A program made the translations under genes and the position numbers. The notes under the pieces were generated by a model that was not told the origin of the DNA, searched no databases, and worked only from the letters and a program-made list of their open reading frames with translations. This document shows positions 1 to 64,000 of a stretch of DNA of 64,000 nt, in pieces. Each line of letters opens with the position of its first letter. Positions within the stretch are counted from its first letter, which is position 1. This stretch comes from Chelativorans xinjiangensis (GTDB lineage Bacteria > Pseudomonadota > Alphaproteobacteria > Rhizobiales > Rhizobiaceae): assembly GCF_009812055.1 (NCBI RefSeq), contig NZ_WQNH01000025.1:1-64000 (forward strand). The letters are read 5' to 3'.

Positions 1-58
1 AGGCATCGTGTCCTCCATCGAATCTTTGCAAATCCGACGGAATCACAACCTACTGATA

Positions 59-395
59 TCACTCCATTCTTTTCAGGTCAGGCTCTGAGAGATAGAGGGA
101 ACCGGGATCTTCCAGTTCCGCATAAGGCCGCAAGACCGGGTCGTGTTCTTCGCTCCCGGTTTCCTCCACTGACATGGCAAATGCGTAGGCCATGCCGACG
201 ATCTCGCCACGGCACACGGAGACGAGGCAGTTCTCGTAGGAAAACGCTGTAGCGGTGCGGGCGTAGCGGGCCGCGCCGACCTCCTCCAGCGACACGTCAG
301 GCATGTCCATCCGGCTCCAGATGTTGGCAGCAAGCCCATCCGAGGAGATGAGGAACAAACGGGCGATTTCGCCCGCCTCCTCCTGCCGCGCCCGA
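59..395 (-). pseudogene. GNAT acetyltransferase fragment
   Basis: The reading frame (about 110 residues including upstream codons without an ATG) contains the stretch EIARLFLISSDGLAANIW, which I recognise as the N-terminal part of a GNAT-type N-acetyltransferase seen in proteobacteria. The acetyl-CoA binding part (the R/Q-x-x-G-x-G/A loop) that should follow residue 95 is absent and the frame ends in unrelated residues, so both ends look clipped. A whole protein of this type would be about 180-200 residues. It is one of several gene stubs in the window and is probably non-functional. Confidence 0.5.
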
Positions 396-649
396 GGCAG
401 CGCACGAGCCGCTCGGCAAACATCTTGCCAATAGTCTGCGCACTGGGGTGTTCTGCTCGTACAAGCCCGAGCGGTCGGTCAACTGGCGCTTTGCATCATA
501 ACTTCGCTCAAGTGCCACAGCGAAGACGTATCAATGCAGGCGGTCGCCTTCAACGATCGATGAGAGGGCAGCAAACCACCTGAGTAGACGCACATGGTCA
601 GCGGGCGAAGGTCTGAAGCTTGGTGGAAAGTTGCACTTCCTGGGGCAGG

Positions 650-685
650 AATCGGCTTACCCAACCATGCGGCCCATCGGCACAT
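650..685 (-). pseudogene. Possible class II glutamine amidotransferase N-terminal stub
   Basis: An open frame starting at 685 begins MCRWAAWLGKPI, the typical start of class II glutamine amidotransferases (YafJ/EgtC-like), where Cys2 becomes the N-terminal nucleophile. After about 12 residues the resemblance stops and the following 56 residues look like nothing I know. It ends next to the downstream end of the aminotransferase gene. A 12-residue match is thin evidence, so this is a tentative relic. Confidence 0.3.
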
Positions 686-687
686 GA

Positions 688-2154
688 TCAGGCCGCCTCT
701 GCGATCGGCTTGAACCGCGCGGTCTTTGGGTCGGCGTGATAAAGGTCTGCCATGGGGTAAGGGTCGCTGGCCAGTTCATCGACGGCAGCGATGATCAAGT
801 CTGCCTTATCGTCGTCGAGCAGCGCACTGAAGTTGAGCCGTGTCCAGCCGGGCTTTTCCAGTTCCTGCCCGTTCAGGATCGCGGCGCGCAATTCGGCCGA
901 GCGCTCCGGCCCGATCCCCAGGAGCCGGTGCGCATAGGGACCGGCGCAGGCGCAGCCGCCGCGCGCCTGGATGCCGTAGCAATCGCTCAGCATCCGGGTG
1001 AACAGTTGCTGATGGATGTGTCCGCCCGTTCTCGGATCGCGCACGCGGAAGGAGAAGATCGGCAGGCGCGGCCCGCGGTCGATGCCCAGAAGCTCCAGAT
1101 TCGGATTGTCCCGCCAGACGGCGAGCGCGCGGGCGTTCAGTTCGTCATGCCTGCGGTCCATGAAGTCCTGTCCGATCGCCTCCTTGACAAGAAAGGCGAG
1201 CGCCGCGCGAATATCGCCGATCACATTGGGCGTTCCCGCCTCTTCCCGCGTCGCGAGGTCCCCGGAATAGTCGTGAGCGGTGGGTGAGACGAAGCGCACC
1301 GTGCCGCCGCCGGGGGCCACCGGGTCGTGGCGCGTCACAGCATCGCGCCGCAGGATCATCACGCCCGAGCCACCCGGGCCGCCCGGGAATTTGTGCGTGG
1401 AGAGCACCACCGCGTCTTTGGCGCAATCGGTGCCGCTACGCATGTCGATCTTCAGATAGGGTGCGCCGCCCGCGAAGTCCCAGACGGACCGCACGCCATG
1501 GCGGCGCAAGAGTGCCGTCACGGCATCGGTATCGGCGAGGATCCCCGTAACATTGGAGGCCGCCGAAAAGGCGCCGATCCGAAGGTCCCGGTCTGCGGTC
1601 GCAGCCAGCCTATCCTGCAGATGCGCCAGGTCGGGACCGCCCGTCCGGGCTTCTTCGATCTCGATGACCTCGGCGCCGCTTTCGCGCCAAGGCAGGATAT
1701 TGGAATGGTGTTCGTAGGGCCCGATGAACACGACCGGACGTGCGCCGCGCCGCACCACATCGGGGAGCCCGAAGAGATGCACGAGCCGGTTCAGCCCGGC
1801 GGTTGCCCCCGCGCCGGTGAAGACGACGGCATGGTCTTCGGTCGCGCCGGTGAGCCTGGCGATGGTCTGCCGCGCCTCTCGCCGCATCCGCGTCATTGCC
1901 TCGCCGCAGAACGAGGCTTCGGTATGGCTGTTGGCGTAATAGGGCAGGACCTCCTCCATGACGAAGGTTTCAACCTGCCGCAAGGCCCGACCGGAGGCGA
2001 CATAGTCGGCATAGACCAGGGGGTTGGAGCCGAACGGCCCGGCCACGTCCGTGCCTTCGCCGATCACGCCGCCACGCAGCGCGGCGACCGGGTCGGGCAA
2101 CACAAGGCTGCGGGCAAATCGGGCGAGAGGCGATTGCGGTAAAGCGGATGTCAT
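688..2154 (-). CDS. Class V aminotransferase / cysteine desulfurase-like protein
   Basis: A PLP fold-type I enzyme of 488 residues. The PLP lysine lies in STHKFPGG and is preceded by the usual substrate-cofactor segments (HTEASFCGEAMTRMRREA, VVFTGAGATAGLNRLV, WDFAGGAPYLKID). A C-terminal GGCACAGPYAHRLLG segment carries two cysteines, as in the SufS/CsdA branch, so cysteine desulfurase or selenocysteine lyase-like chemistry is possible but the substrate is not proven. An ATG at 2235 is open, but I prefer 2154 because AGGAAAG lies about 8 nt upstream and the family-like sequence begins there. It is divergent from an Lrp-type regulator 121 bp away, which probably controls it in response to an amino acid. 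Confidence 0.85.
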   Translation of the reverse strand: MTSALPQSPLARFARSLVLPDPVAALRGGVIGEGTDVAGPFGSNPLVYADYVASGRALRQVETFVMEEVLPYYANSHTEASFCGEAMTRMRREARQTIARLTGATEDHAVVFTGAGATAGLNRLVHLFGLPDVVRRGARPVVFIGPYEHHSNILPWRESGAEVIEIEEARTGGPDLAHLQDRLAATADRDLRIGAFSAASNVTGILADTDAVTALLRRHGVRSVWDFAGGAPYLKIDMRSGTDCAKDAVVLSTHKFPGGPGGSGVMILRRDAVTRHDPVAPGGGTVRFVSPTAHDYSGDLATREEAGTPNVIGDIRAALAFLVKEAIGQDFMDRRHDELNARALAVWRDNPNLELLGIDRGPRLPIFSFRVRDPRTGGHIHQQLFTRMLSDCYGIQARGGCACAGPYAHRLLGIGPERSAELRAAILNGQELEKPGWTRLNFSALLDDDKADLIIAAVDELASDPYPMADLYHADPKTARFKPIAEAA

Positions 2155-2275
2155 GCGGATCTTTCCTGCGCTCCCGGCGTGCGTTCTAGGATTGGAAAGA
2201 TCGTATGTCGCACGCGATGACAAAAACAACATCATATTCTGTTGAAAATATCCTGATTATCGTTCAAATGACCCC

Positions 2276-2740
2276 ATGAGTAGGCTAAAGATAGATCATA
2301 TCGATCGCACGATCCTGAGGGTCCTTCAATCGGATTCCTCGCTGTCGCAGCGGGAACTGGCCGAAAAGGTCGGGCTGTCGCAAAATGCCTGCTGGCGCCG
2401 GCTGAAAGCCATTCAGGAGAAGGGGCTGATAGAGGGCCACACCATCCGTCTCGACCCAGCCAAAGTGGGGCTGGGGCTGACCGTGTTCGTCATGGTGCGC
2501 ACCCGGCACCATTCCCGCGAATGGTTGGAGACGTTCCGCCGCACCGTCACGACCATTCCCAACATAATCGATTTTTACCGGATCGCGGGTGACTACGATT
2601 ACATGCTCAAGGTAATGGCCGAAGACATGAACGCCTTCGACCGCATCTATCAAATGATCATCGAAAAGGTCGAGCTCGACACAGTGACCTCCTACATCAC
2701 GATGGAGGCCATCGCCGATCAGCGCAACCTGCCGCTGTGA
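2276..2740 (+). CDS. Lrp/AsnC family transcriptional regulator
   Basis: A 154-residue protein of normal length for the family. An N-terminal AsnC-type helix-turn-helix (about residues 6-50, with LAEKVGLSQNACWRRLKAI as recognition region) is followed by a RAM ligand-binding domain (about 65-145, including FYRIAGDYDYMLKVM). Such proteins sense amino acids as octamers or dimers and often regulate the divergent neighbour. The gene is head to head with the class V aminotransferase, which is the likely target. No frameshift or truncation is seen. Confidence 0.92.
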   Translation: MSRLKIDHIDRTILRVLQSDSSLSQRELAEKVGLSQNACWRRLKAIQEKGLIEGHTIRLDPAKVGLGLTVFVMVRTRHHSREWLETFRRTVTTIPNIIDFYRIAGDYDYMLKVMAEDMNAFDRIYQMIIEKVELDTVTSYITMEAIADQRNLPL

Positions 2741-3203
2741 TCCGCCCCGCGCGCGGTGATCTGCCGAGGTCATCCTGCGACAGTCCGGGGTGAGCCAAAT
2801 TCCGGAGGCAGTTCGGCGCTACCATGGTCGCCCACCAGAAGCGCCGGAAAGCGGCCTCCGGGATTGAAAAGTTCCACCGCTTCGTCAGTTGCATAGGACG
2901 CGCTGATGATCCTCATCGAGCAGGACGAGATCGTGGTGAACTACCGCGATCTTTCCGTCACATGATCACAGAGCCTGCCGGAGATTCGGAACGACATCGC
3001 CCCCAACGCACATGAGGTCAGTGCTAGCCCTCCCTGATGATCTATGCGTGACAAGCGATGAATTGCAGGCGTGCCTCCGCAGCGGTTTAACATCCGAATC
3101 ACGCTCGCCTCACATTCGATCCACCCCACCCGTGTTCAGTGCACGGCACCGGTTAAGCCAGCAATGCTGGCCACTGGTCTCACTGCCGACATGGAGATGG
3201 GAA
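2741..3203. other. Gene-free stretch
   Basis: 463 bp between the Lrp gene and a broken secreted-protein gene. I see short frames in several phases but none with a recognisable family signature or a convincing ribosome binding site. It probably holds eroded coding sequence. Confidence 0.5.
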
Positions 3204-3720
3204 ATGATGCTTTCAATCAAAGAGCTTGTAGCGGCCTCAGTATTGAGCACAGCTGGCATATTCGCCACATTTGCCGCGACCGCCACTGAACCCAAGCTGG
3301 CAGAACCGGTTCCCGCCAGCATCCTGCGGGAGGTAGTGCTGCCCGGATCGGGGTTCAGGGTCATGGTGGATACCTTTACCATCGGTCCAAAGGCCGATTC
3401 TGCTCAGCAGGCCCTCTTGAAAGGGATAACGGCATGGCTTTCCGCCGAGTTCGGCCTGCCCGAAACCGACGAATTGCCCGCCGTCACATATGCTTCCGCG
3501 CGCCTATGAAAGGCCTGCGGTTCCGGGAGGTGCCGTCCGACCGCCGGAACGACGAGCAACACAACATCGTCGCCATTTACGACGACGAGGCGAGGACGAT
3601 CTATCTGCCCGATGGATGGACGGGCCGAAGCGCCGCCGACCTGTCGGTGCTGGTGCGTGAAATTCCGGATTGTCTTCCTCGGTCAGTGTCTGCAATCGAC
3701 CGGTTCCATCGACGTGCGTG
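3204..3720 (+). pseudogene. Secreted DUF6647-like protein, frameshifted
   Basis: ATG at 3204 follows GGAGATGGGAA and starts a signal-peptide-like sequence (MMLSIKELVAASVLSTAGIF, then ATAATEP-like residues). The first frame runs to about 3500, then the sense continues in another frame with NIVAIYDDEARTIYLPDGW and SAADLSVLVRE, so a frameshift lies near 3490-3510. The LVRE segment resembles the position where DUF6647-type secreted proteins have a HExxH-like motif (LVHEMVHHLQ), but here the sense is lost straight after it. The family assignment is from memory and moderate only. The gene is dead as read. Confidence 0.45.
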
Positions 3721-3884
3721 ACCGCAGGTATTGCTTCTGCACAACTCTGCCTAATGCGCACCGCGCGGAGCATGAAGGGCTAAGAGGATCCGTCTCGCCA
3801 AACTCAAACCAGTCAGGAGCCAAGGTCGCTGGAATTGCTGGTGCTGACCTGCCACGGGCAATTTCCTCCAGTTTGGATTAGACG

Positions 3885-5423
3885 TTATGACCGTGGTGTG
3901 AGAAGCGGCCCGCCCCTTAGTCTTTGCGGCTGTAAAGCAAACGGGGGTTGCTCGGGCGTGCCGAGCCGCGCCCCAAGCAAAGTAAGGACGGGCCATGAAG
4001 GAAGATAACGTTCTTTTCGTCGGTGTCGATGTGTCGAAGGCCAAGCATGCGATTGCGATCGCCGAGGGCGGGCGTGATGGCGAGGTGCGCTATTTCGGCG
4101 AGATCGAGACGACGCCGGCGGCGGTGGAGCGGTTCGTGCGCAAGCTGGAGAAGAGGCATGCTCGCCTGTATTTCTGCTATGAGGCTGGCCCGACCGGCTA
4201 TGGGCTGTATCGCCAGATCGTCGATCTCGGCCATCGCTGCGATGTCGTCGCGCCGTCACTGATCCCCAAGCGCGCGGGCGAGCGCGTCAAGACGAACCGG
4301 CTCGACGCTGTCAGCCTGGCGCGGTTGTTGCGGGCTGGCGAGCTGAAGGGGATCTGGGTTCCTGACGCGGTGCATGAAGCAGTGCGCGATCTGGTGCGGG
4401 TTCGGTGCGCGGCGAGCGAGGATCTGCGCAAGAAGCGCCAGCAGCTGCTGTCCTTCCTGCTGCGCCATGGCCGGGTCTTTGCCGGCCGCAAGAATTGGAG
4501 CCGGGCGCATGCGCGCTGGCTGGCGGCGCAGAAGTTCGAGCACCCGGCGCAGCAGATCGTGTTCCAGGACCTTGTCGACGTGATCACCGATTCGCAGGAG
4601 CGGTTGGATGCGCAACTGGAAGAACTGGTGCCGAGCTGGTCGATGGCGCCGGTGGTGGCCGCCTACCAGGCGCTGCGAGGCGTCTCCTTCCTCGTCCGTC
4701 ACCTTCCTCAGCGAAGTCGGCGACGTGCGCCGCTTCGACACTCCGCGGCAGCTGATGGCCTTTCTCGGTCTGGTGCCTTCGGAGCGCTCGACCGGTGACG
4801 CGGTCAAGCGTGGCGGCCTAACGCTGGCCGGCAACCAACGTGCCCGCCGCGTCCTGGTGGAGGGGGCCTGGGCCTATCGCTACCCGGCGAGGGTCACGGA
4901 GACCATTCGCGTGCGCTTGGAGGGCCTGCCAAAGCCGGTGCGGGACGTTGCCTGGAAGGCGCAGACGCGACTGTGCGCGCGGTACCGTCTCCTGACGGCG
5001 GGCGGCAAGAAGGCGCCCATCGTCGTTGCGGCGATCGCCCGTGAGATGGCAGCCTTCCTGTGGGCCATCGGTCACCAGGTCGAACCGGTACGCTGACGAT
5101 GCGGTCGCGGCTTCATCGGCGGTCAGGTTCCCGGCAAGCGTCTGCCCGGCGGATCATGCCGGGCAGCACGGAGACGGGATGTGGCCACGGTGGGGAATTC
5201 CCGTGGACTCTATGTGGCTGGGCATTGTCCCAACGCCCGATCTTTAGACGAGGATAGCCCAAGACGAGTTACGGAAGTGCGGTAGCCAACCCGCGGATAA
5301 GAGTGTGATCGACCGTCGTCTCAAGGCCCATCCCGTCCCCGTGCTGCCCCCATCAACGGCAACAACCTGTGGTAAAGACATGGGGCGAAAAAGGTCATCT
5401 ATCATTCTTGACCACGGTCATAA
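3885..5423 (+). mobile_element. IS110-family insertion inside the IS3 element
   Basis: About 1.5 kb carrying a DEDD-type transposase, placed between the left end and OrfA of the IS3 element. A perfect 13-bp inverted repeat, TTATGACCGTGGT at 3885-3897 and ACCACGGTCATAA at 5411-5423, brackets it. This may be the subterminal repeat known for the IS1111 branch of IS110 or part of the target; exact ends are uncertain. The element must be younger than the IS3 copy it entered. Confidence 0.6.
3995..5096 (+). pseudogene. IS110-family transposase, frameshifted
   Basis: The N-terminal part (3995 to about 4695) carries the RuvC-like DEDD domain with VGVDVSKAKHAIAIAE and FCYEAGPTGYGLYR. The C-terminal Transposase_20 part (about 4695-5096) continues in another frame with TFLSEVGDVRRFDTPRQLM and GGLTLAGNQRARRVLVEGAW. 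The join is at about 4693-4698 and looks like loss of two bases. In the usual KTDRxDA motif the first aspartate is replaced (KTNRLDA), a second possible lesion. It is inactive unless the frameshift is rescued. Confidence 0.85.
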
Positions 5424-5456
5424 GAGAGTCCGGCCCTCGTTTGAAGGACGGACAGA

Positions 5457-6616
5457 TGAAGAGAAAGCGGTTTTCAGAAGAGCAGATCATTGCGGTGCTG
5501 CGCGAGCACGAGGCGGGCGCGAAGGCAGGAGATCTGGCGCGCAAGCATGGGATCAGCGAGGCGACGCTGTATAACTGGAAGGCGAAGTATGGCGGGATGG
5601 ACGTGTCCGACGCCAAGCGCCTGAAGGCTCTGGAAGACGAGAATGATGCTCGAAGCCTCTGCTCTTCGAGAGCTTCTTGCAAAAAAATGGTAGGGCGCCC
5701 GCTGCAAAACGCGACGCCGTCGCGCATCTGAGGTCCGCCATGGGCCTGTCGGAGCGGCGGGCCTGTCTGATCGTCGGAGCCGATCGCAAGACGATCCGCT
5801 ATCGCTCTTGCCGTCCGCCGGAGGCGGAGTTGCGCGGGCGGTTGCGTGAGCTTGCCAATGAACGTCGGCGCTTCGGCTATCGGCGGTTGTTCATCCTGCT
5901 CCGACGTGAGGGCGAGCCATCGGGGATCAATCGCATCTATCGGCTCTATCGCGAGGAAGGTTTGGCGGTCCGCAAGCGGCGGGCCCGGCGACGCGCCGTG
6001 GGCACACGCGCCCCGATCCTGGTCGAAGCGCGGCCCATGCCCGCTGGTCGCTGGATTTCGTCCGCGATCAGTTCGCCTGCGGGCGGCGCTTCCGCGTGCT
6101 CAACATTGTCGACGACGTCACGCGTGAGTGCTTGGGAGCCATCGTCGATACCTCGATCTCCGGCCGACGTGTCGCGCGTGAACTGACCGATCTGATCGGC
6201 CGCCGCGGCAAGCCGGGCATGATCGTCTCTGACCATGGCACCGAGTTCACCTCAAACGCGATCCTCGCCTGGTCGAAGGATCATCGGGTGGAATGGCACT
6301 CCATCGCTCCCGGCAAGCCGATGCAAAACGGCTATGTCGATCCTTCAACGGCCGCATGCGCGATGAGCTCTTGAACGAAAGCCTGTTCTTTGGCCTCGAT
6401 CATGCCCGCAGCGCCATTGCTGATTGGGTGAAGGATTTCAACACAGCGAGGCCTCACTCCTCGCTCAGTTATCGGACCACGGCGGCCTACGCCGAGATCC
6501 TCGCCGCAACCGGCTCCAGCGCTGCGCAAGTCGAAGGCTCCGCGCCTCCGCCGGTTGCTCACCCCGCGCCCCATGGCGTAACAGAAACGGCTGAAGCTCT
6601 AATCGCCGCTGGATGA
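5457..6616 (+). pseudogene. IS3-family OrfA/OrfB transposase, multiply broken
   Basis: OrfA starts at 5457 (MKRKRFSEEQIIAVLREHEA, helix-turn-helix) and runs well to KRLKALEDEN, after which a small internal deletion destroys the leucine-zipper part. An A7 run near 5680 resembles the normal frameshift site before OrfB. OrfB keeps the DDE integrase segments NIVDDVTRECLGAIVDTS, MIVSDHGTEFTSNAI and FNGRMRDELLNESLFFGL, but they lie in different frames: shifts occur near 6036 and near 6340. At least three lesions make it non-autonomous. Confidence 0.85.
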
Positions 6617-6634
6617 AAGTTCAGTGGCAGGTCA

Positions 6635-6940
6635 AGCAGCGACTGGAACGCCGCCGCGCGGCGATGCCAAGGCCACAGGATACTGGCCTTTATAGCCAAC
6701 AAGCCTTTGGGCAAGCTTCCTGCCTGAACGGCGACGTCGCCTAGCATGTGGCGATCTGGAATCGACCTGTTCATGACACAGCAACCTTTAGAGCTTCATT
6801 GTGCGGCAATGCAGTGCCAACGGTTTGATCGAAATCAACAATGGCGAAATATTGCCCGTCGTTGCGGTTGAATTTGCCTACTGGCGCAAGCTCGCCCGTT
6901 TTCGGTACCGAGCGGACGCATTCTTGGCCTCGGTGGCGCG
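6635..6940. other. Gene-free stretch
   Basis: 306 bp from the IS3 right end to the first FixK-type box. No convincing reading frame or family fragment is visible. Confidence 0.5.
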
Positions 6941-6954
6941 TTGACACACATCAA
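6941..6954. promoter_or_regulatory. FixK/Fnr box upstream of the FAAL fusion gene
   Basis: Sequence TTGACACACATCAA, a perfect TTGA-N6-TCAA palindrome. If it acts at -41.5 as in class II Fnr promoters, transcription would start near 6989, 18-27 nt before the 7007/7016 start codons. Confidence 0.75.
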
Positions 6955-7015
6955 GGCCTAAATAGCCGCGGCCGTTAGCATTGCGGCATAAAAGAAGCAA
7001 CAATGGTTGCCATGC

Positions 7016-9841
7016 ATGAGCGATGACGCAAAATCGCGCGAGCGTGACTTGATTGCAGTTGTTCGCGAACTTGTGCGTGAGCTTCATCCGCAACGTGCAA
7101 ACGCGATTGAAATTCGGCCCAAGAGCAGGATCGAAAGAGACCTCGGCATCGACAGCCTCGGCAGGACCGAGCTGATTTTGCGGATCGAGCGTGCCTTCCG
7201 CGTGCAACTGCCGGTTCAGATCGTCGGAGAGGCCGATACGGTCAGCGATCTGATCGACGCGCTGGAGCAGGCTGGCCCAAGGCGGGTTGCGACGCGCATG
7301 CTTGCCGCCGCCGCCCTGCCACTTGTCCCGGCCGCCAGCGAGGCTACGACGCTCGTCGAAGTTCTCGATTGGCATGTGTCACGCCACCCAGATCGCCTGC
7401 ATCTGACGATCCTGCAGGACGACGCAACAATACTGGGTGCGATGACCTATGCAGAACTGGCGAAATCAGCTCACATCGTTGCTGGGGGCCTGATCGGGCG
7501 CGATGTCCAGCCAGGTGATCGGGTCGCCTTGATGCTGCCCACCAGCCTTGAGTTTTTCTCAGCTTTTTTCGGCATTCTTTATGCGGGAGCAATACCGGTG
7601 CCGATCTATCCGCCGATGCGGCTGACCCAGATTGAGGATCACCTGCGCCGCCAAGCGGGTATCCTCCGCAATGCCGGCGCTCGCATACTCGTCACCATGC
7701 CGGAGGGAAAGGCTGCGGCAGCTCTGCTGCGAGCGCAACTGGAAACCTTGGACAGCGTCGAGAGCGTCGCAAGCCTCGGCACCGAACCTGCAGTCATGCA
7801 GTTGCCGCCGCGCGGCGATCTACATTCGACAGCCTTGATTCAATATACATCAGGCAGCACCGGAGACCCTAAAGGCGTGGTGCTCAGCCACGCCAACCTG
7901 CTTGCCAATATCCGCGCAATGGGCTCCGTGATGGAGGCGAGTTCGGCTGATGTGTTTGTCAGCTGGCTGCCACTCTACCACGACATGGGCCTGATCGGCG
8001 CTTGGCTTGGATGCCTTCATTATGCCGCTCCACTTTACGCGATGTCGCCGCTGAGTTTTCTCGTGCGGCCGGGGAGTTGGCTGTGGGCCATCCACCGGTT
8101 TCGCGCCACATTTTCCGCTTCTCCGAACTTCGGATTTGAATTGTGTCTCAACAAGATCGAGGACACTGATCTCAAAGGGTTAGATCTCAGCTCGCTACGG
8201 ATGGTCGCCAATGGGGCAGAACCGGTCAGCGTCCAAACACTGCGCCGGTTCATCGAAAGATTTGGACGTTACGGCTTCAAACCAAATGCGATGGCGCCCG
8301 TCTACGGCCTCGCCGAAAACTCAGTGGGGCTAGCCTTTCCCCCACTAGGCCGCCCGCCGATCATCGATCGCGTGGATCGCAGCGCACTGGCCAGCAATGG
8401 GATCGCTGCGCCCGCCGATCCAGGCGATACGAAGCCGCTCGAAATCGTCGCCTGCGGCCAGCCGCTGCCAGGACATGAAATCCGCATCGTCGATGCGGCC
8501 GGCTACGAGGTTGGCGAACGCCGAGAGGGCAGACTCGAATTCCGCGGACTATCGGCGACATCGGGCTACTTCCGGAACGATGCGAAGACACGCGAGCTCC
8601 TTCGCGATGGCTGGCTCGATAGCGCGGACAGAGCCTACATGGCGAAGGGGGACATTTACATCACAGGCCGGGTCAAGGACATCATCATCCGCGCGGGACG
8701 TCACATCTACCCTCAACAGATCGAAGAAGCCGTCGCAGACATCCCCGGCGTGCGCAAAGGGGGCGTCGCGGTGTTCGGCGTTCCCGATCAAGCCTCTGGA
8801 ACGGAGCGTGTCATCGTCGTGGCGGAAACACGCGAGATCGATCCAGCCGTTAAGGCGACACTGCAGGCGCGCGCTCATGAGGTAGTGACAGATATCGCCG
8901 GAACACCTCCCGACGACATCGTTCTCGCGCCGCCGAGGACCGTGCCGAAGACGTCGAGTGGGAAGATACGTCGCAGCGCGGCGAAGGAGCTTTACGAGAG
9001 TGGCAAAATGGGAACACGGCAGCGTACACTCTGGTGGCAGGTCTTTCGACTATCGCTTTCGGGGGTGGTCCCTCAAATGAGGCGCTTGCGCCGGCTCGCC
9101 GCCGACGTTGTCTACGCCGGATGGTGGTGGATGGTCGTGGCGTGCAGCTTCCTGCTGGCGTGGCTGGCTGTGATGGTTCTGCCGCGAAGCGACTGGCGCT
9201 GGGTTGCTGTGAGGACAATCGCCCGGGCCGCACTTGCCGCCGCCGGCGTGACCGTCACGGTGTACGGCATCGACCATATCCCACGGCAGAACGCAATGCT
9301 CGTGTTCAACCACTCAAGCTACATGGACGCATTGGTCCTGTCAGCGGTTCTCCCAGGCAAACCAGCTTTCGTTGCCAAGAAAGAACTGGCCGGACAGTTT
9401 TTCGCCGGACCGTTCTTGCGTCGACTGGGCACATTGTTCGTCGAGCGGTACGATGTTGCTGGCAGCCTCTCCGACGCCGAGGCGTTGATCGCCGTCGCCC
9501 GGCAAGGGCGCATTCTAGTTTTTTTCCCTGAAGGCACGTTCACACGCAGACCAGGGCTCTCGGCCTTTTATCTTGGGGCCTTCAAGATTGCGGCTGAAAC
9601 AAACTTGCCGGTGCTGCCCGGCACCATCCATGGAACGCGATCCATGCTGCGCGGCGATCAATGGTTTCCAAGGTGGACCCCGGTCACCGTCGAGATCGGC
9701 TCGCCGGTCACGGCGCCGGGAACCGATTTCGCGTCAGTTTTGCTTCTCCGGGACACGGCACGCAAAGAAATGCTCGCCCGCTGTGGAGAGCCTGACCTGG
9801 GCGAGATGGTAAAACCGACACTGCCTGAAGCGGAAGTTTGA
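7016..9841 (+). CDS. ACP - fatty acyl-AMP ligase - PlsC acyltransferase fusion
   Basis: A 941-residue three-domain protein. Residues about 1-85 are an acyl carrier domain with the phosphopantetheine serine in DLGIDSLGRTELI. Residues about 100-660 are an adenylate-forming fatty acyl-AMP ligase (P-loop-like YTSGSTGDPKGVVLSH, then YGLAENSVGLAF, and KDIIIRAGRHIYPQQIEE). After a hydrophobic stretch (about 700-730), residues about 750-925 form a 1-acylglycerol-3-phosphate acyltransferase with the NHSSYMDAL (Nx4D variant of the Hx4D motif) and FFPEGTF motifs. The logic suggests activation of a fatty acid, loading on its own ACP and transfer to a lysolipid or similar acceptor at the membrane. In NHSSYMD the histidine and aspartate of H-x4-D are kept. 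ATG 7016 is preferred over TTG 7007. Confidence 0.88.
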   Translation: MSDDAKSRERDLIAVVRELVRELHPQRANAIEIRPKSRIERDLGIDSLGRTELILRIERAFRVQLPVQIVGEADTVSDLIDALEQAGPRRVATRMLAAAALPLVPAASEATTLVEVLDWHVSRHPDRLHLTILQDDATILGAMTYAELAKSAHIVAGGLIGRDVQPGDRVALMLPTSLEFFSAFFGILYAGAIPVPIYPPMRLTQIEDHLRRQAGILRNAGARILVTMPEGKAAAALLRAQLETLDSVESVASLGTEPAVMQLPPRGDLHSTALIQYTSGSTGDPKGVVLSHANLLANIRAMGSVMEASSADVFVSWLPLYHDMGLIGAWLGCLHYAAPLYAMSPLSFLVRPGSWLWAIHRFRATFSASPNFGFELCLNKIEDTDLKGLDLSSLRMVANGAEPVSVQTLRRFIERFGRYGFKPNAMAPVYGLAENSVGLAFPPLGRPPIIDRVDRSALASNGIAAPADPGDTKPLEIVACGQPLPGHEIRIVDAAGYEVGERREGRLEFRGLSATSGYFRNDAKTRELLRDGWLDSADRAYMAKGDIYITGRVKDIIIRAGRHIYPQQIEEAVADIPGVRKGGVAVFGVPDQASGTERVIVVAETREIDPAVKATLQARAHEVVTDIAGTPPDDIVLAPPRTVPKTSSGKIRRSAAKELYESGKMGTRQRTLWWQVFRLSLSGVVPQMRRLRRLAADVVYAGWWWMVVACSFLLAWLAVMVLPRSDWRWVAVRTIARAALAAAGVTVTVYGIDHIPRQNAMLVFNHSSYMDALVLSAVLPGKPAFVAKKELAGQFFAGPFLRRLGTLFVERYDVAGSLSDAEALIAVARQGRILVFFPEGTFTRRPGLSAFYLGAFKIAAETNLPVLPGTIHGTRSMLRGDQWFPRWTPVTVEIGSPVTAPGTDFASVLLLRDTARKEMLARCGEPDLGEMVKPTLPEAEV

Positions 9842-9908
9842 AGATTCCGCAGCAATGCTCCTTCCACCGATTTCCGCCACCGTGCCTCAACCATTCGCAC
9901 TCGGAGAG

Positions 9909-9922
9909 TTGATCTGAATCAT
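9909..9922. promoter_or_regulatory. Imperfect FixK/Fnr box
   Basis: TTGATCTGAATCAT, one mismatch in the last position of TTGA-N6-TCAA. At -41.5 it would give a start near 9957, 38 nt before the small membrane peptide at 9995. Confidence 0.45.
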
Positions 9923-9994
9923 GGTTGGAGCGGGAGGGAAGATTTTTACTGAAACAGTTATCGAAGGCAGGGAGGAGAGAGCGCGGAGGCTGCA

Positions 9995-10168
9995 ATGAAC
10001 CGGCAGCGTTGGCAGGATTGGGCGATCGTTATCGTCGGGATTTGGGTGCTTGGCTTCGCAAATATCACGGCGCTGACAGCGAACGCCGTCCTCGCGGGCA
10101 TCATTCTCGTAGTTCTTTCTTTATCGGTGCTCTTGGCCGCAGTCAATCGACTGCGGCTGTTGACATGA
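9995..10168 (+). CDS. Short SPW-repeat-like membrane peptide (57 aa)
   Basis: Starts MNRQRWQDWAIVIVGIWVLG after a good GGAGG 6 nt upstream, and ends at 10168. It matches the first part of the 119-residue SPW-repeat protein encoded at 14313 (MNEQRWQDWITTLIGFYVF), so it is a half-length relative with two hydrophobic helices. It may be a natural small version or a truncated copy. An imperfect Fnr box lies upstream with fitting spacing. Function of SPW proteins is unknown; they are inner-membrane proteins often found in stress clusters. Confidence 0.6.
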   Translation: MNRQRWQDWAIVIVGIWVLGFANITALTANAVLAGIILVVLSLSVLLAAVNRLRLLT

Positions 10169-10397
10169 GGGTTCGGTCTTCCAGGGTGACTGTGCGACAC
10201 GATGCCAAGGCCGCATTGGGACGTCGACTGCCACGCCGCAATCGAGATGCAAGGCGCGCTTGCAACTCCCATCTCATTGGACATGGGGGATATAATCGGA
10301 AGTTTGTCGTCGATTGGGTCCTTGGCTCGTGCGAGAGTGCAATTTTGTGGGCACCCAAGCTGACATCGAGACCTCCACCAGCCAATGGTGGGCTCCG

Positions 10398-11753
10398 ATG
10401 ACCTCCATAGAGGGCCCGGACGACGTATCGCGCGACCAGAAAGTGGCGCTTGGACGTTGGTCGTGGGCTCTGTACGACTGGGCCAATTCGCCGTTCACGA
10501 CGTTGATCATCACGTTTGTCTTTCCCGCATATCTTCAGACGGCTCTGGTGGCAGATCCAGTCGCGGGCCAAACCGTCTGGGGCTATGTGATCTCCGGCAG
10601 CGGCCTTGTCATCGCCGTGTTCGCTCCTTTGCTTGGAGCGATCGCCGATGCAAGTGGCAGACGCAAGCCCTGGATCTTCGTTTTCACCTCGATATGCGTG
10701 TTCGGCACGGCGCTTCTGTGGTTCGCTGAGCCGTCTCCGGCTTGGCTCGCCTTCAGCCTCGCCTGCATCGTTATCGCCAACATCGGCTTCGAGTTCGGCA
10801 TTGTGTTCAACAATGCTATGTTGCCCGATATCGTACCGGAGGAGCGTCTCGGTCGCTTGTCGGGCTGGGCGTGGGGACTAGGCTATGCCGGTGGCCTCGT
10901 CGCGCTCGGCGTAGCACTGGTGATCTTCATCGGGCCGGAGCAACCGCCATTTGGCCTGGACCGGGACTCGGCGGAGCATGTGCGGATCGTCGGGCCGCTG
11001 GTCGCGCTCTGGCTCGCAATCTTCTCGCTTCCGCTGTTTCTTTTCACGCCGGATCGCCCGTCGTCTGGAAGGGGAATCGGGCAGATGCTGCGGTTCGGGC
11101 TTCGCGAGACGCGTCAAACCTTTGCCGAGCTTGGCAAGAACCAGCCTATCGCTTTGTTCCTGCTGGCACACATGATTTATGCGGACGGGCTGGTCGCGCT
11201 CTTTGCCCTTGGTGGAGTCTATGCTGCAGGCGCGTTCGGCCTTAGCCTTGCAGAGGTCATCACGTTCGGCATCGCGCTCAACGTGGCCGCCGGAGCGGGA
11301 GCGCTCGCATTTGCCTGGGTTGACGACTGGCTCGGCTCGAAACCCACAATTATCATTGCGCTGATCGGGTTGATTGCGGCTTCAATTACTGCTGTGGCTG
11401 CAACAACCCTAGTCTGGTTCTGGATTGCGGGCATCGGCATCGGCCTTTTCGTGGGACCGGCGCAGGCGGCAAGCCGCTCACTCATGGCTCGTCTTGCGCC
11501 TAGCGAGAGGCGCGCCGCCTATTTCGGCCTGTTTGCCCTGTCGGGGAAGGCGACAGCTTTTCTGGGGCCTGCCATCGTTGCATTTGCCACCTCTGCGAGC
11601 GACAGCCAGCGGATAGGACTTGCCACGATCATTGGTTTCTTCGCGATCGGGCTACTCCTGATTTTGCCGGTCAGTGAGCCGCGGAAGCTAGAGCATGATC
11701 CCGAAAAGTGGATACCGGTTTTCGGAAAAGATCATGCTGAAACAAAGGGATAG
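10398..11753 (+). CDS. UMF1-family MFS transporter (Atg22-like)
   Basis: A 451-residue membrane protein with about 12 hydrophobic helices. The signature ALYDWANSPFTTLIITFVFP near the N-terminus and NIGFEFGIVFNNAMLPDIV, together with RLGRLSGWAWGLGYAGGL, are characteristic of UMF1 (Atg22-related) permeases, whose substrates in bacteria are mostly unknown. A longer frame opens at 10314 but family-like sequence begins after ATG 10398. The last roughly 18 codons run through a rhizobial palindromic repeat (11692-11738), so the C-terminal tail is repeat-derived. Confidence 0.85.
   Translation: MTSIEGPDDVSRDQKVALGRWSWALYDWANSPFTTLIITFVFPAYLQTALVADPVAGQTVWGYVISGSGLVIAVFAPLLGAIADASGRRKPWIFVFTSICVFGTALLWFAEPSPAWLAFSLACIVIANIGFEFGIVFNNAMLPDIVPEERLGRLSGWAWGLGYAGGLVALGVALVIFIGPEQPPFGLDRDSAEHVRIVGPLVALWLAIFSLPLFLFTPDRPSSGRGIGQMLRFGLRETRQTFAELGKNQPIALFLLAHMIYADGLVALFALGGVYAAGAFGLSLAEVITFGIALNVAAGAGALAFAWVDDWLGSKPTIIIALIGLIAASITAVAATTLVWFWIAGIGIGLFVGPAQAASRSLMARLAPSERRAAYFGLFALSGKATAFLGPAIVAFATSASDSQRIGLATIIGFFAIGLLLILPVSEPRKLEHDPEKWIPVFGKDHAETKG
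11692..11738. repeat. Rhizobial intergenic palindrome
   Basis: AGCATGATCccgaaaa ... ttttcggaaaaGATCATGCT forms an imperfect stem-loop of the kind scattered through rhizobial genomes. It overlaps the last codons of the UMF1 transporter gene and may also end its transcript. Confidence 0.65.
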
Positions 11754-11796
11754 ATCGGGATGGCGATTCAACGAAGCGTCATCGTGATCTAAGCTG

Positions 11797-12035
11797 TTGA
11801 AGCTGAGGCGCATGTGACTTTGCTCCTCAGGCGAGGCAATGCGGGTCTCATCCTGCTTGTCGCGCGGCAGATCCCGGTCGCACCGCCTGAAACGATCGCC
11901 GTGCTAAGGCGGAAGCCAATGAAGTGATCTGCCTCGAGCAGTCCGCGTTGGTCCAGGCGATTGGTTTCCACTACTTGAATTTCAGACAGTGGAGCGACGA
12001 GGACGCGACCACCCATCTAGAGGCGGCAGAGCAAG
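11797..12035 (+). pseudogene. Phosphoribosyltransferase C-terminal relic
   Basis: Two frames together give IPVAPPETIAVLRRK and ANEVICLEQSALVQAIGFHY followed by NFRQWSDED, which matches the C-terminal end of the phosphoribosyltransferase-domain proteins common in bacterial stress islands (pattern VAPPEAV...DEVICLE...AVGxxYxxFxQ.SDEEV). One extra base near 11905 breaks the frame, and the N-terminal PRPP-binding part is missing. Not functional. Confidence 0.6.
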
Positions 12036-12105
12036 CCGGCGGCTTGGGAAGACGCGGCAGGAAGCAGCCAAATAGCGCCCTCGCGTGCAAATTTTCTTGA
12101 TGCCG

Positions 12106-12119
12106 TTGATCTGAATCAA
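12106..12119. promoter_or_regulatory. Orphan FixK/Fnr box
   Basis: TTGATCTGAATCAA, a perfect box. No intact gene follows in either direction within several hundred bases; it probably belonged to a gene that has been lost. Confidence 0.65.
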
Positions 12120-13069
12120 TGAGGATATCCGGCCGGCTGTTAGTTTTGCTAATGTTATGCGGAGACAAGTTGGCTAAGGCCATGCGGCAAGGCATCCAAG
12201 CGGATGAGGAGCCAAAGAGCTGATGAACCGATGTGCCAATGAAACATGACAGACGGGCTCGCCGCGTTGTCCGAGCGACCTCGAAGGAAACTTTGAGGCT
12301 TGTAGGATACACGTTGCGGGCCCGACCGATTCTTCGGTGAGTTGGTGCAGAACGTTACCCGATGCCCCCAGTTCGTAAATCGCTGCGCAAGAACGCGGCG
12401 AGGCCGTTTTGTCCCGGAGGGAAGTTGACCTGAAGGCCGGGAAGCTGATCTCACCATTCTGCCGGCGTGATCTGCGAGATCCGAACATTGTTGTGTTGTT
12501 ATCAATGGTTTCCGAGGCGCTTGGAGATGAGTTTTGAAATTGCCGCGACGGTCGTGCCAAAGGACCCAGATTTCAGAGCGCTGATAAAAGCACGAGATGC
12601 GGTGGCGCCGCCATGTTAACTCGCTCCGGGGCAACCCGATCTTGCGGAATTGGCAACGCCCGAACAGCCATCAGGAGCACCTTGGGCTTCGAGGGCAAGG
12701 TGGCATGCGGGTGCAAACCATTTTGATCTGGGCAAGGGGCCTCCTCACATTCGGCTGGGACGGCCTGTCACTCTGTGCCATAGCTGTTGCACGTTCTCTC
12801 CCACCGCCAGATTGAACCACGCCAGATCGTCGGACGATGCGTTCACAACGATAAGGGAGGTTGTAGGGCCCTCGTGGACCTCAGGATCGCTGCCGCTTCT
12901 CCTGCCCTATATGACGAGGCGACATACCACACCGAGGGCATGAGCTGGACCGCCTCGCCGAGCGTGGCGACGAGGCGCCGAAAATCGGTGTTCGGCTCGG
13001 CATTGGCAGAAAAGCAGCAAATGATCAGATTGTCCGCCAGAGAAGATCTCCATCAATCTCGCGATATTT
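12120..13069. other. Eroded gene-free region
   Basis: About 950 bp behind an orphan Fnr box. Open frames exist on both strands, but none shows a family signature, consistent codon pattern or ribosome binding site. Part near 12787-13100 stays open on the plus strand but I could not assign it. I read this as decayed coding DNA. Confidence 0.5.
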
Positions 13070-13594
13070 CTACACACCTGCCTCTTCGCGCGACCAGCTG
13101 ACTTGTAGGGAGTAGGGCTCCGCCTCGTAACGGTAGACAAGCCTTCCATGGAAGGCGCGGTGGACAGTCTCGGCGATGCGGCGCGGCAGATGGATGTCCG
13201 TCGTCGTGATCTCGATCATGCTCTCGTCCTTGCGGATGCCCATGATCCGGTTCATGGGATGCTCCCGGTTCTCCAGCTCCTCCTGATGCCGTGCGAGGCG
13301 AAGGATTTCGTCTTGATGCTGTATCGCGAAGGGCCCGGTGAGGGTGAGGACGCCAGCGGGATAGCCGTCCTCGATCCGCCGGCATGCGGGGCAAATTTCG
13401 TGCCCGGTATCGGTCGGCGTGGATATCCATTGCCATCGCCCGTCCTTGAAGGCGGCGCCGCACTTAGGACAGACGGCAGGACCACGCGGCTTCTGCTGCC
13501 GTTGGTAGGGATCATCGACACGATCTTCCTGCGCACGGCCGGCGATCCGTCTGCCGGATGGATGGGTGGTCTTGGCTCTCTCCGTAGGCTTCAT
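13070..13594 (-). CDS. BCAM0308-family zinc-ribbon protein
   Basis: A 174-residue soluble protein with two CxxC pairs (AVCPKCGAAFKDGRWQW and EICPACRRIEDGYPAGV) that would bind zinc, followed by LTLTGPFAIQHQDEILRLAR and EHPMNRIM. I recognise this layout as the BCAM0308 family, distantly like the N-terminal zinc domain of the ribosome export factor NMD3; its role is unknown, with RNA or ribosome binding a possibility. The gene is divergent from the DUF2267 operon and has its own Fnr box 73 bp upstream. Confidence 0.7.
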   Translation of the reverse strand: MKPTERAKTTHPSGRRIAGRAQEDRVDDPYQRQQKPRGPAVCPKCGAAFKDGRWQWISTPTDTGHEICPACRRIEDGYPAGVLTLTGPFAIQHQDEILRLARHQEELENREHPMNRIMGIRKDESMIEITTTDIHLPRRIAETVHRAFHGRLVYRYEAEPYSLQVSWSREEAGV

Positions 13595-13666
13595 CGTCTA
13601 CCCTCCCGGCGGTCTCCGCGCCACATGTGATCATAACAGCATGACAGTGGAACGGGACCCTCTGCG

Positions 13667-13680
13667 TTGACGGAGGTCAA
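13667..13680. promoter_or_regulatory. FixK/Fnr box for the BCAM0308 gene
   Basis: TTGACGGAGGTCAA. Read leftward at -41.5 it places the start of transcription near 13632, 38 nt before the ATG at 13594. Confidence 0.75.
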
Positions 13681-13714
13681 TACAGCGAAGGTTTCCGCAT
13701 CGGCCCTCGCGGCG

Positions 13715-13728
13715 TTGATATGCATCAA
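13715..13728. promoter_or_regulatory. FixK/Fnr box for the DUF2267 operon
   Basis: TTGATATGCATCAA. Read rightward at -41.5 transcription would start near 13763, about 70 nt before the first gene of the operon. It is the second of two boxes in one divergent spacer. Confidence 0.75.
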
Positions 13729-13833
13729 TGAAGGTTCGGGATGCGTCGGCTAGTTTGGTCGATAAGACAGACGGCATGGTTCGATACTCCCGGTGTTCGG
13801 TAGGTCGGACCTCTGGAGCAAACAGAGTTGACC

Positions 13834-14274
13834 ATGACGAGCGGACATCCCACCTTCGATCACACCGTGCAGGAGGCCAACATTTGGCTCAAGGCTGTTG
13901 CCGAGCAGCTTCACTTCGAGGAGCGACGCTACGCTTACAGCGCGCTGAGGGCCACGTTGCACGCGCTGCGTGACCGGCTTACACCTGAAAGCGCGGTGCA
14001 TTTTGGCGCCCAACTGCCGATGGTCGTGCGCGGACTCTACTACGAGGGCTGGCGGATTGCCGGAAAGCCGAGGGAAGACCACACGGTCAACGAGTTCTGC
14101 GACCATGTCGCAAGCGAGTTGCCGCCGAAATTTCCAATGGACGCCCTCACAGTCGCGCGCGGCGTCTTCGCGGTCATCTTCAAGGAACTCGATCCGGGCG
14201 AGACGGCAAAGATCATCGATCAGTGGCCGGTGTCGCTCAGAAGCTTGTGGCCGGAGATCGCGCGCCGCAGCTAG
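13834..14274 (+). CDS. DUF2267 protein, copy 1
   Basis: A 146-residue soluble helical protein. Segments YAYSALRATLHALRDRL, GAQLPMVVRGLYYEGW and VARGVFAVIFKELDPGE are typical of DUF2267, a family of unknown function frequent in stress and low-oxygen gene clusters. TTG at 13828 would add two residues and sits closer to the GGAG upstream, so the start is not certain. It heads a co-directional operon with SPW, BON, a second DUF2267 and ChaB genes. Confidence 0.85.
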   Translation: MTSGHPTFDHTVQEANIWLKAVAEQLHFEERRYAYSALRATLHALRDRLTPESAVHFGAQLPMVVRGLYYEGWRIAGKPREDHTVNEFCDHVASELPPKFPMDALTVARGVFAVIFKELDPGETAKIIDQWPVSLRSLWPEIARRS

Positions 14275-14312
14275 GTGGGCGAAATGCCTGAGCGATCGTA
14301 ATGGAGGTCAAA

Positions 14313-14672
14313 ATGAACGAACAACGTTGGCAGGACTGGATTACGACCCTGATTGGATTCTACGTGTTTCTTTCGCCCTGGGTCATCCCGTACTTCTTTC
14401 CCGATTCTGCGGTCACGGGAATGGCGGCGTGGAGCCATTACGTCGTCGGCGCGGCAATTGTCATCATGGGCATTGTGGCGCTGGCCTCGGACCAGTTGTG
14501 GGAAGAATGGGTGGAGGTCTTCCTGGGCGTATGGCTCGTCATTGCGCCCTGGGCCCTGGGCTTTGCAGAAATGACGCCGTTTGTCTGGAATTCTGTCATC
14601 ATCGGCGTCATCCTGATGGCTCTGTCTGCAAGCACGCTTTTCACCGGCTTCAACGCCAAGAGTATCACCTGA
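14313..14672 (+). CDS. SPW-repeat membrane protein
   Basis: A 119-residue protein with four hydrophobic helices and two copies of the SPW-type repeat (YVFLSPWVIPYF and WLVIAPWALGFAEM). ATG 14313 is preferred over 14301 because GGAGGTC lies 7 nt before it. The family sits in the inner membrane and its function is unknown. The N-terminal MNEQRWQDW is shared with the 57-residue protein at 9995. Confidence 0.82.
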   Translation: MNEQRWQDWITTLIGFYVFLSPWVIPYFFPDSAVTGMAAWSHYVVGAAIVIMGIVALASDQLWEEWVEVFLGVWLVIAPWALGFAEMTPFVWNSVIIGVILMALSASTLFTGFNAKSIT

Positions 14673-14749
14673 TCGTGTCGGAACGGGCTCGAGAAGCGAG
14701 ACGTTCCGGCTTCTCGCCGTAATGGAATTGGCTTGCGGAGAACCAGGTG

Positions 14750-15475
14750 ATGGAAGATGCCGAACTTGTGCAGCACGCGCTCAAGGCACTGCGGAGCGAG
14801 CCGCGCATAGGTCGGCAGTTCAAGCCAGACCTTATCCGGCTCGAAGCCGATGGAGCGATCCTGATCGAGGGAGAAGTGAATACGGTCGCGCAGAAGCGGC
14901 TCGCTCTGGAGCGGCTTGCAGCGATTCCCGGTATCAACGGCATCGTCGATCGGCTCCACCTGCGGCCGCCCGTTCCGATGAGCGACGACGGTATCCTCGA
15001 TCATCTGCGAAAAACCTTCATTCAGGAGTCGGCATTCACAGGCGCGCGGATAGCCGAAAGGCAAGGTGAAAGGGCGGTCTTGGTTCGTGGTTCGCCTTAT
15101 CACGAATTTGGCACGATCGAGTTCGAAGTCGAGAACGGCGTCGTGACATTGAACGGTTCGGTGCCGAGCCTCACATCGAAGCGTCTGGCTGGTGTGCTTG
15201 CATGGTGGGTGCCCGGGAGCCGGGACGTCATCAACGGAATCGCCGTCAATCCGCCGGAAGAGGATGCTCCGATTCTCATCGAGGAAGCGGTTCGCATCGC
15301 TCTTGAGAAGGACCGCTTTGTGGATGCCTCCCAGGTTCGTGTGGGTATCAGAGGCCGGATCGCTCGCCTCACGGGACTCGTGAAGGCGAGCGAGATGCGC
15401 TACGCGGCCGAAGCCGATGCCTGGTACGTCTTCGGAGTTGATGACGTCGTCAACGAGATCGAGGTCAAGGCGTAG
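14750..15475 (+). CDS. BON-domain protein with repeated BON modules
   Basis: A 241-residue protein with no clear signal peptide. It contains two to three BON (OsmY-type) modules: about residues 15-70 (GAILIEGEVNTVAQKRLALE), 100-165 (IEFEVENGVVTLNGSVPS) and 175-240 (RIARLTGLVKASEMRYAAE). BON domains bind lipids or membranes, but the protein looks cytoplasmic. It follows the SPW gene by 77 bp and precedes the second DUF2267 gene in the same operon. Confidence 0.82.
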   Translation: MEDAELVQHALKALRSEPRIGRQFKPDLIRLEADGAILIEGEVNTVAQKRLALERLAAIPGINGIVDRLHLRPPVPMSDDGILDHLRKTFIQESAFTGARIAERQGERAVLVRGSPYHEFGTIEFEVENGVVTLNGSVPSLTSKRLAGVLAWWVPGSRDVINGIAVNPPEEDAPILIEEAVRIALEKDRFVDASQVRVGIRGRIARLTGLVKASEMRYAAEADAWYVFGVDDVVNEIEVKA

Positions 15476-15498
15476 ACGCCACGAGGAGAGATCGACCG

Positions 15499-15918
15499 GT
15501 GACAGTTACCCAAGAGGTGCGCAAGGCTGTCGAGGACACCACAAGCTGGATCGATGACCTGATGCAGCGCCTAGGATGGCACGAGAGTGACCATGCCTAC
15601 CTGGCTCTCGTTGCAGGCTTGCATGCGCTTCGCGATGCTCTGGGGCGAGACGAAGCGATCTCCTTGGGCGCGCAACTACCGCCGCTGCTGCGCGGACTTT
15701 ACTATGAGGGCTGGCATCCCGGCCAACACGCTGCTGCCCGAGGCAGGGGTGCATTTCTGGAACGGATCCACGACGGCGTCCATCGGAGTCCCGCGATCGA
15801 CGCCGAACGGGTCGCCCGTGCGCTGCTTGCCTTGCTGGCAGCACGGCTGTCCGCCCCGGAGCTCGAAAATGCAAAGGCGGCAACGCCACCTGCGCTTCAC
15901 TATCTCTGGCCGGATTGA
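15499..15918 (+). CDS. DUF2267 protein, copy 2
   Basis: A 139-residue paralog of the operon's first gene, with YLALVAGLHALRDAL and GAQLPPLLRGLYYEGWHPG. It starts at GTG 15499 after GAGGAGAGATC. Two diverged DUF2267 genes in one operon suggest they may form a hetero-oligomer; that is inference only. Confidence 0.82.
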   Translation: MTVTQEVRKAVEDTTSWIDDLMQRLGWHESDHAYLALVAGLHALRDALGRDEAISLGAQLPPLLRGLYYEGWHPGQHAAARGRGAFLERIHDGVHRSPAIDAERVARALLALLAARLSAPELENAKAATPPALHYLWPD

Positions 15919-15981
15919 GCCTGAATTGCCGAAGGAAGAGGGAAATGCGCACGGTTGCAGAGCAAGAATCTGGAGCGGCCA

Positions 15982-16191
15982 GTGCCCTACGCCACGAATG
16001 CTCACCTCCCGCCATCGGTGCGACGATCCCTGCCGGAGCATGCGCAGGATATCTATCGCGAGGCGTTCAACCAAGCATTCGCGGCGCATGAGGGTGATCC
16101 ACGTCAGGAGGCGGCATCGCACAGGATTGCCTGGGGCGCCGTCAAGCGTTCCTACGTCAAGACCAGCGAGGGGTGGGTCGTGCCGTCATAG
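15982..16191 (+). CDS. ChaB-family small protein
   Basis: A 69-residue protein with HLPPSVRRSLPEHAQDIYRE, HRIAWGAVKRSY and a C-terminal GWV, the pattern of the ChaB fold (putative regulator of cation transport, function unproven). The start is uncertain: GTG 15982 is preferred because GGAG lies 7 nt upstream and the conserved part begins there; a TTG at 15955 is also open. It is the last gene of the DUF2267/SPW/BON operon and converges on the ribonucleotide reductase gene. Confidence 0.75.
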   Translation: MPYATNAHLPPSVRRSLPEHAQDIYREAFNQAFAAHEGDPRQEAASHRIAWGAVKRSYVKTSEGWVVPS

Positions 16192-16206
16192 ATTCCAGCC
16201 GGCGCG

Positions 16207-18063
16207 TCAATCAGCCTCGCGCTCCATGACGCAGCAATGCGGCGCATTGGCCCCCTCGTTTCCAGCGCTCAATATCGCGGCGCGGGCAGGTGAGACGCGA
16301 AAAGTCGTGCAGCCCTTCAGGCCAAGGTCATACGCCATGTCGTAGACGCCGCGAAAGTCCTCGAATGACGTTTCTTCCGCGACGTTGATCGTCTTGGAGA
16401 TGGCGTTGTCGACAAAGGGTTGCAGCGCCGCCTGCATCAGAAGATGCTCCCTGGGAGAAAGTTCGGCAGCCGAGCGGAAGGCGGGCGGCAGCCGGCTCTG
16501 CGAAGGCAGCCGAGTCCTTTGCCACGACGCCACCGCTCGGTCGGTCAGTTCGAAGGCACGGACATCACCGGACGCGTCCAGCACGTTGCGACTGTAGCCG
16601 GCCGCGAAGGCGGGTTCGATCCCGCTCGATATGTTGTTGGCGAGAAGGCTGATGGAGCCGGTCGGCGCAATGGCGATCAGGTGGCTGTTGCGAATGCCGT
16701 GCTTTGCGACGGCATCGCGAATGTCTGCAGGAAGGCCGGCAATGAACGGGCTCGACAGATAGCCGTCTCGGGCGAAGGCTGGAAACATGCCCTTCTCCGC
16801 GGCAAGCTCGATCGAGGTTCGGTAGGCGGCAAGGCAGACGGTCCGCATGATTCCTGTCGCGACCGCCCGTGCTTCCTCGCTGCCGTAGTCGAGGCCGAGC
16901 ATGACGAGGGCATCGGCCAATCCCGTGATGCCAAGCCCGATCCTCCTCGTGTTGCGGGCCGCCTCTGCCTCTCGGCGCAAGGGGAAGCGTGACACGTCGA
17001 TCACGTCGTCGAGGAAACGGGTCGCAAGCCTCGCGGTCTCCGCAAGCGTATCCTCGTCGAGCCGGGCGCCGGCGCTGAAAGGCTCGCGGACGAATTGGGT
17101 CAAGTTGATGGAGCCGAGGTCGCAGGCTCCATAAGGGGGCAGGGGGATTTCGCCGCAGGGGTTCGTCGCCGTGAGCCGCTCGCGATAGTGAAGATTGTTG
17201 AGCCGATTGATGCAATCGATGAACAGGACACCCGGTTCCGCATGGTCATAGGTCGCCCGCAGGATGCTGTCCCACAGATTGCGTGCCCTAAGGCGCCGAT
17301 GCACCCGGCAGCGCATGGCGCCTTCGCGGCCGGTCCAGTCGCGAAGGACGACCTCCTCGCCCGGTGGCTCTCCGCCGGCTGCCGGAAAGACCAGGGCCCA
17401 CTCCCGGTCCGCGCGCACGGCTGCCATGAAGGCATCGCTCACCTGCACGGAGAGATTGAAATGGCACAGCGCGCCCGGCGCCTGCTTGGCTGTGACGAAG
17501 GTCTCGATGTCGGGATGGTCGCAGCGTAATGTGGCCATCATCGCCCCGCGGCGCGAGCCCGTCGAAAGCATAGTCGCGCACATTGAATCCCACAGGCCCA
17601 TGAAGGAGACCGGGCCGGAGGCGATCGAGCCGACCCCACGCGCTGGCGTGCCGCGCGGGCGCAGGCTCGAGAAGTCGTAGCCCACACCGCCGCCTTGCTG
17701 CATGGTGATCGCCCCCTCGCGCAGCGCGCCGAAGATGCCGTCGATGGAATCCCCGATCGTTCCCATCACGAAGCAATTGAAGAGCGTCACCTTGAACCCG
17801 GTGCCCGCGCCTGCAAGGATGCGTCCGCCAGGCAGGAAGCGGAAGCCGTCGAGCAGGGTCAGGAAGGCGGCTTGCCATCTCTGCCGGTCCGCCGGCTCCG
17901 CCCGGGAGATTGCGCGGGCGACGCGCCGCCAGGTGTCGCGGACCGTGTCGTCCACGATCCTGTCGCCCGCACGGCCGCGATACTTGCTTTCCCAGATGAA
18001 GCGCGAGACTTCCGCCTCCAATGGGTCTGACTTCATGCCGTTGCCGCTTGCCGTCAGGTTCAT
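16207..18063 (-). CDS. nrdJ: Class II (B12-dependent) ribonucleoside-diphosphate reductase
   Basis: A 618-residue protein reducing ribonucleotides to deoxyribonucleotides with adenosylcobalamin, so it works without oxygen. Recognisable parts are FLPGGRILAGAGT, the cysteine segment TLFNCFVMG, GGGVGYDFSSLRPRGTPARG, TNPCGEIPLPPYGACDLGSI with the radical-site cysteine, and the nucleotide-binding APTGSISLLA. The C-terminus ends in PHCCVMEREAD, whose adjacent cysteines probably replace the usual CxxC reductant pair. ATG 18063 is chosen because it lies just past the ACP gene with GAAGGGTG upstream. It is the last gene of the acs-PDH operon, under the Fnr box at 23365. Confidence 0.9.
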   Translation of the reverse strand: MNLTASGNGMKSDPLEAEVSRFIWESKYRGRAGDRIVDDTVRDTWRRVARAISRAEPADRQRWQAAFLTLLDGFRFLPGGRILAGAGTGFKVTLFNCFVMGTIGDSIDGIFGALREGAITMQQGGGVGYDFSSLRPRGTPARGVGSIASGPVSFMGLWDSMCATMLSTGSRRGAMMATLRCDHPDIETFVTAKQAPGALCHFNLSVQVSDAFMAAVRADREWALVFPAAGGEPPGEEVVLRDWTGREGAMRCRVHRRLRARNLWDSILRATYDHAEPGVLFIDCINRLNNLHYRERLTATNPCGEIPLPPYGACDLGSINLTQFVREPFSAGARLDEDTLAETARLATRFLDDVIDVSRFPLRREAEAARNTRRIGLGITGLADALVMLGLDYGSEEARAVATGIMRTVCLAAYRTSIELAAEKGMFPAFARDGYLSSPFIAGLPADIRDAVAKHGIRNSHLIAIAPTGSISLLANNISSGIEPAFAAGYSRNVLDASGDVRAFELTDRAVASWQRTRLPSQSRLPPAFRSAAELSPREHLLMQAALQPFVDNAISKTINVAEETSFEDFRGVYDMAYDLGLKGCTTFRVSPARAAILSAGNEGANAPHCCVMEREAD

Positions 18064-18079
18064 CGCGCGCACCCTTCGG

Positions 18080-18322
18080 CTACGCGCTCCCCGCGAGATA
18101 TGCAACAACGCCGTCCATCGTGAACAGCTTCGGATAGTCCTCTTCGGGGATCGCCACGCCGGTTCGCTTGTTGAGGGCGATGATGAAGTTGAGGAAATCC
18201 ATGGAATCAATGTCGAGTGCTGCGCGGATGTCGCTGCCGCCGGCAAGTGCTGCCGGATCCGTTTCCGGTGCGATGTCGGAAAGGATCTCGCTGGCGAGCT
18301 TGCGGATTTCAGCTTCGGTCAT
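18080..18322 (-). CDS. Acyl carrier protein
   Basis: An 80-residue carrier protein, with the phosphopantetheine serine in ALDIDSMDFLNFII. Its ATG overlaps the E2 stop codon by 4 nt, so it is translated with the dehydrogenase. The YPKLFTMDGVVAYL tail resembles ACPs found beside PDH-like operons rather than the fatty acid synthase AcpP. A role as acyl acceptor for the complex or for the FAAL fusion protein is speculation. Confidence 0.85.
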   Translation of the reverse strand: MTEAEIRKLASEILSDIAPETDPAALAGGSDIRAALDIDSMDFLNFIIALNKRTGVAIPEEDYPKLFTMDGVVAYLAGSA

Positions 18323-19539
18323 AGGGATACGGGCTCCTGCAGAAAGCGGTCGACGGCGGAAAGAAACAGGCCGCCGGCATGGCCGTCGCTCGCCCGATGG
18401 TCGGCGGCAAGCGAGGCCGTGACGAGGGGGCGGGCGGTGACATCCCCGTCGACGACCCACGGACGCACGACAGTCCGGCCGAAGCCCATAATGGCGACCT
18501 GCGGCGGATAGATGACCCCGAAAGCCGATTCCGCGCCGCGCTCGCCGAGGCTGGTGACCGTGAAGGTCGGGTCCATCATCTCCGAGCCCCGGATGCCGCC
18601 GCCGCGGGCGCGCGCCACGAGATCGCGCAGCGCTTCCATCAGGCTGGGCAGCGCGTACCGGTCCACCTCGTGAATAGCGGGCGCGATGAGGCCGCCGCCG
18701 CGCAGCGCAATCGCCCAGCCGATATGGATGCCGTCGGCCGGGCGGAAACGGTTGTTCTCCCAGAAGCCGTTGAGTTGCGGATGCTCGCGCAGCGCCAGCG
18801 CCGTCGCCTTGAGGAAGAGGACGGCCGGCAGCAGCCGCTCCTCGGGCCTGCGCTCCCTGTTGAAGGCTTCCATCCAGGCGAGCGGCCGGCTCATGTCGAT
18901 GGTGCTCGAAAGATAATAATGCGGAATCTCCCGCTTCGAGCGCGCCATGGCGGTCGCGATGGCCTGACGCATCTGGTCCGGGTCGAAGCCCGTCCGGCGC
19001 ACGGCGGGAGCGGCGGCGGGGGAGGGCGCCTTTGCCGACATGCCCTTTGCTGCCGCCAGTTCCACATCCGCAAGCGTGACCGAGCCGTCGATGCCGGTGC
19101 CGTTGAGCATGTCCGGATCGATGCCGAGTTCGCCTGCTCGACGACGGGCGACGGGGCTGATCTTTGTCCGTCCGCGGGATGGCACCGGCGATGGCCGAGG
19201 CACGGGGGCAGCCTTCGCAGGTGCCGGTTTGAGTGCGGCCGGCTTCTTGATGGGAACCTTCGGCTCTTCTTCGGCGGCCTTTGCGGGTACGGCGGGCTCT
19301 TCTCCCGGCGCGGCGATGCGCGCAAGAAGCGCACCGACCGGCAACTCCTCGCCCTCCTTCGCGCACAACTCCGAGACGACGCCATCCTCGAAGATGTCGA
19401 TCTCGAACGCGCCCTTGTAGGTCTCGACGACCGCGACGACATCGCCCTTCTTTACCGCGCTGCCGGGCTTGACGAGCCACTGGACAAGCTTCCCGCTCTC
19501 CATGTCGGCGCCCAGCGATGGCATCACGAAGTCGCTCAT
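18319..19539 (-). CDS. Dihydrolipoamide acyltransferase (E2)
   Basis: A 406-residue E2 component. The lipoyl domain (about residues 1-78) has its lysine in [11 protein letters not shown], where the usual ETDK is ETYK. A proline/alanine linker follows, then a peripheral-subunit-binding domain (about 128-163: [20 protein letters not shown]) and the catalytic core with [12 protein letters not shown], whose histidine and aspartate match the acyltransferase DHRxxDG motif. It overlaps E1beta upstream and the ACP downstream by 4 nt. No E3 gene is in the operon, so a shared dihydrolipoamide dehydrogenase must be used. Confidence 0.9.
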
Positions 19540-20543
19540 CGCGGTTTCACCAGATTGCGGGCAGCATCCGCGATCTGCGCGGTCTGCGGCAACGCCGCCT
19601 CCTCCATATGCGCCGCGTAGGGGACAGGCGCCTCGCGGCTGCAGATGCGCCGGATCGGGGCATCAAGCTCGAAGAACAGCTCCTCCGACAGGCGCGCGGC
19701 GATCTCGGCGGAGATTGACCCGCTCTTCCAGCCCTCGTCGACGATGACGCAGCGCCGGGTGCGGGCGACGGTTTCGAAGATCGTCGCATTGTCGAGAGGA
19801 CGCAGCACGCGCAAGTCGACCACCTCCGCATCGATTCCCTCTTCGGCAAGCGTCTCGGCGGCGGCAAGAGCCTTCGGCAGGCTGTTGCCGTAGGCAAGGA
19901 TGCTCACGTCGCGTCCGGGCCTGCGCATCTTCGCCCTGGCGATGTCGACCTCCATCACGTCCGGGTCCAGCTCGCCTTCGGCGTTGTAGAGGACGATGTG
20001 CTCGAAAATCAGCACGGGATTGGGATCGGCGAGCGCCGCCTTCAGCATGTACCGTGCGTCCTCGACCGTGCCGGGCGCCAGCACCTTCAGGCCGGGAATA
20101 TGGGCGAACCAGCCTTCCAGGCTGTGCGAGTGCTGGGCGGCAAGCTGCCGTCCGGCGCCCGTCGCCATCCGGATCACCAGCGGCACGGCGAACTGCCCGC
20201 CCGACATGTGCGGGATGGTGGCGGCGTTGTTCATGATCTGGTCGAGCGCCAGCAGGCTGAAATTGCAGGTCATGATCTCCACGATGGGCCTGAGCCCCGC
20301 CATCGCGGCGCCTATGCCCGCGCCGACGAAGGCGCCCTCGGCCAGCGGCGTGTCGCGGATGCGTTCAGGCCCGAACTCGTCGAGCAGGCCCTTGGAGACG
20401 GCGTAGCAGCCGCCATAGAGTCCAACATCTTCGCCCATCAGGAAGGTGCGCGCATCGTTGATGAGCGCGTCGCGGATGGCATGCCGGCATGCCTCGCGAT
20501 AGGTCATCCGGTTCATGCCTTCCCTGGCGCTCCGGTCGTTCAT
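19536..20543 (-). CDS. Pyruvate/2-oxoacid dehydrogenase E1 beta subunit
   Basis: A 335-residue transketolase-like subunit. Segments [40 protein letters not shown] and [15 protein letters not shown] are typical of the E1 beta family. The ATG at 20543 overlaps the E1 alpha stop; later ATG codons are also possible. With E1 alpha and E2 it forms a 2-oxoacid dehydrogenase, most likely using pyruvate or acetoin. Confidence 0.9.
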
Positions 20544-21522
20544 TCCGACACCTCGTCCATTAGCACGAAGCGCTCGAGATCCTCGACGCTCTCCCAGGTT
20601 CCCTCTTCCGCGAAGGCCACAGCCTCCTCGATTTCTGCCTCGACCTGCCCCTCGATCTCGCGCAATTCTTCCGGCGAGATCATGTGGTTTTCCTCCAGCC
20701 ACTTCTGCGTGCGCGGGATGGGATCGCGCTCCTTCCAAAGCTCGATCTCCTCGCGCGTGCGATAAAGCTGGGCGTCGAACATGGAGTGGGCGCGGAAGCG
20801 GTAGGTCCGGCATTCGAGAAAGTAGGGACCGTTGCCGTCCCGGATCGATGCCACCGCCTTTCTGGCCGCCGCCTCCACGACGACCGGGTTCATGCCGTCG
20901 ACGGCTTCCGTCGGCGTGCGGTAGGCGGCCGCCTTGCGGAAGATGTCCGTTTCGGCTTCGGCGAGTTCGAGCGGCATACCCATCGCGTAGAGATTGTTTT
21001 CGCAGACGAAGAGCACCGGCAGGTCCCAGAGTTCGGCAAGATTGATGCTCTCGTGAAACGCGCCTTCGCCGGCGGCGCCCTCGCCGAAGAAGCAGGCTGT
21101 CACGGCGCCCGGGTGGAGCTGCTTGTCGGCCATGGCGATGCCGATGGCGAGCGGCAGCCCGCCGCCGACGATCGCATTGCCGCCGTAGAAGCGCCTTCGG
21201 CGGTCGAAGAAGTGCATCGAGCCGCCGCGCCCGCGGGCGCAGCCCTCCACCTTGCCGTACATTTCAGCCATGAGTGCGCCCATCGGCAGGCCCCTGGCGA
21301 GCGCGTGCCCGTGGTCGCGATAGGTGGCCACCACCGCGTCGCGCTCATCGAGCGCCTGCATGACGCCGACGGCAACCGCCTCCTCGCCGTCATAAAGGTG
21401 GAGAAAGCCCCTGATCTTCTGCGCCTGGTACAGCTCGGCGCATCTGGCCTCGAACTGCCTGATGCGTAGCATCTGGCGGAACAAGTGCTGGCCGTGCTCG
21501 CGGTCGAGATGCGGCTTCTGGC

Positions 21523-21526
<4 letters not shown>
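20540..21526 (-). CDS. Pyruvate/2-oxoacid dehydrogenase E1 alpha subunit
   Basis: A 328-residue thiamine-diphosphate subunit. The ThDP/Mg motif is [20 protein letters not shown] followed by CENNLYAMG, and the phosphorylation-loop-like region reads RFRAHSMFD. The sequence [15 protein letters not shown] and [10 protein letters not shown] are typical of PDH and acetoin dehydrogenase E1 alpha. Stop and start codons overlap those of its neighbours, indicating strict co-translation after the acetyl-CoA synthetase gene. Confidence 0.9.
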
Positions 21527-23313
<1,787 letters not shown>

Positions 23314-23364
23314 TGCGCCTCCTCTTCGTCTTTTTCCATCTTCGAGGAATGGCTCGGTGGGGCA

Positions 23365-23378
23365 TTGACGGAGATCAA
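23365..23378. promoter_or_regulatory. FixK/Fnr box for the acs-PDH-nrdJ operon
   Basis: TTGACGGAGATCAA. Read leftward at -41.5, transcription would start near 23330, just ahead of the GAGGAGG of the acs gene. Confidence 0.8.
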
Positions 23379-23394
23379 GGGCGGGTCGGTGCGG

Positions 23395-23550
23395 TCAACC
23401 TTTGACACGGATGAGGGGCCTCATACGCGCCAATGCGGCTTGCTCGAAGGCTTCCGCGACCGAGCCGCCATATCCGCACACGCCGATATCCGCGTCGTGG
23501 TGGAAGTGCTCCCACCCTGCCACGCGGGAGGGGTTGCCTGAGGCCGTCAT
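23395..23550 (-). pseudogene. Archease, C-terminally truncated
   Basis: A 51-residue frame containing [20 protein letters not shown] then [10 protein letters not shown], the unmistakable N-terminal part of archease (activator of RtcB-type RNA ligase, normally about 140 residues). The metal-binding aspartate of HDADIG is present, but the rest of the fold is gone and the last ten residues are foreign. The ATG overlaps the stop codon of the HPF/cold-shock gene, so the intact ancestor was translationally coupled to it. Confidence 0.75.
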
Positions 23551-24113
23551 CTGAGGCCGTGCTTTCCCATCAGCCTGACGGTGCTCGCCTGCGACCCCTT
23601 TTCGCCTTCCTCTTCGGCAAAGGTCACGCGCACTCCTGGCTTGAGCCGGTCGAATGCACCGGCGAGGACACTGTTTCGGTGAAAGTAGATTTCCTCGCCG
23701 TCCTGGGTCGCGATGAAGCCGAACTCGCCCGAGGGGTCGATGCGAGCGATCGTGCCGGTCGGCTGCGGCTCGTGATGCTTCGTCTGACCTTGCAGCTTCC
23801 GTGCCTCATCCTGGAGCTGTCGCCGCGCCCGCTTGAAGGTGTCGTTGATCGCGAAGCGGATGTCGGAGTAGCGCTCATCGCTGTGGTTCACCCGGTCGAC
23901 GGCAACCTCCCTGCCTTCCGGCAGAGACAGATGGACGCGGACGTCGTAGAGCCCGCCCGAACGATGGCGGTGACCAGGGCCGGTCACGACAACGCGGCAA
24001 CTTGTAATCCGTCCGTAACGGCTTTCCAGTTCCCGCACGTGCTCTTCCAGCAAGTCCTGAATCCAGGGTGAGCCCTCCACCCCGTGAAAGTCCATCTCGA
24101 CCGGTGTTTCCAT
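23547..24113 (-). CDS. Ribosome hibernation factor fused to cold-shock domain
   Basis: A 188-residue protein. Residues about 1-110 form an HPF/RaiA (S30AE) domain ([38 protein letters not shown]). Residues about 118-185 form a CspA-like domain ([45 protein letters not shown]). The first would place the protein on idle ribosomes and the second would bind RNA, which fits dormancy or microoxic stasis. It overlaps an archease stub by 4 nt. No box lies directly upstream; the promoter is unclear. Confidence 0.88.
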
Positions 24114-24221
24114 GAGTTACGTTCCCGCTGCTCAATCGAAAGGGGACGAGCAGGCACACACTCGCCCGTAAAGAGGCATCAGCGCGCCGCGATTAGGCCG
24201 AGCCTCAAGCGTGGTGTTCGC

Positions 24222-24467
24222 TCACGGCCTGCAATAGGAGATGCCTGCGGACATCACGTCTCGCGCGGTCAAGGCCGAAATGTCGCGGCCGTTCGGCAGG
24301 GCGCGGATGGCGATGTCGCGATCCGTCACCATTCCGATCAGGCGGTCATTCTCGCCGACGGGCAGGGCGCCGATGTCCTGTTCCTTCATGATTTTGGCGA
24401 TCTCGGATACGGGCATCGTCGGCGGAACCCAGGTGGCGCTCTTGTGCATGGCTTCCCAGACTCTCAT
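24222..24467 (-). CDS. CBS-domain protein, apparently truncated
   Basis: An 81-residue protein starting MRVWEAMHKSATWVPPTM after a strong AAAGGAGG. One full CBS motif is present (IAKIMKEQDIGALPVGENDR, GMVTDRDIAIRAL). The second begins (ARDVMSAGISYCRP) and stops where the family continues for about 60 residues. The stop codon therefore cuts a two-CBS protein in half. Whole relatives sense adenosine nucleotides. An Fnr box with ideal spacing drives it. Confidence 0.7.
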   Translation of the reverse strand: MRVWEAMHKSATWVPPTMPVSEIAKIMKEQDIGALPVGENDRLIGMVTDRDIAIRALPNGRDISALTARDVMSAGISYCRP

Positions 24468-24523
24468 TGCTTCCTCCTTTCACGAAAGAGAATGAAGGAT
24501 AGCGCTCTTCTCTCGATGAGGTT

Positions 24524-24537
24524 TTGACGCCAATCAA
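24524..24537. promoter_or_regulatory. FixK/Fnr box for the CBS gene
   Basis: TTGACGCCAATCAA. Read leftward at -41.5, transcription would start near 24489, 22 nt before the CBS start. Rightward it would put the start on the ATG of the polX remnant, so that direction is less likely. Confidence 0.75.
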
Positions 24538-24570
24538 CGCGGCGCCTTTCATTCAAGCCAAAGTGAACAG

Positions 24571-25268
24571 ATGGCCGTGCACAATGCCGACATAGCTGCG
24601 CTCTTCAATCGGATGGCTGACCTCCTCGAGATAGAGGGCGCCAATCCGTTCCGTATCTCGCCGTCAGCGACCATTCCAAGCACGCCACGGTGGCACACGG
24701 GCTCGATCCGGAGAGGTTGTCCGCTCAGTTCGATGAGATAGACCGGCTGAACGACCACGTAGAAGGCCTGCAACTGCTCAAGTCCTGCGAGGTCGACATT
24801 CTGGCGGACGGAAAGCTCGACCTGCCCGACAGCATCCTCAAGCGCCTCGATTTTACCGTCTGCGCCGTCCACTACCGCTTCGACCTCGATATCGAAGCGC
24901 AGACGCGCCGGATTCTGCGGGCGATGGACAACCGCTGCTTCAACATCCTGGCCCATCCCACGGGGCGCCTTCTGGGCGAGCGCCCCGGCTACGCCGTCGA
25001 CCTCGACCGCGTGATCGACGGCGCCAGGGAACGCGGCTGCTTTCTTGAGATCAACGCGCACCCGACGCGGCTCGACCTCGACGACGTCCACTGCCGGCAG
25101 GCAAGGGAGGCTGGGGTGAAACTGTCGATCTCGACGGATGCCCATTCGACCGTTGGGCTGAACGCCATGCGCTACGGGGTCGACCAGGCGCGGCGCGGAT
25201 GGATCGAAGCAGCCGATGTTCTGAACACCCGGCCCTGGAAGGAACTCAAGCCTCTGTTCTCTCGCTAG
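24571..25268 (+). pseudogene. polX: DNA polymerase X / PHP protein with internal deletion
   Basis: The start at 24571 reads MAVHNADIAALFNRMADLLE then IEGANPFRIS, the N-terminus of bacterial family X polymerase. After about 30 codons sequence jumps, in another frame, to DHSKHATVAHGLDPERL and the PHP phosphoesterase domain (FNILAHPTGRLLGER, LEINAHPTRLDL, ISTDAHSTVGL) that forms the C-terminal third. Roughly 330 residues, including the whole nucleotidyl transferase part, are missing and the join is out of frame. The PHP part alone is open from 24690 and might still be translated from an internal start. Confidence 0.75.
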
Positions 25269-25526
25269 GCGCCTGATCCGCCCGTACGCCTGTGACATGC
25301 GAGAGGATGTCCGCAACAATCGTTTTCAGGTCGCGCCCAGCGTCGATCCTTGTCCAATCTCGATGCCATAGTCGAATCCATCATCCTCTTCGGTCCCTTC
25401 CGCGGACAGCTAGCCAATCAGACAGAATTAACCCGTCCCGAGCATTGCGCGAGGTCAAGGTATGTACTGCCGTTGTCGGTTGTTCGAAAAATCCGATGAT
25501 TGGGACCCTGGCGAGGAGTCATCTCT

Positions 25527-27416
25527 TTATGCTGTCTTCCCGCCGAGCGCGCGCAGGGCGTTGAGGATCACTGCCACGTCGATACCCTCTTGCAGAAGGG
25601 CGCCGGCGACCGGCGTGATCAGTCCGAAGGCAGCCGCGATCATGGCGATGCCGGACAACGCCAGCCCTGCGACAATGCTCTGCATGGCGATGGCGCGCGT
25701 CCGGTGCGCGATCGTCATGGCGTGGCCGAGCGGCAGCAACCGGTCGGTCAGGACCACGACGTCTGCGGCCTGCGAGGATGCCGTGGCGCCGCCGGCTCCC
25801 ATGGCCACGCCCACGGTTGCCGTCGCCAGCGCCGGCGCGTCGTTGATGCCGTCGCCCATCATCATCGTCGGGGCGTTCCGCATCTCATCGCGGACGGCTG
25901 CGACCTTGTCCGCGGGCGTGGCTTCGGCGATCACCGCGTCGAGCCCAAGTTCCGCCGATATACGTTTTGCCGTCTCCGCGTCATCTCCCGTCAAGAGGAC
26001 GGTCCGCTTAATGCCGGCCAACCTGAGGGCACCAAGCGCATCCTTTGCATCGCTGCGCACCGCGTCGCCGAAGGTGAAGGTGCCAGTGAGGCGGCCGTTC
26101 AGGGCGACATAGACTCTGAGGACCGGCTGCCCACGATACCGTTCCTCGCTGTCAAGCATCCAGAAGGGCGGGTGGCTTCTTCCGAGCACGAATCTTCGCG
26201 CGCCGGCGCGGATTCGCGTGCCTTCCACGACCCCTTCCAGGCCGGATCCGCGATGTTCCCGCACCACACAGGGGTGTGCGAGGGCCAGGCCACGCTTGCG
26301 CGACTCGCCGATGATGGAACCAGCAACGACATGGTGCGAGGCCTGTTCCAGCGACGCCAGGAGCCGTAGCACATCGTCGGGGTTCTGCCCGGGTGCCGTT
26401 TCCTCCTCGATGAGATGAACCCCACCGTGGGTGAGCGTACCGGTCTTGTCGAAGACCGCGGTGCGCGCCTGCGCGAGCGCCTCGAGCGCCGCGCTGCCCT
26501 TCATGAGGACGCCACCACGTGCCGCCCGCGAGACGCCGCCGATGAAGGCTACAGGTGCAGCGAGGATGAGCGGGCAGGGGGTGGCGACGACGAGCACCGC
26601 GAGCGCGCGGATGGGATCGTGCGAAACATACCAGGCGATGCCGGCGACAAACAGTGTCGTCGGAAGAAGAAAGAGGGCGTAGCGGTCGGCCATGCGGATG
26701 AACGGCGCCTTTGCGGTCTGCGCTGCGGCGACCATGCGCACGATGCCGGCATAGGTGCTCTGGTCGGCGGGCGCGGAGGCGCGCATCGCAAAGGCCTCGC
26801 CGGCATTGACCGTGCCGCTACGCAGGAGGTCGCTCTCGCGGCGGCTTTCCGGCAGCGGTTCGCCTGTGACGGCCGACTCGTCGATGCGCGCCGTAGTGTC
26901 GAGGAGCACGCCGTCCACCGGCAGCACTTCCCCCGCCCGCACAAGTAGTTCGTCTCCCGGCCTGACGTCCTCGATGGGCACCGTCTCCAGTGACGGTCCG
27001 GCCTTGCGGTGCGCGAAGCGCGGTGACCGGTCAATGAGAGCCGTCAAGTCACGCTCGGCGCGCCCGCGGGCGAAGTCCTCCAGGACCGTTCCGCCGGCAT
27101 ACATGATCGACACGACGATCGCTGCAAGCGACTGACCGAGCAGCAGCGCCGCGGAGATGGAGATGAGCGCGATAGCATCGACGCCAAACCGGCCGATCCA
27201 GAAATCGCGCAGGATGGAGACGAAGAGCACCGCTGCGACGGGAAGGGCCGCTGCTGCCCAGATCGTTTCCGGCCGCATGCCGAAGGCCAGCGGCGGCTCG
27301 ATCGTGAAGCGCAGGATCGAGCCGACGGCCAGGCCGAGCAGAGCGAGGAAAAGCAGTGCCCGTCTGAGAAGGGACTCGGAGAAGATGGACGGCTCTGGCG
27401 CGGCCGAGACACGCAC
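25527..27416 (-). CDS. P1B-type heavy-metal ATPase with TPC motif
   Basis: A 629-residue metal-exporting ATPase. It has no N-terminal metal-binding domain. The A-domain TGEPLP, phosphorylation motif DKTGTLT and hinge GDGINDAPAL are intact. The transmembrane metal site is ATPCPLILAAP, a TPC motif rather than CPC or SPC; TPC is reported for the P1B-5 (Nia-like) nickel/iron group, though the C-terminal haemerythrin domain of Nia is absent. The usual SEHP is altered to ASHHVVA. The GTG start lies 3 nt past the NUDIX-DUF302 gene, so the two are one operon. Confidence 0.88.
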   Translation of the reverse strand: MRVSAAPEPSIFSESLLRRALLFLALLGLAVGSILRFTIEPPLAFGMRPETIWAAAALPVAAVLFVSILRDFWIGRFGVDAIALISISAALLLGQSLAAIVVSIMYAGGTVLEDFARGRAERDLTALIDRSPRFAHRKAGPSLETVPIEDVRPGDELLVRAGEVLPVDGVLLDTTARIDESAVTGEPLPESRRESDLLRSGTVNAGEAFAMRASAPADQSTYAGIVRMVAAAQTAKAPFIRMADRYALFLLPTTLFVAGIAWYVSHDPIRALAVLVVATPCPLILAAPVAFIGGVSRAARGGVLMKGSAALEALAQARTAVFDKTGTLTHGGVHLIEEETAPGQNPDDVLRLLASLEQASHHVVAGSIIGESRKRGLALAHPCVVREHRGSGLEGVVEGTRIRAGARRFVLGRSHPPFWMLDSEERYRGQPVLRVYVALNGRLTGTFTFGDAVRSDAKDALGALRLAGIKRTVLLTGDDAETAKRISAELGLDAVIAEATPADKVAAVRDEMRNAPTMMMGDGINDAPALATATVGVAMGAGGATASSQAADVVVLTDRLLPLGHAMTIAHRTRAIAMQSIVAGLALSGIAMIAAAFGLITPVAGALLQEGIDVAVILNALRALGGKTA

Positions 27417-27419
27417 CGG

Positions 27420-28151
27420 CTACAAATCCCGGATCATGTCACGCAGCAGGTGCTGGACCTCACCGGCGATCTCGCCCAGCGCCGGATTGTCCACCGCGGC
27501 CATCAATGCCAGCGGATCGACCGCCGCGACCTCGGTCTTGCCTGGTGCGACTTCGCTGACGACCACGTTGCATGGCAGCATGGTGCCGATCTTGTCTTCC
27601 TGCTGCAAGGCGCGCCATGCGAAATGCGGGTTACATGCGCCCAGGATCGTATAGGGCCTGAATTCTTCTCCCAGCTTGTTCTTCATGGTCGCGCGCACGT
27701 CGATGGTGCTAAGCACGCCGAAACCCTTGGCGGCGAGCGCCTTCGTCACATGCACCGTCGCCTCGTCGAAGGGCATGTCGATCGTCTTGCTGAAATAATA
27801 GCTCACGGAGTGTCCTTCCTTGGGCATCCCGGCGAAGGACCTGTTCACCGGTATTGTTGGACTCATTGCCTCATCCGATACCATCGCAAAGGCGGTGACG
27901 GATTTTCCGCCGGCCTGACGGATATCTTCGAGCGGAATCAACATATCCGCTACACCCCATCCGGTCTCTTCCGCGAATTCGCGACGCGCCGCGGCTTCAG
28001 CCTGCTCGTCATCGCTGTATTCTCCCTTCGCGATCGACCAGGCGCAGTCGTCCCGTTCTTGCCAGAACGGGCCGCCGAGATGCACGAGGAGAACCTGCAT
28101 TTTCCCGCCTCGCCGTCTGAACGGCAAGATGGCAGCGCTCTTGCGGGCCAT
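27420..28151 (-). CDS. NUDIX-DUF302 fusion protein
   Basis: A 243-residue protein. Residues 1-97 are a NUDIX hydrolase with an intact Nudix box (GEYSDDEQAEAAARREFAEE then TGW), but the domain stops at GGKSVTAFAM, short of its last strands. From about residue 110 a DUF302 domain follows (HSVSYYFSKTIDMPFDEATV, EEFRPYTILGACNPHFAW, MLPCNVVVSEV). The NUDIX part is about 40 residues short, which suggests an in-frame deletion joining two genes. It begins 10 nt after GGAGG and is followed closely by the metal ATPase. Confidence 0.8.
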   Translation of the reverse strand: MARKSAAILPFRRRGGKMQVLLVHLGGPFWQERDDCAWSIAKGEYSDDEQAEAAARREFAEETGWGVADMLIPLEDIRQAGGKSVTAFAMVSDEAMSPTIPVNRSFAGMPKEGHSVSYYFSKTIDMPFDEATVHVTKALAAKGFGVLSTIDVRATMKNKLGEEFRPYTILGACNPHFAWRALQQEDKIGTMLPCNVVVSEVAPGKTEVAAVDPLALMAAVDNPALGEIAGEVQHLLRDMIRDL

Positions 28152-28189
28152 GGCTCAACGACCTCCGTGACCGTCTCTCCCACGCCTTC

Positions 28190-28203
28190 TTGACGCACGT
28201 CAA
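28190..28203. promoter_or_regulatory. FixK/Fnr box between NUDIX-DUF302 and Usp genes
   Basis: TTGACGCACGTCAA. Rightward at -41.5 it gives a start near 28238, 69 nt before the Usp ATG. Leftward the same spacing would start inside the NUDIX leader, past its ribosome site, so the Usp direction fits better. Confidence 0.75.
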
Positions 28204-28306
28204 AGCGGGCTACCGCCGATCATGTTCAGCTTCCGCACACTGTGGGAGCAAGCAACGCGTCATGGCAACACATATCAACATTGCCTGATAACATGGAGCG
28301 AGCAGC

Positions 28307-28762
28307 ATGAACACAAAGCTCATCTTGTGCGCGACCGATGGTTCCGAGCACGCTTTCAAGGCCCTCGAGTTTGCGGCGGATTTGGCCCGATCGAAGAACG
28401 CAGGGCTACTGGTCGTTCATGTCCAGCGGGTGCATGGCAGTGGGCGCATCTCTCCAGAAATGCAGGAACTAGAGCGCATTGAGCAAGTACGCGTGACGGA
28501 AGCCGACATTCTGAGGAGTGCGGCCGAGCGTATCGCATCCGAGGGGGCAAAGTTCGCGCAAACCAAGGGCGCGTTGGATGTTGAGAGCCTCGTCGTCGAG
28601 GGCGACGCGGCCCGGGGGATCGTCGACACGGCGAAAGCCCGAGACGCCGGCGCGATCGTGATCGGCAGTCGGGGTCTCGGGGATCTGCAGGGCCTTTTGC
28701 TTGGAAGCGTGAGCCACAAGGTGGCTCATCTGGCTCCCTGCACCACCATCATCGTGCGCTAG
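28307..28762 (+). CDS. Universal stress protein
   Basis: A 151-residue single-domain UspA protein. The ATP-binding loop GSRGLGDLQGLLLGSVSH fits G-2x-G-9x-G-S, and the start KLILCATDGSEHAFKALEFA is typical. Such proteins support survival under energy limitation, and many are Fnr/FixK controlled. The gene has its own box and stands alone. Confidence 0.92.
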   Translation: MNTKLILCATDGSEHAFKALEFAADLARSKNAGLLVVHVQRVHGSGRISPEMQELERIEQVRVTEADILRSAAERIASEGAKFAQTKGALDVESLVVEGDAARGIVDTAKARDAGAIVIGSRGLGDLQGLLLGSVSHKVAHLAPCTTIIVR

Positions 28763-28950
28763 TGGTGAAGGCGGCCTTCTTTATCCCTCACCGTGCCTGC
28801 AGCGCTCGTCGAGCTGTGAAGGGCCGAGCCCCGTGCGTAGTCGCACACAGACGGACGCATGCGCCGGCAGGTCTCCAAGAAGCATGATCGCTGGTTGCTC
28901 GGATCAACCGGCAGGCGAGGTGACCTCCCGCGCTGGGGCGGGGTGAAACC

Positions 28951-29724
28951 ATGAATATGGTCGCTATTGGCTTTCTCGCCAGTTTCCTCGCCGGTCTGAT
29001 GACAAGCGTGGGCGCTTTGCCCGCCTTGTTGGGCCGGTCCGTCTCGCAACGTTTGAACGACGTGCTTCTCGGCTTTGCAGCCGGCGTGATGCTATCGGCA
29101 TCGTTCTTTTCCCTGCTTCTTCCGGGCATGGAGACCGCGGGCAAGATATACGGGGGAAACATGCTTCCGGCAGCGGTCGCAGCGGCCGGGGTGGCCCTTG
29201 GCGCAGCCGCGATGGCCGCGATCAACGAGTTCGTTCCCCACGAGCACTTCTTCCAGGGGCGGCAAGGGCCGCAAGCCCGGGCGCTCGCCCGTATCTGGCT
29301 CTTTGTCATCGCAATCACGATCCACAATGCGCCCGAAGGGCTTGCCGTGGGCGTCGGCTTCGGCGGCGGTGATACTGCTGGCGGCACCACCCTCGCCATC
29401 GGGATCGGGCTGCAGAATCTGCCCGAGGGGCTGGCGGTGGCGCTCGCCCTGATGAGCTGCGACTATTCAAGACTGCATTCCTTCGCGGTGGCAAGCCTCA
29501 CCGGCCTAGTCGAGCCGCTCACCGGTCTCGCGGGTGCCTATGCAGTCAGCCTGTCACAATTGCTCCTGCCATGGGGCCTGACCTTTGCGGCCGGTGCGAT
29601 GATCTATGTCATCAGCCATGAGATCATCCCGGATACACACCGCAACGGCTTCGAGAAGGAGGCCACCCTGGGGCTGACAATCGGGCTGGTGGTCATGATG
29701 TTCCTGGACGTCGCCATTGGATGA
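28951..29724 (+). CDS. ZIP-family metal transporter
   Basis: A 257-residue inner-membrane protein with about eight helices. The transport site motifs are IHNAPEGLAVGVGFG in helix 4 and GLQNLPEGLAVALAL in helix 5, as in GufA/ZupT-type carriers of zinc, iron or manganese. No box was found directly upstream in the 188 bp spacer; it may be read from the Usp promoter. Confidence 0.9.
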   Translation: MNMVAIGFLASFLAGLMTSVGALPALLGRSVSQRLNDVLLGFAAGVMLSASFFSLLLPGMETAGKIYGGNMLPAAVAAAGVALGAAAMAAINEFVPHEHFFQGRQGPQARALARIWLFVIAITIHNAPEGLAVGVGFGGGDTAGGTTLAIGIGLQNLPEGLAVALALMSCDYSRLHSFAVASLTGLVEPLTGLAGAYAVSLSQLLLPWGLTFAAGAMIYVISHEIIPDTHRNGFEKEATLGLTIGLVVMMFLDVAIG

Positions 29725-29770
29725 CAGAAACCACCCCGGGCGGCGACGCTGTGACGTTTCGGGAGTGTTG

Positions 29771-29784
29771 TTGATGAAGGTCAA
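29771..29784. promoter_or_regulatory. FixK/Fnr box
   Basis: TTGATGAAGGTCAA. Rightward at -41.5, transcription would start near 29819, 72 nt before the small frame at 29891. Confidence 0.7.
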
Positions 29785-29890
29785 TGTCGGCCGCCGTCGG
29801 AAGCATTTTGATGTCGTCAGGCGATGAGGCGGGTGCGCTGTGCCGAGACGGTGCCGGTCCGCCGCTGCTACCGGATCTTGGAGAGAAGAA

Positions 29891-30043
29891 ATGGTCATGA
29901 ACCTGCATGTCGCAGTCCCGACCGAGGCGCGATATGCCATCGACGCCTATCTTCGCAACAGGGAAGGCGATCTGGTGTGCATCGGCGACGCAGTTCGGGC
30001 CGTCCGGTGCAGAGCTTCACGCTGCAAGCTGAGCGACCGATAG
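29891..30043 (+). CDS. Unrecognised 50-residue protein
   Basis: Begins MVMNLHVAVPTEARYAIDAY after GGAGAGAAGAA, and ends with a basic, cysteine-containing tail. It has an Fnr box upstream with good spacing, which argues that something here was or is expressed. I do not recognise a family, and it may be the surviving start of a longer protein whose end was deleted. Confidence 0.4.
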   Translation: MVMNLHVAVPTEARYAIDAYLRNREGDLVCIGDAVRAVRCRASRCKLSDR

Positions 30044-30218
30044 CTTGGTGATGCCATCGCCGCGACTGCGATATCACGCGGCAATCGATGTCAAAGTCGG
30101 CCGACTGTATCGACGCAGCCGTTCCAGTCCGCGCATGAACCGCAAGCACATGCTCAACGTCGATTCGGATCCTTATTTGGTTTCAGGTACAGGAAAGGCA
30201 GCTTCCTTCCGCGCCGCC

Positions 30219-30232
30219 TTGATCTGTCTCAA
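30219..30232. promoter_or_regulatory. FixK/Fnr box (first of a pair)
   Basis: TTGATCTGTCTCAA, a perfect TTGA-N6-TCAA, 80 bp before the second box at 30299. Both lie ahead of the Usp remnant at 30483. Confidence 0.65.
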
Positions 30233-30298
30233 TGGGTAGCCGGGAAGCGCGGGTCCGTATTCGTCACATCGTCAATCGGTTTCACATTTCGACCTGGT

Positions 30299-30312
30299 TT
30301 GACGCGGATCAA
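30299..30312. promoter_or_regulatory. FixK/Fnr box (second of a pair)
   Basis: TTGACGCGGATCAA. At -41.5, transcription would start near 30347, about 136 nt before the ATG of the Usp remnant. Confidence 0.7.
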
Positions 30313-30482
30313 TGATCGGCGCGGCTGGGCGGCGCACAGTTTCGCCATCGACCGACACGCAACAGATCTGCTCCGCGGTGACGAGTACCAGACGCGGGAA
30401 CGCCGGCTCGGTGAAAGCCCGCCAAGACCGCGCAATCGCAACCGTTCTCCTCCCGCGCGAGCCTACCATTAGGGAGGCCGGT

Positions 30483-30765
30483 ATGCTGGCATCGCCGTCC
30501 GTATCGAACCATGTTCACCAATCCAACACGGAAGTCTCCGAACGATCGTCGTCGGCAGCGTCTTCGCCTGTTCTGGCTTGTCTCGACGCCTCCGCATCGG
30601 CGCGAAGGCTCATCCCCCATGCCATGGCGATAGCGGACGCGCTGAACGCGCCGCTGACGCTTCTCCACGTGCTGGGCCTGCCACCGCGGTCGGATGGGCC
30701 GGCCGATCCGGTGGAGTGGAGCATTCGCCGGCAGGAGGCTCGCGGTCGTGTCCGGCGGGCGGCGG
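30483..30765 (+). pseudogene. Universal-stress domain, N-terminal remnant
   Basis: From ATG 30483 the frame reads SSPVLACLDASASARRLIPH then AMAIADALNAPLTLLHVL and DPVEWSIRRQEARGRVRRAA, the N-terminal half of a Usp domain of the long type that often precedes a membrane protein. At about 30765 it breaks off and the DNA changes to the 3' end of a GH94 gene in another frame. The join looks like a deletion scar. Confidence 0.65.
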
Positions 30766-31330
30766 GAGAGGGGCGTCCACTTTCCCCGAAACTGGCGGGC
30801 AATATTCGCATGCGGCGGCATGGCTGGGTCATGCTTTCGCCCGGCTGGGCGAAGGCGACGAGGCGGCCAGGATTTTCAGCTTCCTCAACCCTGCCAGCCA
30901 TGCGTCAACCCGGACCGAAGCGAACCACTACCGCGTCGAACCCTATGCGGTGGCGGCCGACATCGCCAGCGTCGATCCGCACACGGGCCGAGGCGGCTGG
31001 ACCTGGTATACGGGCGCAGCCGCATGGACCTGGCGTCTCGGCGTCGAGGCGATCCTTGGGCTGAAAATGAGGTGCGGGCAGCTGGCGATCGATCCGGCCT
31101 TGCCCAAGGGCTGGGGCGGCTTCAAGGCGGAAATCAGGACGTCCGGCGGCACGTTGAATATCGCCGTCAAGGATCCCGGGAGAATCGGCCACGGCCGCGT
31201 CGAGATAAAGGTCGACGGCAAGGCGCATAGCGGCCCTGTCGCACTGCCGGGCGACGGCAAGATGCACAAGGTCGAAGTGCGCCTGAGGCCGATTTCCGCA
31301 CGGCGCCCAAAAGCGGCGGCTCGAATCTGA
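30766..31330 (+). pseudogene. GH94 (glucan phosphorylase/NdvB-like) C-terminal remnant
   Basis: The frame ETGGQYSHAAAWLGHAFARL, RVEPYAVAADIASVDPHTGR then GGWTWYTGAAAWTWRLGVEA and IDPALPKGWGGFKAEIRTSG matches the C-terminal end of glycoside hydrolase family 94 proteins, which in rhizobia include cyclic beta-1,2-glucan synthetase and cellobiose-type phosphorylases of thousands of residues. About 180 residues remain, fused out of frame to a Usp fragment. It cannot be active. Confidence 0.75.
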
Positions 31331-31364
31331 GCTGCGCGGCGAGGGCGCTGCACCCACCGTTTTT

Positions 31365-31910
31365 TCAGCCTCCAACCTGCCAGTTTGAGATGGCTTTGCT
31401 CGGGTAGATGAGCTGTATGATGTTAAGCACGCCGATTGTCCACACCGGCAATGTCCGCGCGAGGACAAAGCCGCCGACGCTTGCGACCGTGTCGGATACG
31501 GAGTTGATGACGCTGTCGCCGAAATAGCCCTGCGCGAGCGCCGCTTCCCGGTACCGATTGATGATGAGGGGCGTGTTCTCGAACACCTCCCAGCCGGCTT
31601 CGAGCCCGACAGCAAGTGCAAAGCGAAGGCCGATGGGGGAAGCTGGCGCCATGAGCCAGAGGAGCAGATAGAACGCAAGCCCGTGGATAACGTGCGTGTA
31701 GGTGTACCAGTCGGTGAGTTGTTGGGAATTCTCCGGGCCCAAGACTGCGCCGGACCAGAACCTTACATAGCCGCACTCACAGATTGCCGGTTGGCCCATG
31801 GCAAGAAGAACGAGCCCCTGGAGCATAATGAATCCGGCACCGACCAAGAGATTGGCCTTGAACGAAATCCTCGTGGACCATTTCGGGGCACCACTCTGCC
31901 ACGCGCTCAT
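31365..31910 (-). CDS. DUF2585 (UPF0314) membrane protein
   Basis: A 181-residue protein with four to five hydrophobic helices. Segments GYVRFWSGAVLGPENSQQLT, DWYTYTHVIHGLAFYLLLWL and GWEVFENTPLIINRYREAAL followed by YFGDSVINSVSD identify DUF2585, a family nearly confined to Alphaproteobacteria, related in fold to VanZ-like proteins. Start 31910 is chosen for the AAGGA 10 nt upstream; 31919 is also possible. Third gene in a minus-strand run behind the HMA-domain gene and the 260-residue membrane protein. Confidence 0.82.
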   Translation of the reverse strand: MSAWQSGAPKWSTRISFKANLLVGAGFIMLQGLVLLAMGQPAICECGYVRFWSGAVLGPENSQQLTDWYTYTHVIHGLAFYLLLWLMAPASPIGLRFALAVGLEAGWEVFENTPLIINRYREAALAQGYFGDSVINSVSDTVASVGGFVLARTLPVWTIGVLNIIQLIYPSKAISNWQVGG

Positions 31911-32028
31911 GCTTCGCATCCTTCTCGGCAGCCGATTGGTCCAAAGCTTCCACAAATCGCGGTGCACCCTCGCTCCCACGCCCGCGACACCTGTCCCTGA
32001 TGGATGAGCAGCGCGGGACCGCAAAAGC

Positions 32029-32811
32029 CTAAGACCAACCCAACAATCCTTTTACGAGATCGGGAATCGCCCCGGGCCCCAATGTACGCGCCATCACGAC
32101 GGTCACCGCGTAGTAGCCCCAATGCGTTACATATGAATAGGCAAAACCGTTCGGCACTCTTAGGATCAGGTATGGAAAGGCGAGCCCGAAGGCAGCGGCC
32201 AGTATCGAAAATCGCGCAACATACCCCCAAGATACATCACCGAAGGCCAATAGAACGTGCGCCGAGCCGAACAAGGTCGCGCAACAGAGCGATATTTTGC
32301 GAAGGCTGCAGTTTTCGGCCGACAAGGTGAGAACGAGGGCCACGACGAGGAGCTGCTGGAAAAGGATCTCGATCGATTTCGGCAGGAAGTACCAAGGCGT
32401 GGCAAGCGGAAGCTCCGGTGGATTGATCCCTTCGTGCGGGTCAAACGGGGGCAAGGCAGGAAGCAGATAGGCCGCGAACATCACGCTCACTGCAAAAGCG
32501 AGAGACCATACGATGATACTCGTCAGGCGATTCTCGAAGGTGGCCCATCTGGCGTAGAGAGGCCAGCTGGCATACTGGGGCCAGAATGCGATGATCCCGA
32601 TGCCTGTCCAAAAAAAGTAGTACAGCGCGGTTGCTATCGGGCCATCATTATAGTCGGATTTCTCTCCCAGCGCGGGCAGCAGGAAATAGTATCCGATGTC
32701 GGAAGCGATCCAAATGCCTGCAATTAACCCAATCGTCAATTTGAGCTGTGCAGGGTCGCGCGTGGGGGCGCTGCTGGAGGAACCGTCTGGCATGTTGTCA
32801 CCTTGATCCAT
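32029..32811 (-). CDS. Seven-helix membrane protein, unknown
   Basis: A 260-residue protein with about seven hydrophobic segments. The central and C-terminal part (FGSAHVLLAFGDVSWGYVAR, FSILAAAFGLAFPYLIL, THWGYYAVTVVMA) vaguely resembles the CPBP/CAAX-protease membrane fold with its second histidine motif, but the catalytic EExxR pair is not evident. I would call it a CPBP-like membrane protein of unknown function. It starts 25 bp after the HMA-domain gene and is probably co-transcribed with it and with DUF2585. Confidence 0.6.
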   Translation of the reverse strand: MDQGDNMPDGSSSSAPTRDPAQLKLTIGLIAGIWIASDIGYYFLLPALGEKSDYNDGPIATALYYFFWTGIGIIAFWPQYASWPLYARWATFENRLTSIIVWSLAFAVSVMFAAYLLPALPPFDPHEGINPPELPLATPWYFLPKSIEILFQQLLVVALVLTLSAENCSLRKISLCCATLFGSAHVLLAFGDVSWGYVARFSILAAAFGLAFPYLILRVPNGFAYSYVTHWGYYAVTVVMARTLGPGAIPDLVKGLLGWS

Positions 32812-32835
32812 GAACGCCAGGCCGCCTTGCGCAGC

Positions 32836-33546
32836 TCAACGGAGCTTGTGCGCGGACAACCTCAAACCGCCAGGTGATCGGGGACGTGGGAACAGTGATC
32901 GTTCTGGAGGCGTGGGACCTCCGGTGATGGCCAGTTCAGCGCGTCTCGGACAGGGCAGACTCAGCACGCCGAGCAGCATGCGATATTCTTCCTCGCGCAC
33001 GATCTGCTCCGGATCGGAATCCTCTTCGACCGCCGCCTTGATCGCTGCCGCCTTGGGCTCCGCGATCTTGTGCCCTGACGACTCGATGGCACGCCGGATG
33101 GCCTCGAAATCGACCGTGCTCGGATCATATTCCACGTCCCCTGCGCTGGTCCCGAGATTGGCCCGCGCCGAGAGCACACCCGGCGTCATCCGCAGGGCGA
33201 GCTCGATGCGCATTTCGCAGGACGAGCAGTGCATCGACTTGATGGGGATGCGGACCGTGGCAGCCCCGGGCGAATAGCCGGCGGTACGGATGGCCTTTAC
33301 CAGGTCCATGGCGTTGACGCGGGCCGGGTGGTAGTCGACCGTTGCCAGTTTGTTGGCGAGATTGACGTGGGCGGAGATCACACCATCGATCGCCTGAAGC
33401 GCCTTCTCGACGGCTGGCGCACAATGCGAGCAGGTCATGCCGCCCATCGTCATGTCGATGTGGCGACGCTCGGCGGCCCGCGGCTCGACTTGCTCCAGTA
33501 GCCTCAGTTCGAGATCCTCCCTCGTAGCTTCTTTCGCTTCGGCCAT
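32836..33546 (-). pseudogene. Copper ATPase N-terminus: two HMA domains only
   Basis: A 236-residue frame. Two heavy-metal-associated domains carry their CxxC pairs (MGGMTCSHCAPAVEKAL, residues about 30-95; SMHCSSCEMRIELAL, about 100-165). The acidic linker EEDSDPEQIVREEEYRMLL then begins the sequence that precedes the first helix of copper P-type ATPases, but the frame runs into an unrelated arginine-rich tail at about 32967. Some 600 residues are missing. The stub could still act as a soluble two-domain copper-binding protein. Confidence 0.75.
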
Positions 33547-33709
33547 GCGTGTCTCCTTCGGCCTGGTTGAAGCTCAGCACCGCCGTCCAGATCGTGCTCG
33601 TTCCCCCACGGCGCCGGGCTGGCCCTGAGGCACTGGCAATATCGAGCGCCCACTGAAGGAACGGGGCAACGCTCACTTTCATCCTAGGCGCCGGTGCCGG
33701 CCCAATCCC

Positions 33710-33723
33710 TTGATCCTGGTCAA
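33710..33723. promoter_or_regulatory. FixK/Fnr box ahead of the HMA-domain gene
   Basis: TTGATCCTGGTCAA. Leftward at -41.5, transcription would start near 33668, about 122 nt before the HMA gene start. Confidence 0.7.
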
Positions 33724-33848
33724 ACAGCGATCAGGCTGGGAGGTCAGATCCTGCCGGATGAGCGCAGCGATGTTTTGCGCGGGGTCTATCGAGAGGCATA
33801 AGCCAATCCATGGCCAACGCGATCTTTCCAGCCAAGCTTCCAGAAGGC

Positions 33849-34287
33849 TTAGCGATCCCCATGCAGTCGCGCCGCTCGCGCTTCAAAGGCGGTAACGGTT
33901 GCTACAGTGATGCCGCGCAGGATCGGCTCGACCATCCTCTCAAGGACCTTGGAACGGAGATCGAATTGCGCAGATAAGGTTATCCGCGTCCGCCCATCGG
34001 GGTACGGGTCGAAGATCCAGGATAAGCAGAACGACCGAAAAGGCGGTTCGCTCGAAACCACTTCGATCCGCTGAGGCGGGCTCAGAATCGTCTTCGAGCC
34101 CGAATCTCGCGCGCAGAGGACCAAGACCGATGGTCTGGTCGGTCCAGTAGGTATTTCCTTCGCGTCTGGTGATGCGCGCCGCCTTCCACGAGGGCAAGAA
34201 TTCCGGGTACTGCTCGACATCGGCGGCGATATCGAAGAGCACCTCGCTATCGTATGGTAGCACACGTTCGAAACTGTAGCTCGTCAT
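33849..34287 (-). pseudogene. SRPBCC / RatA-like (polyketide cyclase fold) gene, frameshifted
   Basis: The frame from 34287 reads MTSYSFERVLPYDSEVLFDI then AADVEQYPEFLPSWKAARIT, the start of a RatA/COQ10-type START-fold protein. Near 34100 one extra G in a GGG run moves the sense to another frame, which continues with IEVVSSEPPFRSFCLSWIFD, and AQFDLRSKVLERMVEPILRG. With that base removed the protein would be about 145 residues, normal length. A single-base lesion could also be a sequencing error. Confidence 0.75.
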
Positions 34288-34415
34288 CTCGAGAGAGCTT
34301 TCGCTCTGAGCTCGGCCCGGCATTCGCGCCAGTTGCAACGGTAATCGACGTGGTCGCAGCTGCAGTCGCGCGCGGCAGCAGAGTCTCGCGACTGGAAACA
34401 GAAGCCGGCTCTCAA
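34284..34415 (-). CDS. Possible small cysteine-rich protein
   Basis: A 43-residue frame from TTG 34415, whose end DCSCDHVDYRCNWRECRAEL is rich in cysteine and looks coding. Its TGA overlaps the ATG of the SRPBCC gene (ATGA), the usual mark of coupled genes, and an Fnr box lies 128 bp upstream. No ATG exists in the frame, so the true start is unknown. It might bind a metal, which is conjecture. Confidence 0.35.
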   Translation of the reverse strand: MRAGFCFQSRDSAAARDCSCDHVDYRCNWRECRAELRAKALSR

Positions 34416-34542
34416 CGCCGAGGGCTGATAGCCCCCTGGCGCAACAATCCATAGTCAATGCAGCCCTCTCCAGCCCCACACGCTGTCATGTCCGCCATGC
34501 ATAATCATACGAAAAGCCAGATGCAGATCCGATCCGGCGTCC

Positions 34543-34556
34543 TTGACGTGCGTCAA
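34543..34556. promoter_or_regulatory. FixK/Fnr box for the SRPBCC region
   Basis: TTGACGTGCGTCAA. The only minus-strand genes downstream are the cysteine-rich frame and the SRPBCC gene; to the right lies the end of the UbiB-like gene, so a leftward promoter is implied. Confidence 0.7.
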
Positions 34557-34577
34557 ATGCGATATCGGCTTCCCGGA

Positions 34578-36182
34578 TCAAAGGCCGCCGGTGCGACGGA
34601 CTGAGCGAGCAAGATGCCAAGAGAGCCACAGCGCCAGTCCATAGCCGATCACCGCCAGCAGCGGCACGTCGCCAAACACGCGAGGACCGACACTGTGGAG
34701 CATGAGCAACGACGACCCGACATAGAGCCCGAGCGTCACCATCGCGACTGCAATCCGGTTGTTTCCGCGGTTCATCTCCCGCCCAAGTGATTCCAGTCCT
34801 TCGTGCTGGATGCGGATCGGGACGCGACCGCCTTCCCGCTGCATCTTGTGGAGCCAAACAGCCAGCAAGCCCGGCACGTCCTGTGCGGCGAGTGCGATCT
34901 CTTGCCTGAGCCGCGCAAGATCGCCCAACGGCGGCTTTTCTCGGATGAGCGCCTTCAGCATCTCCTCGCCACGCGCGACCAGCGTATCAAGGATCCGGAG
35001 ATCCGGATCGAGTGTTCTGAGCGTGGCCTCTCCAATGAAGAGCGCGCGCATCAGGATCAGTAGATTGTGGGGCACGCCGATGTTTTGGCCGCTACCGAGC
35101 CGGGTGACCTGTAGGAAGGCCTCGGCCAGCGACCAGTCCTTCAGGGGGCGGCCGGCGTAGTCACCAAGGATCTCCTCAATGCTCCGTACGAATTCCGCAC
35201 GATCCATCTGTCCGCCAAGGATGCCAAGATCGATTGCCGCATCGAGGGTCCATTCCGGATCCGAATGGACGAAGCCCTGCAGGAACATCGCCAGTCCCCT
35301 CCGTGTCTCCCGGCTCAGATAGCCGACCAGGCCGAAATCGTGAAAGCAGATGCGTCCCTCGGGCGTTATGAAGAGATTTCCTGGATGCGGGTCCCCGTGG
35401 AACAGCCCAACGACGAAGAACTGATGGAGGTAGGCATCGACCAGGACTTGTGCGAGGCGCGGCCCATCCGGCCTGACGGCCGGATCATCGACCCGGTGGC
35501 CACCACTCAGTGTCTGGACAAGCACAGCTTCGGAGACGAGGTCGTCCACAGCATCAGGCACATGGATGGTGGCCCAGTCCTTGAACGCTTCGACAAAGCG
35601 CCGGATATTGCGTGCCTCCTGTCGGAAATCTGTCTCCTTGCGCAGGTTCGTCCAGATTTCCTGGACCAGGCGGACCGGCTGGAAGCGCGACAGGCGCGGT
35701 GCGACGATCACGACAAAGCGCGCGACCGCGATGAGGGTGCGCATGTCACGGTCGATCTGCGGGGCAATATCGGGGCGGCGGACCTTTACGATGACGCGAC
35801 GCCCATCCTTCAGCCGGGCCCTATGGACCTGCGCGATTGAAGCCGCCGCCATCGGCTGATCCTCGAATTCCGCGAAAAGCGTCCCGATCGGCTGCTTGAG
35901 GCCCTGCTCCACTTCCGCGCGTGCTACAGAGGAGGGAAAAGGAGCTACCTTGTCATGCAGATCGCTGAGCGCGATAAGGTAGTCGTCGGGCAGCAGGTCT
36001 CCCCGCAGGCTGAGAGCCTGGCCGAACTTTACGAAGGTGGGGCCGAGTCGTTCGAGCGTGCTGCGAAATCGCTGTGGCACGGTCTGTCCCTGAGCACTCG
36101 GCCATAGGCGCCGGCGAACCGCAAGCATGAGCAGGCCGGCAAAGGCAGCTGCTATGCGGAGGGCTCGAAGCGGCAGCAACAT
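34578..36182 (-). CDS. ABC1/UbiB-family atypical kinase
   Basis: A 534-residue protein with the KxGQ signature (LGPTFVKFGQALSLRGDLLP), the alanine-rich nucleotide loop AAASIAQVHRARL, the catalytic FHGDPHPGNLF and the metal-binding FHDFGLVGYL. Two helices near the C-terminus anchor it in the membrane. UbiB homologues support ubiquinone synthesis or lipid handling through ATPase activity. It shares a box-bearing spacer with ftsH; leftward use of the box would give an 87-nt leader. Confidence 0.88.
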   Translation of the reverse strand: MLLPLRALRIAAAFAGLLMLAVRRRLWPSAQGQTVPQRFRSTLERLGPTFVKFGQALSLRGDLLPDDYLIALSDLHDKVAPFPSSVARAEVEQGLKQPIGTLFAEFEDQPMAAASIAQVHRARLKDGRRVIVKVRRPDIAPQIDRDMRTLIAVARFVVIVAPRLSRFQPVRLVQEIWTNLRKETDFRQEARNIRRFVEAFKDWATIHVPDAVDDLVSEAVLVQTLSGGHRVDDPAVRPDGPRLAQVLVDAYLHQFFVVGLFHGDPHPGNLFITPEGRICFHDFGLVGYLSRETRRGLAMFLQGFVHSDPEWTLDAAIDLGILGGQMDRAEFVRSIEEILGDYAGRPLKDWSLAEAFLQVTRLGSGQNIGVPHNLLILMRALFIGEATLRTLDPDLRILDTLVARGEEMLKALIREKPPLGDLARLRQEIALAAQDVPGLLAVWLHKMQREGGRVPIRIQHEGLESLGREMNRGNNRIAVAMVTLGLYVGSSLLMLHSVGPRVFGDVPLLAVIGYGLALWLSWHLARSVRRTGGL

Positions 36183-36303
36183 ATCCTCGCGAGTCGATCA
36201 CGCCGCAGCACCAGTTGACGTCGTTGAGCCAAGCGCTCTCTTTGCGGTCGGCGGCGTCAGGTTAGCATCCGCACCAAAAGAGTACTGCCACGCTGCTCCG
36301 GCC

Positions 36304-36317
36304 TTGATCTCGCTCAA
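36304..36317. promoter_or_regulatory. FixK/Fnr box between ubiB-like and ftsH genes
   Basis: TTGATCTCGCTCAA. Rightward at -41.5 the start would be near 36352, 38 nt before ftsH; leftward near 36269. It may serve both. Confidence 0.75.
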
Positions 36318-36389
36318 TCCGCGTGGAGCGCGGTGCCGGTAGACTTGTTTGCAGCAAGACAAGGCCGTTGGTCTGGAGAGCGAAAATCC

Positions 36390-38249
36390 ATGGACAAGCA
36401 GACACGCTTCAATGTCTGGTATGTTTTGGCGGCGCTCCTGCTCATGTCGGTCTTTCAGCTGCTGCTGTCGCAAACCAACCATGTGACCACCGTTCCCTAC
36501 AGCGAATTCGAGTCCCTTCTGAAAGACGGCCGGATCAGCGAGGTGGTCATCACTTCACAACAGATCCGGGGCACGCTGAAAGGCGCAGCGGAGGACGGAC
36601 CGCAGCATGTGGTCGCAACCCGGGTCGATCCGGCCTTGGCCTCGCGCCTCGATCAGTACGATGTGCCGTTTTCTGCTGTTGTCGAGACAACGTTTCTGCG
36701 TGATCTCCTGTCCTGGGTGATCCCCATTGCCCTGATCTTCGGCCTGTGGATGTTCGTCTTTCGCCGTATCGCAGAACGGCAGGGGCTTGGCGGCATGATG
36801 TCGATCGGGAAGAGCAAGGCGAAGGTCTATGTCGAGACGGACATCAAGGTGAGCTTCAACGACGTCGCGGGCGTCGATGAAGCCAAGGGCGAGTTGCAGG
36901 AGATCGTCGACTTCCTGAAGGATCCGCCCCGGCACAGCCGGCTCGGCGCGCGTATGCCCAAGGGCATTCTGCTCGTGGGGCCGCCGGGAACAGGCAAGAC
37001 GCTGCTTGCACGCGCTGTGGCAGGAGAAGCGGGCGTGCCGTTCTTCTCCATCGGTGGCTCCGAATTCGTCGAAATGTTCGTCGGCGTCGGAGCCGCGCGG
37101 GTGCGCGACCTTTTCGAGCAGGCGCGCAAGGCCGCGCCGGCCATCATCTTCATAGACGAGCTCGACGCTCTCGGCAGGGCGCGTGGCGCCTTTCCGTGGG
37201 GCGGCGGCCATGACGAGAAGGAGCAGACGCTCAATCAGTTGCTTTCGGAGATGGACGGCTTCGATCCGCGGGAGGGAGTGATCCTGCTTGCCGCGACGAA
37301 CCGTCCGGAAATCCTGGATCCCGCCCTGCTGCGCGCCGGGCGCTTCGACCGGCAGGTACTGGTCGACCGCCCCGACAAGATCGGACGGGCGCAAATCCTG
37401 CGCGTGCACGCAAACAAAGTCAACCTGGCGCCGGACACCGACCTCGATCAGATAGCTGCGATAACCCCGGGCTTCAGCGGAGCCGACCTCGCCAATCTCG
37501 TCAACGAAGCGACGCTGTTGGCAACGCGGAGGGGAGGCGAGTCAGTCACGATGGCCGACTTTACCCGTGCGATCGAGCGCATCGTCGCTGGGCTGGAGAA
37601 GAAGAGCAGGATTCTCAATCCGCACGAGCGCATGGTTGTTGCCTATCACGAGCTTGGCCATGCCTTCGTCGCCATGGCCCTGCCCGGCACCGACACAGTG
37701 CACAAGGTGTCGATCATCCCGCGGGGCGTCGGCGCGCTCGGCTACACGATCCAGAGGCCGACCGAGGACCGCTATCTGATGTCACGGAAGGAGTTGGAAG
37801 ACAGGATGGCGGTATTGCTCGGCGGGCGGGCGGCCGAGAGCATCGTGTTCGGCGAGGTTTCCACCGGGGCTGCCGACGATCTCGTGAAGACGACGGACAT
37901 CGCCCGGAGCATGGTGACCCGTTTCGGCATGGCTGAAGGTCTTGGCCCGATCGCCTACGAGGATGAACCCAACCGTTTTCTCGGCACTGCGCCGATGCCA
38001 GGAATGCTTGAGCGGCGATACAGCGAGAGCACCACCCAGCGGATCGACGACGCCGTGCGCGAACTCGTGAACGCGGCGTTGGAGAGAGCGACATCGTTGC
38101 TTGAAGAGCGGCGCGAGACGTTGGACAAGGCGGCGGAGGTGCTGCTGGCTCGCGAGACGCTGAGCGGGGAGGAACTGAAGACGCTCTTCAGCGATGCGGA
38201 AGACAGCGCCGGGAGATCGGTGGTGAGCGGTGCGCAAAGCGCGGCGTGA
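36390..38249 (+). CDS. ftsH: ATP-dependent zinc metalloprotease FtsH (accessory copy)
   Basis: A 619-residue membrane AAA protease. Two N-terminal helices (about 8-28 and 112-130) bracket a periplasmic domain. The AAA module has Walker [20 protein letters not shown], Walker [14 protein letters not shown] and the SRH arginines ([19 protein letters not shown]). The M41 zinc site is YHELGHAFV, with HELGH in place of the common HEAGH. ATG 36390 is preferred to 36333 for its GGAGAG upstream. It is smaller than housekeeping FtsH and sits in the Fnr island, so it is probably a low-oxygen paralog that removes damaged membrane proteins. Confidence 0.93.
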
Positions 38250-38460
38250 TCCACATTGGCTGACGGCGTCCTCGCCGGCGCAAGTGGCGGTGTCAACAAC
38301 GGGCGTCGAAACGCGATCGTAGATGACCATCCCCTCTCGGCGTCCGAACGATCCTGACCGAGGCCGCCGTGCCGCTCGTCGGAAAACGGGAAGCGATGCT
38401 TCGGTTGAAATACCCAACGGAAATGAGCGCTCTCCCGCTGGAAGGGAGGTCATTGCGAAG

Positions 38461-39168
38461 ATGAAAGAAACGGTCCTTACCGCGCAGGCGCTGACCAAGA
38501 TCTACCTCTCCGGCGAGGTGGAGGTCCAGGCACTGCGCGGTGTCGACCTTGATGTCCGGGCCGGCGAAGTGGTTGTCCTGCTCGGCCCCTCGGGAAGCGG
38601 CAAGTCGACTCTCTTGAACATAATCGGCGGCCTCGATCACGCCACGAGCGGCCGCGTGCTCTTTCAGGATCTGGAGCTTACCTCCTTAGGCGATCAGGCG
38701 CTCACGGACTATCGCCGTCGGCACGTCGGCTTCATCTTCCAATTCTACAACCTGATACCGAGCCTCACGGCCTATGAGAACGTCGCGCTGGTAACAGAGA
38801 TCGCAGACAATCCCATGGAGCCGGAGGATGCGCTGGCGCTCGTCGGGTTGGAAGCGCGGATGGACCATTTCCCGGCCCAGCTTTCCGGTGGCGAACAGCA
38901 GCGCGTGGCTGTCGCGCGCGTGATCGCCAAGCGGCCGGACGTGCTGCTGTGCGACGAGCCGACCGGAGCGCTTGATTCAAAGACCGGCATCCGGGTGATC
39001 GAGGCGCTGCTTGCTATCAATGCTCAGCTCGGCACGACGACGCTCATCATTACGCACAATGCCGGTATCCAGGCCGTGGCCCACCGTGTGATTTCCTTTA
39101 CGGACGGCCGTGTGTCTGCGATTCACGAGAATGAAGTGCGGCTCGCCGCAAGCGGCGTGAGTTGGTGA
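38461..39168 (+). CDS. ABC transporter ATP-binding protein (LolD/MacB type)
   Basis: A 235-residue ATPase with Walker [21 protein letters not shown], signature [19 protein letters not shown] and Walker [29 protein letters not shown] and [18 protein letters not shown] are characteristic of the MacB/LolD branch. ATG 38461 follows GGAGGTC. It is the first of three tightly packed export genes and lies 211 bp behind ftsH. Confidence 0.93.
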
Positions 39169-39171
39169 GCT

Positions 39172-41535
39172 ATGCGCATGCTCGACCGCAAACTCCTCCG
39201 TGACATCAGGCGGCTCTGGGCGCAGGCGCTGGCGATCTCGCTTGTCATCGCTGGCGGGGTCGCCGCCCTCCTCATGGCGGTGGGCTCCTACCAATCGCTC
39301 GACGAGACCCGCCGAGCCTATTACGAACGCTATCAATTCGCTGACGTCTTTGCGTCCGTCCGTCGTGCGCCGAAGTCGCTTGTCGGACGAATCGCAGAGA
39401 TTCCCGGCGTGGTCGCTGTAGAAGCGCGCATCGCCAAGCTGGCGCTGCTTGATATCCCCGGCATGCGCGAGCCGGCCACGGGCCAGTTCATCTCCTTACC
39501 CGAAAACCGCGAACCGCAGGTGAACAGGCTCTACCTGCGGCTCGGTCAGATGCCGGAACCCGACAGAGCCGAGGAGGTTGTCGTCAGCGAGAGCTTCGCC
39601 AGGGCGCACGACTTTGTGCCCGGCTCGCGCTTCTCCGCAATCCTGAACGGCCGCAAGCGGCCCCTGACGGTTGTCGGCATCGCCCTCTCGCCCGAGTTCG
39701 TCTACACGATCGGGCCGGGAGACATCATGCCCGACGACCGTCGCTTCGGCATCATCTGGATGTCGGAACGAGCGCTGGCCAGCATCTACGACCTGGAAGG
39801 CGCCTTCTCCTCGGTTGCCCTTAAGCTGCTGCCGGACGCGTCGGAGCCTGAGGTCATCGACCGTCTCGACGCCATGCTCGACCGCTACGGCGGATCGGGA
39901 GAGCATGGGCGCAGGGATCAGACCTCGCACGCCTTCCTCGACCACTCGCTCGATATGCTGGGCAACATGAGCCGCACGCTGCCACCCGTGTTCCTTCTCG
40001 TCGCGGCCTTCCTCGTCAATCTCACGCTCAGCCGTCTGATTGTGCTTGAGCGCGAGCAGGTGGGGCTCCTAAAGGCGGTGGGCTACGACAACACAGCCAT
40101 CGCCGGGCACTATTTGAAGTTCGTCATTGCGATCAGCCTTGTCGGCATTGCCATCGGCAGTGCTGCCGGAACCTGGCTCGGCGGCTACGTCACCAGTCTC
40201 CTCGCCGAGTATTACCACTTCCCGTTCCTCCTTTTCATCAGGAATCCCGATCTCTACGCGCTGTCCGCGGGCCTCAGCCTTGCTGCGGCGATGCTTGGCG
40301 CCGTACGCGCCCTGCGCGAGGTTATCGGCTTGTCGCCTGCCGTGGCCATGCAACCACCGGCTCCGCCGCGGTTCCGCCGCCTGCTGCCGCACGGCTTTGC
40401 CGTCCGCGGTATGCTTCCTCAACCCGTCGTGATGACCCTGCGCAACATTACGCGCCATCCGGTGCGTTCCGCCCTGACGACGCTGGGCATGGCGCTGGCT
40501 ACTGGCATCCTCATCGTATCGCTGTTCCTCAATGGAGCGATGGAGCAGCTTGTCGACGTGACATATTTCATGGCCGATCGGCAGGACGCGACGGTGAGCT
40601 TTGTCGAAAAGCGGCCGCACAAGGCCGTCTTCGAAGTTGCACGCCTGCCGGGCGTTCTGGCCGTGGAGCCTTATCGGGAGGTGCCGATCCGCGTTCGCAA
40701 AGGGCATGTGGAGCGCCGGGTAATGCTCAGCGGCCGGCCGCGCGACGCCGATCTCAGCCGCATCATCGACATCAATCTGCGGCCTGTCGTGCTGCCCGAA
40801 GCGGGCCTGGCGATCTCCGACTGGCTTGCCGGCATTCTCGATGCAACCGTCGGCGATCTGGTCGAGATCGATCTGCTTGAAGGGAGCCGCAGGACCGTGT
40901 CTCTTCCCGTCGCGGCGCGGGTCGAGGACTATTTCGGCATCAACGCCATGATGGACTCGGAAGCGCTGGCGCGGCTGATGCGCGAAGCGCCCGCCGTCAA
41001 CAGTATTCATCTCAGCTTCGACGAGAGCATGCTCGATGCGCTTTACGAGGCGCTCAGACGCATGCCGACCGTCAGCGGCGTAGCGCTGCAGCGTGTTTCG
41101 TTGGTGAACTTCCGTGAAGCATTGGCTGTCATCGTCACGACGATGGCCAGCATCTACATCGGACTTGCGTCGACTATTGCCTTCGGCGTTGTCTACAACA
41201 GTGCACGAATTTCGCTGTCGGAGCGGGCACGGGAACTCGCCAGTCTGCGTGTGCTCGGCTTCCACCGCGGCGAGGTTTTCCGCCTGCTGTTTCTCGAACT
41301 CGCGCTTCTCACCCTGATTGCCCAGCTTCCAGGCTGGATGATCGGCTACGGCCTGGCGTGGCTAATCAACACCGAAATGGCCGGCGAACTGATGCGTACG
41401 CCGCTGATCGTTGAGCCTTTGAGTTATGTGCTTGCCAGCACAATCGTTGTCACCGCCGCCCTGCTGTCTGCGCTCGTCGTCCGCGAGCGCATCAACCGGC
41501 TTGACCTTGTCGCCGTCCTGAAAACGAGAGACTGA
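39172..41535 (+). CDS. ABC transporter permease, FtsX/MacB type
   Basis: A 787-residue permease with two FtsX domains. One N-terminal helix (residues about 18-38) is followed by a large periplasmic region, helices near 265-385, a second segment LTTLGMALATGILIVSLF, another periplasmic region and three C-terminal helices near 645-775. This is the double arrangement of MacB-like lipoprotein or efflux permeases. It begins 3 nt after the ATPase stop. Confidence 0.9.
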   Translation: MRMLDRKLLRDIRRLWAQALAISLVIAGGVAALLMAVGSYQSLDETRRAYYERYQFADVFASVRRAPKSLVGRIAEIPGVVAVEARIAKLALLDIPGMREPATGQFISLPENREPQVNRLYLRLGQMPEPDRAEEVVVSESFARAHDFVPGSRFSAILNGRKRPLTVVGIALSPEFVYTIGPGDIMPDDRRFGIIWMSERALASIYDLEGAFSSVALKLLPDASEPEVIDRLDAMLDRYGGSGEHGRRDQTSHAFLDHSLDMLGNMSRTLPPVFLLVAAFLVNLTLSRLIVLEREQVGLLKAVGYDNTAIAGHYLKFVIAISLVGIAIGSAAGTWLGGYVTSLLAEYYHFPFLLFIRNPDLYALSAGLSLAAAMLGAVRALREVIGLSPAVAMQPPAPPRFRRLLPHGFAVRGMLPQPVVMTLRNITRHPVRSALTTLGMALATGILIVSLFLNGAMEQLVDVTYFMADRQDATVSFVEKRPHKAVFEVARLPGVLAVEPYREVPIRVRKGHVERRVMLSGRPRDADLSRIIDINLRPVVLPEAGLAISDWLAGILDATVGDLVEIDLLEGSRRTVSLPVAARVEDYFGINAMMDSEALARLMREAPAVNSIHLSFDESMLDALYEALRRMPTVSGVALQRVSLVNFREALAVIVTTMASIYIGLASTIAFGVVYNSARISLSERARELASLRVLGFHRGEVFRLLFLELALLTLIAQLPGWMIGYGLAWLINTEMAGELMRTPLIVEPLSYVLASTIVVTAALLSALVVRERINRLDLVAVLKTRD

Positions 41536-41538
41536 ACC

Positions 41539-42750
41539 ATGCGCCGCATCTGGATAAAACGAACGGCAGGACTCCTGATAGCCGCGGCAGCGGTTGCCGG
41601 TGTTGTCTGGTTTGCCTGGCCCCAGCCAATTCCGGTCGACCTCGCATCTATCGTCCGCGCACCGATGGAAGTGACGATCGAGGACGAAGGCAGAACGCGC
41701 GTGCGGTACATATACACCGTCTCCGCTCCCATCGCAGGAAAGGTTTTGAGGACGCCTCGGCATGTGGGTGACGAGGTCGTCGCGGATGAGACGGTGGTCG
41801 CTGTGATGCAAGCGACGGCACCGGGATTTCTCGACATACGCTCGCGCGAGGAGCTTCGGGCCGCGCTCGCCGCCGCTGAGTCGGCCGTAGAGTTGGCCGA
41901 ACATGAGATGCATCGGATCGAAAGGGGTCTCGAATTCGCACGGGACGAGCTTCAACGGGCTGAGACGCTTGCGCGTCGCAAGGTGGTTTCCGCTCAGGCA
42001 ATGGAGAAGGCGCAAGTCGATGTCGAGACGACCGAGCATGCGCTCGCCAGCGCCAAGGCTCAGCTTGCAGTGCGGCGCAGCGAGCACGCGAGCTTGGCGG
42101 CACGCCTGATGGAACCTAGAAGAAAGGCGGATTCTCAGGATGCGGCGTGGGGCATCCAGCTTCGCGCGCCGGTATCGGGCCGCGTCCTCGCCATCCACCA
42201 GGAGAGCGAGGCCGTTGTCCAGCCAGGCACGCCATTGATCGACATCGGTGATCCACGCGATCTCGAGGTCGTAGTCAACCTGCTCTCTAGCGAGGCTGCG
42301 CGGATCGAGCCTGGCGCTACCGCGCGCATCGATGGCTGGGGCGGACCGCCGCTTCGGGGTAGGGTCAGGCGCATCGACCCGGCTGGTTTTACCAAGATTT
42401 CCGCCCTCGGCATCGAGGAGCAGCGCGTAGGCAGCATCATCGAGCTGGTCGATTCACCGGAAGCCTGGCCACGGCTCGGGCACGACTTCCGGGTGATCGT
42501 CAATGTCACCGTCTGGAGTTCCGCGGATGCGCTCGCAGTACCCGTGGCTGCCCTCTTCCGGCGCGGAGACGGTTGGGCAGCGTACGTCGTCCGAGAGGGA
42601 CGCGCGCGAAGCACCACTGTGGATATCGGGCGACGCACGGATCGAACAGCAGAAGTTCTTGCCGGACTGTCACCCGGCGAACAGGTGATCCTGCACCCTA
42701 GCGATAGCATCGCTGACGGTGTGGCCGTGGCCGCGCGCAGGGAGCGATGA
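41539..42750 (+). CDS. Periplasmic adaptor (HlyD/MacA type)
   Basis: A 403-residue membrane-fusion protein with one N-terminal helix (about 10-27), a split biotinyl-lipoyl domain (VSAPIAGKVLRTPRHVGDEV and LRAPVSGRVLAIHQESEAVV), a long alpha-hairpin (about 100-195) and C-terminal beta-barrel parts. Starts 3 nt after the permease and completes a MacAB-like exporter that would need a TolC-type partner. The cargo is unknown. Confidence 0.9.
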   Translation: MRRIWIKRTAGLLIAAAAVAGVVWFAWPQPIPVDLASIVRAPMEVTIEDEGRTRVRYIYTVSAPIAGKVLRTPRHVGDEVVADETVVAVMQATAPGFLDIRSREELRAALAAAESAVELAEHEMHRIERGLEFARDELQRAETLARRKVVSAQAMEKAQVDVETTEHALASAKAQLAVRRSEHASLAARLMEPRRKADSQDAAWGIQLRAPVSGRVLAIHQESEAVVQPGTPLIDIGDPRDLEVVVNLLSSEAARIEPGATARIDGWGGPPLRGRVRRIDPAGFTKISALGIEEQRVGSIIELVDSPEAWPRLGHDFRVIVNVTVWSSADALAVPVAALFRRGDGWAAYVVREGRARSTTVDIGRRTDRTAEVLAGLSPGEQVILHPSDSIADGVAVAARRER

Positions 42751-43129
42751 ATGAAGAGACAGCCTTTAGCCCATGCCATTTGGTCTAATCACCGAAAGGC
42801 AATACGCGCGGAAGGTGTCTGACACGCCTGTTCGTGACGTGATGGGGGATGAGGAGCCGAACCAGACAGTCGAGGCCCGCATAGAGCCGGCGTCGCCAGA
42901 CTTGCGTCTACACGGCCAACAGGCGACAACAGCCCGGTCATGTCCTCGATCTCATCAGTCAATCAGGCAGCCACCCGATACACGCGACTGCAGATCGCCT
43001 TGCACTAGGCAGTGGTTCTCTTGATCATCGAGCAATGGTATACGTCCCGGGCAATACCGAGGACGCACAACCCGCTTCTGCCGCCTTCGGGCTTGGGCTT
43101 GCTTCAACACGCCCTCGGCCGCTGCTGCG
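42751..43129. other. Gene-free stretch
   Basis: About 380 bp between the adaptor gene and the petA stub. A 23-codon frame starts at 42750 but stops quickly, and nothing recognisable follows. Probably decayed sequence. Confidence 0.45.
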
Positions 43130-43212
43130 CCGATCGCCGCGGCCGTTCCCGTGGCGACATACAGGAAGTCGCGCTTTGTGATCTCGCTGGTCGGGTACTG
43201 ATCCGTTTCCAT
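43130..43212 (-). pseudogene. petA: Rieske iron-sulfur subunit (petA), N-terminal stub
   Basis: From ATG 43212 the frame reads METDQYPTSEITKRDFLYVA then TGTAAAIGAAAAEG. This is the twin-arginine-like leader and membrane anchor start of the cytochrome bc1 Rieske subunit (TRRDFLYIATGAA...). After about 28 residues the sequence turns into unrelated basic residues, so the cluster-binding domain is gone. A working petA must exist elsewhere. Confidence 0.6.
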
Positions 43213-43264
43213 GGCGGGACTCCTCAGTCCATCGATGCCTCCGTTCGTCTTGTCCCGGGAGCGG

Positions 43265-44329
43265 TTAGGGCAGCACGACCATCTGGTGGCCCTCGCCCGA
43301 AACGGCGATTTCGCCACGCACGGCCATGCCGGACTGCCCGACGATCCAGACTTTCGGTTCCTCGCGGCTGGAAACGAAAAGCGCGCCCGTGCTGGTGACC
43401 GTCGCCAGGTGATAAGGAGAGGGCGCGAGCGTAGTGGTCTTCTGCGTGCCTGTGTCCAGGGCGACCGCGACGAGCTTGTCTTCGCCTTTCCCGCTTACAA
43501 ACAGCGTCTCGCCGTCATCCGAGAGGTCCAGCCCGTGTATTTCGCCGCCGACCGGGAAGGTCCGTGCGATCCTGCCGGCAGGCAATGCGATCTCGTGCAC
43601 GTCACCCGCATACGCGTCGGCGACGTACAGATGCTCGCCGTCGCGTGAGATGACGACGTGCTCGGGCGCTTCGCCGGACAGGATGTTGCGCTTCACGAAA
43701 CCCTTTTCGATATCGACTTCGCTGACCGTTCCATTGTCGGCATTCGTGACAAAGACCGAACGGCCATCGGGCGCAAACACCGCATAGTTCGGGTTCGGGC
43801 CGGTCGGCACGAAGATCCTGAAGGATAGGGTGTCCAGATCGACGATGCCGATCCCGCCCGTTGTCGGATGGGAGGTGACCGCGTGGCGGCCATCCGGCGA
43901 CATTGCCACGTGATGGACGGCGCCAGGGACTTCGATCCGTCGCACGACTTCACCCGACTGCGCATCTAGAACGGTCAGGATGCTGACTGGGGCATCCATC
44001 GGCATGGCTGGCGCAGGCTTGCGTGCGTGATGCGCCTCGTGTTCGTCCTGCGTAATGCCTTCCGGTTTCTCCGGTACTTCGGCCTCGTCTTTCGCTACTT
44101 CGGTGTAGCTGCCTGCAACAAGATACTTGGCTCCCGGCGCGCCGGCCAAGCCGTGAACGGCCTCAAACCCGGTCCAGCGCGCTTTGACGGCGCCAGTATC
44201 GGCGTCGACGACGAGTATCTCGCCAGCGCTCCCTTCGGGAATGTAGACGGTGGCTGCGGAGGCTGCCGCGGGTGTCAGCAGGAGCGCAACGAGTGCCGCT
44301 GTCGCAAGACCTGTTCTGATTGTTGTCAT
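43265..44329 (-). CDS. Periplasmic YVTN/YncE-like beta-propeller protein
   Basis: A 354-residue protein with a signal peptide (about 1-25, ending ASAATV). Repeats such as HVAMSPDGRHAVTSHPTTGG, YAVFAPDGRSVFVTNADNGT, HVVISRDGEHLYVADAYAGD and GLDLSDDGETLFVSGKGEDK form a seven-bladed propeller of the YVTN/cytochrome-cd1-like class. A histidine-rich loop (DEHEAHHARK, near residue 97) could bind metal. It is the last gene of an operon of three small membrane proteins. Confidence 0.85.
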   Translation of the reverse strand: MTTIRTGLATAALVALLLTPAAASAATVYIPEGSAGEILVVDADTGAVKARWTGFEAVHGLAGAPGAKYLVAGSYTEVAKDEAEVPEKPEGITQDEHEAHHARKPAPAMPMDAPVSILTVLDAQSGEVVRRIEVPGAVHHVAMSPDGRHAVTSHPTTGGIGIVDLDTLSFRIFVPTGPNPNYAVFAPDGRSVFVTNADNGTVSEVDIEKGFVKRNILSGEAPEHVVISRDGEHLYVADAYAGDVHEIALPAGRIARTFPVGGEIHGLDLSDDGETLFVSGKGEDKLVAVALDTGTQKTTTLAPSPYHLATVTSTGALFVSSREEPKVWIVGQSGMAVRGEIAVSGEGHQMVVLP

Positions 44330-44381
44330 CTATGAACTCCATTGCTGGATCGGGACAACGGCGGCGGTTTGCCTGCCATCG

Positions 44382-44741
44382 TCATAAGCCAAAGAACGCG
44401 GCGATGATCACGGCTCCAACCGCGACGCCGCCAACCAGCCAGCCGACGACTACACCCGGCCGGTTTTCCAAGCCGGGGGAGGTGCGGGCGACCAACAGCC
44501 CGATCACGATGAACAGGATCAGATCGATCAGCCCGTGGGTCACCCAGTGATGACCGGTAGCCGCCTTCATCCATGCCAGGACGGTGTCTTCGTTGCTTTC
44601 CTTGAGGACGACGAGAAGCGCGCTGAGCACGCTCGTGATCCCGGCCGAGACGGCGAAGGCCGCCGCATACCGGCTGACGCGCGATTCGCTGGCCATACTC
44701 GACGCGATCTCTAAGGGAGCATTCTGCTGTGTGGTTGACAT
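44382..44741 (-). CDS. Small membrane protein with three helices
   Basis: A 119-residue protein with hydrophobic segments at about 24-46, 66-86 and 95-118 and a central ATGHHWVTHGLIDL histidine cluster. I do not recognise a family. It lies 30 bp behind the 152-residue membrane protein and 52 bp ahead of the beta-propeller gene, so the four genes appear to form one unit. Confidence 0.6.
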   Translation of the reverse strand: MSTTQQNAPLEIASSMASESRVSRYAAAFAVSAGITSVLSALLVVLKESNEDTVLAWMKAATGHHWVTHGLIDLILFIVIGLLVARTSPGLENRPGVVVGWLVGGVAVGAVIIAAFFGL

Positions 44742-44771
44742 GATGGGTTTCCTTTCTTTGTCCGGAACGGG

Positions 44772-45230
44772 TCACTGCGCGGCGAGCGCGACCTTGGCGC
44801 CCATGGCAATGAATGCTCCAGCACCTTCCATCCCGAGGCCGAGGGCGACGACGATGGCTGAGGACCAGTAGACCAACAGGCGCGCCGGCCGGTTCGACTT
44901 CAGGTCGGCGAACGTTGCGATCGGCAGAAGCGTTGCGACGAGCAGGAGCGAGAGGAAGACGTGCTCCTTCGCCTCCATGAAGAACTCGTGGGCGAACGGC
45001 CAGGGTCCCGCCTTGATCAGGGCTTTGTCGGCCGCGTAGTTAACGACATACCAGTAGCCGCCGACGACATAGGCCAGCCAGATGAATGCCGCCGACAAGA
45101 GGGACGCGGTTCGGATGCGGCCGATATTGTCTGCGGAGGCATTGAGGGTTTCTGCGAAGACCCAGACCGCGGCGAGAACACCGAGCACGCCGACGGCCGG
45201 GTGGATCATCAGTATGAGTTCTTTCGACAT
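44772..45230 (-). CDS. Four-helix membrane protein, unknown
   Basis: A 152-residue protein with helices at about 7-27, 42-65, 88-108 and 120-148. Conserved-looking histidines lie at the start of helix 1 (LMIHPAVGVLG) and before helix 3 (WPFAHEFFMEAKEHVFLS), positions that could hold haem in a cytochrome-b-like arrangement; that is inference. Family not recognised. Confidence 0.6.
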   Translation of the reverse strand: MSKELILMIHPAVGVLGVLAAVWVFAETLNASADNIGRIRTASLLSAAFIWLAYVVGGYWYVVNYAADKALIKAGPWPFAHEFFMEAKEHVFLSLLLVATLLPIATFADLKSNRPARLLVYWSSAIVVALGLGMEGAGAFIAMGAKVALAAQ

Positions 45231-45245
45231 GTTCCTCTCCCGGGC

Positions 45246-45743
45246 TCAGGATTTGGGATTGGGTTCCGTCAGCTTGAAAACCAGGAAGGCCGACAAGCCG
45301 AACAGGAACTTGGAGATGAAGCTGACGGAGTAGGGTACGGCGGTCACGAATGCCGGGCTCAGGGCCGGCAGCAGGACGAGGAAATTGAATGCCCAGACGG
45401 TGGCCAGGGCTCCGACCGTGACCACAAGCTCGCCGGGCCACGAGCGCATCCTTAGAGGGAGCGCATTGAGGCCGGCGCCCACAATGATCCCGAGCAGCGC
45501 GGCGAGGACCATGTGGACCGCGATGCCGACGGTCACCGTGTCGAGGATTCCGTAGGCACCCACGGCTTCGGCAACGCCGCGTGCGATCTCTGCCACATCC
45601 GCGTGCGAGTTCGCCGAGTAGGCCCAGACCCACAGGATTTCGGCCAATCCGCCCGCCGTACCTGAAAGAACGCCGAAAACGACCAGCCGGTTGTCGGCGG
45701 TCTTCGCCACGGCTTTGGACTTCTCTGTATTCATGCTGTTCAC
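45246..45743 (-). CDS. Membrane protein, first gene of the propeller operon
   Basis: A 165-residue protein with about four hydrophobic segments (22-42, 67-93, 105-125, 138-158). It precedes the 152-residue protein by 15 bp. No family recognised. I saw no Fnr box in the 188 bp upstream. Confidence 0.6.
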   Translation of the reverse strand: MNSMNTEKSKAVAKTADNRLVVFGVLSGTAGGLAEILWVWAYSANSHADVAEIARGVAEAVGAYGILDTVTVGIAVHMVLAALLGIIVGAGLNALPLRMRSWPGELVVTVGALATVWAFNFLVLLPALSPAFVTAVPYSVSFISKFLFGLSAFLVFKLTEPNPKS

Positions 45744-45931
45744 TCCTATTCTCGGAAAGCGGAACGAAGCCGTTGAGCAGTCGCGCAGGTGATGCGCTCT
45801 TGATCCGCGAACGACGGGATATGCCCAGTCTCGCCCGGATTACCGCCGGAAGCCCGGAGCACGGACTTGCTTCATCACGCAATTGCCGCTCGCCCCGACG
45901 TGGACAGCCATGAGGCTGCACCTTCTTCGGG

Positions 45932-46246
45932 TCAGACCAATCTGGGAGGGGGAACTGGAATCCGCACGAGCCGGAATGCGCCGTGCTCGTTTGCCGGCGC
46001 CGTCTGGTTATCTTCGACGCTGGCGCCGAGAACAAATGCATGTGGCAGAACCGCTGGTGCATGGTGGCAATGGATCGAAGTTCCGCAGTCGTCCTTCGTA
46101 TCCAAGGGTCCGGATTGAGACCCGATGGCATCAGCGGTATGGCTGACGGTCACAGTCAGGGCGTGTTCGATGTTTTCAGCGGGGAACGACTGGACGGTGA
46201 TCGCGACGGAGAAAATGAGCGCGAACAGTGCAACAAATGCCCCCAT
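45932..46246 (-). CDS. Small secreted His/Cys-containing protein
   Basis: A 104-residue protein (125 if read from 46309). An N-terminal signal-like helix (GAFVALFALIFSVAIT) is followed by a mature part with CGTSIHCHHAPAV and a C-terminal proline-rich end (RIPVPPPRLV). This layout resembles small periplasmic proteins of metal-resistance clusters, but I cannot name the family. The Fnr box at 46351 would start transcription near 46316, which leaves a sensible leader only for the 46246 start. Confidence 0.5.
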   Translation of the reverse strand: MGAFVALFALIFSVAITVQSFPAENIEHALTVTVSHTADAIGSQSGPLDTKDDCGTSIHCHHAPAVLPHAFVLGASVEDNQTAPANEHGAFRLVRIPVPPPRLV

Positions 46247-46350
46247 CCGTCTTGGCGGGGCGGATCTGTTCGCTCGATATGCTGCAGTCCAGAACATCAC
46301 AAGATCCATTTGATCTCGTAAAATTCTAGCTGGCGAACCTCATCGGGCAT

Positions 46351-46364
46351 TGATGTTGGTCAAA
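46351..46364. promoter_or_regulatory. FixK/Fnr box for the small secreted protein gene
   Basis: TTGATGTTGGTCAA. Leftward at -41.5 the transcript would begin near 46316, 70 nt before ATG 46246. Confidence 0.7.
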
Positions 46365-46484
46365 TCTGCATTTTGCCGGTCTTTCCGGTTGCGAGGAAGC
46401 GTGCGATCAAAAAGCGAAGGATGAACCGGGAAAGTTGCGATTGAGCGTGTAGGACATGAAAGCCTCCGTGTATGTGGATGTCGG

Positions 46485-46583
46485 TTATTTCCGCAGGTAT
46501 TTCACCAGGGCGGCGATCGCGAGGACCACCAGGACGGTGACGAGCAGCATGCCGAGGCCGCCCATTCCGTATCCCGTCATCAT
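46485..46583 (-). CDS. Tiny single-helix membrane peptide, copy A (32 aa)
   Basis: Sequence starts MMTGYGMGGLGMLL and ends VLAIAALVKYLRK. AGGAGG lies 5 nt before ATG 46583. It is a glycine/methionine-rich lead followed by one hydrophobic helix and a basic end, nearly the same as the 35-residue peptide at 56042 (shared LVVLAI-ALVKYLR). Conservation of two copies with strong ribosome sites argues that these are real proteins. Confidence 0.65.
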   Translation of the reverse strand: MMTGYGMGGLGMLLVTVLVVLAIAALVKYLRK

Positions 46584-46979
46584 TGTAGCCTCCTGAAATC
46601 GAGGACCCCCCGAAGGACGGAACCTGGCTTGGCCAGGTTCTGTCGCGAGAGTCCGTTGTTGCCAGCACCGAGGTGGCCATCGCGCATTATCGGCGTTCGC
46701 TGCTGTCCGGGCGAGCCGATAGCGTACGATCACAACCAATCTGATCGTCTTTGTGAAAAAACCAACTCAATTGCTCCCACGCCGACTCCAGATAAGGTCC
46801 GGGCAGCGTCGATCGTTTACCGGTTCGTATCCACCGCTCGCCATGAACACACCGACACACATGATCATCGGGCGCGCTCTGCGAGCGGGAGGTTTTCGGA
46901 TCGCGATTCTTTTCCGAAAGCTGGCAGCGGGTCTTTGCGATCGATCACTGTTTTGCGGTTTGGGGTGTCCTTCTCCTCG
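46584..46979. other. Stretch with a possible hydrolase relic
   Basis: About 400 bp. At 46843 a frame opens MNTPTHMIIGRALRAGG, like the start of a membrane-bound metal-dependent hydrolase (MNTPAHxxxGxAxFG), but the likeness ends after some 12 residues and the sequence soon turns into a P-type ATPase fragment. Nothing else recognised. Confidence 0.35.
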
Positions 46980-47175
46980 CGGGGGTTCTGCTGACCGCGG
47001 GAAAACCCGCCCTGACGGACATGGTCATGACCGAGGGGCTCGACCGTAACGAGGTGCTGGCGCTGGTCGCCGCCGTGGAAGAGTACTCGGAACATCCGAT
47101 AGGCACGGCGATCGTGAATGCGGCACGCGCTGAAGGGGTGGAAATCCCGGAGGCGAGCGAATTCAGCTCCATGCA
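46980..47175 (+). pseudogene. P-type ATPase nucleotide-domain fragment
   Basis: The frame reads TAGKPALTDMVMTEGLDRNE then VLALVAAVEEYSEHPIGTAI and VNAARAEGVEIPEASEFSS. This is the segment just after DKTGTLT and through the SEHP motif of copper-type P1B ATPases. About 65 residues remain; sequence before and after is foreign. Confidence 0.7.
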
Positions 47176-47338
47176 GGCGATGCGCAATACGCTGGCAGAC
47201 CTGGTCGCCGCCTGCGCCGGCGACCACCGTCCCGACTGCCCGATCTGGCGACCTCGTCTGTATCGGACTCCAGGGAGATAGCTTAGGCCCGCAAAAGTGC
47301 CACGCTTGAAGTTCCGGTGCGCCTCCCGTGCCGCATAA

Positions 47339-47352
47339 TTGATGTCCATCAA
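47339..47352. promoter_or_regulatory. FixK/Fnr box for the cytochrome c gene
   Basis: TTGATGTCCATCAA. Rightward at -41.5, the start would be near 47387, about 99 nt before ATG 47486. Confidence 0.75.
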
Positions 47353-47485
47353 AGCTCAAGCCGGTGAAGGATGTAGGCTTTGCCCGTTACGTGGCCAAAG
47401 AAATCCAAGTGATATGGGACGACGGTCGCAGTTTGTGCACATGTCTCCATCTCACACGGTAGGCCACCAATCGACGGAGGACACC

Positions 47486-48064
47486 ATGGCACGCCTTGTC
47501 CGGGGATCACTGACCATATCCGTGATGTTGGCTGCACTTGCGATGACGCAACCCGCCAACGCTCACGGGTCCGATGAACACGCCGCTTCGCCGGAAACCG
47601 ATACGATGGTGGGGCGTATGCGCGAGATGCACGAGGGCCATGAGCACGGCCATGACTTCGCGGCCATCGAGTCAATGGCGCCGGAGGACATGCAGCGCGT
47701 CATCCGGGTCATGACGGATATCGGCCTGGCGGTTCCGCCAATGGATGCCCATCGCGGCCGCGAGCTCTTCATGGCCAAGGGCTGCGTAGCCTGCCATCAG
47801 GTCAATGACGTGGGCGGAGAAATCGGTCCCGCGCTGAACGCCGCCGACATGCCGTCGCCGATGAATGCCTTCGAATTTGCTGCCCGCATGTGGCGCGGTG
47901 CCGGCGCGATGGTCGGGATGCAGCAGGAGCTTCTGGGCGAGCAGATCAACCTCACCGGACAGGAGCTTCTCAATCTCGTCGCCTTCGCCCACGACGAAGC
48001 CGAGCAACGGGAGGTGTCGAAGGACGACATACCGGCCGAGTTCAGGGAGTTCACCGACTACTGA
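47486..48064 (+). CDS. Periplasmic c-type cytochrome, monohaem
   Basis: A 192-residue secreted protein. Signal peptide about 1-26 (ending PANAHG), then a histidine-rich linker (HEGHEHGHDF) and one haem site KGCVACHQVND, with a likely axial methionine in PSPMNAF or MWRGAGAMVGM. GGAGG precedes ATG 47486. An electron carrier for a low-oxygen respiratory chain is the natural guess, supported by the Fnr box; its partner is not in the window. Confidence 0.85.
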   Translation: MARLVRGSLTISVMLAALAMTQPANAHGSDEHAASPETDTMVGRMREMHEGHEHGHDFAAIESMAPEDMQRVIRVMTDIGLAVPPMDAHRGRELFMAKGCVACHQVNDVGGEIGPALNAADMPSPMNAFEFAARMWRGAGAMVGMQQELLGEQINLTGQELLNLVAFAHDEAEQREVSKDDIPAEFREFTDY

Positions 48065-48182
48065 TCGGCACACCATCAGTTCGACTGGCGCCCCGGTTTC
48101 TCGGACCGGAGCGAGAGACCTCATCTCCGATTGATCAACGATCATTATACGCAATTTGAGATGGCGCGAGCCAGGAGCACGC

Positions 48183-48420
48183 ATGGCCGCATCCCCTCCC
48201 ACCAAGAAGACCATTCTCGTCAATGGTGTGCCGCTGCCTGACGCACTGGACGAATAGATGATCCGTGAAGTGGTCCATGGTTTCTACCACGCGATCCGAA
48301 ACGACGATCTCCTGGGGCCGATCTTCAACAACGCAATCCAGCCGGACGCGTGGCCGGCTCATCTGGCGAAGATGTGTGACTTCTGGTCATCCCTCCTGCT
48401 CAGGACTTCCCGCTGCAATC
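48183..48420 (+). pseudogene. Truncated haemoglobin (group III-like), broken
   Basis: From ATG 48183 the frame gives 24 residues and then an in-frame TAG at 48255. The sense resumes at once with MIREVVHGFYHAIRNDDLLG then PIFNNAIQPDAWPAHLAKMC and DFWSSLLLRTSR, which is the N-terminal half of a group III truncated haemoglobin. After about 48400 the family sequence, including the haem-binding helix F, is lost. Two lesions make it dead. Confidence 0.75.
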
Positions 48421-48510
48421 CCACGGTCGTTCCGTCCTTACGCTCATCGGAGAACGGGCATGCGGGAGGTGGCCGGAGGTGCCCGGCCGACGAAACAAGG
48501 CTCCTGCAAT

Positions 48511-48524
48511 TTAATCTCGGTCAA
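48511..48524. promoter_or_regulatory. Weak FixK/Fnr-like site
   Basis: TTAATCTCGGTCAA, one mismatch in the first half-site. It is only 27 bp before the start at 48551, closer than usual, so its role is doubtful. Confidence 0.3.
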
Positions 48525-48550
48525 AGACGGTTGAGCGGAAGCGCCGCCAA

Positions 48551-49247
48551 ATGGGTAGCATGCATACGCATGTCACATCAATCAACGGCGAACGGATTAG
48601 CGTAGCACCGAAGTCGACTGCCGTCGAACGGGTCGGGCAGCCCAAGGTCGCAAAGCTCCAGCTGAACCCGGATGGATCGCTTGTGGAACTGGAACCTGGC
48701 GACTGGTTCGTGTGCTTCGTTTCCGGAATCTACAAGCAGTGGTGGCACCCGTTCGTTCATCGTCGGCACAAGCACGTCTTTGCCATGCGCCCGGCCGAAA
48801 ACTGCAAGTGGACGCTTTTTGAGCCGTGGTGGACGCGGCTTCTGACCGCGACCATTACGAGCGAACAGGCGAAGAAGTTTCTGCGCTGGGGTGCTCTTGG
48901 AGATGTGCTCCTGGTGCGCGAGGCGATCCCTGGCAACGCCGGCCAGTTCCGCGGCTGGATGAACTGTGCTGCTCTTGCCGCGTATCTGCTCGGTCGCCCG
49001 TACTTGGGTATGGACACCGCATGCCCTCTACCGGCGCCTGATCCGCGAACCGAATGTCTGCCACGTCGACGTATCCGAGTTGCTGCAACGTGACCTCTCG
49101 GAAGTCGGCGTGGCGGGGTCGCGGACGATTGAGGCCTGTGACGAATGCCGGCCTGACCATCCCAAGCGCCGCCCGGGCGCGTCGAAACCGTTCTGCATGA
49201 ACTGCGGCCGCGATCTCGTGGACCTGCCGGCAATGGCGGGGAAGTAA
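48551..49247 (+). pseudogene. Conserved-looking protein with CxxC pairs, frameshifted
   Basis: The first frame (from 48551) contains GDWFVCFVSGIYKQWWHPFV, FEPWWTRLLTATITSEQAKK and FRGWMNCAALAAYLLGRPYL. Near 49018-49024 the sense moves to another frame with LYRRLIREPNVCHVDVSELL and ends with two CxxC pairs (CDECRPDHPKRRPG and PFCMNCGRDL), a likely zinc site. Together about 230 residues. I do not recognise a family. One small indel separates the halves, so a sequencing error is possible. Confidence 0.5.
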
Positions 49248-49288
49248 ATGGCCCAGATCCGTATAGCGACCAGGAGAGCAAGCATCCG

Positions 49289-50647
49289 ATGAATCTGAAA
49301 TTCCTCGGCGGTGTCGGAACCGTCACGGGCTCGAAATACCTCCTTGAGTTCGACGGAGCCCGCGTGCTCGTCGACTGCGGGTTGTTTCAAGGTTTCAAGC
49401 AGCTGCGCCTGCGCAACTGGGCGCCGTTTCCGGTCGATCCCGCGAGCATCGATGCGGTCATCCTCACCCACGCGCACCTCGACCATACCGGCTACCTGCC
49501 CTTGCTCGTCAGGAACGGTTTTTCGGGACCGGTCATCTGCACGGAGGCGACGCGCGATCTTTGCGCGATCCTTTTGCCCGACAGCGGCTTTCTGCAGGAA
49601 AAGGACGCCGACTACGCCAACCGCCACGGCTTCTCGAAGCATCATCCGGCACTGCCGCTTTACACGCGCCGCGACGCTGAAGTGTCGCTGGCGCGGTTCG
49701 CACCCGTGCCGTTCAGGAAGGAACGTACGGTTTCGGGCGGACTTTCGGTCCGCTTCCTGCCGGCGGGACACATCCTGGGGGTGGCGATCGTGGAAGTGAA
49801 ATATGCGGATCGCACCATCGTCTTTTCGGGCGATCTCGGCCGGACGAACAGCGCGACGATGCTCGACCCCAGCCCGGTCAGCCATGCCGATTATCTTCTG
49901 GTGGAGTCCACCTACGGCAATCGTCGGCATGAAAAGCGGGATCCGGAGGAAGCCCTTGCCGATGTGATCACTCGTACGGCGGGTCGTGGCGGAACGGTGC
50001 TTATCCCCGCCTTCGCTGTCGGGCGGGCGCAGACCCTTCTGTTCCATCTGCAGCGCCTCAAGGAGATGCGACGCATTCCCGACATTCCCGTTTTCCTCGA
50101 CAGTCCCATGGCGGTGAATGCCAGCGAGGTGTTCTGCAAGCATCTCGGGGACCACCGACTGACCGCCGATCAGTGCAGGTGGTCGTGCAACGTCGCGCAC
50201 TATGTGCGCGAAACCGAGGAGTCGAAGGCACTTGATCGGGATCCGATGCCGAAGGTCATCATCTCGGCGAGCGGTATGGCAACCGGCGGTCGGGTTCTGC
50301 ATCATCTCAAGCGCTACGCACCGGATGCGCGCAACACGATCCTGTTTTCCGGCTTCCAGGCCGGCGGCACGCGCGGCGCGGCCATCACGGCCGGAGCGGA
50401 AAGCGTGAAGATCCATGGTGCGCAGGTCCCGATCCGTGCGGAGGTTGACAACCTGCACATGCTGTCGGCACATGCAGACGCGGACGAGATCATGCACTGG
50501 CTCGGCAACTTCGCCGAACCGCCGCGCATGACCTTCATCACCCATGGTGAACCGGAGGCCGCGGACGCGCTGCGCCACAGGATCGAGAGTGAGTATGGCT
50601 GGGCCTGCTGGGTGCCCGAGCACCGGGAGGAGACCGTCCTCACATGA
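49289..50647 (+). CDS. Beta-CASP metallo-beta-lactamase nuclease
   Basis: A 452-residue RNA-processing type hydrolase. The MBL part has the zinc motif THAHLDHTGYLP, later LPAGHILGVA and FSGDLGR; the beta-CASP insert follows (ADYLLVESTYGNRRHEKRDP, LIPAFAVGRAQTLLFHLQRL, PVFLDSPMAVNASEVF) and the C-terminal motifs are VIISASGMATGGRVLHHLKR and LHMLSAHADADEIMHWL. The HAD of the last motif is typical. These enzymes cut or degrade RNA. The stop overlaps the start of the phosphorylase gene, so it is tied to the nucleotide genes downstream. Confidence 0.92.
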   Translation: MNLKFLGGVGTVTGSKYLLEFDGARVLVDCGLFQGFKQLRLRNWAPFPVDPASIDAVILTHAHLDHTGYLPLLVRNGFSGPVICTEATRDLCAILLPDSGFLQEKDADYANRHGFSKHHPALPLYTRRDAEVSLARFAPVPFRKERTVSGGLSVRFLPAGHILGVAIVEVKYADRTIVFSGDLGRTNSATMLDPSPVSHADYLLVESTYGNRRHEKRDPEEALADVITRTAGRGGTVLIPAFAVGRAQTLLFHLQRLKEMRRIPDIPVFLDSPMAVNASEVFCKHLGDHRLTADQCRWSCNVAHYVRETEESKALDRDPMPKVIISASGMATGGRVLHHLKRYAPDARNTILFSGFQAGGTRGAAITAGAESVKIHGAQVPIRAEVDNLHMLSAHADADEIMHWLGNFAEPPRMTFITHGEPEAADALRHRIESEYGWACWVPEHREETVLT

Positions 50648-52185
50648 GCACAAGGCGCATCGGCGACACGAAGCAGCCAGTCCCGGACTCAAACGTCTTG
50701 CGTGCGCGGCGGCTGGGCATAGACACGCAATACGAAGCGGTTGTCTTCATGCACAACGACTGTCCGGTCTGCCGCTCGGAAGGCTTCACCTCCCATGCCC
50801 GCGTGCGCCTGACGCATGGCGGGCACACGGTCATCGCGACGCTCTACCACACCACGGGTGATCTCCTTTCGCGCGATGAGGCGGGCCTGTCGGATGCCGC
50901 CTGGCGGCGGCTCGGCCTGCGTGACGGCGAAACGGTGACGGTGAGCCATCCTCGCCCGCTGGACTCGCTGAGGAGCGTGCGCGGCAAGGTCTATGGACGG
51001 CGGCTCGATGCGGGTGCATTCAAGGAAATTGTCGGCGACATCGTCGCCGGCCGTTATTCGGACATCCATCTTTCCTCCTTCATCACGGCCTGTTCCGCGC
51101 GGCCGCTCGACCACGACGAAACCGTCGCGCTGACGAAGGCCATGACCGAGGCCGGCGACCGGCTGGCCTGGGACACGCGACCGGTCGTCGACAAGCATTG
51201 TGTCGGCGGTCTTCCGGGAAACCGGACCACCCCCATCGTTGTGGCGATCGCAGCCGCCTGCGGTCTCACCATGCCAAAGACCTCCTCACGCGCCATCACG
51301 TCGCCCGCTGGAACGGCGGACACCATGGAGACGCTGGCGCCGGTCGATCTCGACCTTCCGGTCATGCGGCGGGTGGTCGAGCAGGAGGGCGGGTGCGTGG
51401 TATGGGGCGGCGCGGTGCGGCTGAGCCCCGCGGACGACACGCTGATCCGTGTCGAGCGGGCGCTCGATCTCGATAGCGAGGGCCAACTCGTGGCCTCCGT
51501 GCTGTCGAAGAAGATCGCCGCAGGCGCCTCCCATGTCGTCCTCGACCTGCCGGTGGGGCCGACGGCGAAAGTGCGCGGCCCAGAGGCCGCGGCGGCCCTG
51601 TCGCAAAGCCTTGTGGCAGTTGCCCGCGCGTTCGATATCGAGGCGCGCGCGATCATCACGGACGGGCGTCAGCCGGTCGGCCGCGGCATCGGGCCCGCCC
51701 TCGAAGCGTGGGATGTCCTGGCTGTGCTGCAAGCTGCGCCGAATGCCCCGCAGGATCTGCGCGAACGGTCCGTCGCTCTGGCGGCGACCCTGCTTGAGCT
51801 CGGCGGAGCCGCGGCGGAGGGCAGGGGCGCCGAGCTTGCCACCCGCACGCTCCATGAGGGTCGGGCGTGGCAGAAGTTCCAGCGTATCTGCGCGGCACAG
51901 GGCGGGATGCGCGAGCCGCCAAGAGCGGCCCACCGCAGTCCCGTCCTCGCGGTAAGGAGCGGAAAGGTCACCGCAATCGACAATCGCCGCCTGGCCAAGG
52001 TGGCCAAGCTTGCCGGGGCGCCGGACGACAAGGCCGCGGGGGTCGAACTCCACGTCCGCCTCGGTGCAACGGTCGACGCCGGCGAGCCACTTTATACCGT
52101 GCACGCCGAGGCGCCGGGTGAGCTTGCCTACAGCCTCGACTACGTGGCGGCGAACGCAGACATCATCGAGGCGAGGGAAGCGTGA
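50644..52185 (+). CDS. AMP phosphorylase / thymidine phosphorylase-family enzyme
   Basis: A 513-residue protein. Like archaeal AMP phosphorylase it has an extra N-terminal domain (about 1-90), then the glycosyltransferase family 3 core with DKHCVGGLPGNRTTPIVVAI for phosphate binding and SSRAITSPAGTADTMETLAP. That second motif is the variant seen in nucleoside-5'-phosphate phosphorylases rather than in DeoA. The likely reaction is AMP (or another NMP) plus phosphate to ribose-1,5-bisphosphate plus base. No RuBisCO gene or ribose-1,5-bisphosphate isomerase is nearby. It overlaps both neighbours. Confidence 0.85.
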   Translation: MSTRRIGDTKQPVPDSNVLRARRLGIDTQYEAVVFMHNDCPVCRSEGFTSHARVRLTHGGHTVIATLYHTTGDLLSRDEAGLSDAAWRRLGLRDGETVTVSHPRPLDSLRSVRGKVYGRRLDAGAFKEIVGDIVAGRYSDIHLSSFITACSARPLDHDETVALTKAMTEAGDRLAWDTRPVVDKHCVGGLPGNRTTPIVVAIAAACGLTMPKTSSRAITSPAGTADTMETLAPVDLDLPVMRRVVEQEGGCVVWGGAVRLSPADDTLIRVERALDLDSEGQLVASVLSKKIAAGASHVVLDLPVGPTAKVRGPEAAAALSQSLVAVARAFDIEARAIITDGRQPVGRGIGPALEAWDVLAVLQAAPNAPQDLRERSVALAATLLELGGAAAEGRGAELATRTLHEGRAWQKFQRICAAQGGMREPPRAAHRSPVLAVRSGKVTAIDNRRLAKVAKLAGAPDDKAAGVELHVRLGATVDAGEPLYTVHAEAPGELAYSLDYVAANADIIEAREA

Positions 52186-53093
52186 TGCGGCCACTCATTG
52201 TCACGCTGCGCGAAGGCGAAACGCTCGCGAAGCCACTGGCGGAGGCTGTCGGCGGGGAGGTTGCTTGCGTCGAAGTCCGTCGCTTCCCCGACGGCGAGAC
52301 CTATCTAGGCTACGATACGGCTCCTTCGGGGAGGTCTGTCCTGCTGCTTTGCTCGCTCGACCGGCCGGCCGACAAGTTCCTCCCGCTCATGTTTGCCGCC
52401 GACACGGCCCACGACCTGGGTGCGGCATCGGTGGGGCTCGTGAGCCCGTATCTGGCCTATATGCGGCAGGATCGGCGTTTCCGGCCAGGCGAAGCGGTCA
52501 CCTCGACCTATTTCGCCAGGATTCTGTCCGGTCACGTCGACTGGCTGGTCACAGTCGACCCGCACCTTCATCGGCACAGTTTACTCTCCGAGCTGTACGA
52601 CATGCCGGCAGTGGCATTGCACGCAGCACCGCTGATCGCCGAGTGGATTCGTCAATCCGTAGAGCGGCCTCTTCTCGTCGGCCCGGACGAGGAGAGCGAG
52701 CAGTGGGTGGCCGCGGTCGCGCGCGAGGCACGCGCGCCGCATGTAGTGCTGCGCAAGATCCGCCGTGGGGATCGCGACGCCGAGATTTCGGTCCCGGACA
52801 TCGATGAGTGGCGCGAGTGCACGCCAGTGTTGGTCGACGACATCGTCTCGACCGCGCGTACGATGATCGAGACGGTGCGCCATCTCCTGCGTGTCGGCAT
52901 GCGGCCGCCCGTATGCGCTGCGGTACACGGCCTGTTCGCGGGCAACGCCTATCAGGAGCTGCTCCAGGCTGGCGCGGCACGCGTCGCGACGTCGAACACC
53001 GTCGCCCATGCTTCCAACGCCATAGACGTCACTGGACTGCTTGCGCGCGCGGTTCGCGGCATGCTCGCGAAGACCTTGCCTCGACGACGCTAA
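52185..53093 (+). CDS. Ribose-phosphate pyrophosphokinase (accessory)
   Basis: A 302-residue PRPP synthetase-like enzyme. VEVRRFPDGETYLGYD, the catalytic loop YLAYMRQDRRFRPGEAVTST, VDPHLHRH for metal/ATP, and the PRPP loop VLVDDIVSTARTMIET are present. The PRPP loop has the VDDIVSTxxT form of the class III/archaeal-like group rather than VDDMIDTGGT. ATG 52185 (GTG 52182 also open) overlaps the stop of the phosphorylase gene. It is unlikely to be the housekeeping prs, given its place beside the NMP phosphorylase. Confidence 0.88.
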   Translation: MRPLIVTLREGETLAKPLAEAVGGEVACVEVRRFPDGETYLGYDTAPSGRSVLLLCSLDRPADKFLPLMFAADTAHDLGAASVGLVSPYLAYMRQDRRFRPGEAVTSTYFARILSGHVDWLVTVDPHLHRHSLLSELYDMPAVALHAAPLIAEWIRQSVERPLLVGPDEESEQWVAAVAREARAPHVVLRKIRRGDRDAEISVPDIDEWRECTPVLVDDIVSTARTMIETVRHLLRVGMRPPVCAAVHGLFAGNAYQELLQAGAARVATSNTVAHASNAIDVTGLLARAVRGMLAKTLPRRR

Positions 53094-53099
53094 GCAAGG

Positions 53100-53500
53100 A
53101 AGAACGGGGACTCACCATCGCCATGATCGGCGACGGCGTCAATGACGCGCCGGCGCTCGTCGAATCCGATCTCGGCATTGCGATCGGCGCCGGCACCGAA
53201 GCGCCATCGAGTCGGCGGACGTCGTGCTGGTGCGCAACGATCCCAGGGACGTTTTCGCTATCCTGGCGCTGTCGCGCGCGACCTACGGCAAGATGATCCA
53301 GAACCTGTTGTGGGCGACCGGCTACAACACCTTCGCCATTCCGCTTGCGGCAGGCGTTGCCTATTCGTGGAGTCTCCTGCTGACGCCGGCCCTCGGCGCG
53401 GCCCTCATGTCGCTCAGCACCGTCATCGTGGCCATCAACGCCAAGCTCGTGGAGCGGGCTCGGAGGCTGGTCGCCAGCACCGGCGAGGATGAACATGTCG
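53100..53500 (+). pseudogene. Copper-type P-ATPase C-terminal fragment, frameshifted
   Basis: The frame reads [20 protein letters not shown] then [10 protein letters not shown], the hinge motif of P1B ATPases; a shift near 53200 moves the sense to [20 protein letters not shown], and [39 protein letters not shown], the last helices. About 130 residues of a roughly 800-residue protein remain. It abuts the PRPP synthetase stop. Confidence 0.8.
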
Positions 53501-53549
53501 ATGATGATCGGTGTCGGGCGGTGTCTATGAACTCTGTCGCCGTTCCGGC

Positions 53550-54200
53550 CTATGCGTGGGCCTGTGACGTAGCCTGCTCGGAGCCGGTGAGCGGCAATCC
53601 GGCCGTGGCAAGCTTCTGGAAATGGTCGTCAAGTTCGACGGGCTGAAGGGGGTACCCGCTTTCGACCCACCAGCCGAGAAGGGCCAGGAACGCTCCTGTC
53701 AGGAACTCGACCGCAATTTGATCGGGAATGCCGTCGGGCGTTCGGCCCGCAAGCTCGCAACGCACGGCCTTTCGTACTTTGTCGCGGAGCTGGTCGTGGA
53801 TGGCGTCGCGCCGATCCGCAATCAAAGCCCTGTGCAAGGGTCCGAATTCGAGCGCATGCTCGAACATCGGCAGGCTGAAGGCGAAGGCTTGGTCGCCCTC
53901 ATGCTGCGATCCGCGCGCCCGCCCAATTTTCTGGAGGTGGTCCTCCATCGTTGCCTGACGCAATGCCTCCTTGTCCTCATAGTGGGTGTAGAAGGTAGAC
54001 CGCCCCACATTGGCGCGGGCGCAGATTTCTTCCACTGTAATCGCAGCGAAACCCCGCTCAGGGATCAACTCGACGAGCGCCTGCTTCAGCAAGGCGCGCG
54101 TGCGAGCCACGCGCCGGTCGATCGCGACCGGCCGGTCATTCGTGCGACTTTTCGTGTGCATTTCCACTTCGCCTGTTCGGTTGCAGACAGCGGCCTTCAC
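53550..54200 (-). CDS. TetR-family regulator
   Basis: A 216-residue protein, or about 203 from a later ATG (MHTKSRTND). The helix-turn-helix is at about residues 35-75 ([38 protein letters not shown]). The ligand domain ends with [20 protein letters not shown], typical of the TetR_C_33 type. It is divergent from a membrane methyltransferase, and paired palindromes lie between them, so it probably represses that gene and itself. Confidence 0.88.
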
Positions 54201-54226
54201 GATGTCTAGGAACTCTGATTCCAGAC

Positions 54227-54259
54227 ATACTGTCCAGTATCATACTGTGCGTCCAGTAT
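54227..54259. promoter_or_regulatory. Tandem palindromic operator, TetR/methyltransferase spacer
   Basis: ATACTGTCCAGTAT (54227-54240) and ATACTGTGCGTCCAGTAT (54242-54259) share ATACTG/CAGTAT half-sites with spacers of 2 and 6 bp. Their place between a TetR gene and its divergent neighbour fits the TetR binding site. Confidence 0.65.
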
Positions 54260-54282
54260 CTCAACCAATCGGGAGAAAGATC

Positions 54283-55131
54283 ATGCATGGACTGCGGCAC
54301 GTACATGGACCCTCGGCCGGCTCAAGGCTCGGTCATTTCCGGATCATACTTGTCGCGAAGCTTGCCTTCGTCATCGCCCTGCTGGCTTTGGTGCCTTACT
54401 GGACCGGACTGCTGAGCTGGGCCGTGGCCTTGCATGCTGTACTTGTCGCGTTGCTGCTCGGTTTAGGGGCGGTCGCTCTGTTCCGTCACGGCATGGCCAC
54501 CCAAGGAAGCGCGCATGACGACGCGCACGGCAATGCGGGCATCACGATCCATGGCGCCGCCTTCTACGACCTGGTCGCATCGGTGATGACGCTTGGACGG
54601 GAGCGGCGGCTGCGTGAAGCGATGCTCGGCGTCGTGCGGCTACGGCCGGGTGAGGCAATGCTTGACGTCGCTTGCGGCACGGGTACGCTCGCCATCGCTG
54701 CCGCGGGCGAGGTAGGGGCGTCGGGAGAGGTCGTCGGCGTGGACGCCTCGAAGGAAATGCTCGAACGGGCGACAGTCAGGGCGCGACGTGCGGGAGTGGT
54801 GGTGCAATTCAGACAGGGCACGGCCCAGTCCCTTTCCTTCCCGGATGCACACTTCAACGTAGTGACGGGAACGCTGATGCTGCACCATATTTCCCCCGAG
54901 GCGCGGGCGGCCTTCGCCCGCGAAGCGCGGCGCGTGCTGAAACCGGGCGGTCGCCTGGTGCTGATCGATTTCGGCGTGGCGAGCGGAGCGGCCAAGCTGT
55001 TCGGCTTTCATTCGCATGGCGGGGTCGATCCCGACCATGCGGCGGCAAGGCTGCAGGAAATCGGCTTCGCGGATGTGCGTGTCAGCGAGCTGGGGATGAT
55101 GGGACTATACGCCATCGAGGCAAAGACATGA
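54283..55131 (+). CDS. Membrane-anchored SAM methyltransferase
   Basis: A 282-residue protein. Two N-terminal helices (about 25-45 and 48-68) anchor a class I methyltransferase with motif I LDVACGTGTLAIAAA, acidic loop VVGVDASKEML, motif post I and FNVVTGTLMLHHISPEA. The layout is like UbiE-type enzymes with a membrane anchor; the substrate is unknown. ATG 54283 follows GGGAGAAAG. Its stop overlaps the start of an MFS gene that is now broken, so the pair was once methyltransferase plus exporter. Confidence 0.85.
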   Translation: MHGLRHVHGPSAGSRLGHFRIILVAKLAFVIALLALVPYWTGLLSWAVALHAVLVALLLGLGAVALFRHGMATQGSAHDDAHGNAGITIHGAAFYDLVASVMTLGRERRLREAMLGVVRLRPGEAMLDVACGTGTLAIAAAGEVGASGEVVGVDASKEMLERATVRARRAGVVVQFRQGTAQSLSFPDAHFNVVTGTLMLHHISPEARAAFAREARRVLKPGGRLVLIDFGVASGAAKLFGFHSHGGVDPDHAAARLQEIGFADVRVSELGMMGLYAIEAKT

Positions 55132-55874
55132 CCGAGCCGGCAACTGAGCAGGAGATAGGTTGTACTATCCTCACTTGGGGATAGGATGCTGCAATGAGAC
55201 GATCGGCCGACTGCCGCATGGCAAGCGCGACTCCGTCGACGAGTTCATGGAAATTGCCAAGTATTTCTGATGCTCGCGATGTGCAAGCCCTCTTCGGATT
55301 GGACCGACAAGCAACGGCGCTTGCGCTCGCGGCATTCGGCGGCGGTTCGATGGTCGCCGCGCTGGCGCTTCCCAGGCTGCTCGAAGCGATTCCGGATCGC
55401 AGGGCCATGTTCCTTGGCGCGGCACTGCTCGCCGGGGGCACGCTGACGGCTGCGGCAGTGCCGGACTATGAATGGCTGCTACCGCTGTGGTTCATGATTG
55501 GATTGGGTTATTCCACAGCGCAGATCCCTGCAGGCCGTCTGCTGCGCCGATCGTCGAAATCCGAAGATCGTCCGGCCCTTTTTGCCACGCAGTTCGCCCT
55601 CTCGCACGCATGCTGGCTGATCGCCTCTCCGCTGGCCGGGTGGGCCGGCACCTCGATCGGCCTGCCGGCGACCGCGGTTCTGCTTTCTGCCCTTGCCGCG
55701 GCTGCAATTGTGATCGCTTCGCGTGTATGGCCTGCCGGCGACCCGGAAATCATCGAGCATGGGCATGACGATCTTCCAGCCGATCATCCGCACCTGAAGG
55801 GAGCGCGGCGCAACCGCCACGCGCACGCCTTCGTCATCGACGACCTGCACAGGGCGTGGCCTATGGGGGGCTGA
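55128..55874 (+). pseudogene. MFS exporter, N-terminal half deleted
   Basis: A start codon overlapping the methyltransferase stop gives MTEPATEQEIGCTILTWG and then a stop. From about 55280 an open frame (start uncertain at 55194) reads FGLDRQATALALAAFGGGSM, LPLWFMIGLGYSTAQIPAGR, and FALSHACWLIASPLAGWAGT, the C-terminal six helices of a major facilitator protein. About 200 residues including helices 1-6 are gone. Between the two parts an unrelated frame ends KRDSVDEFMEIAKYF, a fragment of some other gene. Confidence 0.7.
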
Positions 55875-56041
55875 CCGATCGATCGGGTGGGAAACGTCAT
55901 CGCGCTTGCCAGGCTGTTCGGTGTCGCATTCGCGGAGTTTCCAGCCCTTCATTGATGCAGATCATGGCTTCATCGAAGCTACAGGCCACTTTGCAGGCAT
56001 ATCAATCACGGCAATCCCAACGCGGTAAGGAGTGTAGACTG

Positions 56042-56149
56042 ATGATGGATGGATTTGGAGGCATGGGGTTCGGCGGAATCGGAATGCTGCTCATCCTGGT
56101 GTTGGTGGTTCTGGCGATTACGGCGCTGGTCAAATACCTGCGCAGCTGA
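56042..56149 (+). CDS. Tiny single-helix membrane peptide, copy B (35 aa)
   Basis: Sequence starts MMDGFGGMGFGGIGMLL and ends VLAITALVKYLRS, preceded by AAGGAG about 11 nt upstream. It is a close relative of the 32-residue peptide at 46485. Membrane insertion is clear from the sequence; function is unknown. Confidence 0.65.
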   Translation: MMDGFGGMGFGGIGMLLILVLVVLAITALVKYLRS

Positions 56150-56573
56150 GTCCCGGCGGACGCGTTGTGTCACGCTCTGGCGAAACCTGGTTGCTTGGCG
56201 GATATGGCGATGTCGGCCTCAAGACGGCGTGCAGACTTTGCGACATCCGGCGATCAGGCGGAAATCACCGCCTTGATGACCGCAGCCACCACCGTGTCCG
56301 CGCTGGGTTCCTCCCGAGGCGGGGTCGTTCACTCCGATGCGATCCTGACATTCGATGATGCGGCTCGCCTTCTTGCGGCCCATCTGCCTGAAACGGCAAT
56401 GTTGCTGAGCTTCGACAAACAAGTGAGCGTCTCTTCTTTGAAGACACTTCTTCCAAGCGCGGAGCAAGGACAGGCAGCAAGTTGCCGAAGACTTTGCGAG
56501 TGTCCCGCGGAGCCGGCTTAAATTTGCTCCGCCCGACTAAAGCGTCTCTCTGCCGCTTGTCCCGCCGTTTGAA
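56150..56573. other. Gene-free stretch
   Basis: About 420 bp. A plus-strand frame (56165-56521) contains VVHSDAILTFDDAARLLAAH, which reads like protein, but I cannot assign it and it lacks a good start. Possibly a relic. Confidence 0.4.
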
Positions 56574-56587
56574 TTGACGGGGATCAA
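56574..56587. promoter_or_regulatory. FixK/Fnr box for the first Spy-like gene
   Basis: TTGACGGGGATCAA. Rightward at -41.5 the start would be near 56622, 29 nt before ATG 56651. Confidence 0.8.
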
Positions 56588-56650
56588 TGCGGCGGAACGC
56601 CCGTGTCTTCATCTTGTGGTCGATAGTGGCTATACAAAGTGGAGGCGACA

Positions 56651-57202
56651 ATGCCGAACTGGAAGAAGGCGCTTTTGGCAGGAGCCGTGGTCCTGGCAGC
56701 GGCCGGGCCGGTGTTTGCCCATAGCAGTGACTGGCAGGAACGCAGGTCCGGTTGGGGCATGGGCCACATGATGGGTGGCTGGGACGGTCCTGGTCCGATG
56801 ATGGGCTACTACCGTGGGCGCGATTATATGCTCGACCGCGTCGACGGCCGACTGGCTCTCCTCGAGACCGAACTGAAGATCACCGAGGAGCAGGCTCCGA
56901 TGTGGAAGGAGCTGTCCGACACTATCCGCGCGTCGGCCAAGACCCACAACGACGCGATGGAAGAGATGATGGAAACCTTCCACAGCGATGATTTCTGGGA
57001 CAAGCCGCTGCCCGACAGGCTGGTCTTCCAGCAGACGCACATGGAAGCCCGCCTTGGGGAGATAAAGGCCGTCAGGCAAGCCGTGGACAAGTTCTATGCG
57101 GTGTTGAGCGACGAGCAGAAGAAGGTGGCCGACGAAATTGTCCTGCCGACCATGGGAATGGGCCCTTGGGGCGGCTATGGGTCCGGAATGATGATGCGGT
57201 AG
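56651..57202 (+). CDS. Spy/CpxP-like periplasmic protein (LTxxQ type)
   Basis: A 183-residue secreted protein. Signal peptide about 1-23 (AAAGPVFAHS), then a glycine/methionine/histidine-rich region (GWGMGHMMGGWDGPGPMMGY) and a helical part with LKITEEQAPMWKELSDTIR and YAVLSDEQKKVADEIVLP, which are the two LTxxQ-like motifs. Spy-like proteins prevent aggregation in the periplasm or sense metals. GGAGG lies 5 nt before ATG 56651. Confidence 0.82.
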   Translation: MPNWKKALLAGAVVLAAAGPVFAHSSDWQERRSGWGMGHMMGGWDGPGPMMGYYRGRDYMLDRVDGRLALLETELKITEEQAPMWKELSDTIRASAKTHNDAMEEMMETFHSDDFWDKPLPDRLVFQQTHMEARLGEIKAVRQAVDKFYAVLSDEQKKVADEIVLPTMGMGPWGGYGSGMMMR

Positions 57203-57667
57203 GGGTACCGCAAGCCCACGGCGCCGACGCGAGCGAAGGGCAGGCGGTTGCGATGAACAACCCTGAAACATCGGCCGTTTCCCTGATATGGTGATTGGTT
57301 CGTAGCGTGCTGCGCCGTCTTCTCTCACACAGCTCATCGCGTTCTGACGAACTATACGCTGGTCGACACGGGGACAAAGGTTTCGCTGGCTGAAACCCGA
57401 GATCACGCCTTCGTGCAGGCCATGGAGACTGAGGCGGGAGCGCTACGCTCCGGCGCACATCTAGAGACGCTCCCAAGCCTGGGAAACCGGCTTATGGTGG
57501 AACTGGCGGTCTACACCGCCGCCTGCGACCGCACGTTGCGGCGCATGTGGGTGAGAATATCGTCGCCCTCGCGGGCGACGGCTTGCGCGGGCACTATAGC
57601 CGTCCACACACCCTGTCTCATGGCGATCCCGTGTGCGACATGTGTTGGATAGCACACGCACCCGTAA
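57203..57667. other. Gene-free stretch
   Basis: 465 bp between the Spy-like gene and the Crp-type regulator. A small hairpin (GGAGCGctaCGCTCC near 57436) is visible; no convincing reading frame is recognised. Confidence 0.45.
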
Positions 57668-58228
57668 CTAAGCGGAGGGCTCGGCCCTGATCCCGCGCCG
57701 TCGTTTTCCCAACTCGCGGTAGAGCGCCTCGCGGCTTACACCCAGTTCGGCCGCAAGTTCCGTCCATGTCCCTTTTTCGGGCATTGTCCTGCTTTCGCCG
57801 AGCCAGGCATCCAGACGTTCGGCGACGGTCCGCAAGGTTCTGATCTCAGCTCCCGTTCGAGCAGACTGCACAGCACGGGCCAGATACGCTGCCCAGGCGT
57901 CCGCAGCACCCTGATTGCCGTTGAGTCGGGACCGGAACGTCACGACAGGAATGCAGCATATCGTCGAATTGGCGTTTGCCCGTGCATCGCAGTGATAGAC
58001 ATCCGAATAGGCGGATGCTTCCGCCACCACCTGGCCTCGTCGTGCCGCCTGCAGGCGCAATTCCGTTCCCATGCTGGTCTGGCGGATCAGTCCGATCTGG
58101 CCTTCGATCACCAAAAACATCTGATCGATGCGATCACCCGTGTGAAAGAGCGGCTCGGATGCGGCGAGTGTGCGCCTGAACCCGCCATCGAAGAGCTGTG
58201 CGATACTATCAGACATGATCTCTATCAT
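57668..58228 (-). CDS. Crp/Fnr-superfamily regulator
   Basis: A 186-residue protein. A cyclic-nucleotide-binding-type beta-barrel (about 10-110: FHTGDRIDQMFLVIEGQIGL) leads to a C-terminal helix-turn-helix (WTELAAELGVSREALYRELG). No N-terminal cysteine cluster for an Fnr iron-sulfur site is seen, though cysteines occur near residues 80-92 (YHCDAR, STICCIP). The recognition helix has RExxxR like Crp, not the ExxSR that reads TTGA, so it is probably not the activator of the boxes in this window. It is divergent from a Spy-like gene, its likely target. Confidence 0.8.
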   Translation of the reverse strand: MIEIMSDSIAQLFDGGFRRTLAASEPLFHTGDRIDQMFLVIEGQIGLIRQTSMGTELRLQAARRGQVVAEASAYSDVYHCDARANANSTICCIPVVTFRSRLNGNQGAADAWAAYLARAVQSARTGAEIRTLRTVAERLDAWLGESRTMPEKGTWTELAAELGVSREALYRELGKRRRGIRAEPSA

Positions 58229-58290
58229 ATGCGTTGAGTCGGATATGTGCCACCGGTGGACACCTCAACAACAGCGAATGGAATCCTCCG

Positions 58291-58893
58291 ATGCAACGCT
58301 ACTTACTTCCCACAGTCCTTTCTCTGTTGATCATGACTCCCGCCGGACTTCAGGCGCAGGATCATCGGCACGCCAGGCAGGCATCGCCGTATGCCGGCTT
58401 TGAAACCCGCAAGATCAAGAGCCTTTCGGAAGAGGACATCTCCGAATTGAAGAAAGGAGCCGGATGGGGATTGGCTCTGGCGGCCGAACTCAACGGCATT
58501 CCCGGCCCGTCCCACCTGCTGATACTGAAGGACGAACTCGGCCTTTCACCCGATCAGGTGACCAGGATCGAAGCGATCTATTCCGAGATGAAGGCTGAGG
58601 CCATAGCCGCCGGCGACAGATTTATCGCAGCGGAACGAGCAATCGAGAAAGCCGTCGTTGGAGGTCGGTTGGACGAGCGGCAGCTCCGTGTGCTGGTCGA
58701 AAAAGCAGCTGCTGCGCGCGCTGATTTGCGCTTCGTTCATCTTTCGCGGCACCTTTCGACGCCACCTCTTCTTACCGAAGAGCAGATCGAGCGATATAAG
58801 GCCCTGCGAGGCTATGCGTCCTTATCGCCGCCCGCCAACATTTCCGAAGATCACGGCGCGAACATGGAGAGGCTGCACGGAAAACATGACTGA
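58291..58893 (+). CDS. Spy-like periplasmic protein, second type
   Basis: A 200-residue secreted protein. Signal peptide about 1-22 (LIMTPAGLQAQDH), then helical segments with LKDELGLSPDQVTRIEAIYS and PPLLTEEQIERYKALRGY, the paired LTxxQ-like motifs of Spy/CpxP and heavy-metal resistance proteins. ATG 58291 is chosen for the signal peptide. It lies divergent from the Crp-type regulator. Confidence 0.75.
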   Translation: MQRYLLPTVLSLLIMTPAGLQAQDHRHARQASPYAGFETRKIKSLSEEDISELKKGAGWGLALAAELNGIPGPSHLLILKDELGLSPDQVTRIEAIYSEMKAEAIAAGDRFIAAERAIEKAVVGGRLDERQLRVLVEKAAAARADLRFVHLSRHLSTPPLLTEEQIERYKALRGYASLSPPANISEDHGANMERLHGKHD

Positions 58894-59316
58894 CCTCTCG
58901 AAGCGCAGACATCGCTGAACTATTGCGCCACTGCCGCGAGATAATTCGGCAAGGGTCTGGTTGCCGTCGCGCTGCTTCAGTTGGTGCAGACAAGCGCGCA
59001 GTAGGCCATGTCCTGTTCGATGAGCTGGTGCTCGCAAAACCCCGTCCGGCTGGGGAGGCAACTTGCGCCGTAGCGCAAGCCGATCCGGACGACTGAAACA
59101 GGTCGGCTTGAGCCATTCACTATGCGCCGCTCAAACGACCGGCAACTGGCGCTACTTTGATGTTCCTCCTGTCTTGGAATGCCCATCGTGGTGTTGCGCG
59201 TGTCATGTCTGTAGTCTTTTTGTGCCTTCACTACAGGTCGGCGACACTGGAACTAGAGGGGACTGGGCGCACTCTGGAACGAAGTGTTGAGAGCAAACTT
59301 GGATTATGTTGGCTTA
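58894..59316. other. Gene-free stretch
   Basis: 423 bp with no recognised gene. Short minus-strand frames exist without a family signature. Confidence 0.45.
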
Positions 59317-59479
59317 TCATGCTGCTGCCTGGAAAAGCCCCTGCTGATATCGACGGTTGCGAGCCCCCTGTACCTTTTCATGTTGATGCGCCGGTGTGAG
59401 TTGTAGACTGGCGTGACCGGGCCTTCCCGTCGGGAGCAACCCAAAGCCCCCTGTGCCGCGAGCACCTGTTGCGGACTGG

Positions 59480-59916
59480 TGCCCCGGCGGGACGGTGCGC
59501 GGAGTGATGGCACGGCGCACGGCTTCGGGATCGACCCGACCCGTCGAGTCGACGGGCAGATAGGTCACCGTCGCGCCAAGCCGCTCGAGAAACCGGCAGG
59601 AAGCGAGAACGGCGGGGTGCTCGACGGCGGTGGTGACGATGTGCTCGCCCCTTGTGCCTGAGCGCGAAGAACGTACCCTTGATGGCAAGGTTGTTGGCCT
59701 CGCTGCCGCCGCTTGTGAACACGATCTCGTCGGGCGCCGAGCCGAGCAGCGTGGCGACCTGGGCGCGGGCGCGCTCCAGTGCGGCCTTTGCCGGCGTGCT
59801 CGCCAATGGCCGCTGAACGGATTGCCAAAGACTTCGTCGAGAAACGGCCGCATTGCCCTTGCCACCGCCGGATCGATCGGCGTGCTGGCGTTGTGGTCGA
59901 GATAGATCTGAGCCAT
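59480..59916 (-). pseudogene. Cysteine desulfurase (NifS/IscS-like), frameshifted and truncated
   Basis: From ATG 59916: MAQIYLDHNASTPIDPAVAR then AMRPFLDEVFGNPFSGHW; the sense then moves to another frame (KAALERARAQVATLLGSAPD, EIVFTSGGSEANNLAIKGTF) and back (HIVTTAVEHPAVLASCRFLE, TYLPVDSTGRVDPEAVRRAI). After TPRTV the family sequence stops, so the PLP-lysine region is absent. Two shifts and a deletion make it inactive. It belonged with the DsrE gene next to it. Confidence 0.8.
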
Positions 59917-59920
59917 CGGA

Positions 59921-60273
59921 TCAGAACACCAGCACTTTGTCGGCGGCGATGGTGGCGGCCGCGAGTTCGTTCATAGTGCTGCGCCTTACGCCAGCCATGA
60001 TGTCGGCTTCAGTCAGGCCGCGCGCGTCCATGCAAGTGCCACACAGCAAGATCTGTCCCTTGCCGGCAACCACCCCCTTCAGCATGCGCTCGACATTGTA
60101 GTAGCCGTCGGGGGTCTTCTGACCGGTCTTTGCGGCCACCACGGCGTCGGCCATCAGGAACACTGTGACTCCGGTTCCAGGCTCGTTCTTGATGAGAGCA
60201 AGAGCCGGCGTAGGCCGTTGTAGCACCGCTCGGTGCCATAGGGCGGGTCATTCAGGATGAACAGGATCTGCAC
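59921..60273 (-). pseudogene. DsrE-family sulfur carrier-like gene, frameshifted
   Basis: From GTG 60273 the frame reads VQILFILNDPPYGTERCYNG then shifts near 60201-60212; the sense goes on in the other frame as ALALIKNEPGTGVTVFLMAD, QILLCGTCMDARGLTEADIM and ELAAATIAADKVLVF. The CGTC pair that would carry persulfide is present. Only a one-base lesion separates the halves, so an error in the read is possible; the full product would be about 117 residues, normal for the family. Confidence 0.75.
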
Positions 60274-60355
60274 AGGTGTCCCTTTCTTCCGTTCTTCGAA
60301 CGCGCCTCGATCAAAAGGCGACTTCCGCAACCATCAGCCGTGCGACGAGCCCGCC

Positions 60356-60712
60356 CTATTCGCCGAGAACGCGGCGCCGCTCCTCGAACTCGTCTTTGTC
60401 GATCTCGCCGCGCGCAAAGCGCTCTTTGAGAATGTCGAGCGGCGTGCGGCCCGGCGGCGTGTGATGCGGTGGCGCTGTTGACTGCCACGGGCCGCCGACC
60501 CAGCGGACGAGAAGGACCACGGCTGCGATCAGCACCGCGAGAAAAAGGATCATGAACAACGGGCCGAAAATCATCGCCCAGCCTCCACCCCACCACATCA
60601 TATGAGGGGCCCAAGCGTACCGTTCGGCGTCCGAAGGTGCCTGAGCCCACAGAGCGCTTGGCGCAAGGACCGCGCCCGCAGCGACGAACATCGGAACCAG
60701 AACCTTTTGCAT
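60356..60712 (-). CDS. SHOCT-domain membrane protein
   Basis: A 118-residue protein with a signal-like N-terminus (about 1-23), one strong helix (about 45-72) and a C-terminal SHOCT motif (PLDILKERFARGEIDKDEFE). SHOCT domains help oligomerise membrane proteins. It stands between the DsrE and EF-hand genes in the same direction. Confidence 0.85.
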   Translation of the reverse strand: MQKVLVPMFVAAGAVLAPSALWAQAPSDAERYAWAPHMMWWGGGWAMIFGPLFMILFLAVLIAAVVLLVRWVGGPWQSTAPPHHTPPGRTPLDILKERFARGEIDKDEFEERRRVLGE

Positions 60713-60785
60713 TGGTGATCTCCATCATGGATCAGCATTGGATAGGCGGCGCGGCCGCGAAGCTCGCCCCGTGCCCGCCGCGCGG

Positions 60786-61235
60786 CTACTCCCGCAAGAA
60801 GGTCTGAACCTCCTCGGGCGTCACTTTGCCGTCCTTGTCTGCGTCGACCTTGTCGAATATCCGCTTTTGGATAGTCGTAATCTCCTCGAAGGAGAGCCCG
60901 CCGTCACCGTCCGTGTCGGCAATGGCGAACATGATCTTCATCATGTGCCCGCGCATGCGCATCATTGGCATGCCTCCCATCATCCCTTGGCCCATCATCC
61001 CCTGGCCCATCATCCCCTGGCCCATCATTCGGGGAGGCATCATGCCGGGTTGGCCAGGCTGCGTGCCTTGGCCTTGTCCAGCCGTGTCCCCGGGCTCGGC
61101 CGGCGGCGTCGCCTGTGCGAGCGTCTCGGGATGGTGCGGATCGGCCGCGGTTGTTTGCGCGGCAGCACCGGTCGTCGCGCCGGTAGCGATGATGGCAGCG
61201 AGCGCGGTCGTGCGTGTTAGTGCAGTCAACGTCAT
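60786..61235 (-). CDS. Secreted EF-hand protein with Met/Gly repeat
   Basis: A 149-residue protein with a signal peptide (about 1-27). A proline/glycine linker leads to MMGQG repeats (about residues 68-88), a HMMKIMFAIAD segment and two EF-hand loops, DTDGDGGLSFEE and DADKDGKVTPEE, which would bind calcium. ATG 61235 is chosen because AAGGAGG lies 6 nt before it. The repeat is encoded by a 15-bp tandem array, which could change length. Confidence 0.85.
   Translation of the reverse strand: MTLTALTRTTALAAIIATGATTGAAAQTTAADPHHPETLAQATPPAEPGDTAGQGQGTQPGQPGMMPPRMMGQGMMGQGMMGQGMMGGMPMMRMRGHMMKIMFAIADTDGDGGLSFEEITTIQKRIFDKVDADKDGKVTPEEVQTFLRE
60976..61030. repeat. 15-bp tandem repeat in the EF-hand gene
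   Basis: Units cccatcatcccttgg, cccatcatcccctgg, cccatcatcccctgg and a partial fourth. The unit length is a multiple of three and encodes the MMGQG repeat, so copy-number change keeps the frame. Confidence 0.85.
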
Positions 61236-61419
61236 GGGAACCTCCTTGCCTCTAGAGGGCTCTGCAGAGCCCATTCCAGCCCGCTGGCGGCTGCGGCTTC
61301 GATACGCAAAAGCCGGTAAGCCGCAGCCGCGATCTGAGTTGCAGTCTAGCCCAAAAGCGAGGCGGCGACTTTGCGCCGGATCAACTGCTCGGCCAGTCGG
61401 ACTTCGATCCGCCGTATCG

Positions 61420-62718
61420 TCATGTTGCCCGCCTCGAGGACGGATGCGGCTCCGTAGGCGTGCGCGAAAGATCAGGTTCGCGCATCACGAGGGCCACGAC
61501 CAACCCAGAGAGAAACGTCAGGGCGGCGATAGAAGCGATTGCGTACGAGAGCCCAAAAAAGTCAGCAATAAGGCCCGCCGACAGCGCCCCGATCGCGTAG
61601 CCGAGATCCCGCCAGAACCGATAGACGCTGAGCGAGCGGGCGCGCCAGGTTGGATGCGAGGCGTCAGAGACGGCCGCAATGAGGCTCGGGTAGACCATGG
61701 CCGTCCCCAGCCCGAGCAGCAGGCTGCCCAAGAGCCACCACTCGAACTGGCGCGTTGCGGCCGTGAGGAATAGGCCCGCGGCTTGCACCCACATGCCGGC
61801 GACGATCAGGCCCTTGCGCCCCCAGCGGTCACTCAAGGGGCCGGTTGCGATCTGCAGGATGCCCCAGGTCGCGGGATAGATCGCCTTAAGGATGCCGATG
61901 CGCTCGACGCCGAGGCCGAAGGAGGCGAAGAACAACGGGAAGATGCCCCAGCTCATGCCGTCATTGAGGTTGTTGACGAGGCCGGCCTGCGAGGCTGCGA
62001 AGAGATTGCGGTCCTTGAACGATGTGAGCGCAAAGACTTCCCGAAAACTGATCGGCGCAGCCTTCTGCGTGTATGAGGAGGCCTCCAGCCGGACATGGTC
62101 TCGCGTATCGCGCACCAGCAGGATCGACAACGCGGCTCCCAGGATTGCATAGCCGATGCCAAGATAGATCGGCGCCGGGCGCAAGCCATATTGCGAGGCG
62201 AGATAGCCGGTGAGAAACGCGGTCATGCCGACGGCGAGATAGCCGGCGAACTCGTTGAGGCCGACGGCCAAGCCGCGCGACTTCGGTCCGACGAGGTCGA
62301 CCTTCATGATCACCGTCATCGACCAGGCAAGTCCCTGGTTGATGCCGAGGAGGGCGTTGGCGGCGATGACCCATTCCCAGCTCGGTGCCCAGATGATCAT
62401 GAAGGGAACTGGCAGGCCGACGAGCCAGCCGAGGACCAGAACGCGCTTGCGCCCCCAGAGGTCGGCAAGTTGCCCCGACACGAGATTGGCGAAGGCCTTC
62501 ACCACGCCGAAGCTGACGATGAAGGAGACGACGAGCGTCATCGAGGCGATGCCGAATTCCTCCGAGCCGATCAACGGCACGACCGTGCGCTCGATCCCGA
62601 CCATGCCGCCGACGAAGGCGTTGATCAGGACGAGCAGCGCGAACTGCGGCCAGTTCTCTCTAAGGCCCAGCCTGACTGTCGAACTCGCTGGCTGACGGTC
62701 CGATGTCGCCTCTCTCAT
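61420..62718 (-). CDS. MFS transporter
   Basis: A 432-residue protein with about 12 helices. The loop 2-3 motif LVSGQLADLWGRKRVLVLG and its second-half relative GPLSDRWGRKGLIVAGMW are typical. ATG 62718 lies 3 nt past the stop of the MBL gene, so the two are one operon. Similar MFS/MBL/ArsR-rhodanese neighbours occur in sulfur-handling clusters; export of a sulfur compound is a guess. Confidence 0.87.
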   Translation of the reverse strand: MREATSDRQPASSTVRLGLRENWPQFALLVLINAFVGGMVGIERTVVPLIGSEEFGIASMTLVVSFIVSFGVVKAFANLVSGQLADLWGRKRVLVLGWLVGLPVPFMIIWAPSWEWVIAANALLGINQGLAWSMTVIMKVDLVGPKSRGLAVGLNEFAGYLAVGMTAFLTGYLASQYGLRPAPIYLGIGYAILGAALSILLVRDTRDHVRLEASSYTQKAAPISFREVFALTSFKDRNLFAASQAGLVNNLNDGMSWGIFPLFFASFGLGVERIGILKAIYPATWGILQIATGPLSDRWGRKGLIVAGMWVQAAGLFLTAATRQFEWWLLGSLLLGLGTAMVYPSLIAAVSDASHPTWRARSLSVYRFWRDLGYAIGALSAGLIADFFGLSYAIASIAALTFLSGLVVALVMREPDLSRTPTEPHPSSRRAT

Positions 62719-62720
62719 GG

Positions 62721-63461
62721 TCAGGCCGCGGCAGCCGTGTGGCCGGAATTGGCGGCCCGGATCTGCGCGGCCTGCGGCGGGGCCGGCGGAATCTCGGCGA
62801 GCATGAAGCGGATGAACTCGTCCTCGTCCTCGATTCCGAAAGCCTCGTTGTGGCGCTTTTCGAAGCCGATGGTGGACCAGGGTTTGCCGCTCAAGCGCCG
62901 GCCACAGACCGAGCCGGCATAGGCCCCGGATAGGATCTCGACATGGTCGGGAAGAGCCCTGAGGCGGCCGGCGCTCCGGAAGAGGTCTTTGGCACCTTCT
63001 TCGGCGCTGACCGCGAGCTCGGTGCGGCCGAGATCGCCGACCATCAGAGTGTGGCCGGTCAAGACGAACCAGGGCTCGTCGGCCCGTGTGCGGTCGCTCA
63101 CGAGCAGGCAGATGTGCTCGGGCGTGTGCCCGGGCGTATGCATGACCGTCGCGCTCACGTTGCTGAGCGGCAGCACGTCGCCGTTGTGGACTCCATTGAA
63201 CGGGAACGAGACGTCGGCCTCGGTCGACAACACGTACTTCGCACCGGCAGCCTCGGCGAGAGAGCGGCCGGCTGAGAGATGGTCGGCGTGAACATGCGTG
63301 TCGATGACGAAGTGAATGCGCATGCCGGCGTCCTCGGCCGCGCGCAGGTAAGGCTCGATGTCGCCGACCGGATCGATGACGGCTGCGGCCGCCTTGCCGC
63401 CGCAGCCGAAAAGATAGGAAATGCCGACCGGATCTGTGTGAAGGAACTGGCGAAGGATCAT
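62721..63461 (-). CDS. Persulfide dioxygenase-like MBL protein
   Basis: A 246-residue metallo-beta-lactamase-fold protein. The metal motif is DTHVHADHLSAG, followed by MHTPGHTPEHICL and LTGHTLMVGDLGRTEL, as in ETHE1/Blh-type persulfide dioxygenases, which oxidise glutathione persulfide. ATG 63461 is chosen for its GGGAG. It is divergent from an ArsR-rhodanese regulator with a palindrome between them. Confidence 0.87.
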   Translation of the reverse strand: MILRQFLHTDPVGISYLFGCGGKAAAAVIDPVGDIEPYLRAAEDAGMRIHFVIDTHVHADHLSAGRSLAEAAGAKYVLSTEADVSFPFNGVHNGDVLPLSNVSATVMHTPGHTPEHICLLVSDRTRADEPWFVLTGHTLMVGDLGRTELAVSAEEGAKDLFRSAGRLRALPDHVEILSGAYAGSVCGRRLSGKPWSTIGFEKRHNEAFGIEDEDEFIRFMLAEIPPAPPQAAQIRAANSGHTAAAA

Positions 63462-63492
63462 GGGCTTGCACTCCCTGTTGCGAAGGGCTAGA

Positions 63493-63518
63493 AACATTCA
63501 ATCATTCCGCTGAATGTT
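63493..63518. promoter_or_regulatory. Operator for the ArsR-type regulator
   Basis: AACATTCA, 10 bp, TGAATGTT: a perfect inverted repeat in the 73-bp spacer between the MBL and ArsR genes. ATTCA/TGAAT half-sites are typical of BigR/SqrR-like ArsR regulators of sulfide genes. Confidence 0.75.
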
Positions 63519-63534
63519 CCACTGAGGAGCTGCC

Positions 63535-64000
63535 GTGTCAAGCACCGGACCGAAACAAGCGATCTACGAAAGCCTTGCCGAGGTGGCTCAGGCGCTCGGC
63601 CATCCGCACCGGCTCGAGCTTCTGGAGCACCTGGCGCAAGGGGTGCGCAGCGTCGAGGAACTCTCCGCGCGAGCCCATCTGAGCTTTGCCAACACGTCGC
63701 GGCACCTGCAGATCCTGCGGCGTGCGCGCCTCGTCGAGACGGAGCGCCGCGGCAAGCATGTGCTCTACAGCCTCGCCGGCGATGCCGAGGTCGTGGCGCT
63801 GATCAAGGCGCTCGGCCGTGTCGGGGAGCGAAACGTGGCCGAGGTCGACCGCGTCATGGCCGACTACTTCCGAGCGCGCGATGCGCTGGAGCCGGTATCG
63901 CGAGAAGACCTGGTCTCGAGGCTGCATGACGGCATGGTCACGGTTCTCGATGTACGGCCTGATGATGAGTTTGCGGTCGGACATCTTCCTGGCGCACTCA
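63535..64000 (+). CDS. ArsR-family regulator with rhodanese domain (cut by window end)
   Basis: From GTG 63535 (after GAGGAG) the frame gives 155 residues to the window edge. Residues about 10-95 are an ArsR winged helix (LGHPHRLELLEHLAQGVRSV, LSFANTSRHLQILRRARLVE). From about 125 a rhodanese domain begins (MVTVLDVRPDDEFAVGHLPG); its catalytic cysteine would lie beyond the edge. The ArsR part shown has no cysteine, so sensing may depend on the rhodanese domain. It probably represses the divergent MBL-MFS operon. Confidence 0.88.
   Translation, partial: MSSTGPKQAIYESLAEVAQALGHPHRLELLEHLAQGVRSVEELSARAHLSFANTSRHLQILRRARLVETERRGKHVLYSLAGDAEVVALIKALGRVGERNVAEVDRVMADYFRARDALEPVSREDLVSRLHDGMVTVLDVRPDDEFAVGHLPGAL

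What the first reader, a model, noticed from the sequence alone, without database searches (positions are those of the whole stretch)
6941..56587. A dense FixK/Fnr regulon: sixteen perfect TTGA-N6-TCAA boxes in about 50 kb
Boxes lie at 6941, 12106, 13667, 13715, 23365, 24524, 28190, 29771, 30219, 30299, 33710, 34543, 36304, 46351, 47339 and 56574, with weaker sites at 9909 and 48511. With eight fixed positions and about 62% GC, less than one is expected by chance. In many cases, assuming the box is centred at -41.5, the start of transcription falls 15-100 nt ahead of the gene's start codon. This ties unrelated genes (RNR, PDH, HPF, FtsH, Usp, Spy, cytochrome c) into one low-oxygen programme.
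Basis: partly seen in the sequence, partly recalled or inferred. Interest (0 to 1): 0.85.

Follow-up and report, generated by a model that had tools for sequence, protein, structure and literature searches.

The report
Mobile low-oxygen survival gene island
A 50-kb stretch of an alphaproteobacterial genome is studded with the switch sequence that bacteria use to turn genes on when oxygen runs low, and the stress-survival genes it controls look like a transferable package that also occurs, with its switches, on conjugative plasmids of other bacteria.

Summary
The genome has 95 in 5.69 Mb, reversed-pattern control 24, so the window holds about 16 times its share. None of the 17 lies in a gene I predicted, at 72% coding. 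A -10-like hexamer sits at the spacing expected for a box centred near -41. Canonical FixK/Fnr targets (ccoN, ccoG, hemN) are boxed elsewhere in the genome, which has FixK-like and FnrL-like regulators. The acs-PDH box recurs in relatives. The best relative found is a predicted-conjugative Sinorhizobium fredii plasmid: 33 strict boxes in 201 kb, control 0, homologues of 19 of 48 window genes, box presence concordant. Strict counts vary 6-58 in 16 genomes of the genus, so much of this is accessory. It is a new member of a known kind: a FixK/Fnr regulon island resembling the Burkholderia lxa locus. Six boxes lack a predicted target. Oxygen-dependent expression was not tested.

The parts
6941..6954 (.). 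perfect box TTGACACACATCAA; 68.5 nt upstream of start 7016
7016..9841 (+). AMP-binding / phosphopantetheine / acyltransferase protein (941 aa)
   Evidence: Pfam; perfect box before 2 of 13 class relatives (control 0)
9909..9922 (.). one-mismatch box; by coordinates 79.5 nt upstream of a predicted 57-aa ORF at 9995
12106..12119 (.). perfect box TTGATCTGAATCAA with no predicted gene start within 200 nt
13667..13680 (.). perfect box TTGACGGAGGTCAA, distal of a pair (160.5 nt from the DUF2267 gene)
13715..13728 (.). perfect box TTGATATGCATCAA; 112.5 nt before the DUF2267 gene
   Evidence: boxed relatives
13834..15918 (+). DUF2267 - SPW - BON - DUF2267 cluster
   Evidence: Pfam
16207..18063 (-). 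nrdJ, B12-dependent ribonucleotide reductase, last gene of the acs-PDH run
   Evidence: NCBIfam TIGR02504 over cut-off; no match in the 80 named acs loci at the thresholds
18080..23313 (-). acs, E1-alpha, E1-beta, E2, acyl carrier protein (five-gene module)
   Evidence: Pfam; conserved together in named loci
23365..23378 (.). perfect box; 58.5 nt before acs
   Evidence: footprint
23547..24467 (-). CBS-domain gene (24222-24467) then S30AE/HPF plus cold-shock domain gene (23547-24113)
   Evidence: Pfam
24524..24537 (.). perfect box; 63.5 nt before the CBS gene
   Evidence: 64.5 and 63.5 nt in two congeners (2 of 2 matches)
25527..28100 (-). NUDIX-DUF302 ORF (27420-28100; NUDIX match partial) and P-type ATPase (25527-27416)
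   Evidence: Pfam; the NUDIX and DUF302 parts match separate places in congeners
28190..28203 (.). perfect box between divergent genes; 96.5 nt to NUDIX-DUF302, 110.5 nt to Usp
   Evidence: NUDIX part boxed at 91.5 and 103.5 nt in congeners
28307..28762 (+). universal stress protein
   Evidence: Pfam
28951..29724 (+). ZIP metal transporter
   Evidence: Pfam
29771..29784 (.). perfect box, no predicted gene start within 200 nt
30219..30232 (.). perfect loose-form box TTGATCTGTCTCAA; lies in a segment shared with the end of contig C13
30299..30312 (.). perfect box TTGACGCGGATCAA; lies in a segment shared with the end of contig C71
30560..31330 (+). Usp fragment followed by a GH94 C-terminal fragment: remnant genes or an assembly joint
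32836..33546 (-). heavy-metal-associated domain protein
   Evidence: Pfam
33710..33723 (.). perfect box; 170.5 nt before the HMA gene
33849..34479 (-). polyketide_cyc/START-like match split over two frames (apparently decayed)
34543..34556 (.). perfect box upstream of the split START-like gene; no predicted gene start within 200 nt
34578..36182 (-). UbiB/ABC1 kinase-like
   Evidence: Pfam
36304..36317 (.). perfect loose-form box between divergent ubiB (128.5 nt) and ftsH (79.5 nt)
   Evidence: ftsH boxed in 1 of 2 congener matches (70.5) and on pSF45436d (67.5 and 123.5)
36390..42750 (+). ftsH, then ABC ATPase, FtsX/MacB permease, HlyD adaptor
   Evidence: Pfam
45932..46309 (-). small ORF (125 aa, no Pfam match) whose ATG lies, by coordinates, 47.5 nt from the centre of box 46350
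46350..46363 (.). perfect box TTGATGTTGGTCAA
47339..47352 (.). perfect box; 140.5 nt before the cytochrome c gene
47486..48064 (+). c-type cytochrome
   Evidence: Pfam
48511..48524 (.). one-mismatch box
49289..53093 (+). beta-CASP metallo-hydrolase, nucleoside-phosphorylase-like and PRPP-synthetase-like genes; nearest perfect box upstream is 47339
   Evidence: Pfam
56574..56587 (.). perfect box; 70.5 nt before the Spy/LTXXQ gene
   Evidence: the one congener match boxed (103.5 to the projected start)
56651..57202 (+). Spy/CpxP-type LTXXQ protein
   Evidence: Pfam

Best explanation
The window is part of an accessory low-oxygen survival island of a horizontally shared kind. Its genes (stress proteins, a protease, ribosome hibernation, metal transport, quinone and cytochrome upkeep, an acetyl-CoA/PDH module, B12-dependent RNR) carry FNR-family operators. 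When oxygen falls, a FixK-like protein (probably induced by the neighbouring PAS-kinase/response-regulator pair) and/or a cysteine-bearing FnrN/FnrL-like protein binds TTGA-N6-TCAA centred near -41 and activates transcription as a class II activator. Shown by sequence: operator density, intergenic placement, spacing to start codons and to a -10-like hexamer, boxes before related genes in other species, presence of regulators and canonical targets, variation between congeners, a similar boxed gene set on a plasmid typed as conjugative. Inferred: binding, activation, oxygen dependence, mobility of this particular copy.
For: 17 vs 0.59 expected; 15 of the genome's 58 strict sites in 1.1% of the genome; 0 of 17 window boxes, and 1 of 49 over the window plus 11 other stretches of this genome, lie in predicted genes, 36.4 expected; TANNNT at +28.5/+29.5 from the box centre makes up 8 of 11 hits on the gene side (30 sequences) and 1 of 2 on the other side (18), and 14 of 28 vs 1 of 7 on pSF45436d (42 and 26 sequences); hemN, ccoN and ccoG boxed; FixK-like (C58) and Cys-bearing FnrL-like (C4) proteins, PAS kinase and GerE-type regulator beside FixK; acs has a perfect box in 5 of 15 class relatives with upstream sequence (no control run) and in 15 of 79 named loci, control 1 of 79; with up to 1 mismatch 29 vs 4; CBS (2 of 2), DUF2267 at 13834 (2 of 2), NUDIX part (2 of 2), ftsH (1 of 2) and Spy (1 of 1) matches in congeners boxed; strict counts 6-58 over 16 genomes of the genus; pSF45436d 33 strict boxes, control 0, and over 41 homologue pairs box in both 10, ours only 4, plasmid only 5, neither 22, Fisher P 0.0014.
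Against: Six of 17 boxes have no predicted start within 200 nt and some front apparently decayed genes. Many relatives lack a perfect box: 64 of 79 for acs, 11 of 13 for the 7016 gene; of the three congener P-type ATPase matches only one has a box within 400 nt; a Tropicibacter plasmid has the acs module without a box before acs. The FixK-like and FnrL-like proteins score below the NCBIfam equivalog cut-offs (170.8 and 174.5 vs 300). A published table puts activating anaeroboxes of R. leguminosarum at -32 to -34 from the start site (PMC7888657 passage; which point of the box is counted I did not see), not at -41. No transfer or replication gene was identified in the window, so mobility of this copy rests on homology and variability; in congener G250 the box-rich stretch lies on a 5.3-Mb contig. 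No expression data.
Confidence: 0.85

Rival explanations
1. The boxes are read mainly by an NO/nitrite regulator of the NnrR/DNR branch, so the island answers nitrosative stress or denitrification rather than oxygen. DNR-type sites resemble FNR sites (recalled).
For: A third Crp/Fnr protein with a different recognition helix (LHTISR) sits next to hemN/ccoN on C28; a Usp gene was assigned to a DNR regulon in PMC2908626 (passage).
Against: The boxes before ccoN, ccoG and hemN have the same form; FixK-like and FnrL-like proteins with an E--SR helix (FNR type, recalled) are present; no denitrification family appeared among the boxed genes that I scanned, but the genome was not searched for such genes.
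Confidence: 0.1
2. The island is a decaying relic: boxes persist but many targets are broken, so only part of the array works.
For: Usp and GH94 fragments abutting at about 30.8 kb, a START-like gene split over two frames, a NUDIX-DUF302 ORF whose parts match separate places in congeners, boxes 12106 and 29771 without a predicted target, an IS110-family transposase at 4-5 kb.
Against: Most of the boxed genes with a predicted start match most of their Pfam domain and have ordinary spacing; some apparent breaks coincide with contig-joint signals and may be assembly artefacts.
Confidence: 0.3
3. The palindrome belongs to a spread repeat element or to another transcription factor and only mimics FixK/Fnr boxes.
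For: Contig ends share promoter-containing sequence (C13, C71 with window 30180-30326), and a C71 stretch with a box is 83% like window 27885-28256; three identical TTGACAGCTGTCAA sites on C1 look like something else.
Against: The 17 window boxes nearly all differ in their six central bases and in flanks; apart from those segments the blastn comparison of the window with 14 other stretches shows no box-carrying repeat family; canonical Fnr targets carry the motif.
Confidence: 0.03

Closest known systems
Low-oxygen-activated (lxa) locus of Burkholderia cenocepacia (BCAM0275-0323)
   Same: A strain-variable block of stress and metabolism genes induced by low oxygen: six Usp, a heat-shock (alpha-crystallin) protein, BON protein, cytochrome c, phosphofructokinase; the candidate regulator is an Anr/FixK homologue (passages of PMC6127331; of PMC9104464, which also says strain H111 lacks it).
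   Different: Gene set overlaps only in part as far as compared (names, not sequences); here the operators themselves are mapped; betaproteobacterium vs alphaproteobacterium; lxa was found by expression, this by sequence.
Plasmid pSF45436d of Sinorhizobium fredii CCBAU 45436 (typed conjugative, 201 kb)
   Same: 33 strict boxes, control 0; homologues of 19 of 48 window genes, and of 41 of 189 genes of the fetched stretches of this genome, on the 134 kb examined; similar box-to-start distances.
   Different: Gene order differs; it carries three Crp/Fnr HTH matches over the cut-off; 29 of 48 window genes, nrdJ among them, have no homologue at the thresholds. In the passages seen (PMC5991415) it is a non-symbiosis plasmid enriched in strain-dependent transcripts; no FixK regulon is described in them.
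FixK/FnrN/FnrL regulons of rhizobia and Rhodobacter
   Same: Same operator (TTGAT-N4-ATCAA), Usp, cbb3 oxidase and hemN as targets, variable 'extended' regulons (PMC2908626 passages; PMC7888657 passages; FnrN-dependent Hsp20 with a TTGA-n6-TCAA box, PMC11784457 passages).
   Different: R. sphaeroides FnrL has at least 27 target operons, listed at many places of the genome; here 46 of 58 strict sites sit in a few stretches.
Plasmid pBVIE02 of Burkholderia vietnamiensis G4
   Same: FtsH, UbiB, P-type ATPase, beta-propeller genes with 7 loose boxes in 33 kb (loose control 0); all 5 strict boxes of the 265-kb plasmid fall in that stretch.
   Different: Strict control on the whole plasmid is 2, so only the clustering is telling; no Crp/Fnr protein over the Pfam cut-off on the plasmid (best 22.3 bits); no acs-PDH module in the stretch shown.

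Membership tests
FixK/Fnr regulon (class II operators) | Perfect dyad TTGA-N6-TCAA above chance | tested here: met
   17 vs 0.59 expected; 95 vs control 24 genome-wide
FixK/Fnr regulon (class II operators) | Sites intergenic and spaced for activation from about -41.5 with a -10 element | tested here: met
   0 of 17 in predicted genes; TANNNT at +28.5/29.5 in 8 of 11 hits and 14 of 28; no mapped transcription starts
FixK/Fnr regulon (class II operators) | Cognate FixK/Fnr regulator in the genome | tested here: met
   FixK-like on C58, Cys-bearing FnrL/FnrN-like on C4, both with an E--SR helix; both below equivalog cut-offs in NCBIfam
FixK/Fnr regulon (class II operators) | Canonical targets (cbb3 oxidase operon, ccoG operon, hemN) carry the same box | tested here: met
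   C28 boxes 3092 (hemN, ccoN) and 6662 (ccoG); ccoQ, ccoH and ccoS were inferred from place and size, not scanned
FixK/Fnr regulon (class II operators) | Oxygen- and regulator-dependent transcription | not testable with these tools
   no expression data
lxa locus | Block of Usp, Hsp20, BON, cytochrome c and metabolic genes under an Anr/FixK-type regulator | tested here: inconclusive
   BON, Usp, cytochrome c in the window; further Usp on C71 and Hsp20 on C57; the lxa sequence itself was not compared
lxa locus | Induced by low oxygen and needed for anoxic persistence | not testable with these tools
   no expression or survival data
Mobile (plasmid-borne) island | Patchy presence among close relatives | tested here: met
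   strict counts 6-58 in 16 genomes of the genus; for window 11800-31700, matches over 300 bits outside this genome only in G250, G243, G248, G240
Mobile (plasmid-borne) island | Replication, partition or transfer genes on this copy | tested here: inconclusive
   none among the Pfam-scanned window genes, which were not all ORFs; draft assembly; a congener copy on a 5.3-Mb contig

The most novel reading that the evidence does not exclude
A portable regulon: a gene set for surviving oxygen loss that moves between Alpha- and Betaproteobacteria on conjugative plasmids with its FNR-family operators already in place, so that it plugs into whichever FNR-family regulator the new host has (pBVIE02 carries no clear one, pSF45436d carries its own). 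Regulon growth in a lineage would then occur by whole-island gain rather than site by site.
Probability: 0.45. Interest if true: 0.65.

Novelty: new member of a known kind. Interest (0 to 1): 0.48.

Why it matters
Box counts of 6 to 58 within one genus, with about half (17 of 34 and 12 of 28) or a fifth (9 of 42) of the sites of three box-rich congeners lying in the fetched island segments, make a clean case of a regulon that varies through accessory DNA. It offers a sequence-level parallel to the lxa hypoxia locus outside Burkholderia and makes it testable whether a low-oxygen persistence programme is acquired as a pre-wired package. It also points to the accessory S. fredii plasmid pSF45436d as a carrier of a dense FixK/Fnr-box array.

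Tried and rejected
Repeat-element explanation: blastn of the window against 14 other stretches of the genome found paralogous genes, one paralogous boxed promoter region (C71 1179-1549 with window 27885-28256) and contig-end overlaps, but no box-carrying repeat family. Function of box 12106: alignment with a similar stretch of C106 (mean column identity 75%) did not bring the two boxes together; left unresolved. Footprint of the 7016 gene was weak (perfect box in 2 of 13, up to 1 mismatch in 4 of 13; control 0 and 1). nrdJ as part of the conserved acs module: no match in the 80 named loci at the thresholds used. One-mismatch boxes were not used as evidence for the window because they are close to background. 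Naming the genus: not achieved; the class is Alphaproteobacteria because G131, given as same class, has its acs hit at the same coordinates as AP024683.1, a Geminicoccaceae genome (its class is recalled). Among 190 genomes sampled from the class, 4 have more strict sites than this one (not corrected for base composition), so 58 is high but not unique.

Corrections and rows left out: an earlier count said 6 of 15 relatives boxed upstream of acs; recounting one search gives 5 of 15 (6 of 16 with the window itself). The sets overlap (G131 = L069), so they are not independent. Dropped: two of 18 class loci truncated at contig starts, one of 80 named loci. The count of 49 boxes covers about half of the genome's 95; the C1 stretch L028 (4 boxes) and the stretches fetched were not gene-called. 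The 41 homologue pairs include paralogues and operon-internal genes, so the Fisher value is only a guide. The last free search slots of several tools were not used.

Papers: passages only were read of PMC6127331, PMC4999443, PMC2908626, PMC7888657, PMC5991415, PMC11784457 and PMC9104464; others were seen only as search listings with the start of the abstract. The original lxa paper is not held and is known here through the later papers.

Full report
1. Observation. The whole genome (5.69 Mb, 118 contigs; the window is contig C37:1-64000) has 95 sites, reversed-pattern control 24. The stricter form TTGAY-N4-RTCAA has 58, control 4, of which 15 are in the window; 0.65 would be its share. Listing all strict sites puts 46 of 58 in C37, C45, C71, the last 10 kb of C13, the first 7 kb of C28, and C52, C57, C58, C106, C112 (sum). 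So the density is a property of certain stretches, not of the genome as a whole.

2. Genes. Pfam gives an AMP-binding/acyltransferase, DUF2267-SPW-BON-DUF2267, acs-E1a-E1b-E2-ACP-nrdJ, CBS and HPF/cold-shock, NUDIX-DUF302 and a P-type ATPase, Usp, ZIP, HMA, UbiB, FtsH-ABC-FtsX-HlyD, a beta-propeller, cytochrome c, beta-CASP/nucleoside-phosphorylase/PRPP-synthetase-like genes, Spy. In other box-rich stretches of the genome, genes within 400 nt of boxes include GroEL, pyruvate phosphate dikinase, Usp, thioredoxin, DUF3775, host-attachment/baeRF, Hsp20 and CBS-BON proteins; an acetyl-CoA ligase type protein lies in one of these stretches.

3. Architecture. With my own codon-model gene calls, 0 of 17 window boxes lie in genes (72% coding), and 1 of 49 over the window plus 11 further stretches, where 36.4 were expected. 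Eleven of 17 window boxes have a predicted start within 200 nt; for ten starts (8 boxes) the distance from box centre to start is 58.5-140.5 nt, i.e. leaders of 17-99 nt if transcription starts 41.5 nt from the centre. Six boxes have none: three near 30 kb, 12106, 34543 (before a START-like match split over two frames) and 46350 (47.5 nt from a small unclassified ORF). In sequences oriented by their gene, TANNNT starts at 28.5 or 29.5 nt from the box centre in 8 of 11 hits (30 sequences; other side 1 of 2 hits, 18 sequences). The same test on plasmid pSF45436d with NCBI annotation gives 14 of 28 versus 1 of 7 hits (42 and 26 sequences), and 42 of 45 boxes lie outside annotated CDS at 77% coding. 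This places the box near -41, the class II position (recalled for FNR). Against it: PMC7888657 lists activating anaeroboxes at -32 to -34 (reference point of the box not seen).

4. Regulators and positive control. A Crp/Fnr HTH search finds 27 matches, 11 over the cut-off. The C58 protein is FixK-like (no N-terminal cysteine cluster, helix ETVSR) beside a PAS histidine kinase and a GerE response regulator; the C4 protein has a cysteine cluster and helix ESISR and fits FnrL best; the C28 protein has LHTISR. NCBIfam scores of the first two are below equivalog cut-offs. On C28, hemN, ccoN, ccoO, ccoP and ccoG pass their cut-offs, and boxes lie 61.5, 98.5 and 42.5 nt before the predicted starts of hemN, ccoN and ccoG. 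Which regulator acts where is not resolved.

5. Footprints. acs: 5 of 15 class relatives with upstream sequence have a perfect box 111.5 to 33.5 nt before the projected start (no control run). In 79 named loci (of 80 fetched) 15 have a perfect box in -220..+20, control 1; with up to one mismatch 29 versus 4. All 15 are records titled as Alpha-, Beta- or Gammaproteobacteria or as genera that belong there (placing of the genera recalled). In four congeners the fetched segments hold 17 strict boxes in 180 kb and 1 in 20 kb (G250), 12 in 60 kb (G243), 9 in 97 kb (G240) and 2 in 20 kb (G248); the loose reversed control gives 0, 0, 0, 1, 0. Boxes precede the CBS gene (64.5 and 63.5 nt versus 63.5 here), the NUDIX part (91.5, 103.5 versus 96.5), DUF2267 (61.5, 68.5 versus 112.5), ftsH (1 of 2 matches) and Spy (1 of 1); the P-type ATPase is boxed in 1 of 3 matches. 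The 7016 gene: 2 of 13.

6. Mobility. Strict counts in the 16 genomes of the genus, own included, are 58, 42, 34, 28, 21, 19, 18, 15, 14, 12, 11, 11, 11, 10, 8, 6. S. fredii plasmid pSF45436d, typed as conjugative, carries the same kind of set, including Usp, Hsp20, BON, FtsH, DUF2267, DUF3775, HPF, GroEL, PEP synthase, phosphoketolase, Spy, UbiB and the acs-PDH-ACP module, with 33 strict boxes over the whole plasmid, control 0. Of 48 window genes 19 have homologues on the 134 kb examined; over 41 homologue pairs box presence agrees (10 both, 4 ours only, 5 plasmid only, 22 neither; Fisher P 0.0014; operon-internal genes count as 'neither', and paralogues are not independent). B. vietnamiensis pBVIE02 has a smaller such stretch with all 5 of its strict boxes (whole-plasmid control 2) and no Crp/Fnr match over the cut-off. 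A Tropicibacter plasmid has the acs module but no box before acs.

7. Known or new. Operator and logic are those of FixK/Fnr regulons; a microaerobically induced, FnrN-dependent rhizobial Hsp20 with a TTGA-n6-TCAA box is published (PMC11784457 passages), and variable extended regulons are described (PMC2908626 passages). The nearest named system is lxa. I found no paper describing pSF45436d or this island as a box-dense FixK regulon among the listings or the passages read. Hence new member of a known kind, with a bolder portable-regulon reading left open.

8. Caveat on the assembly. Ends of seven contigs (C2, C4, C13, C71, C83, C106, C111) coincide with nine stretches of 88-235 nt inside the window between 23.4 and 31.3 kb; the path there may be partly an assembly choice. 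The density of boxes on the rest of the contig does not depend on it. Contig C112 shares its first 85 nt with window 2-86 and its last 88 nt with C45:4423-4510, so C45, C112 and the window are probably neighbours.

Noticed in passing
window 18080-23313: acs, E1alpha, E1beta, E2 and acyl carrier protein travel together: matched in 80, 77, 72, 65 and 58 of 80 named loci, a set whose titles include Proteobacteria, Nitrospira, Acidobacteria, mycobacteria and Anaerolinea. An ACP next to a PDH-like complex, with no E3 among the Pfam-scanned neighbours in the window, is odd; function unknown.
   Followed up: partly
window 23428-23662, 25272-25359, 27253-27343, 30180-30326, 30563-30650, 30708-30953, 31253-31340: Other contigs of the same genome begin or end with these stretches (mostly 88-91 nt), marking repeat nodes or assembly joints inside the window.
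   Followed up: partly
window 30560-31330: A Usp N-terminal fragment abuts a GH94 C-terminal fragment; contig C111 (8.9 kb) has one end on each side of the joint, so the fusion may be a deletion or a misassembly.
   Followed up: partly
window 27420-28100: One ORF holds a partial NUDIX match and a DUF302 domain; in congeners the two parts match separate places, so it may be a fusion or remnant.
   Followed up: no
window 3995-6620: IS110-family transposase (Pfam), and next to it what reads like an IS3-family element (not tested).
   Followed up: no
G000 C1:379874, 382024, 382205: Three identical fully palindromic TTGACAGCTGTCAA sites within 2.4 kb, unlike the island boxes; probably another regulator.
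   Followed up: no
window 36390-38249: The boxed FtsH is about 65% identical to FtsH on E. coli and Salmonella plasmids, recalling transmissible heat/stress-tolerance loci (recalled).
   Followed up: no
window 49289-53093: beta-CASP hydrolase, nucleoside-phosphorylase-like and PRPP-synthetase-like genes form a trio; the last two recur in the same 4 named acs loci (L068, L071, L078, L116).
   Followed up: no
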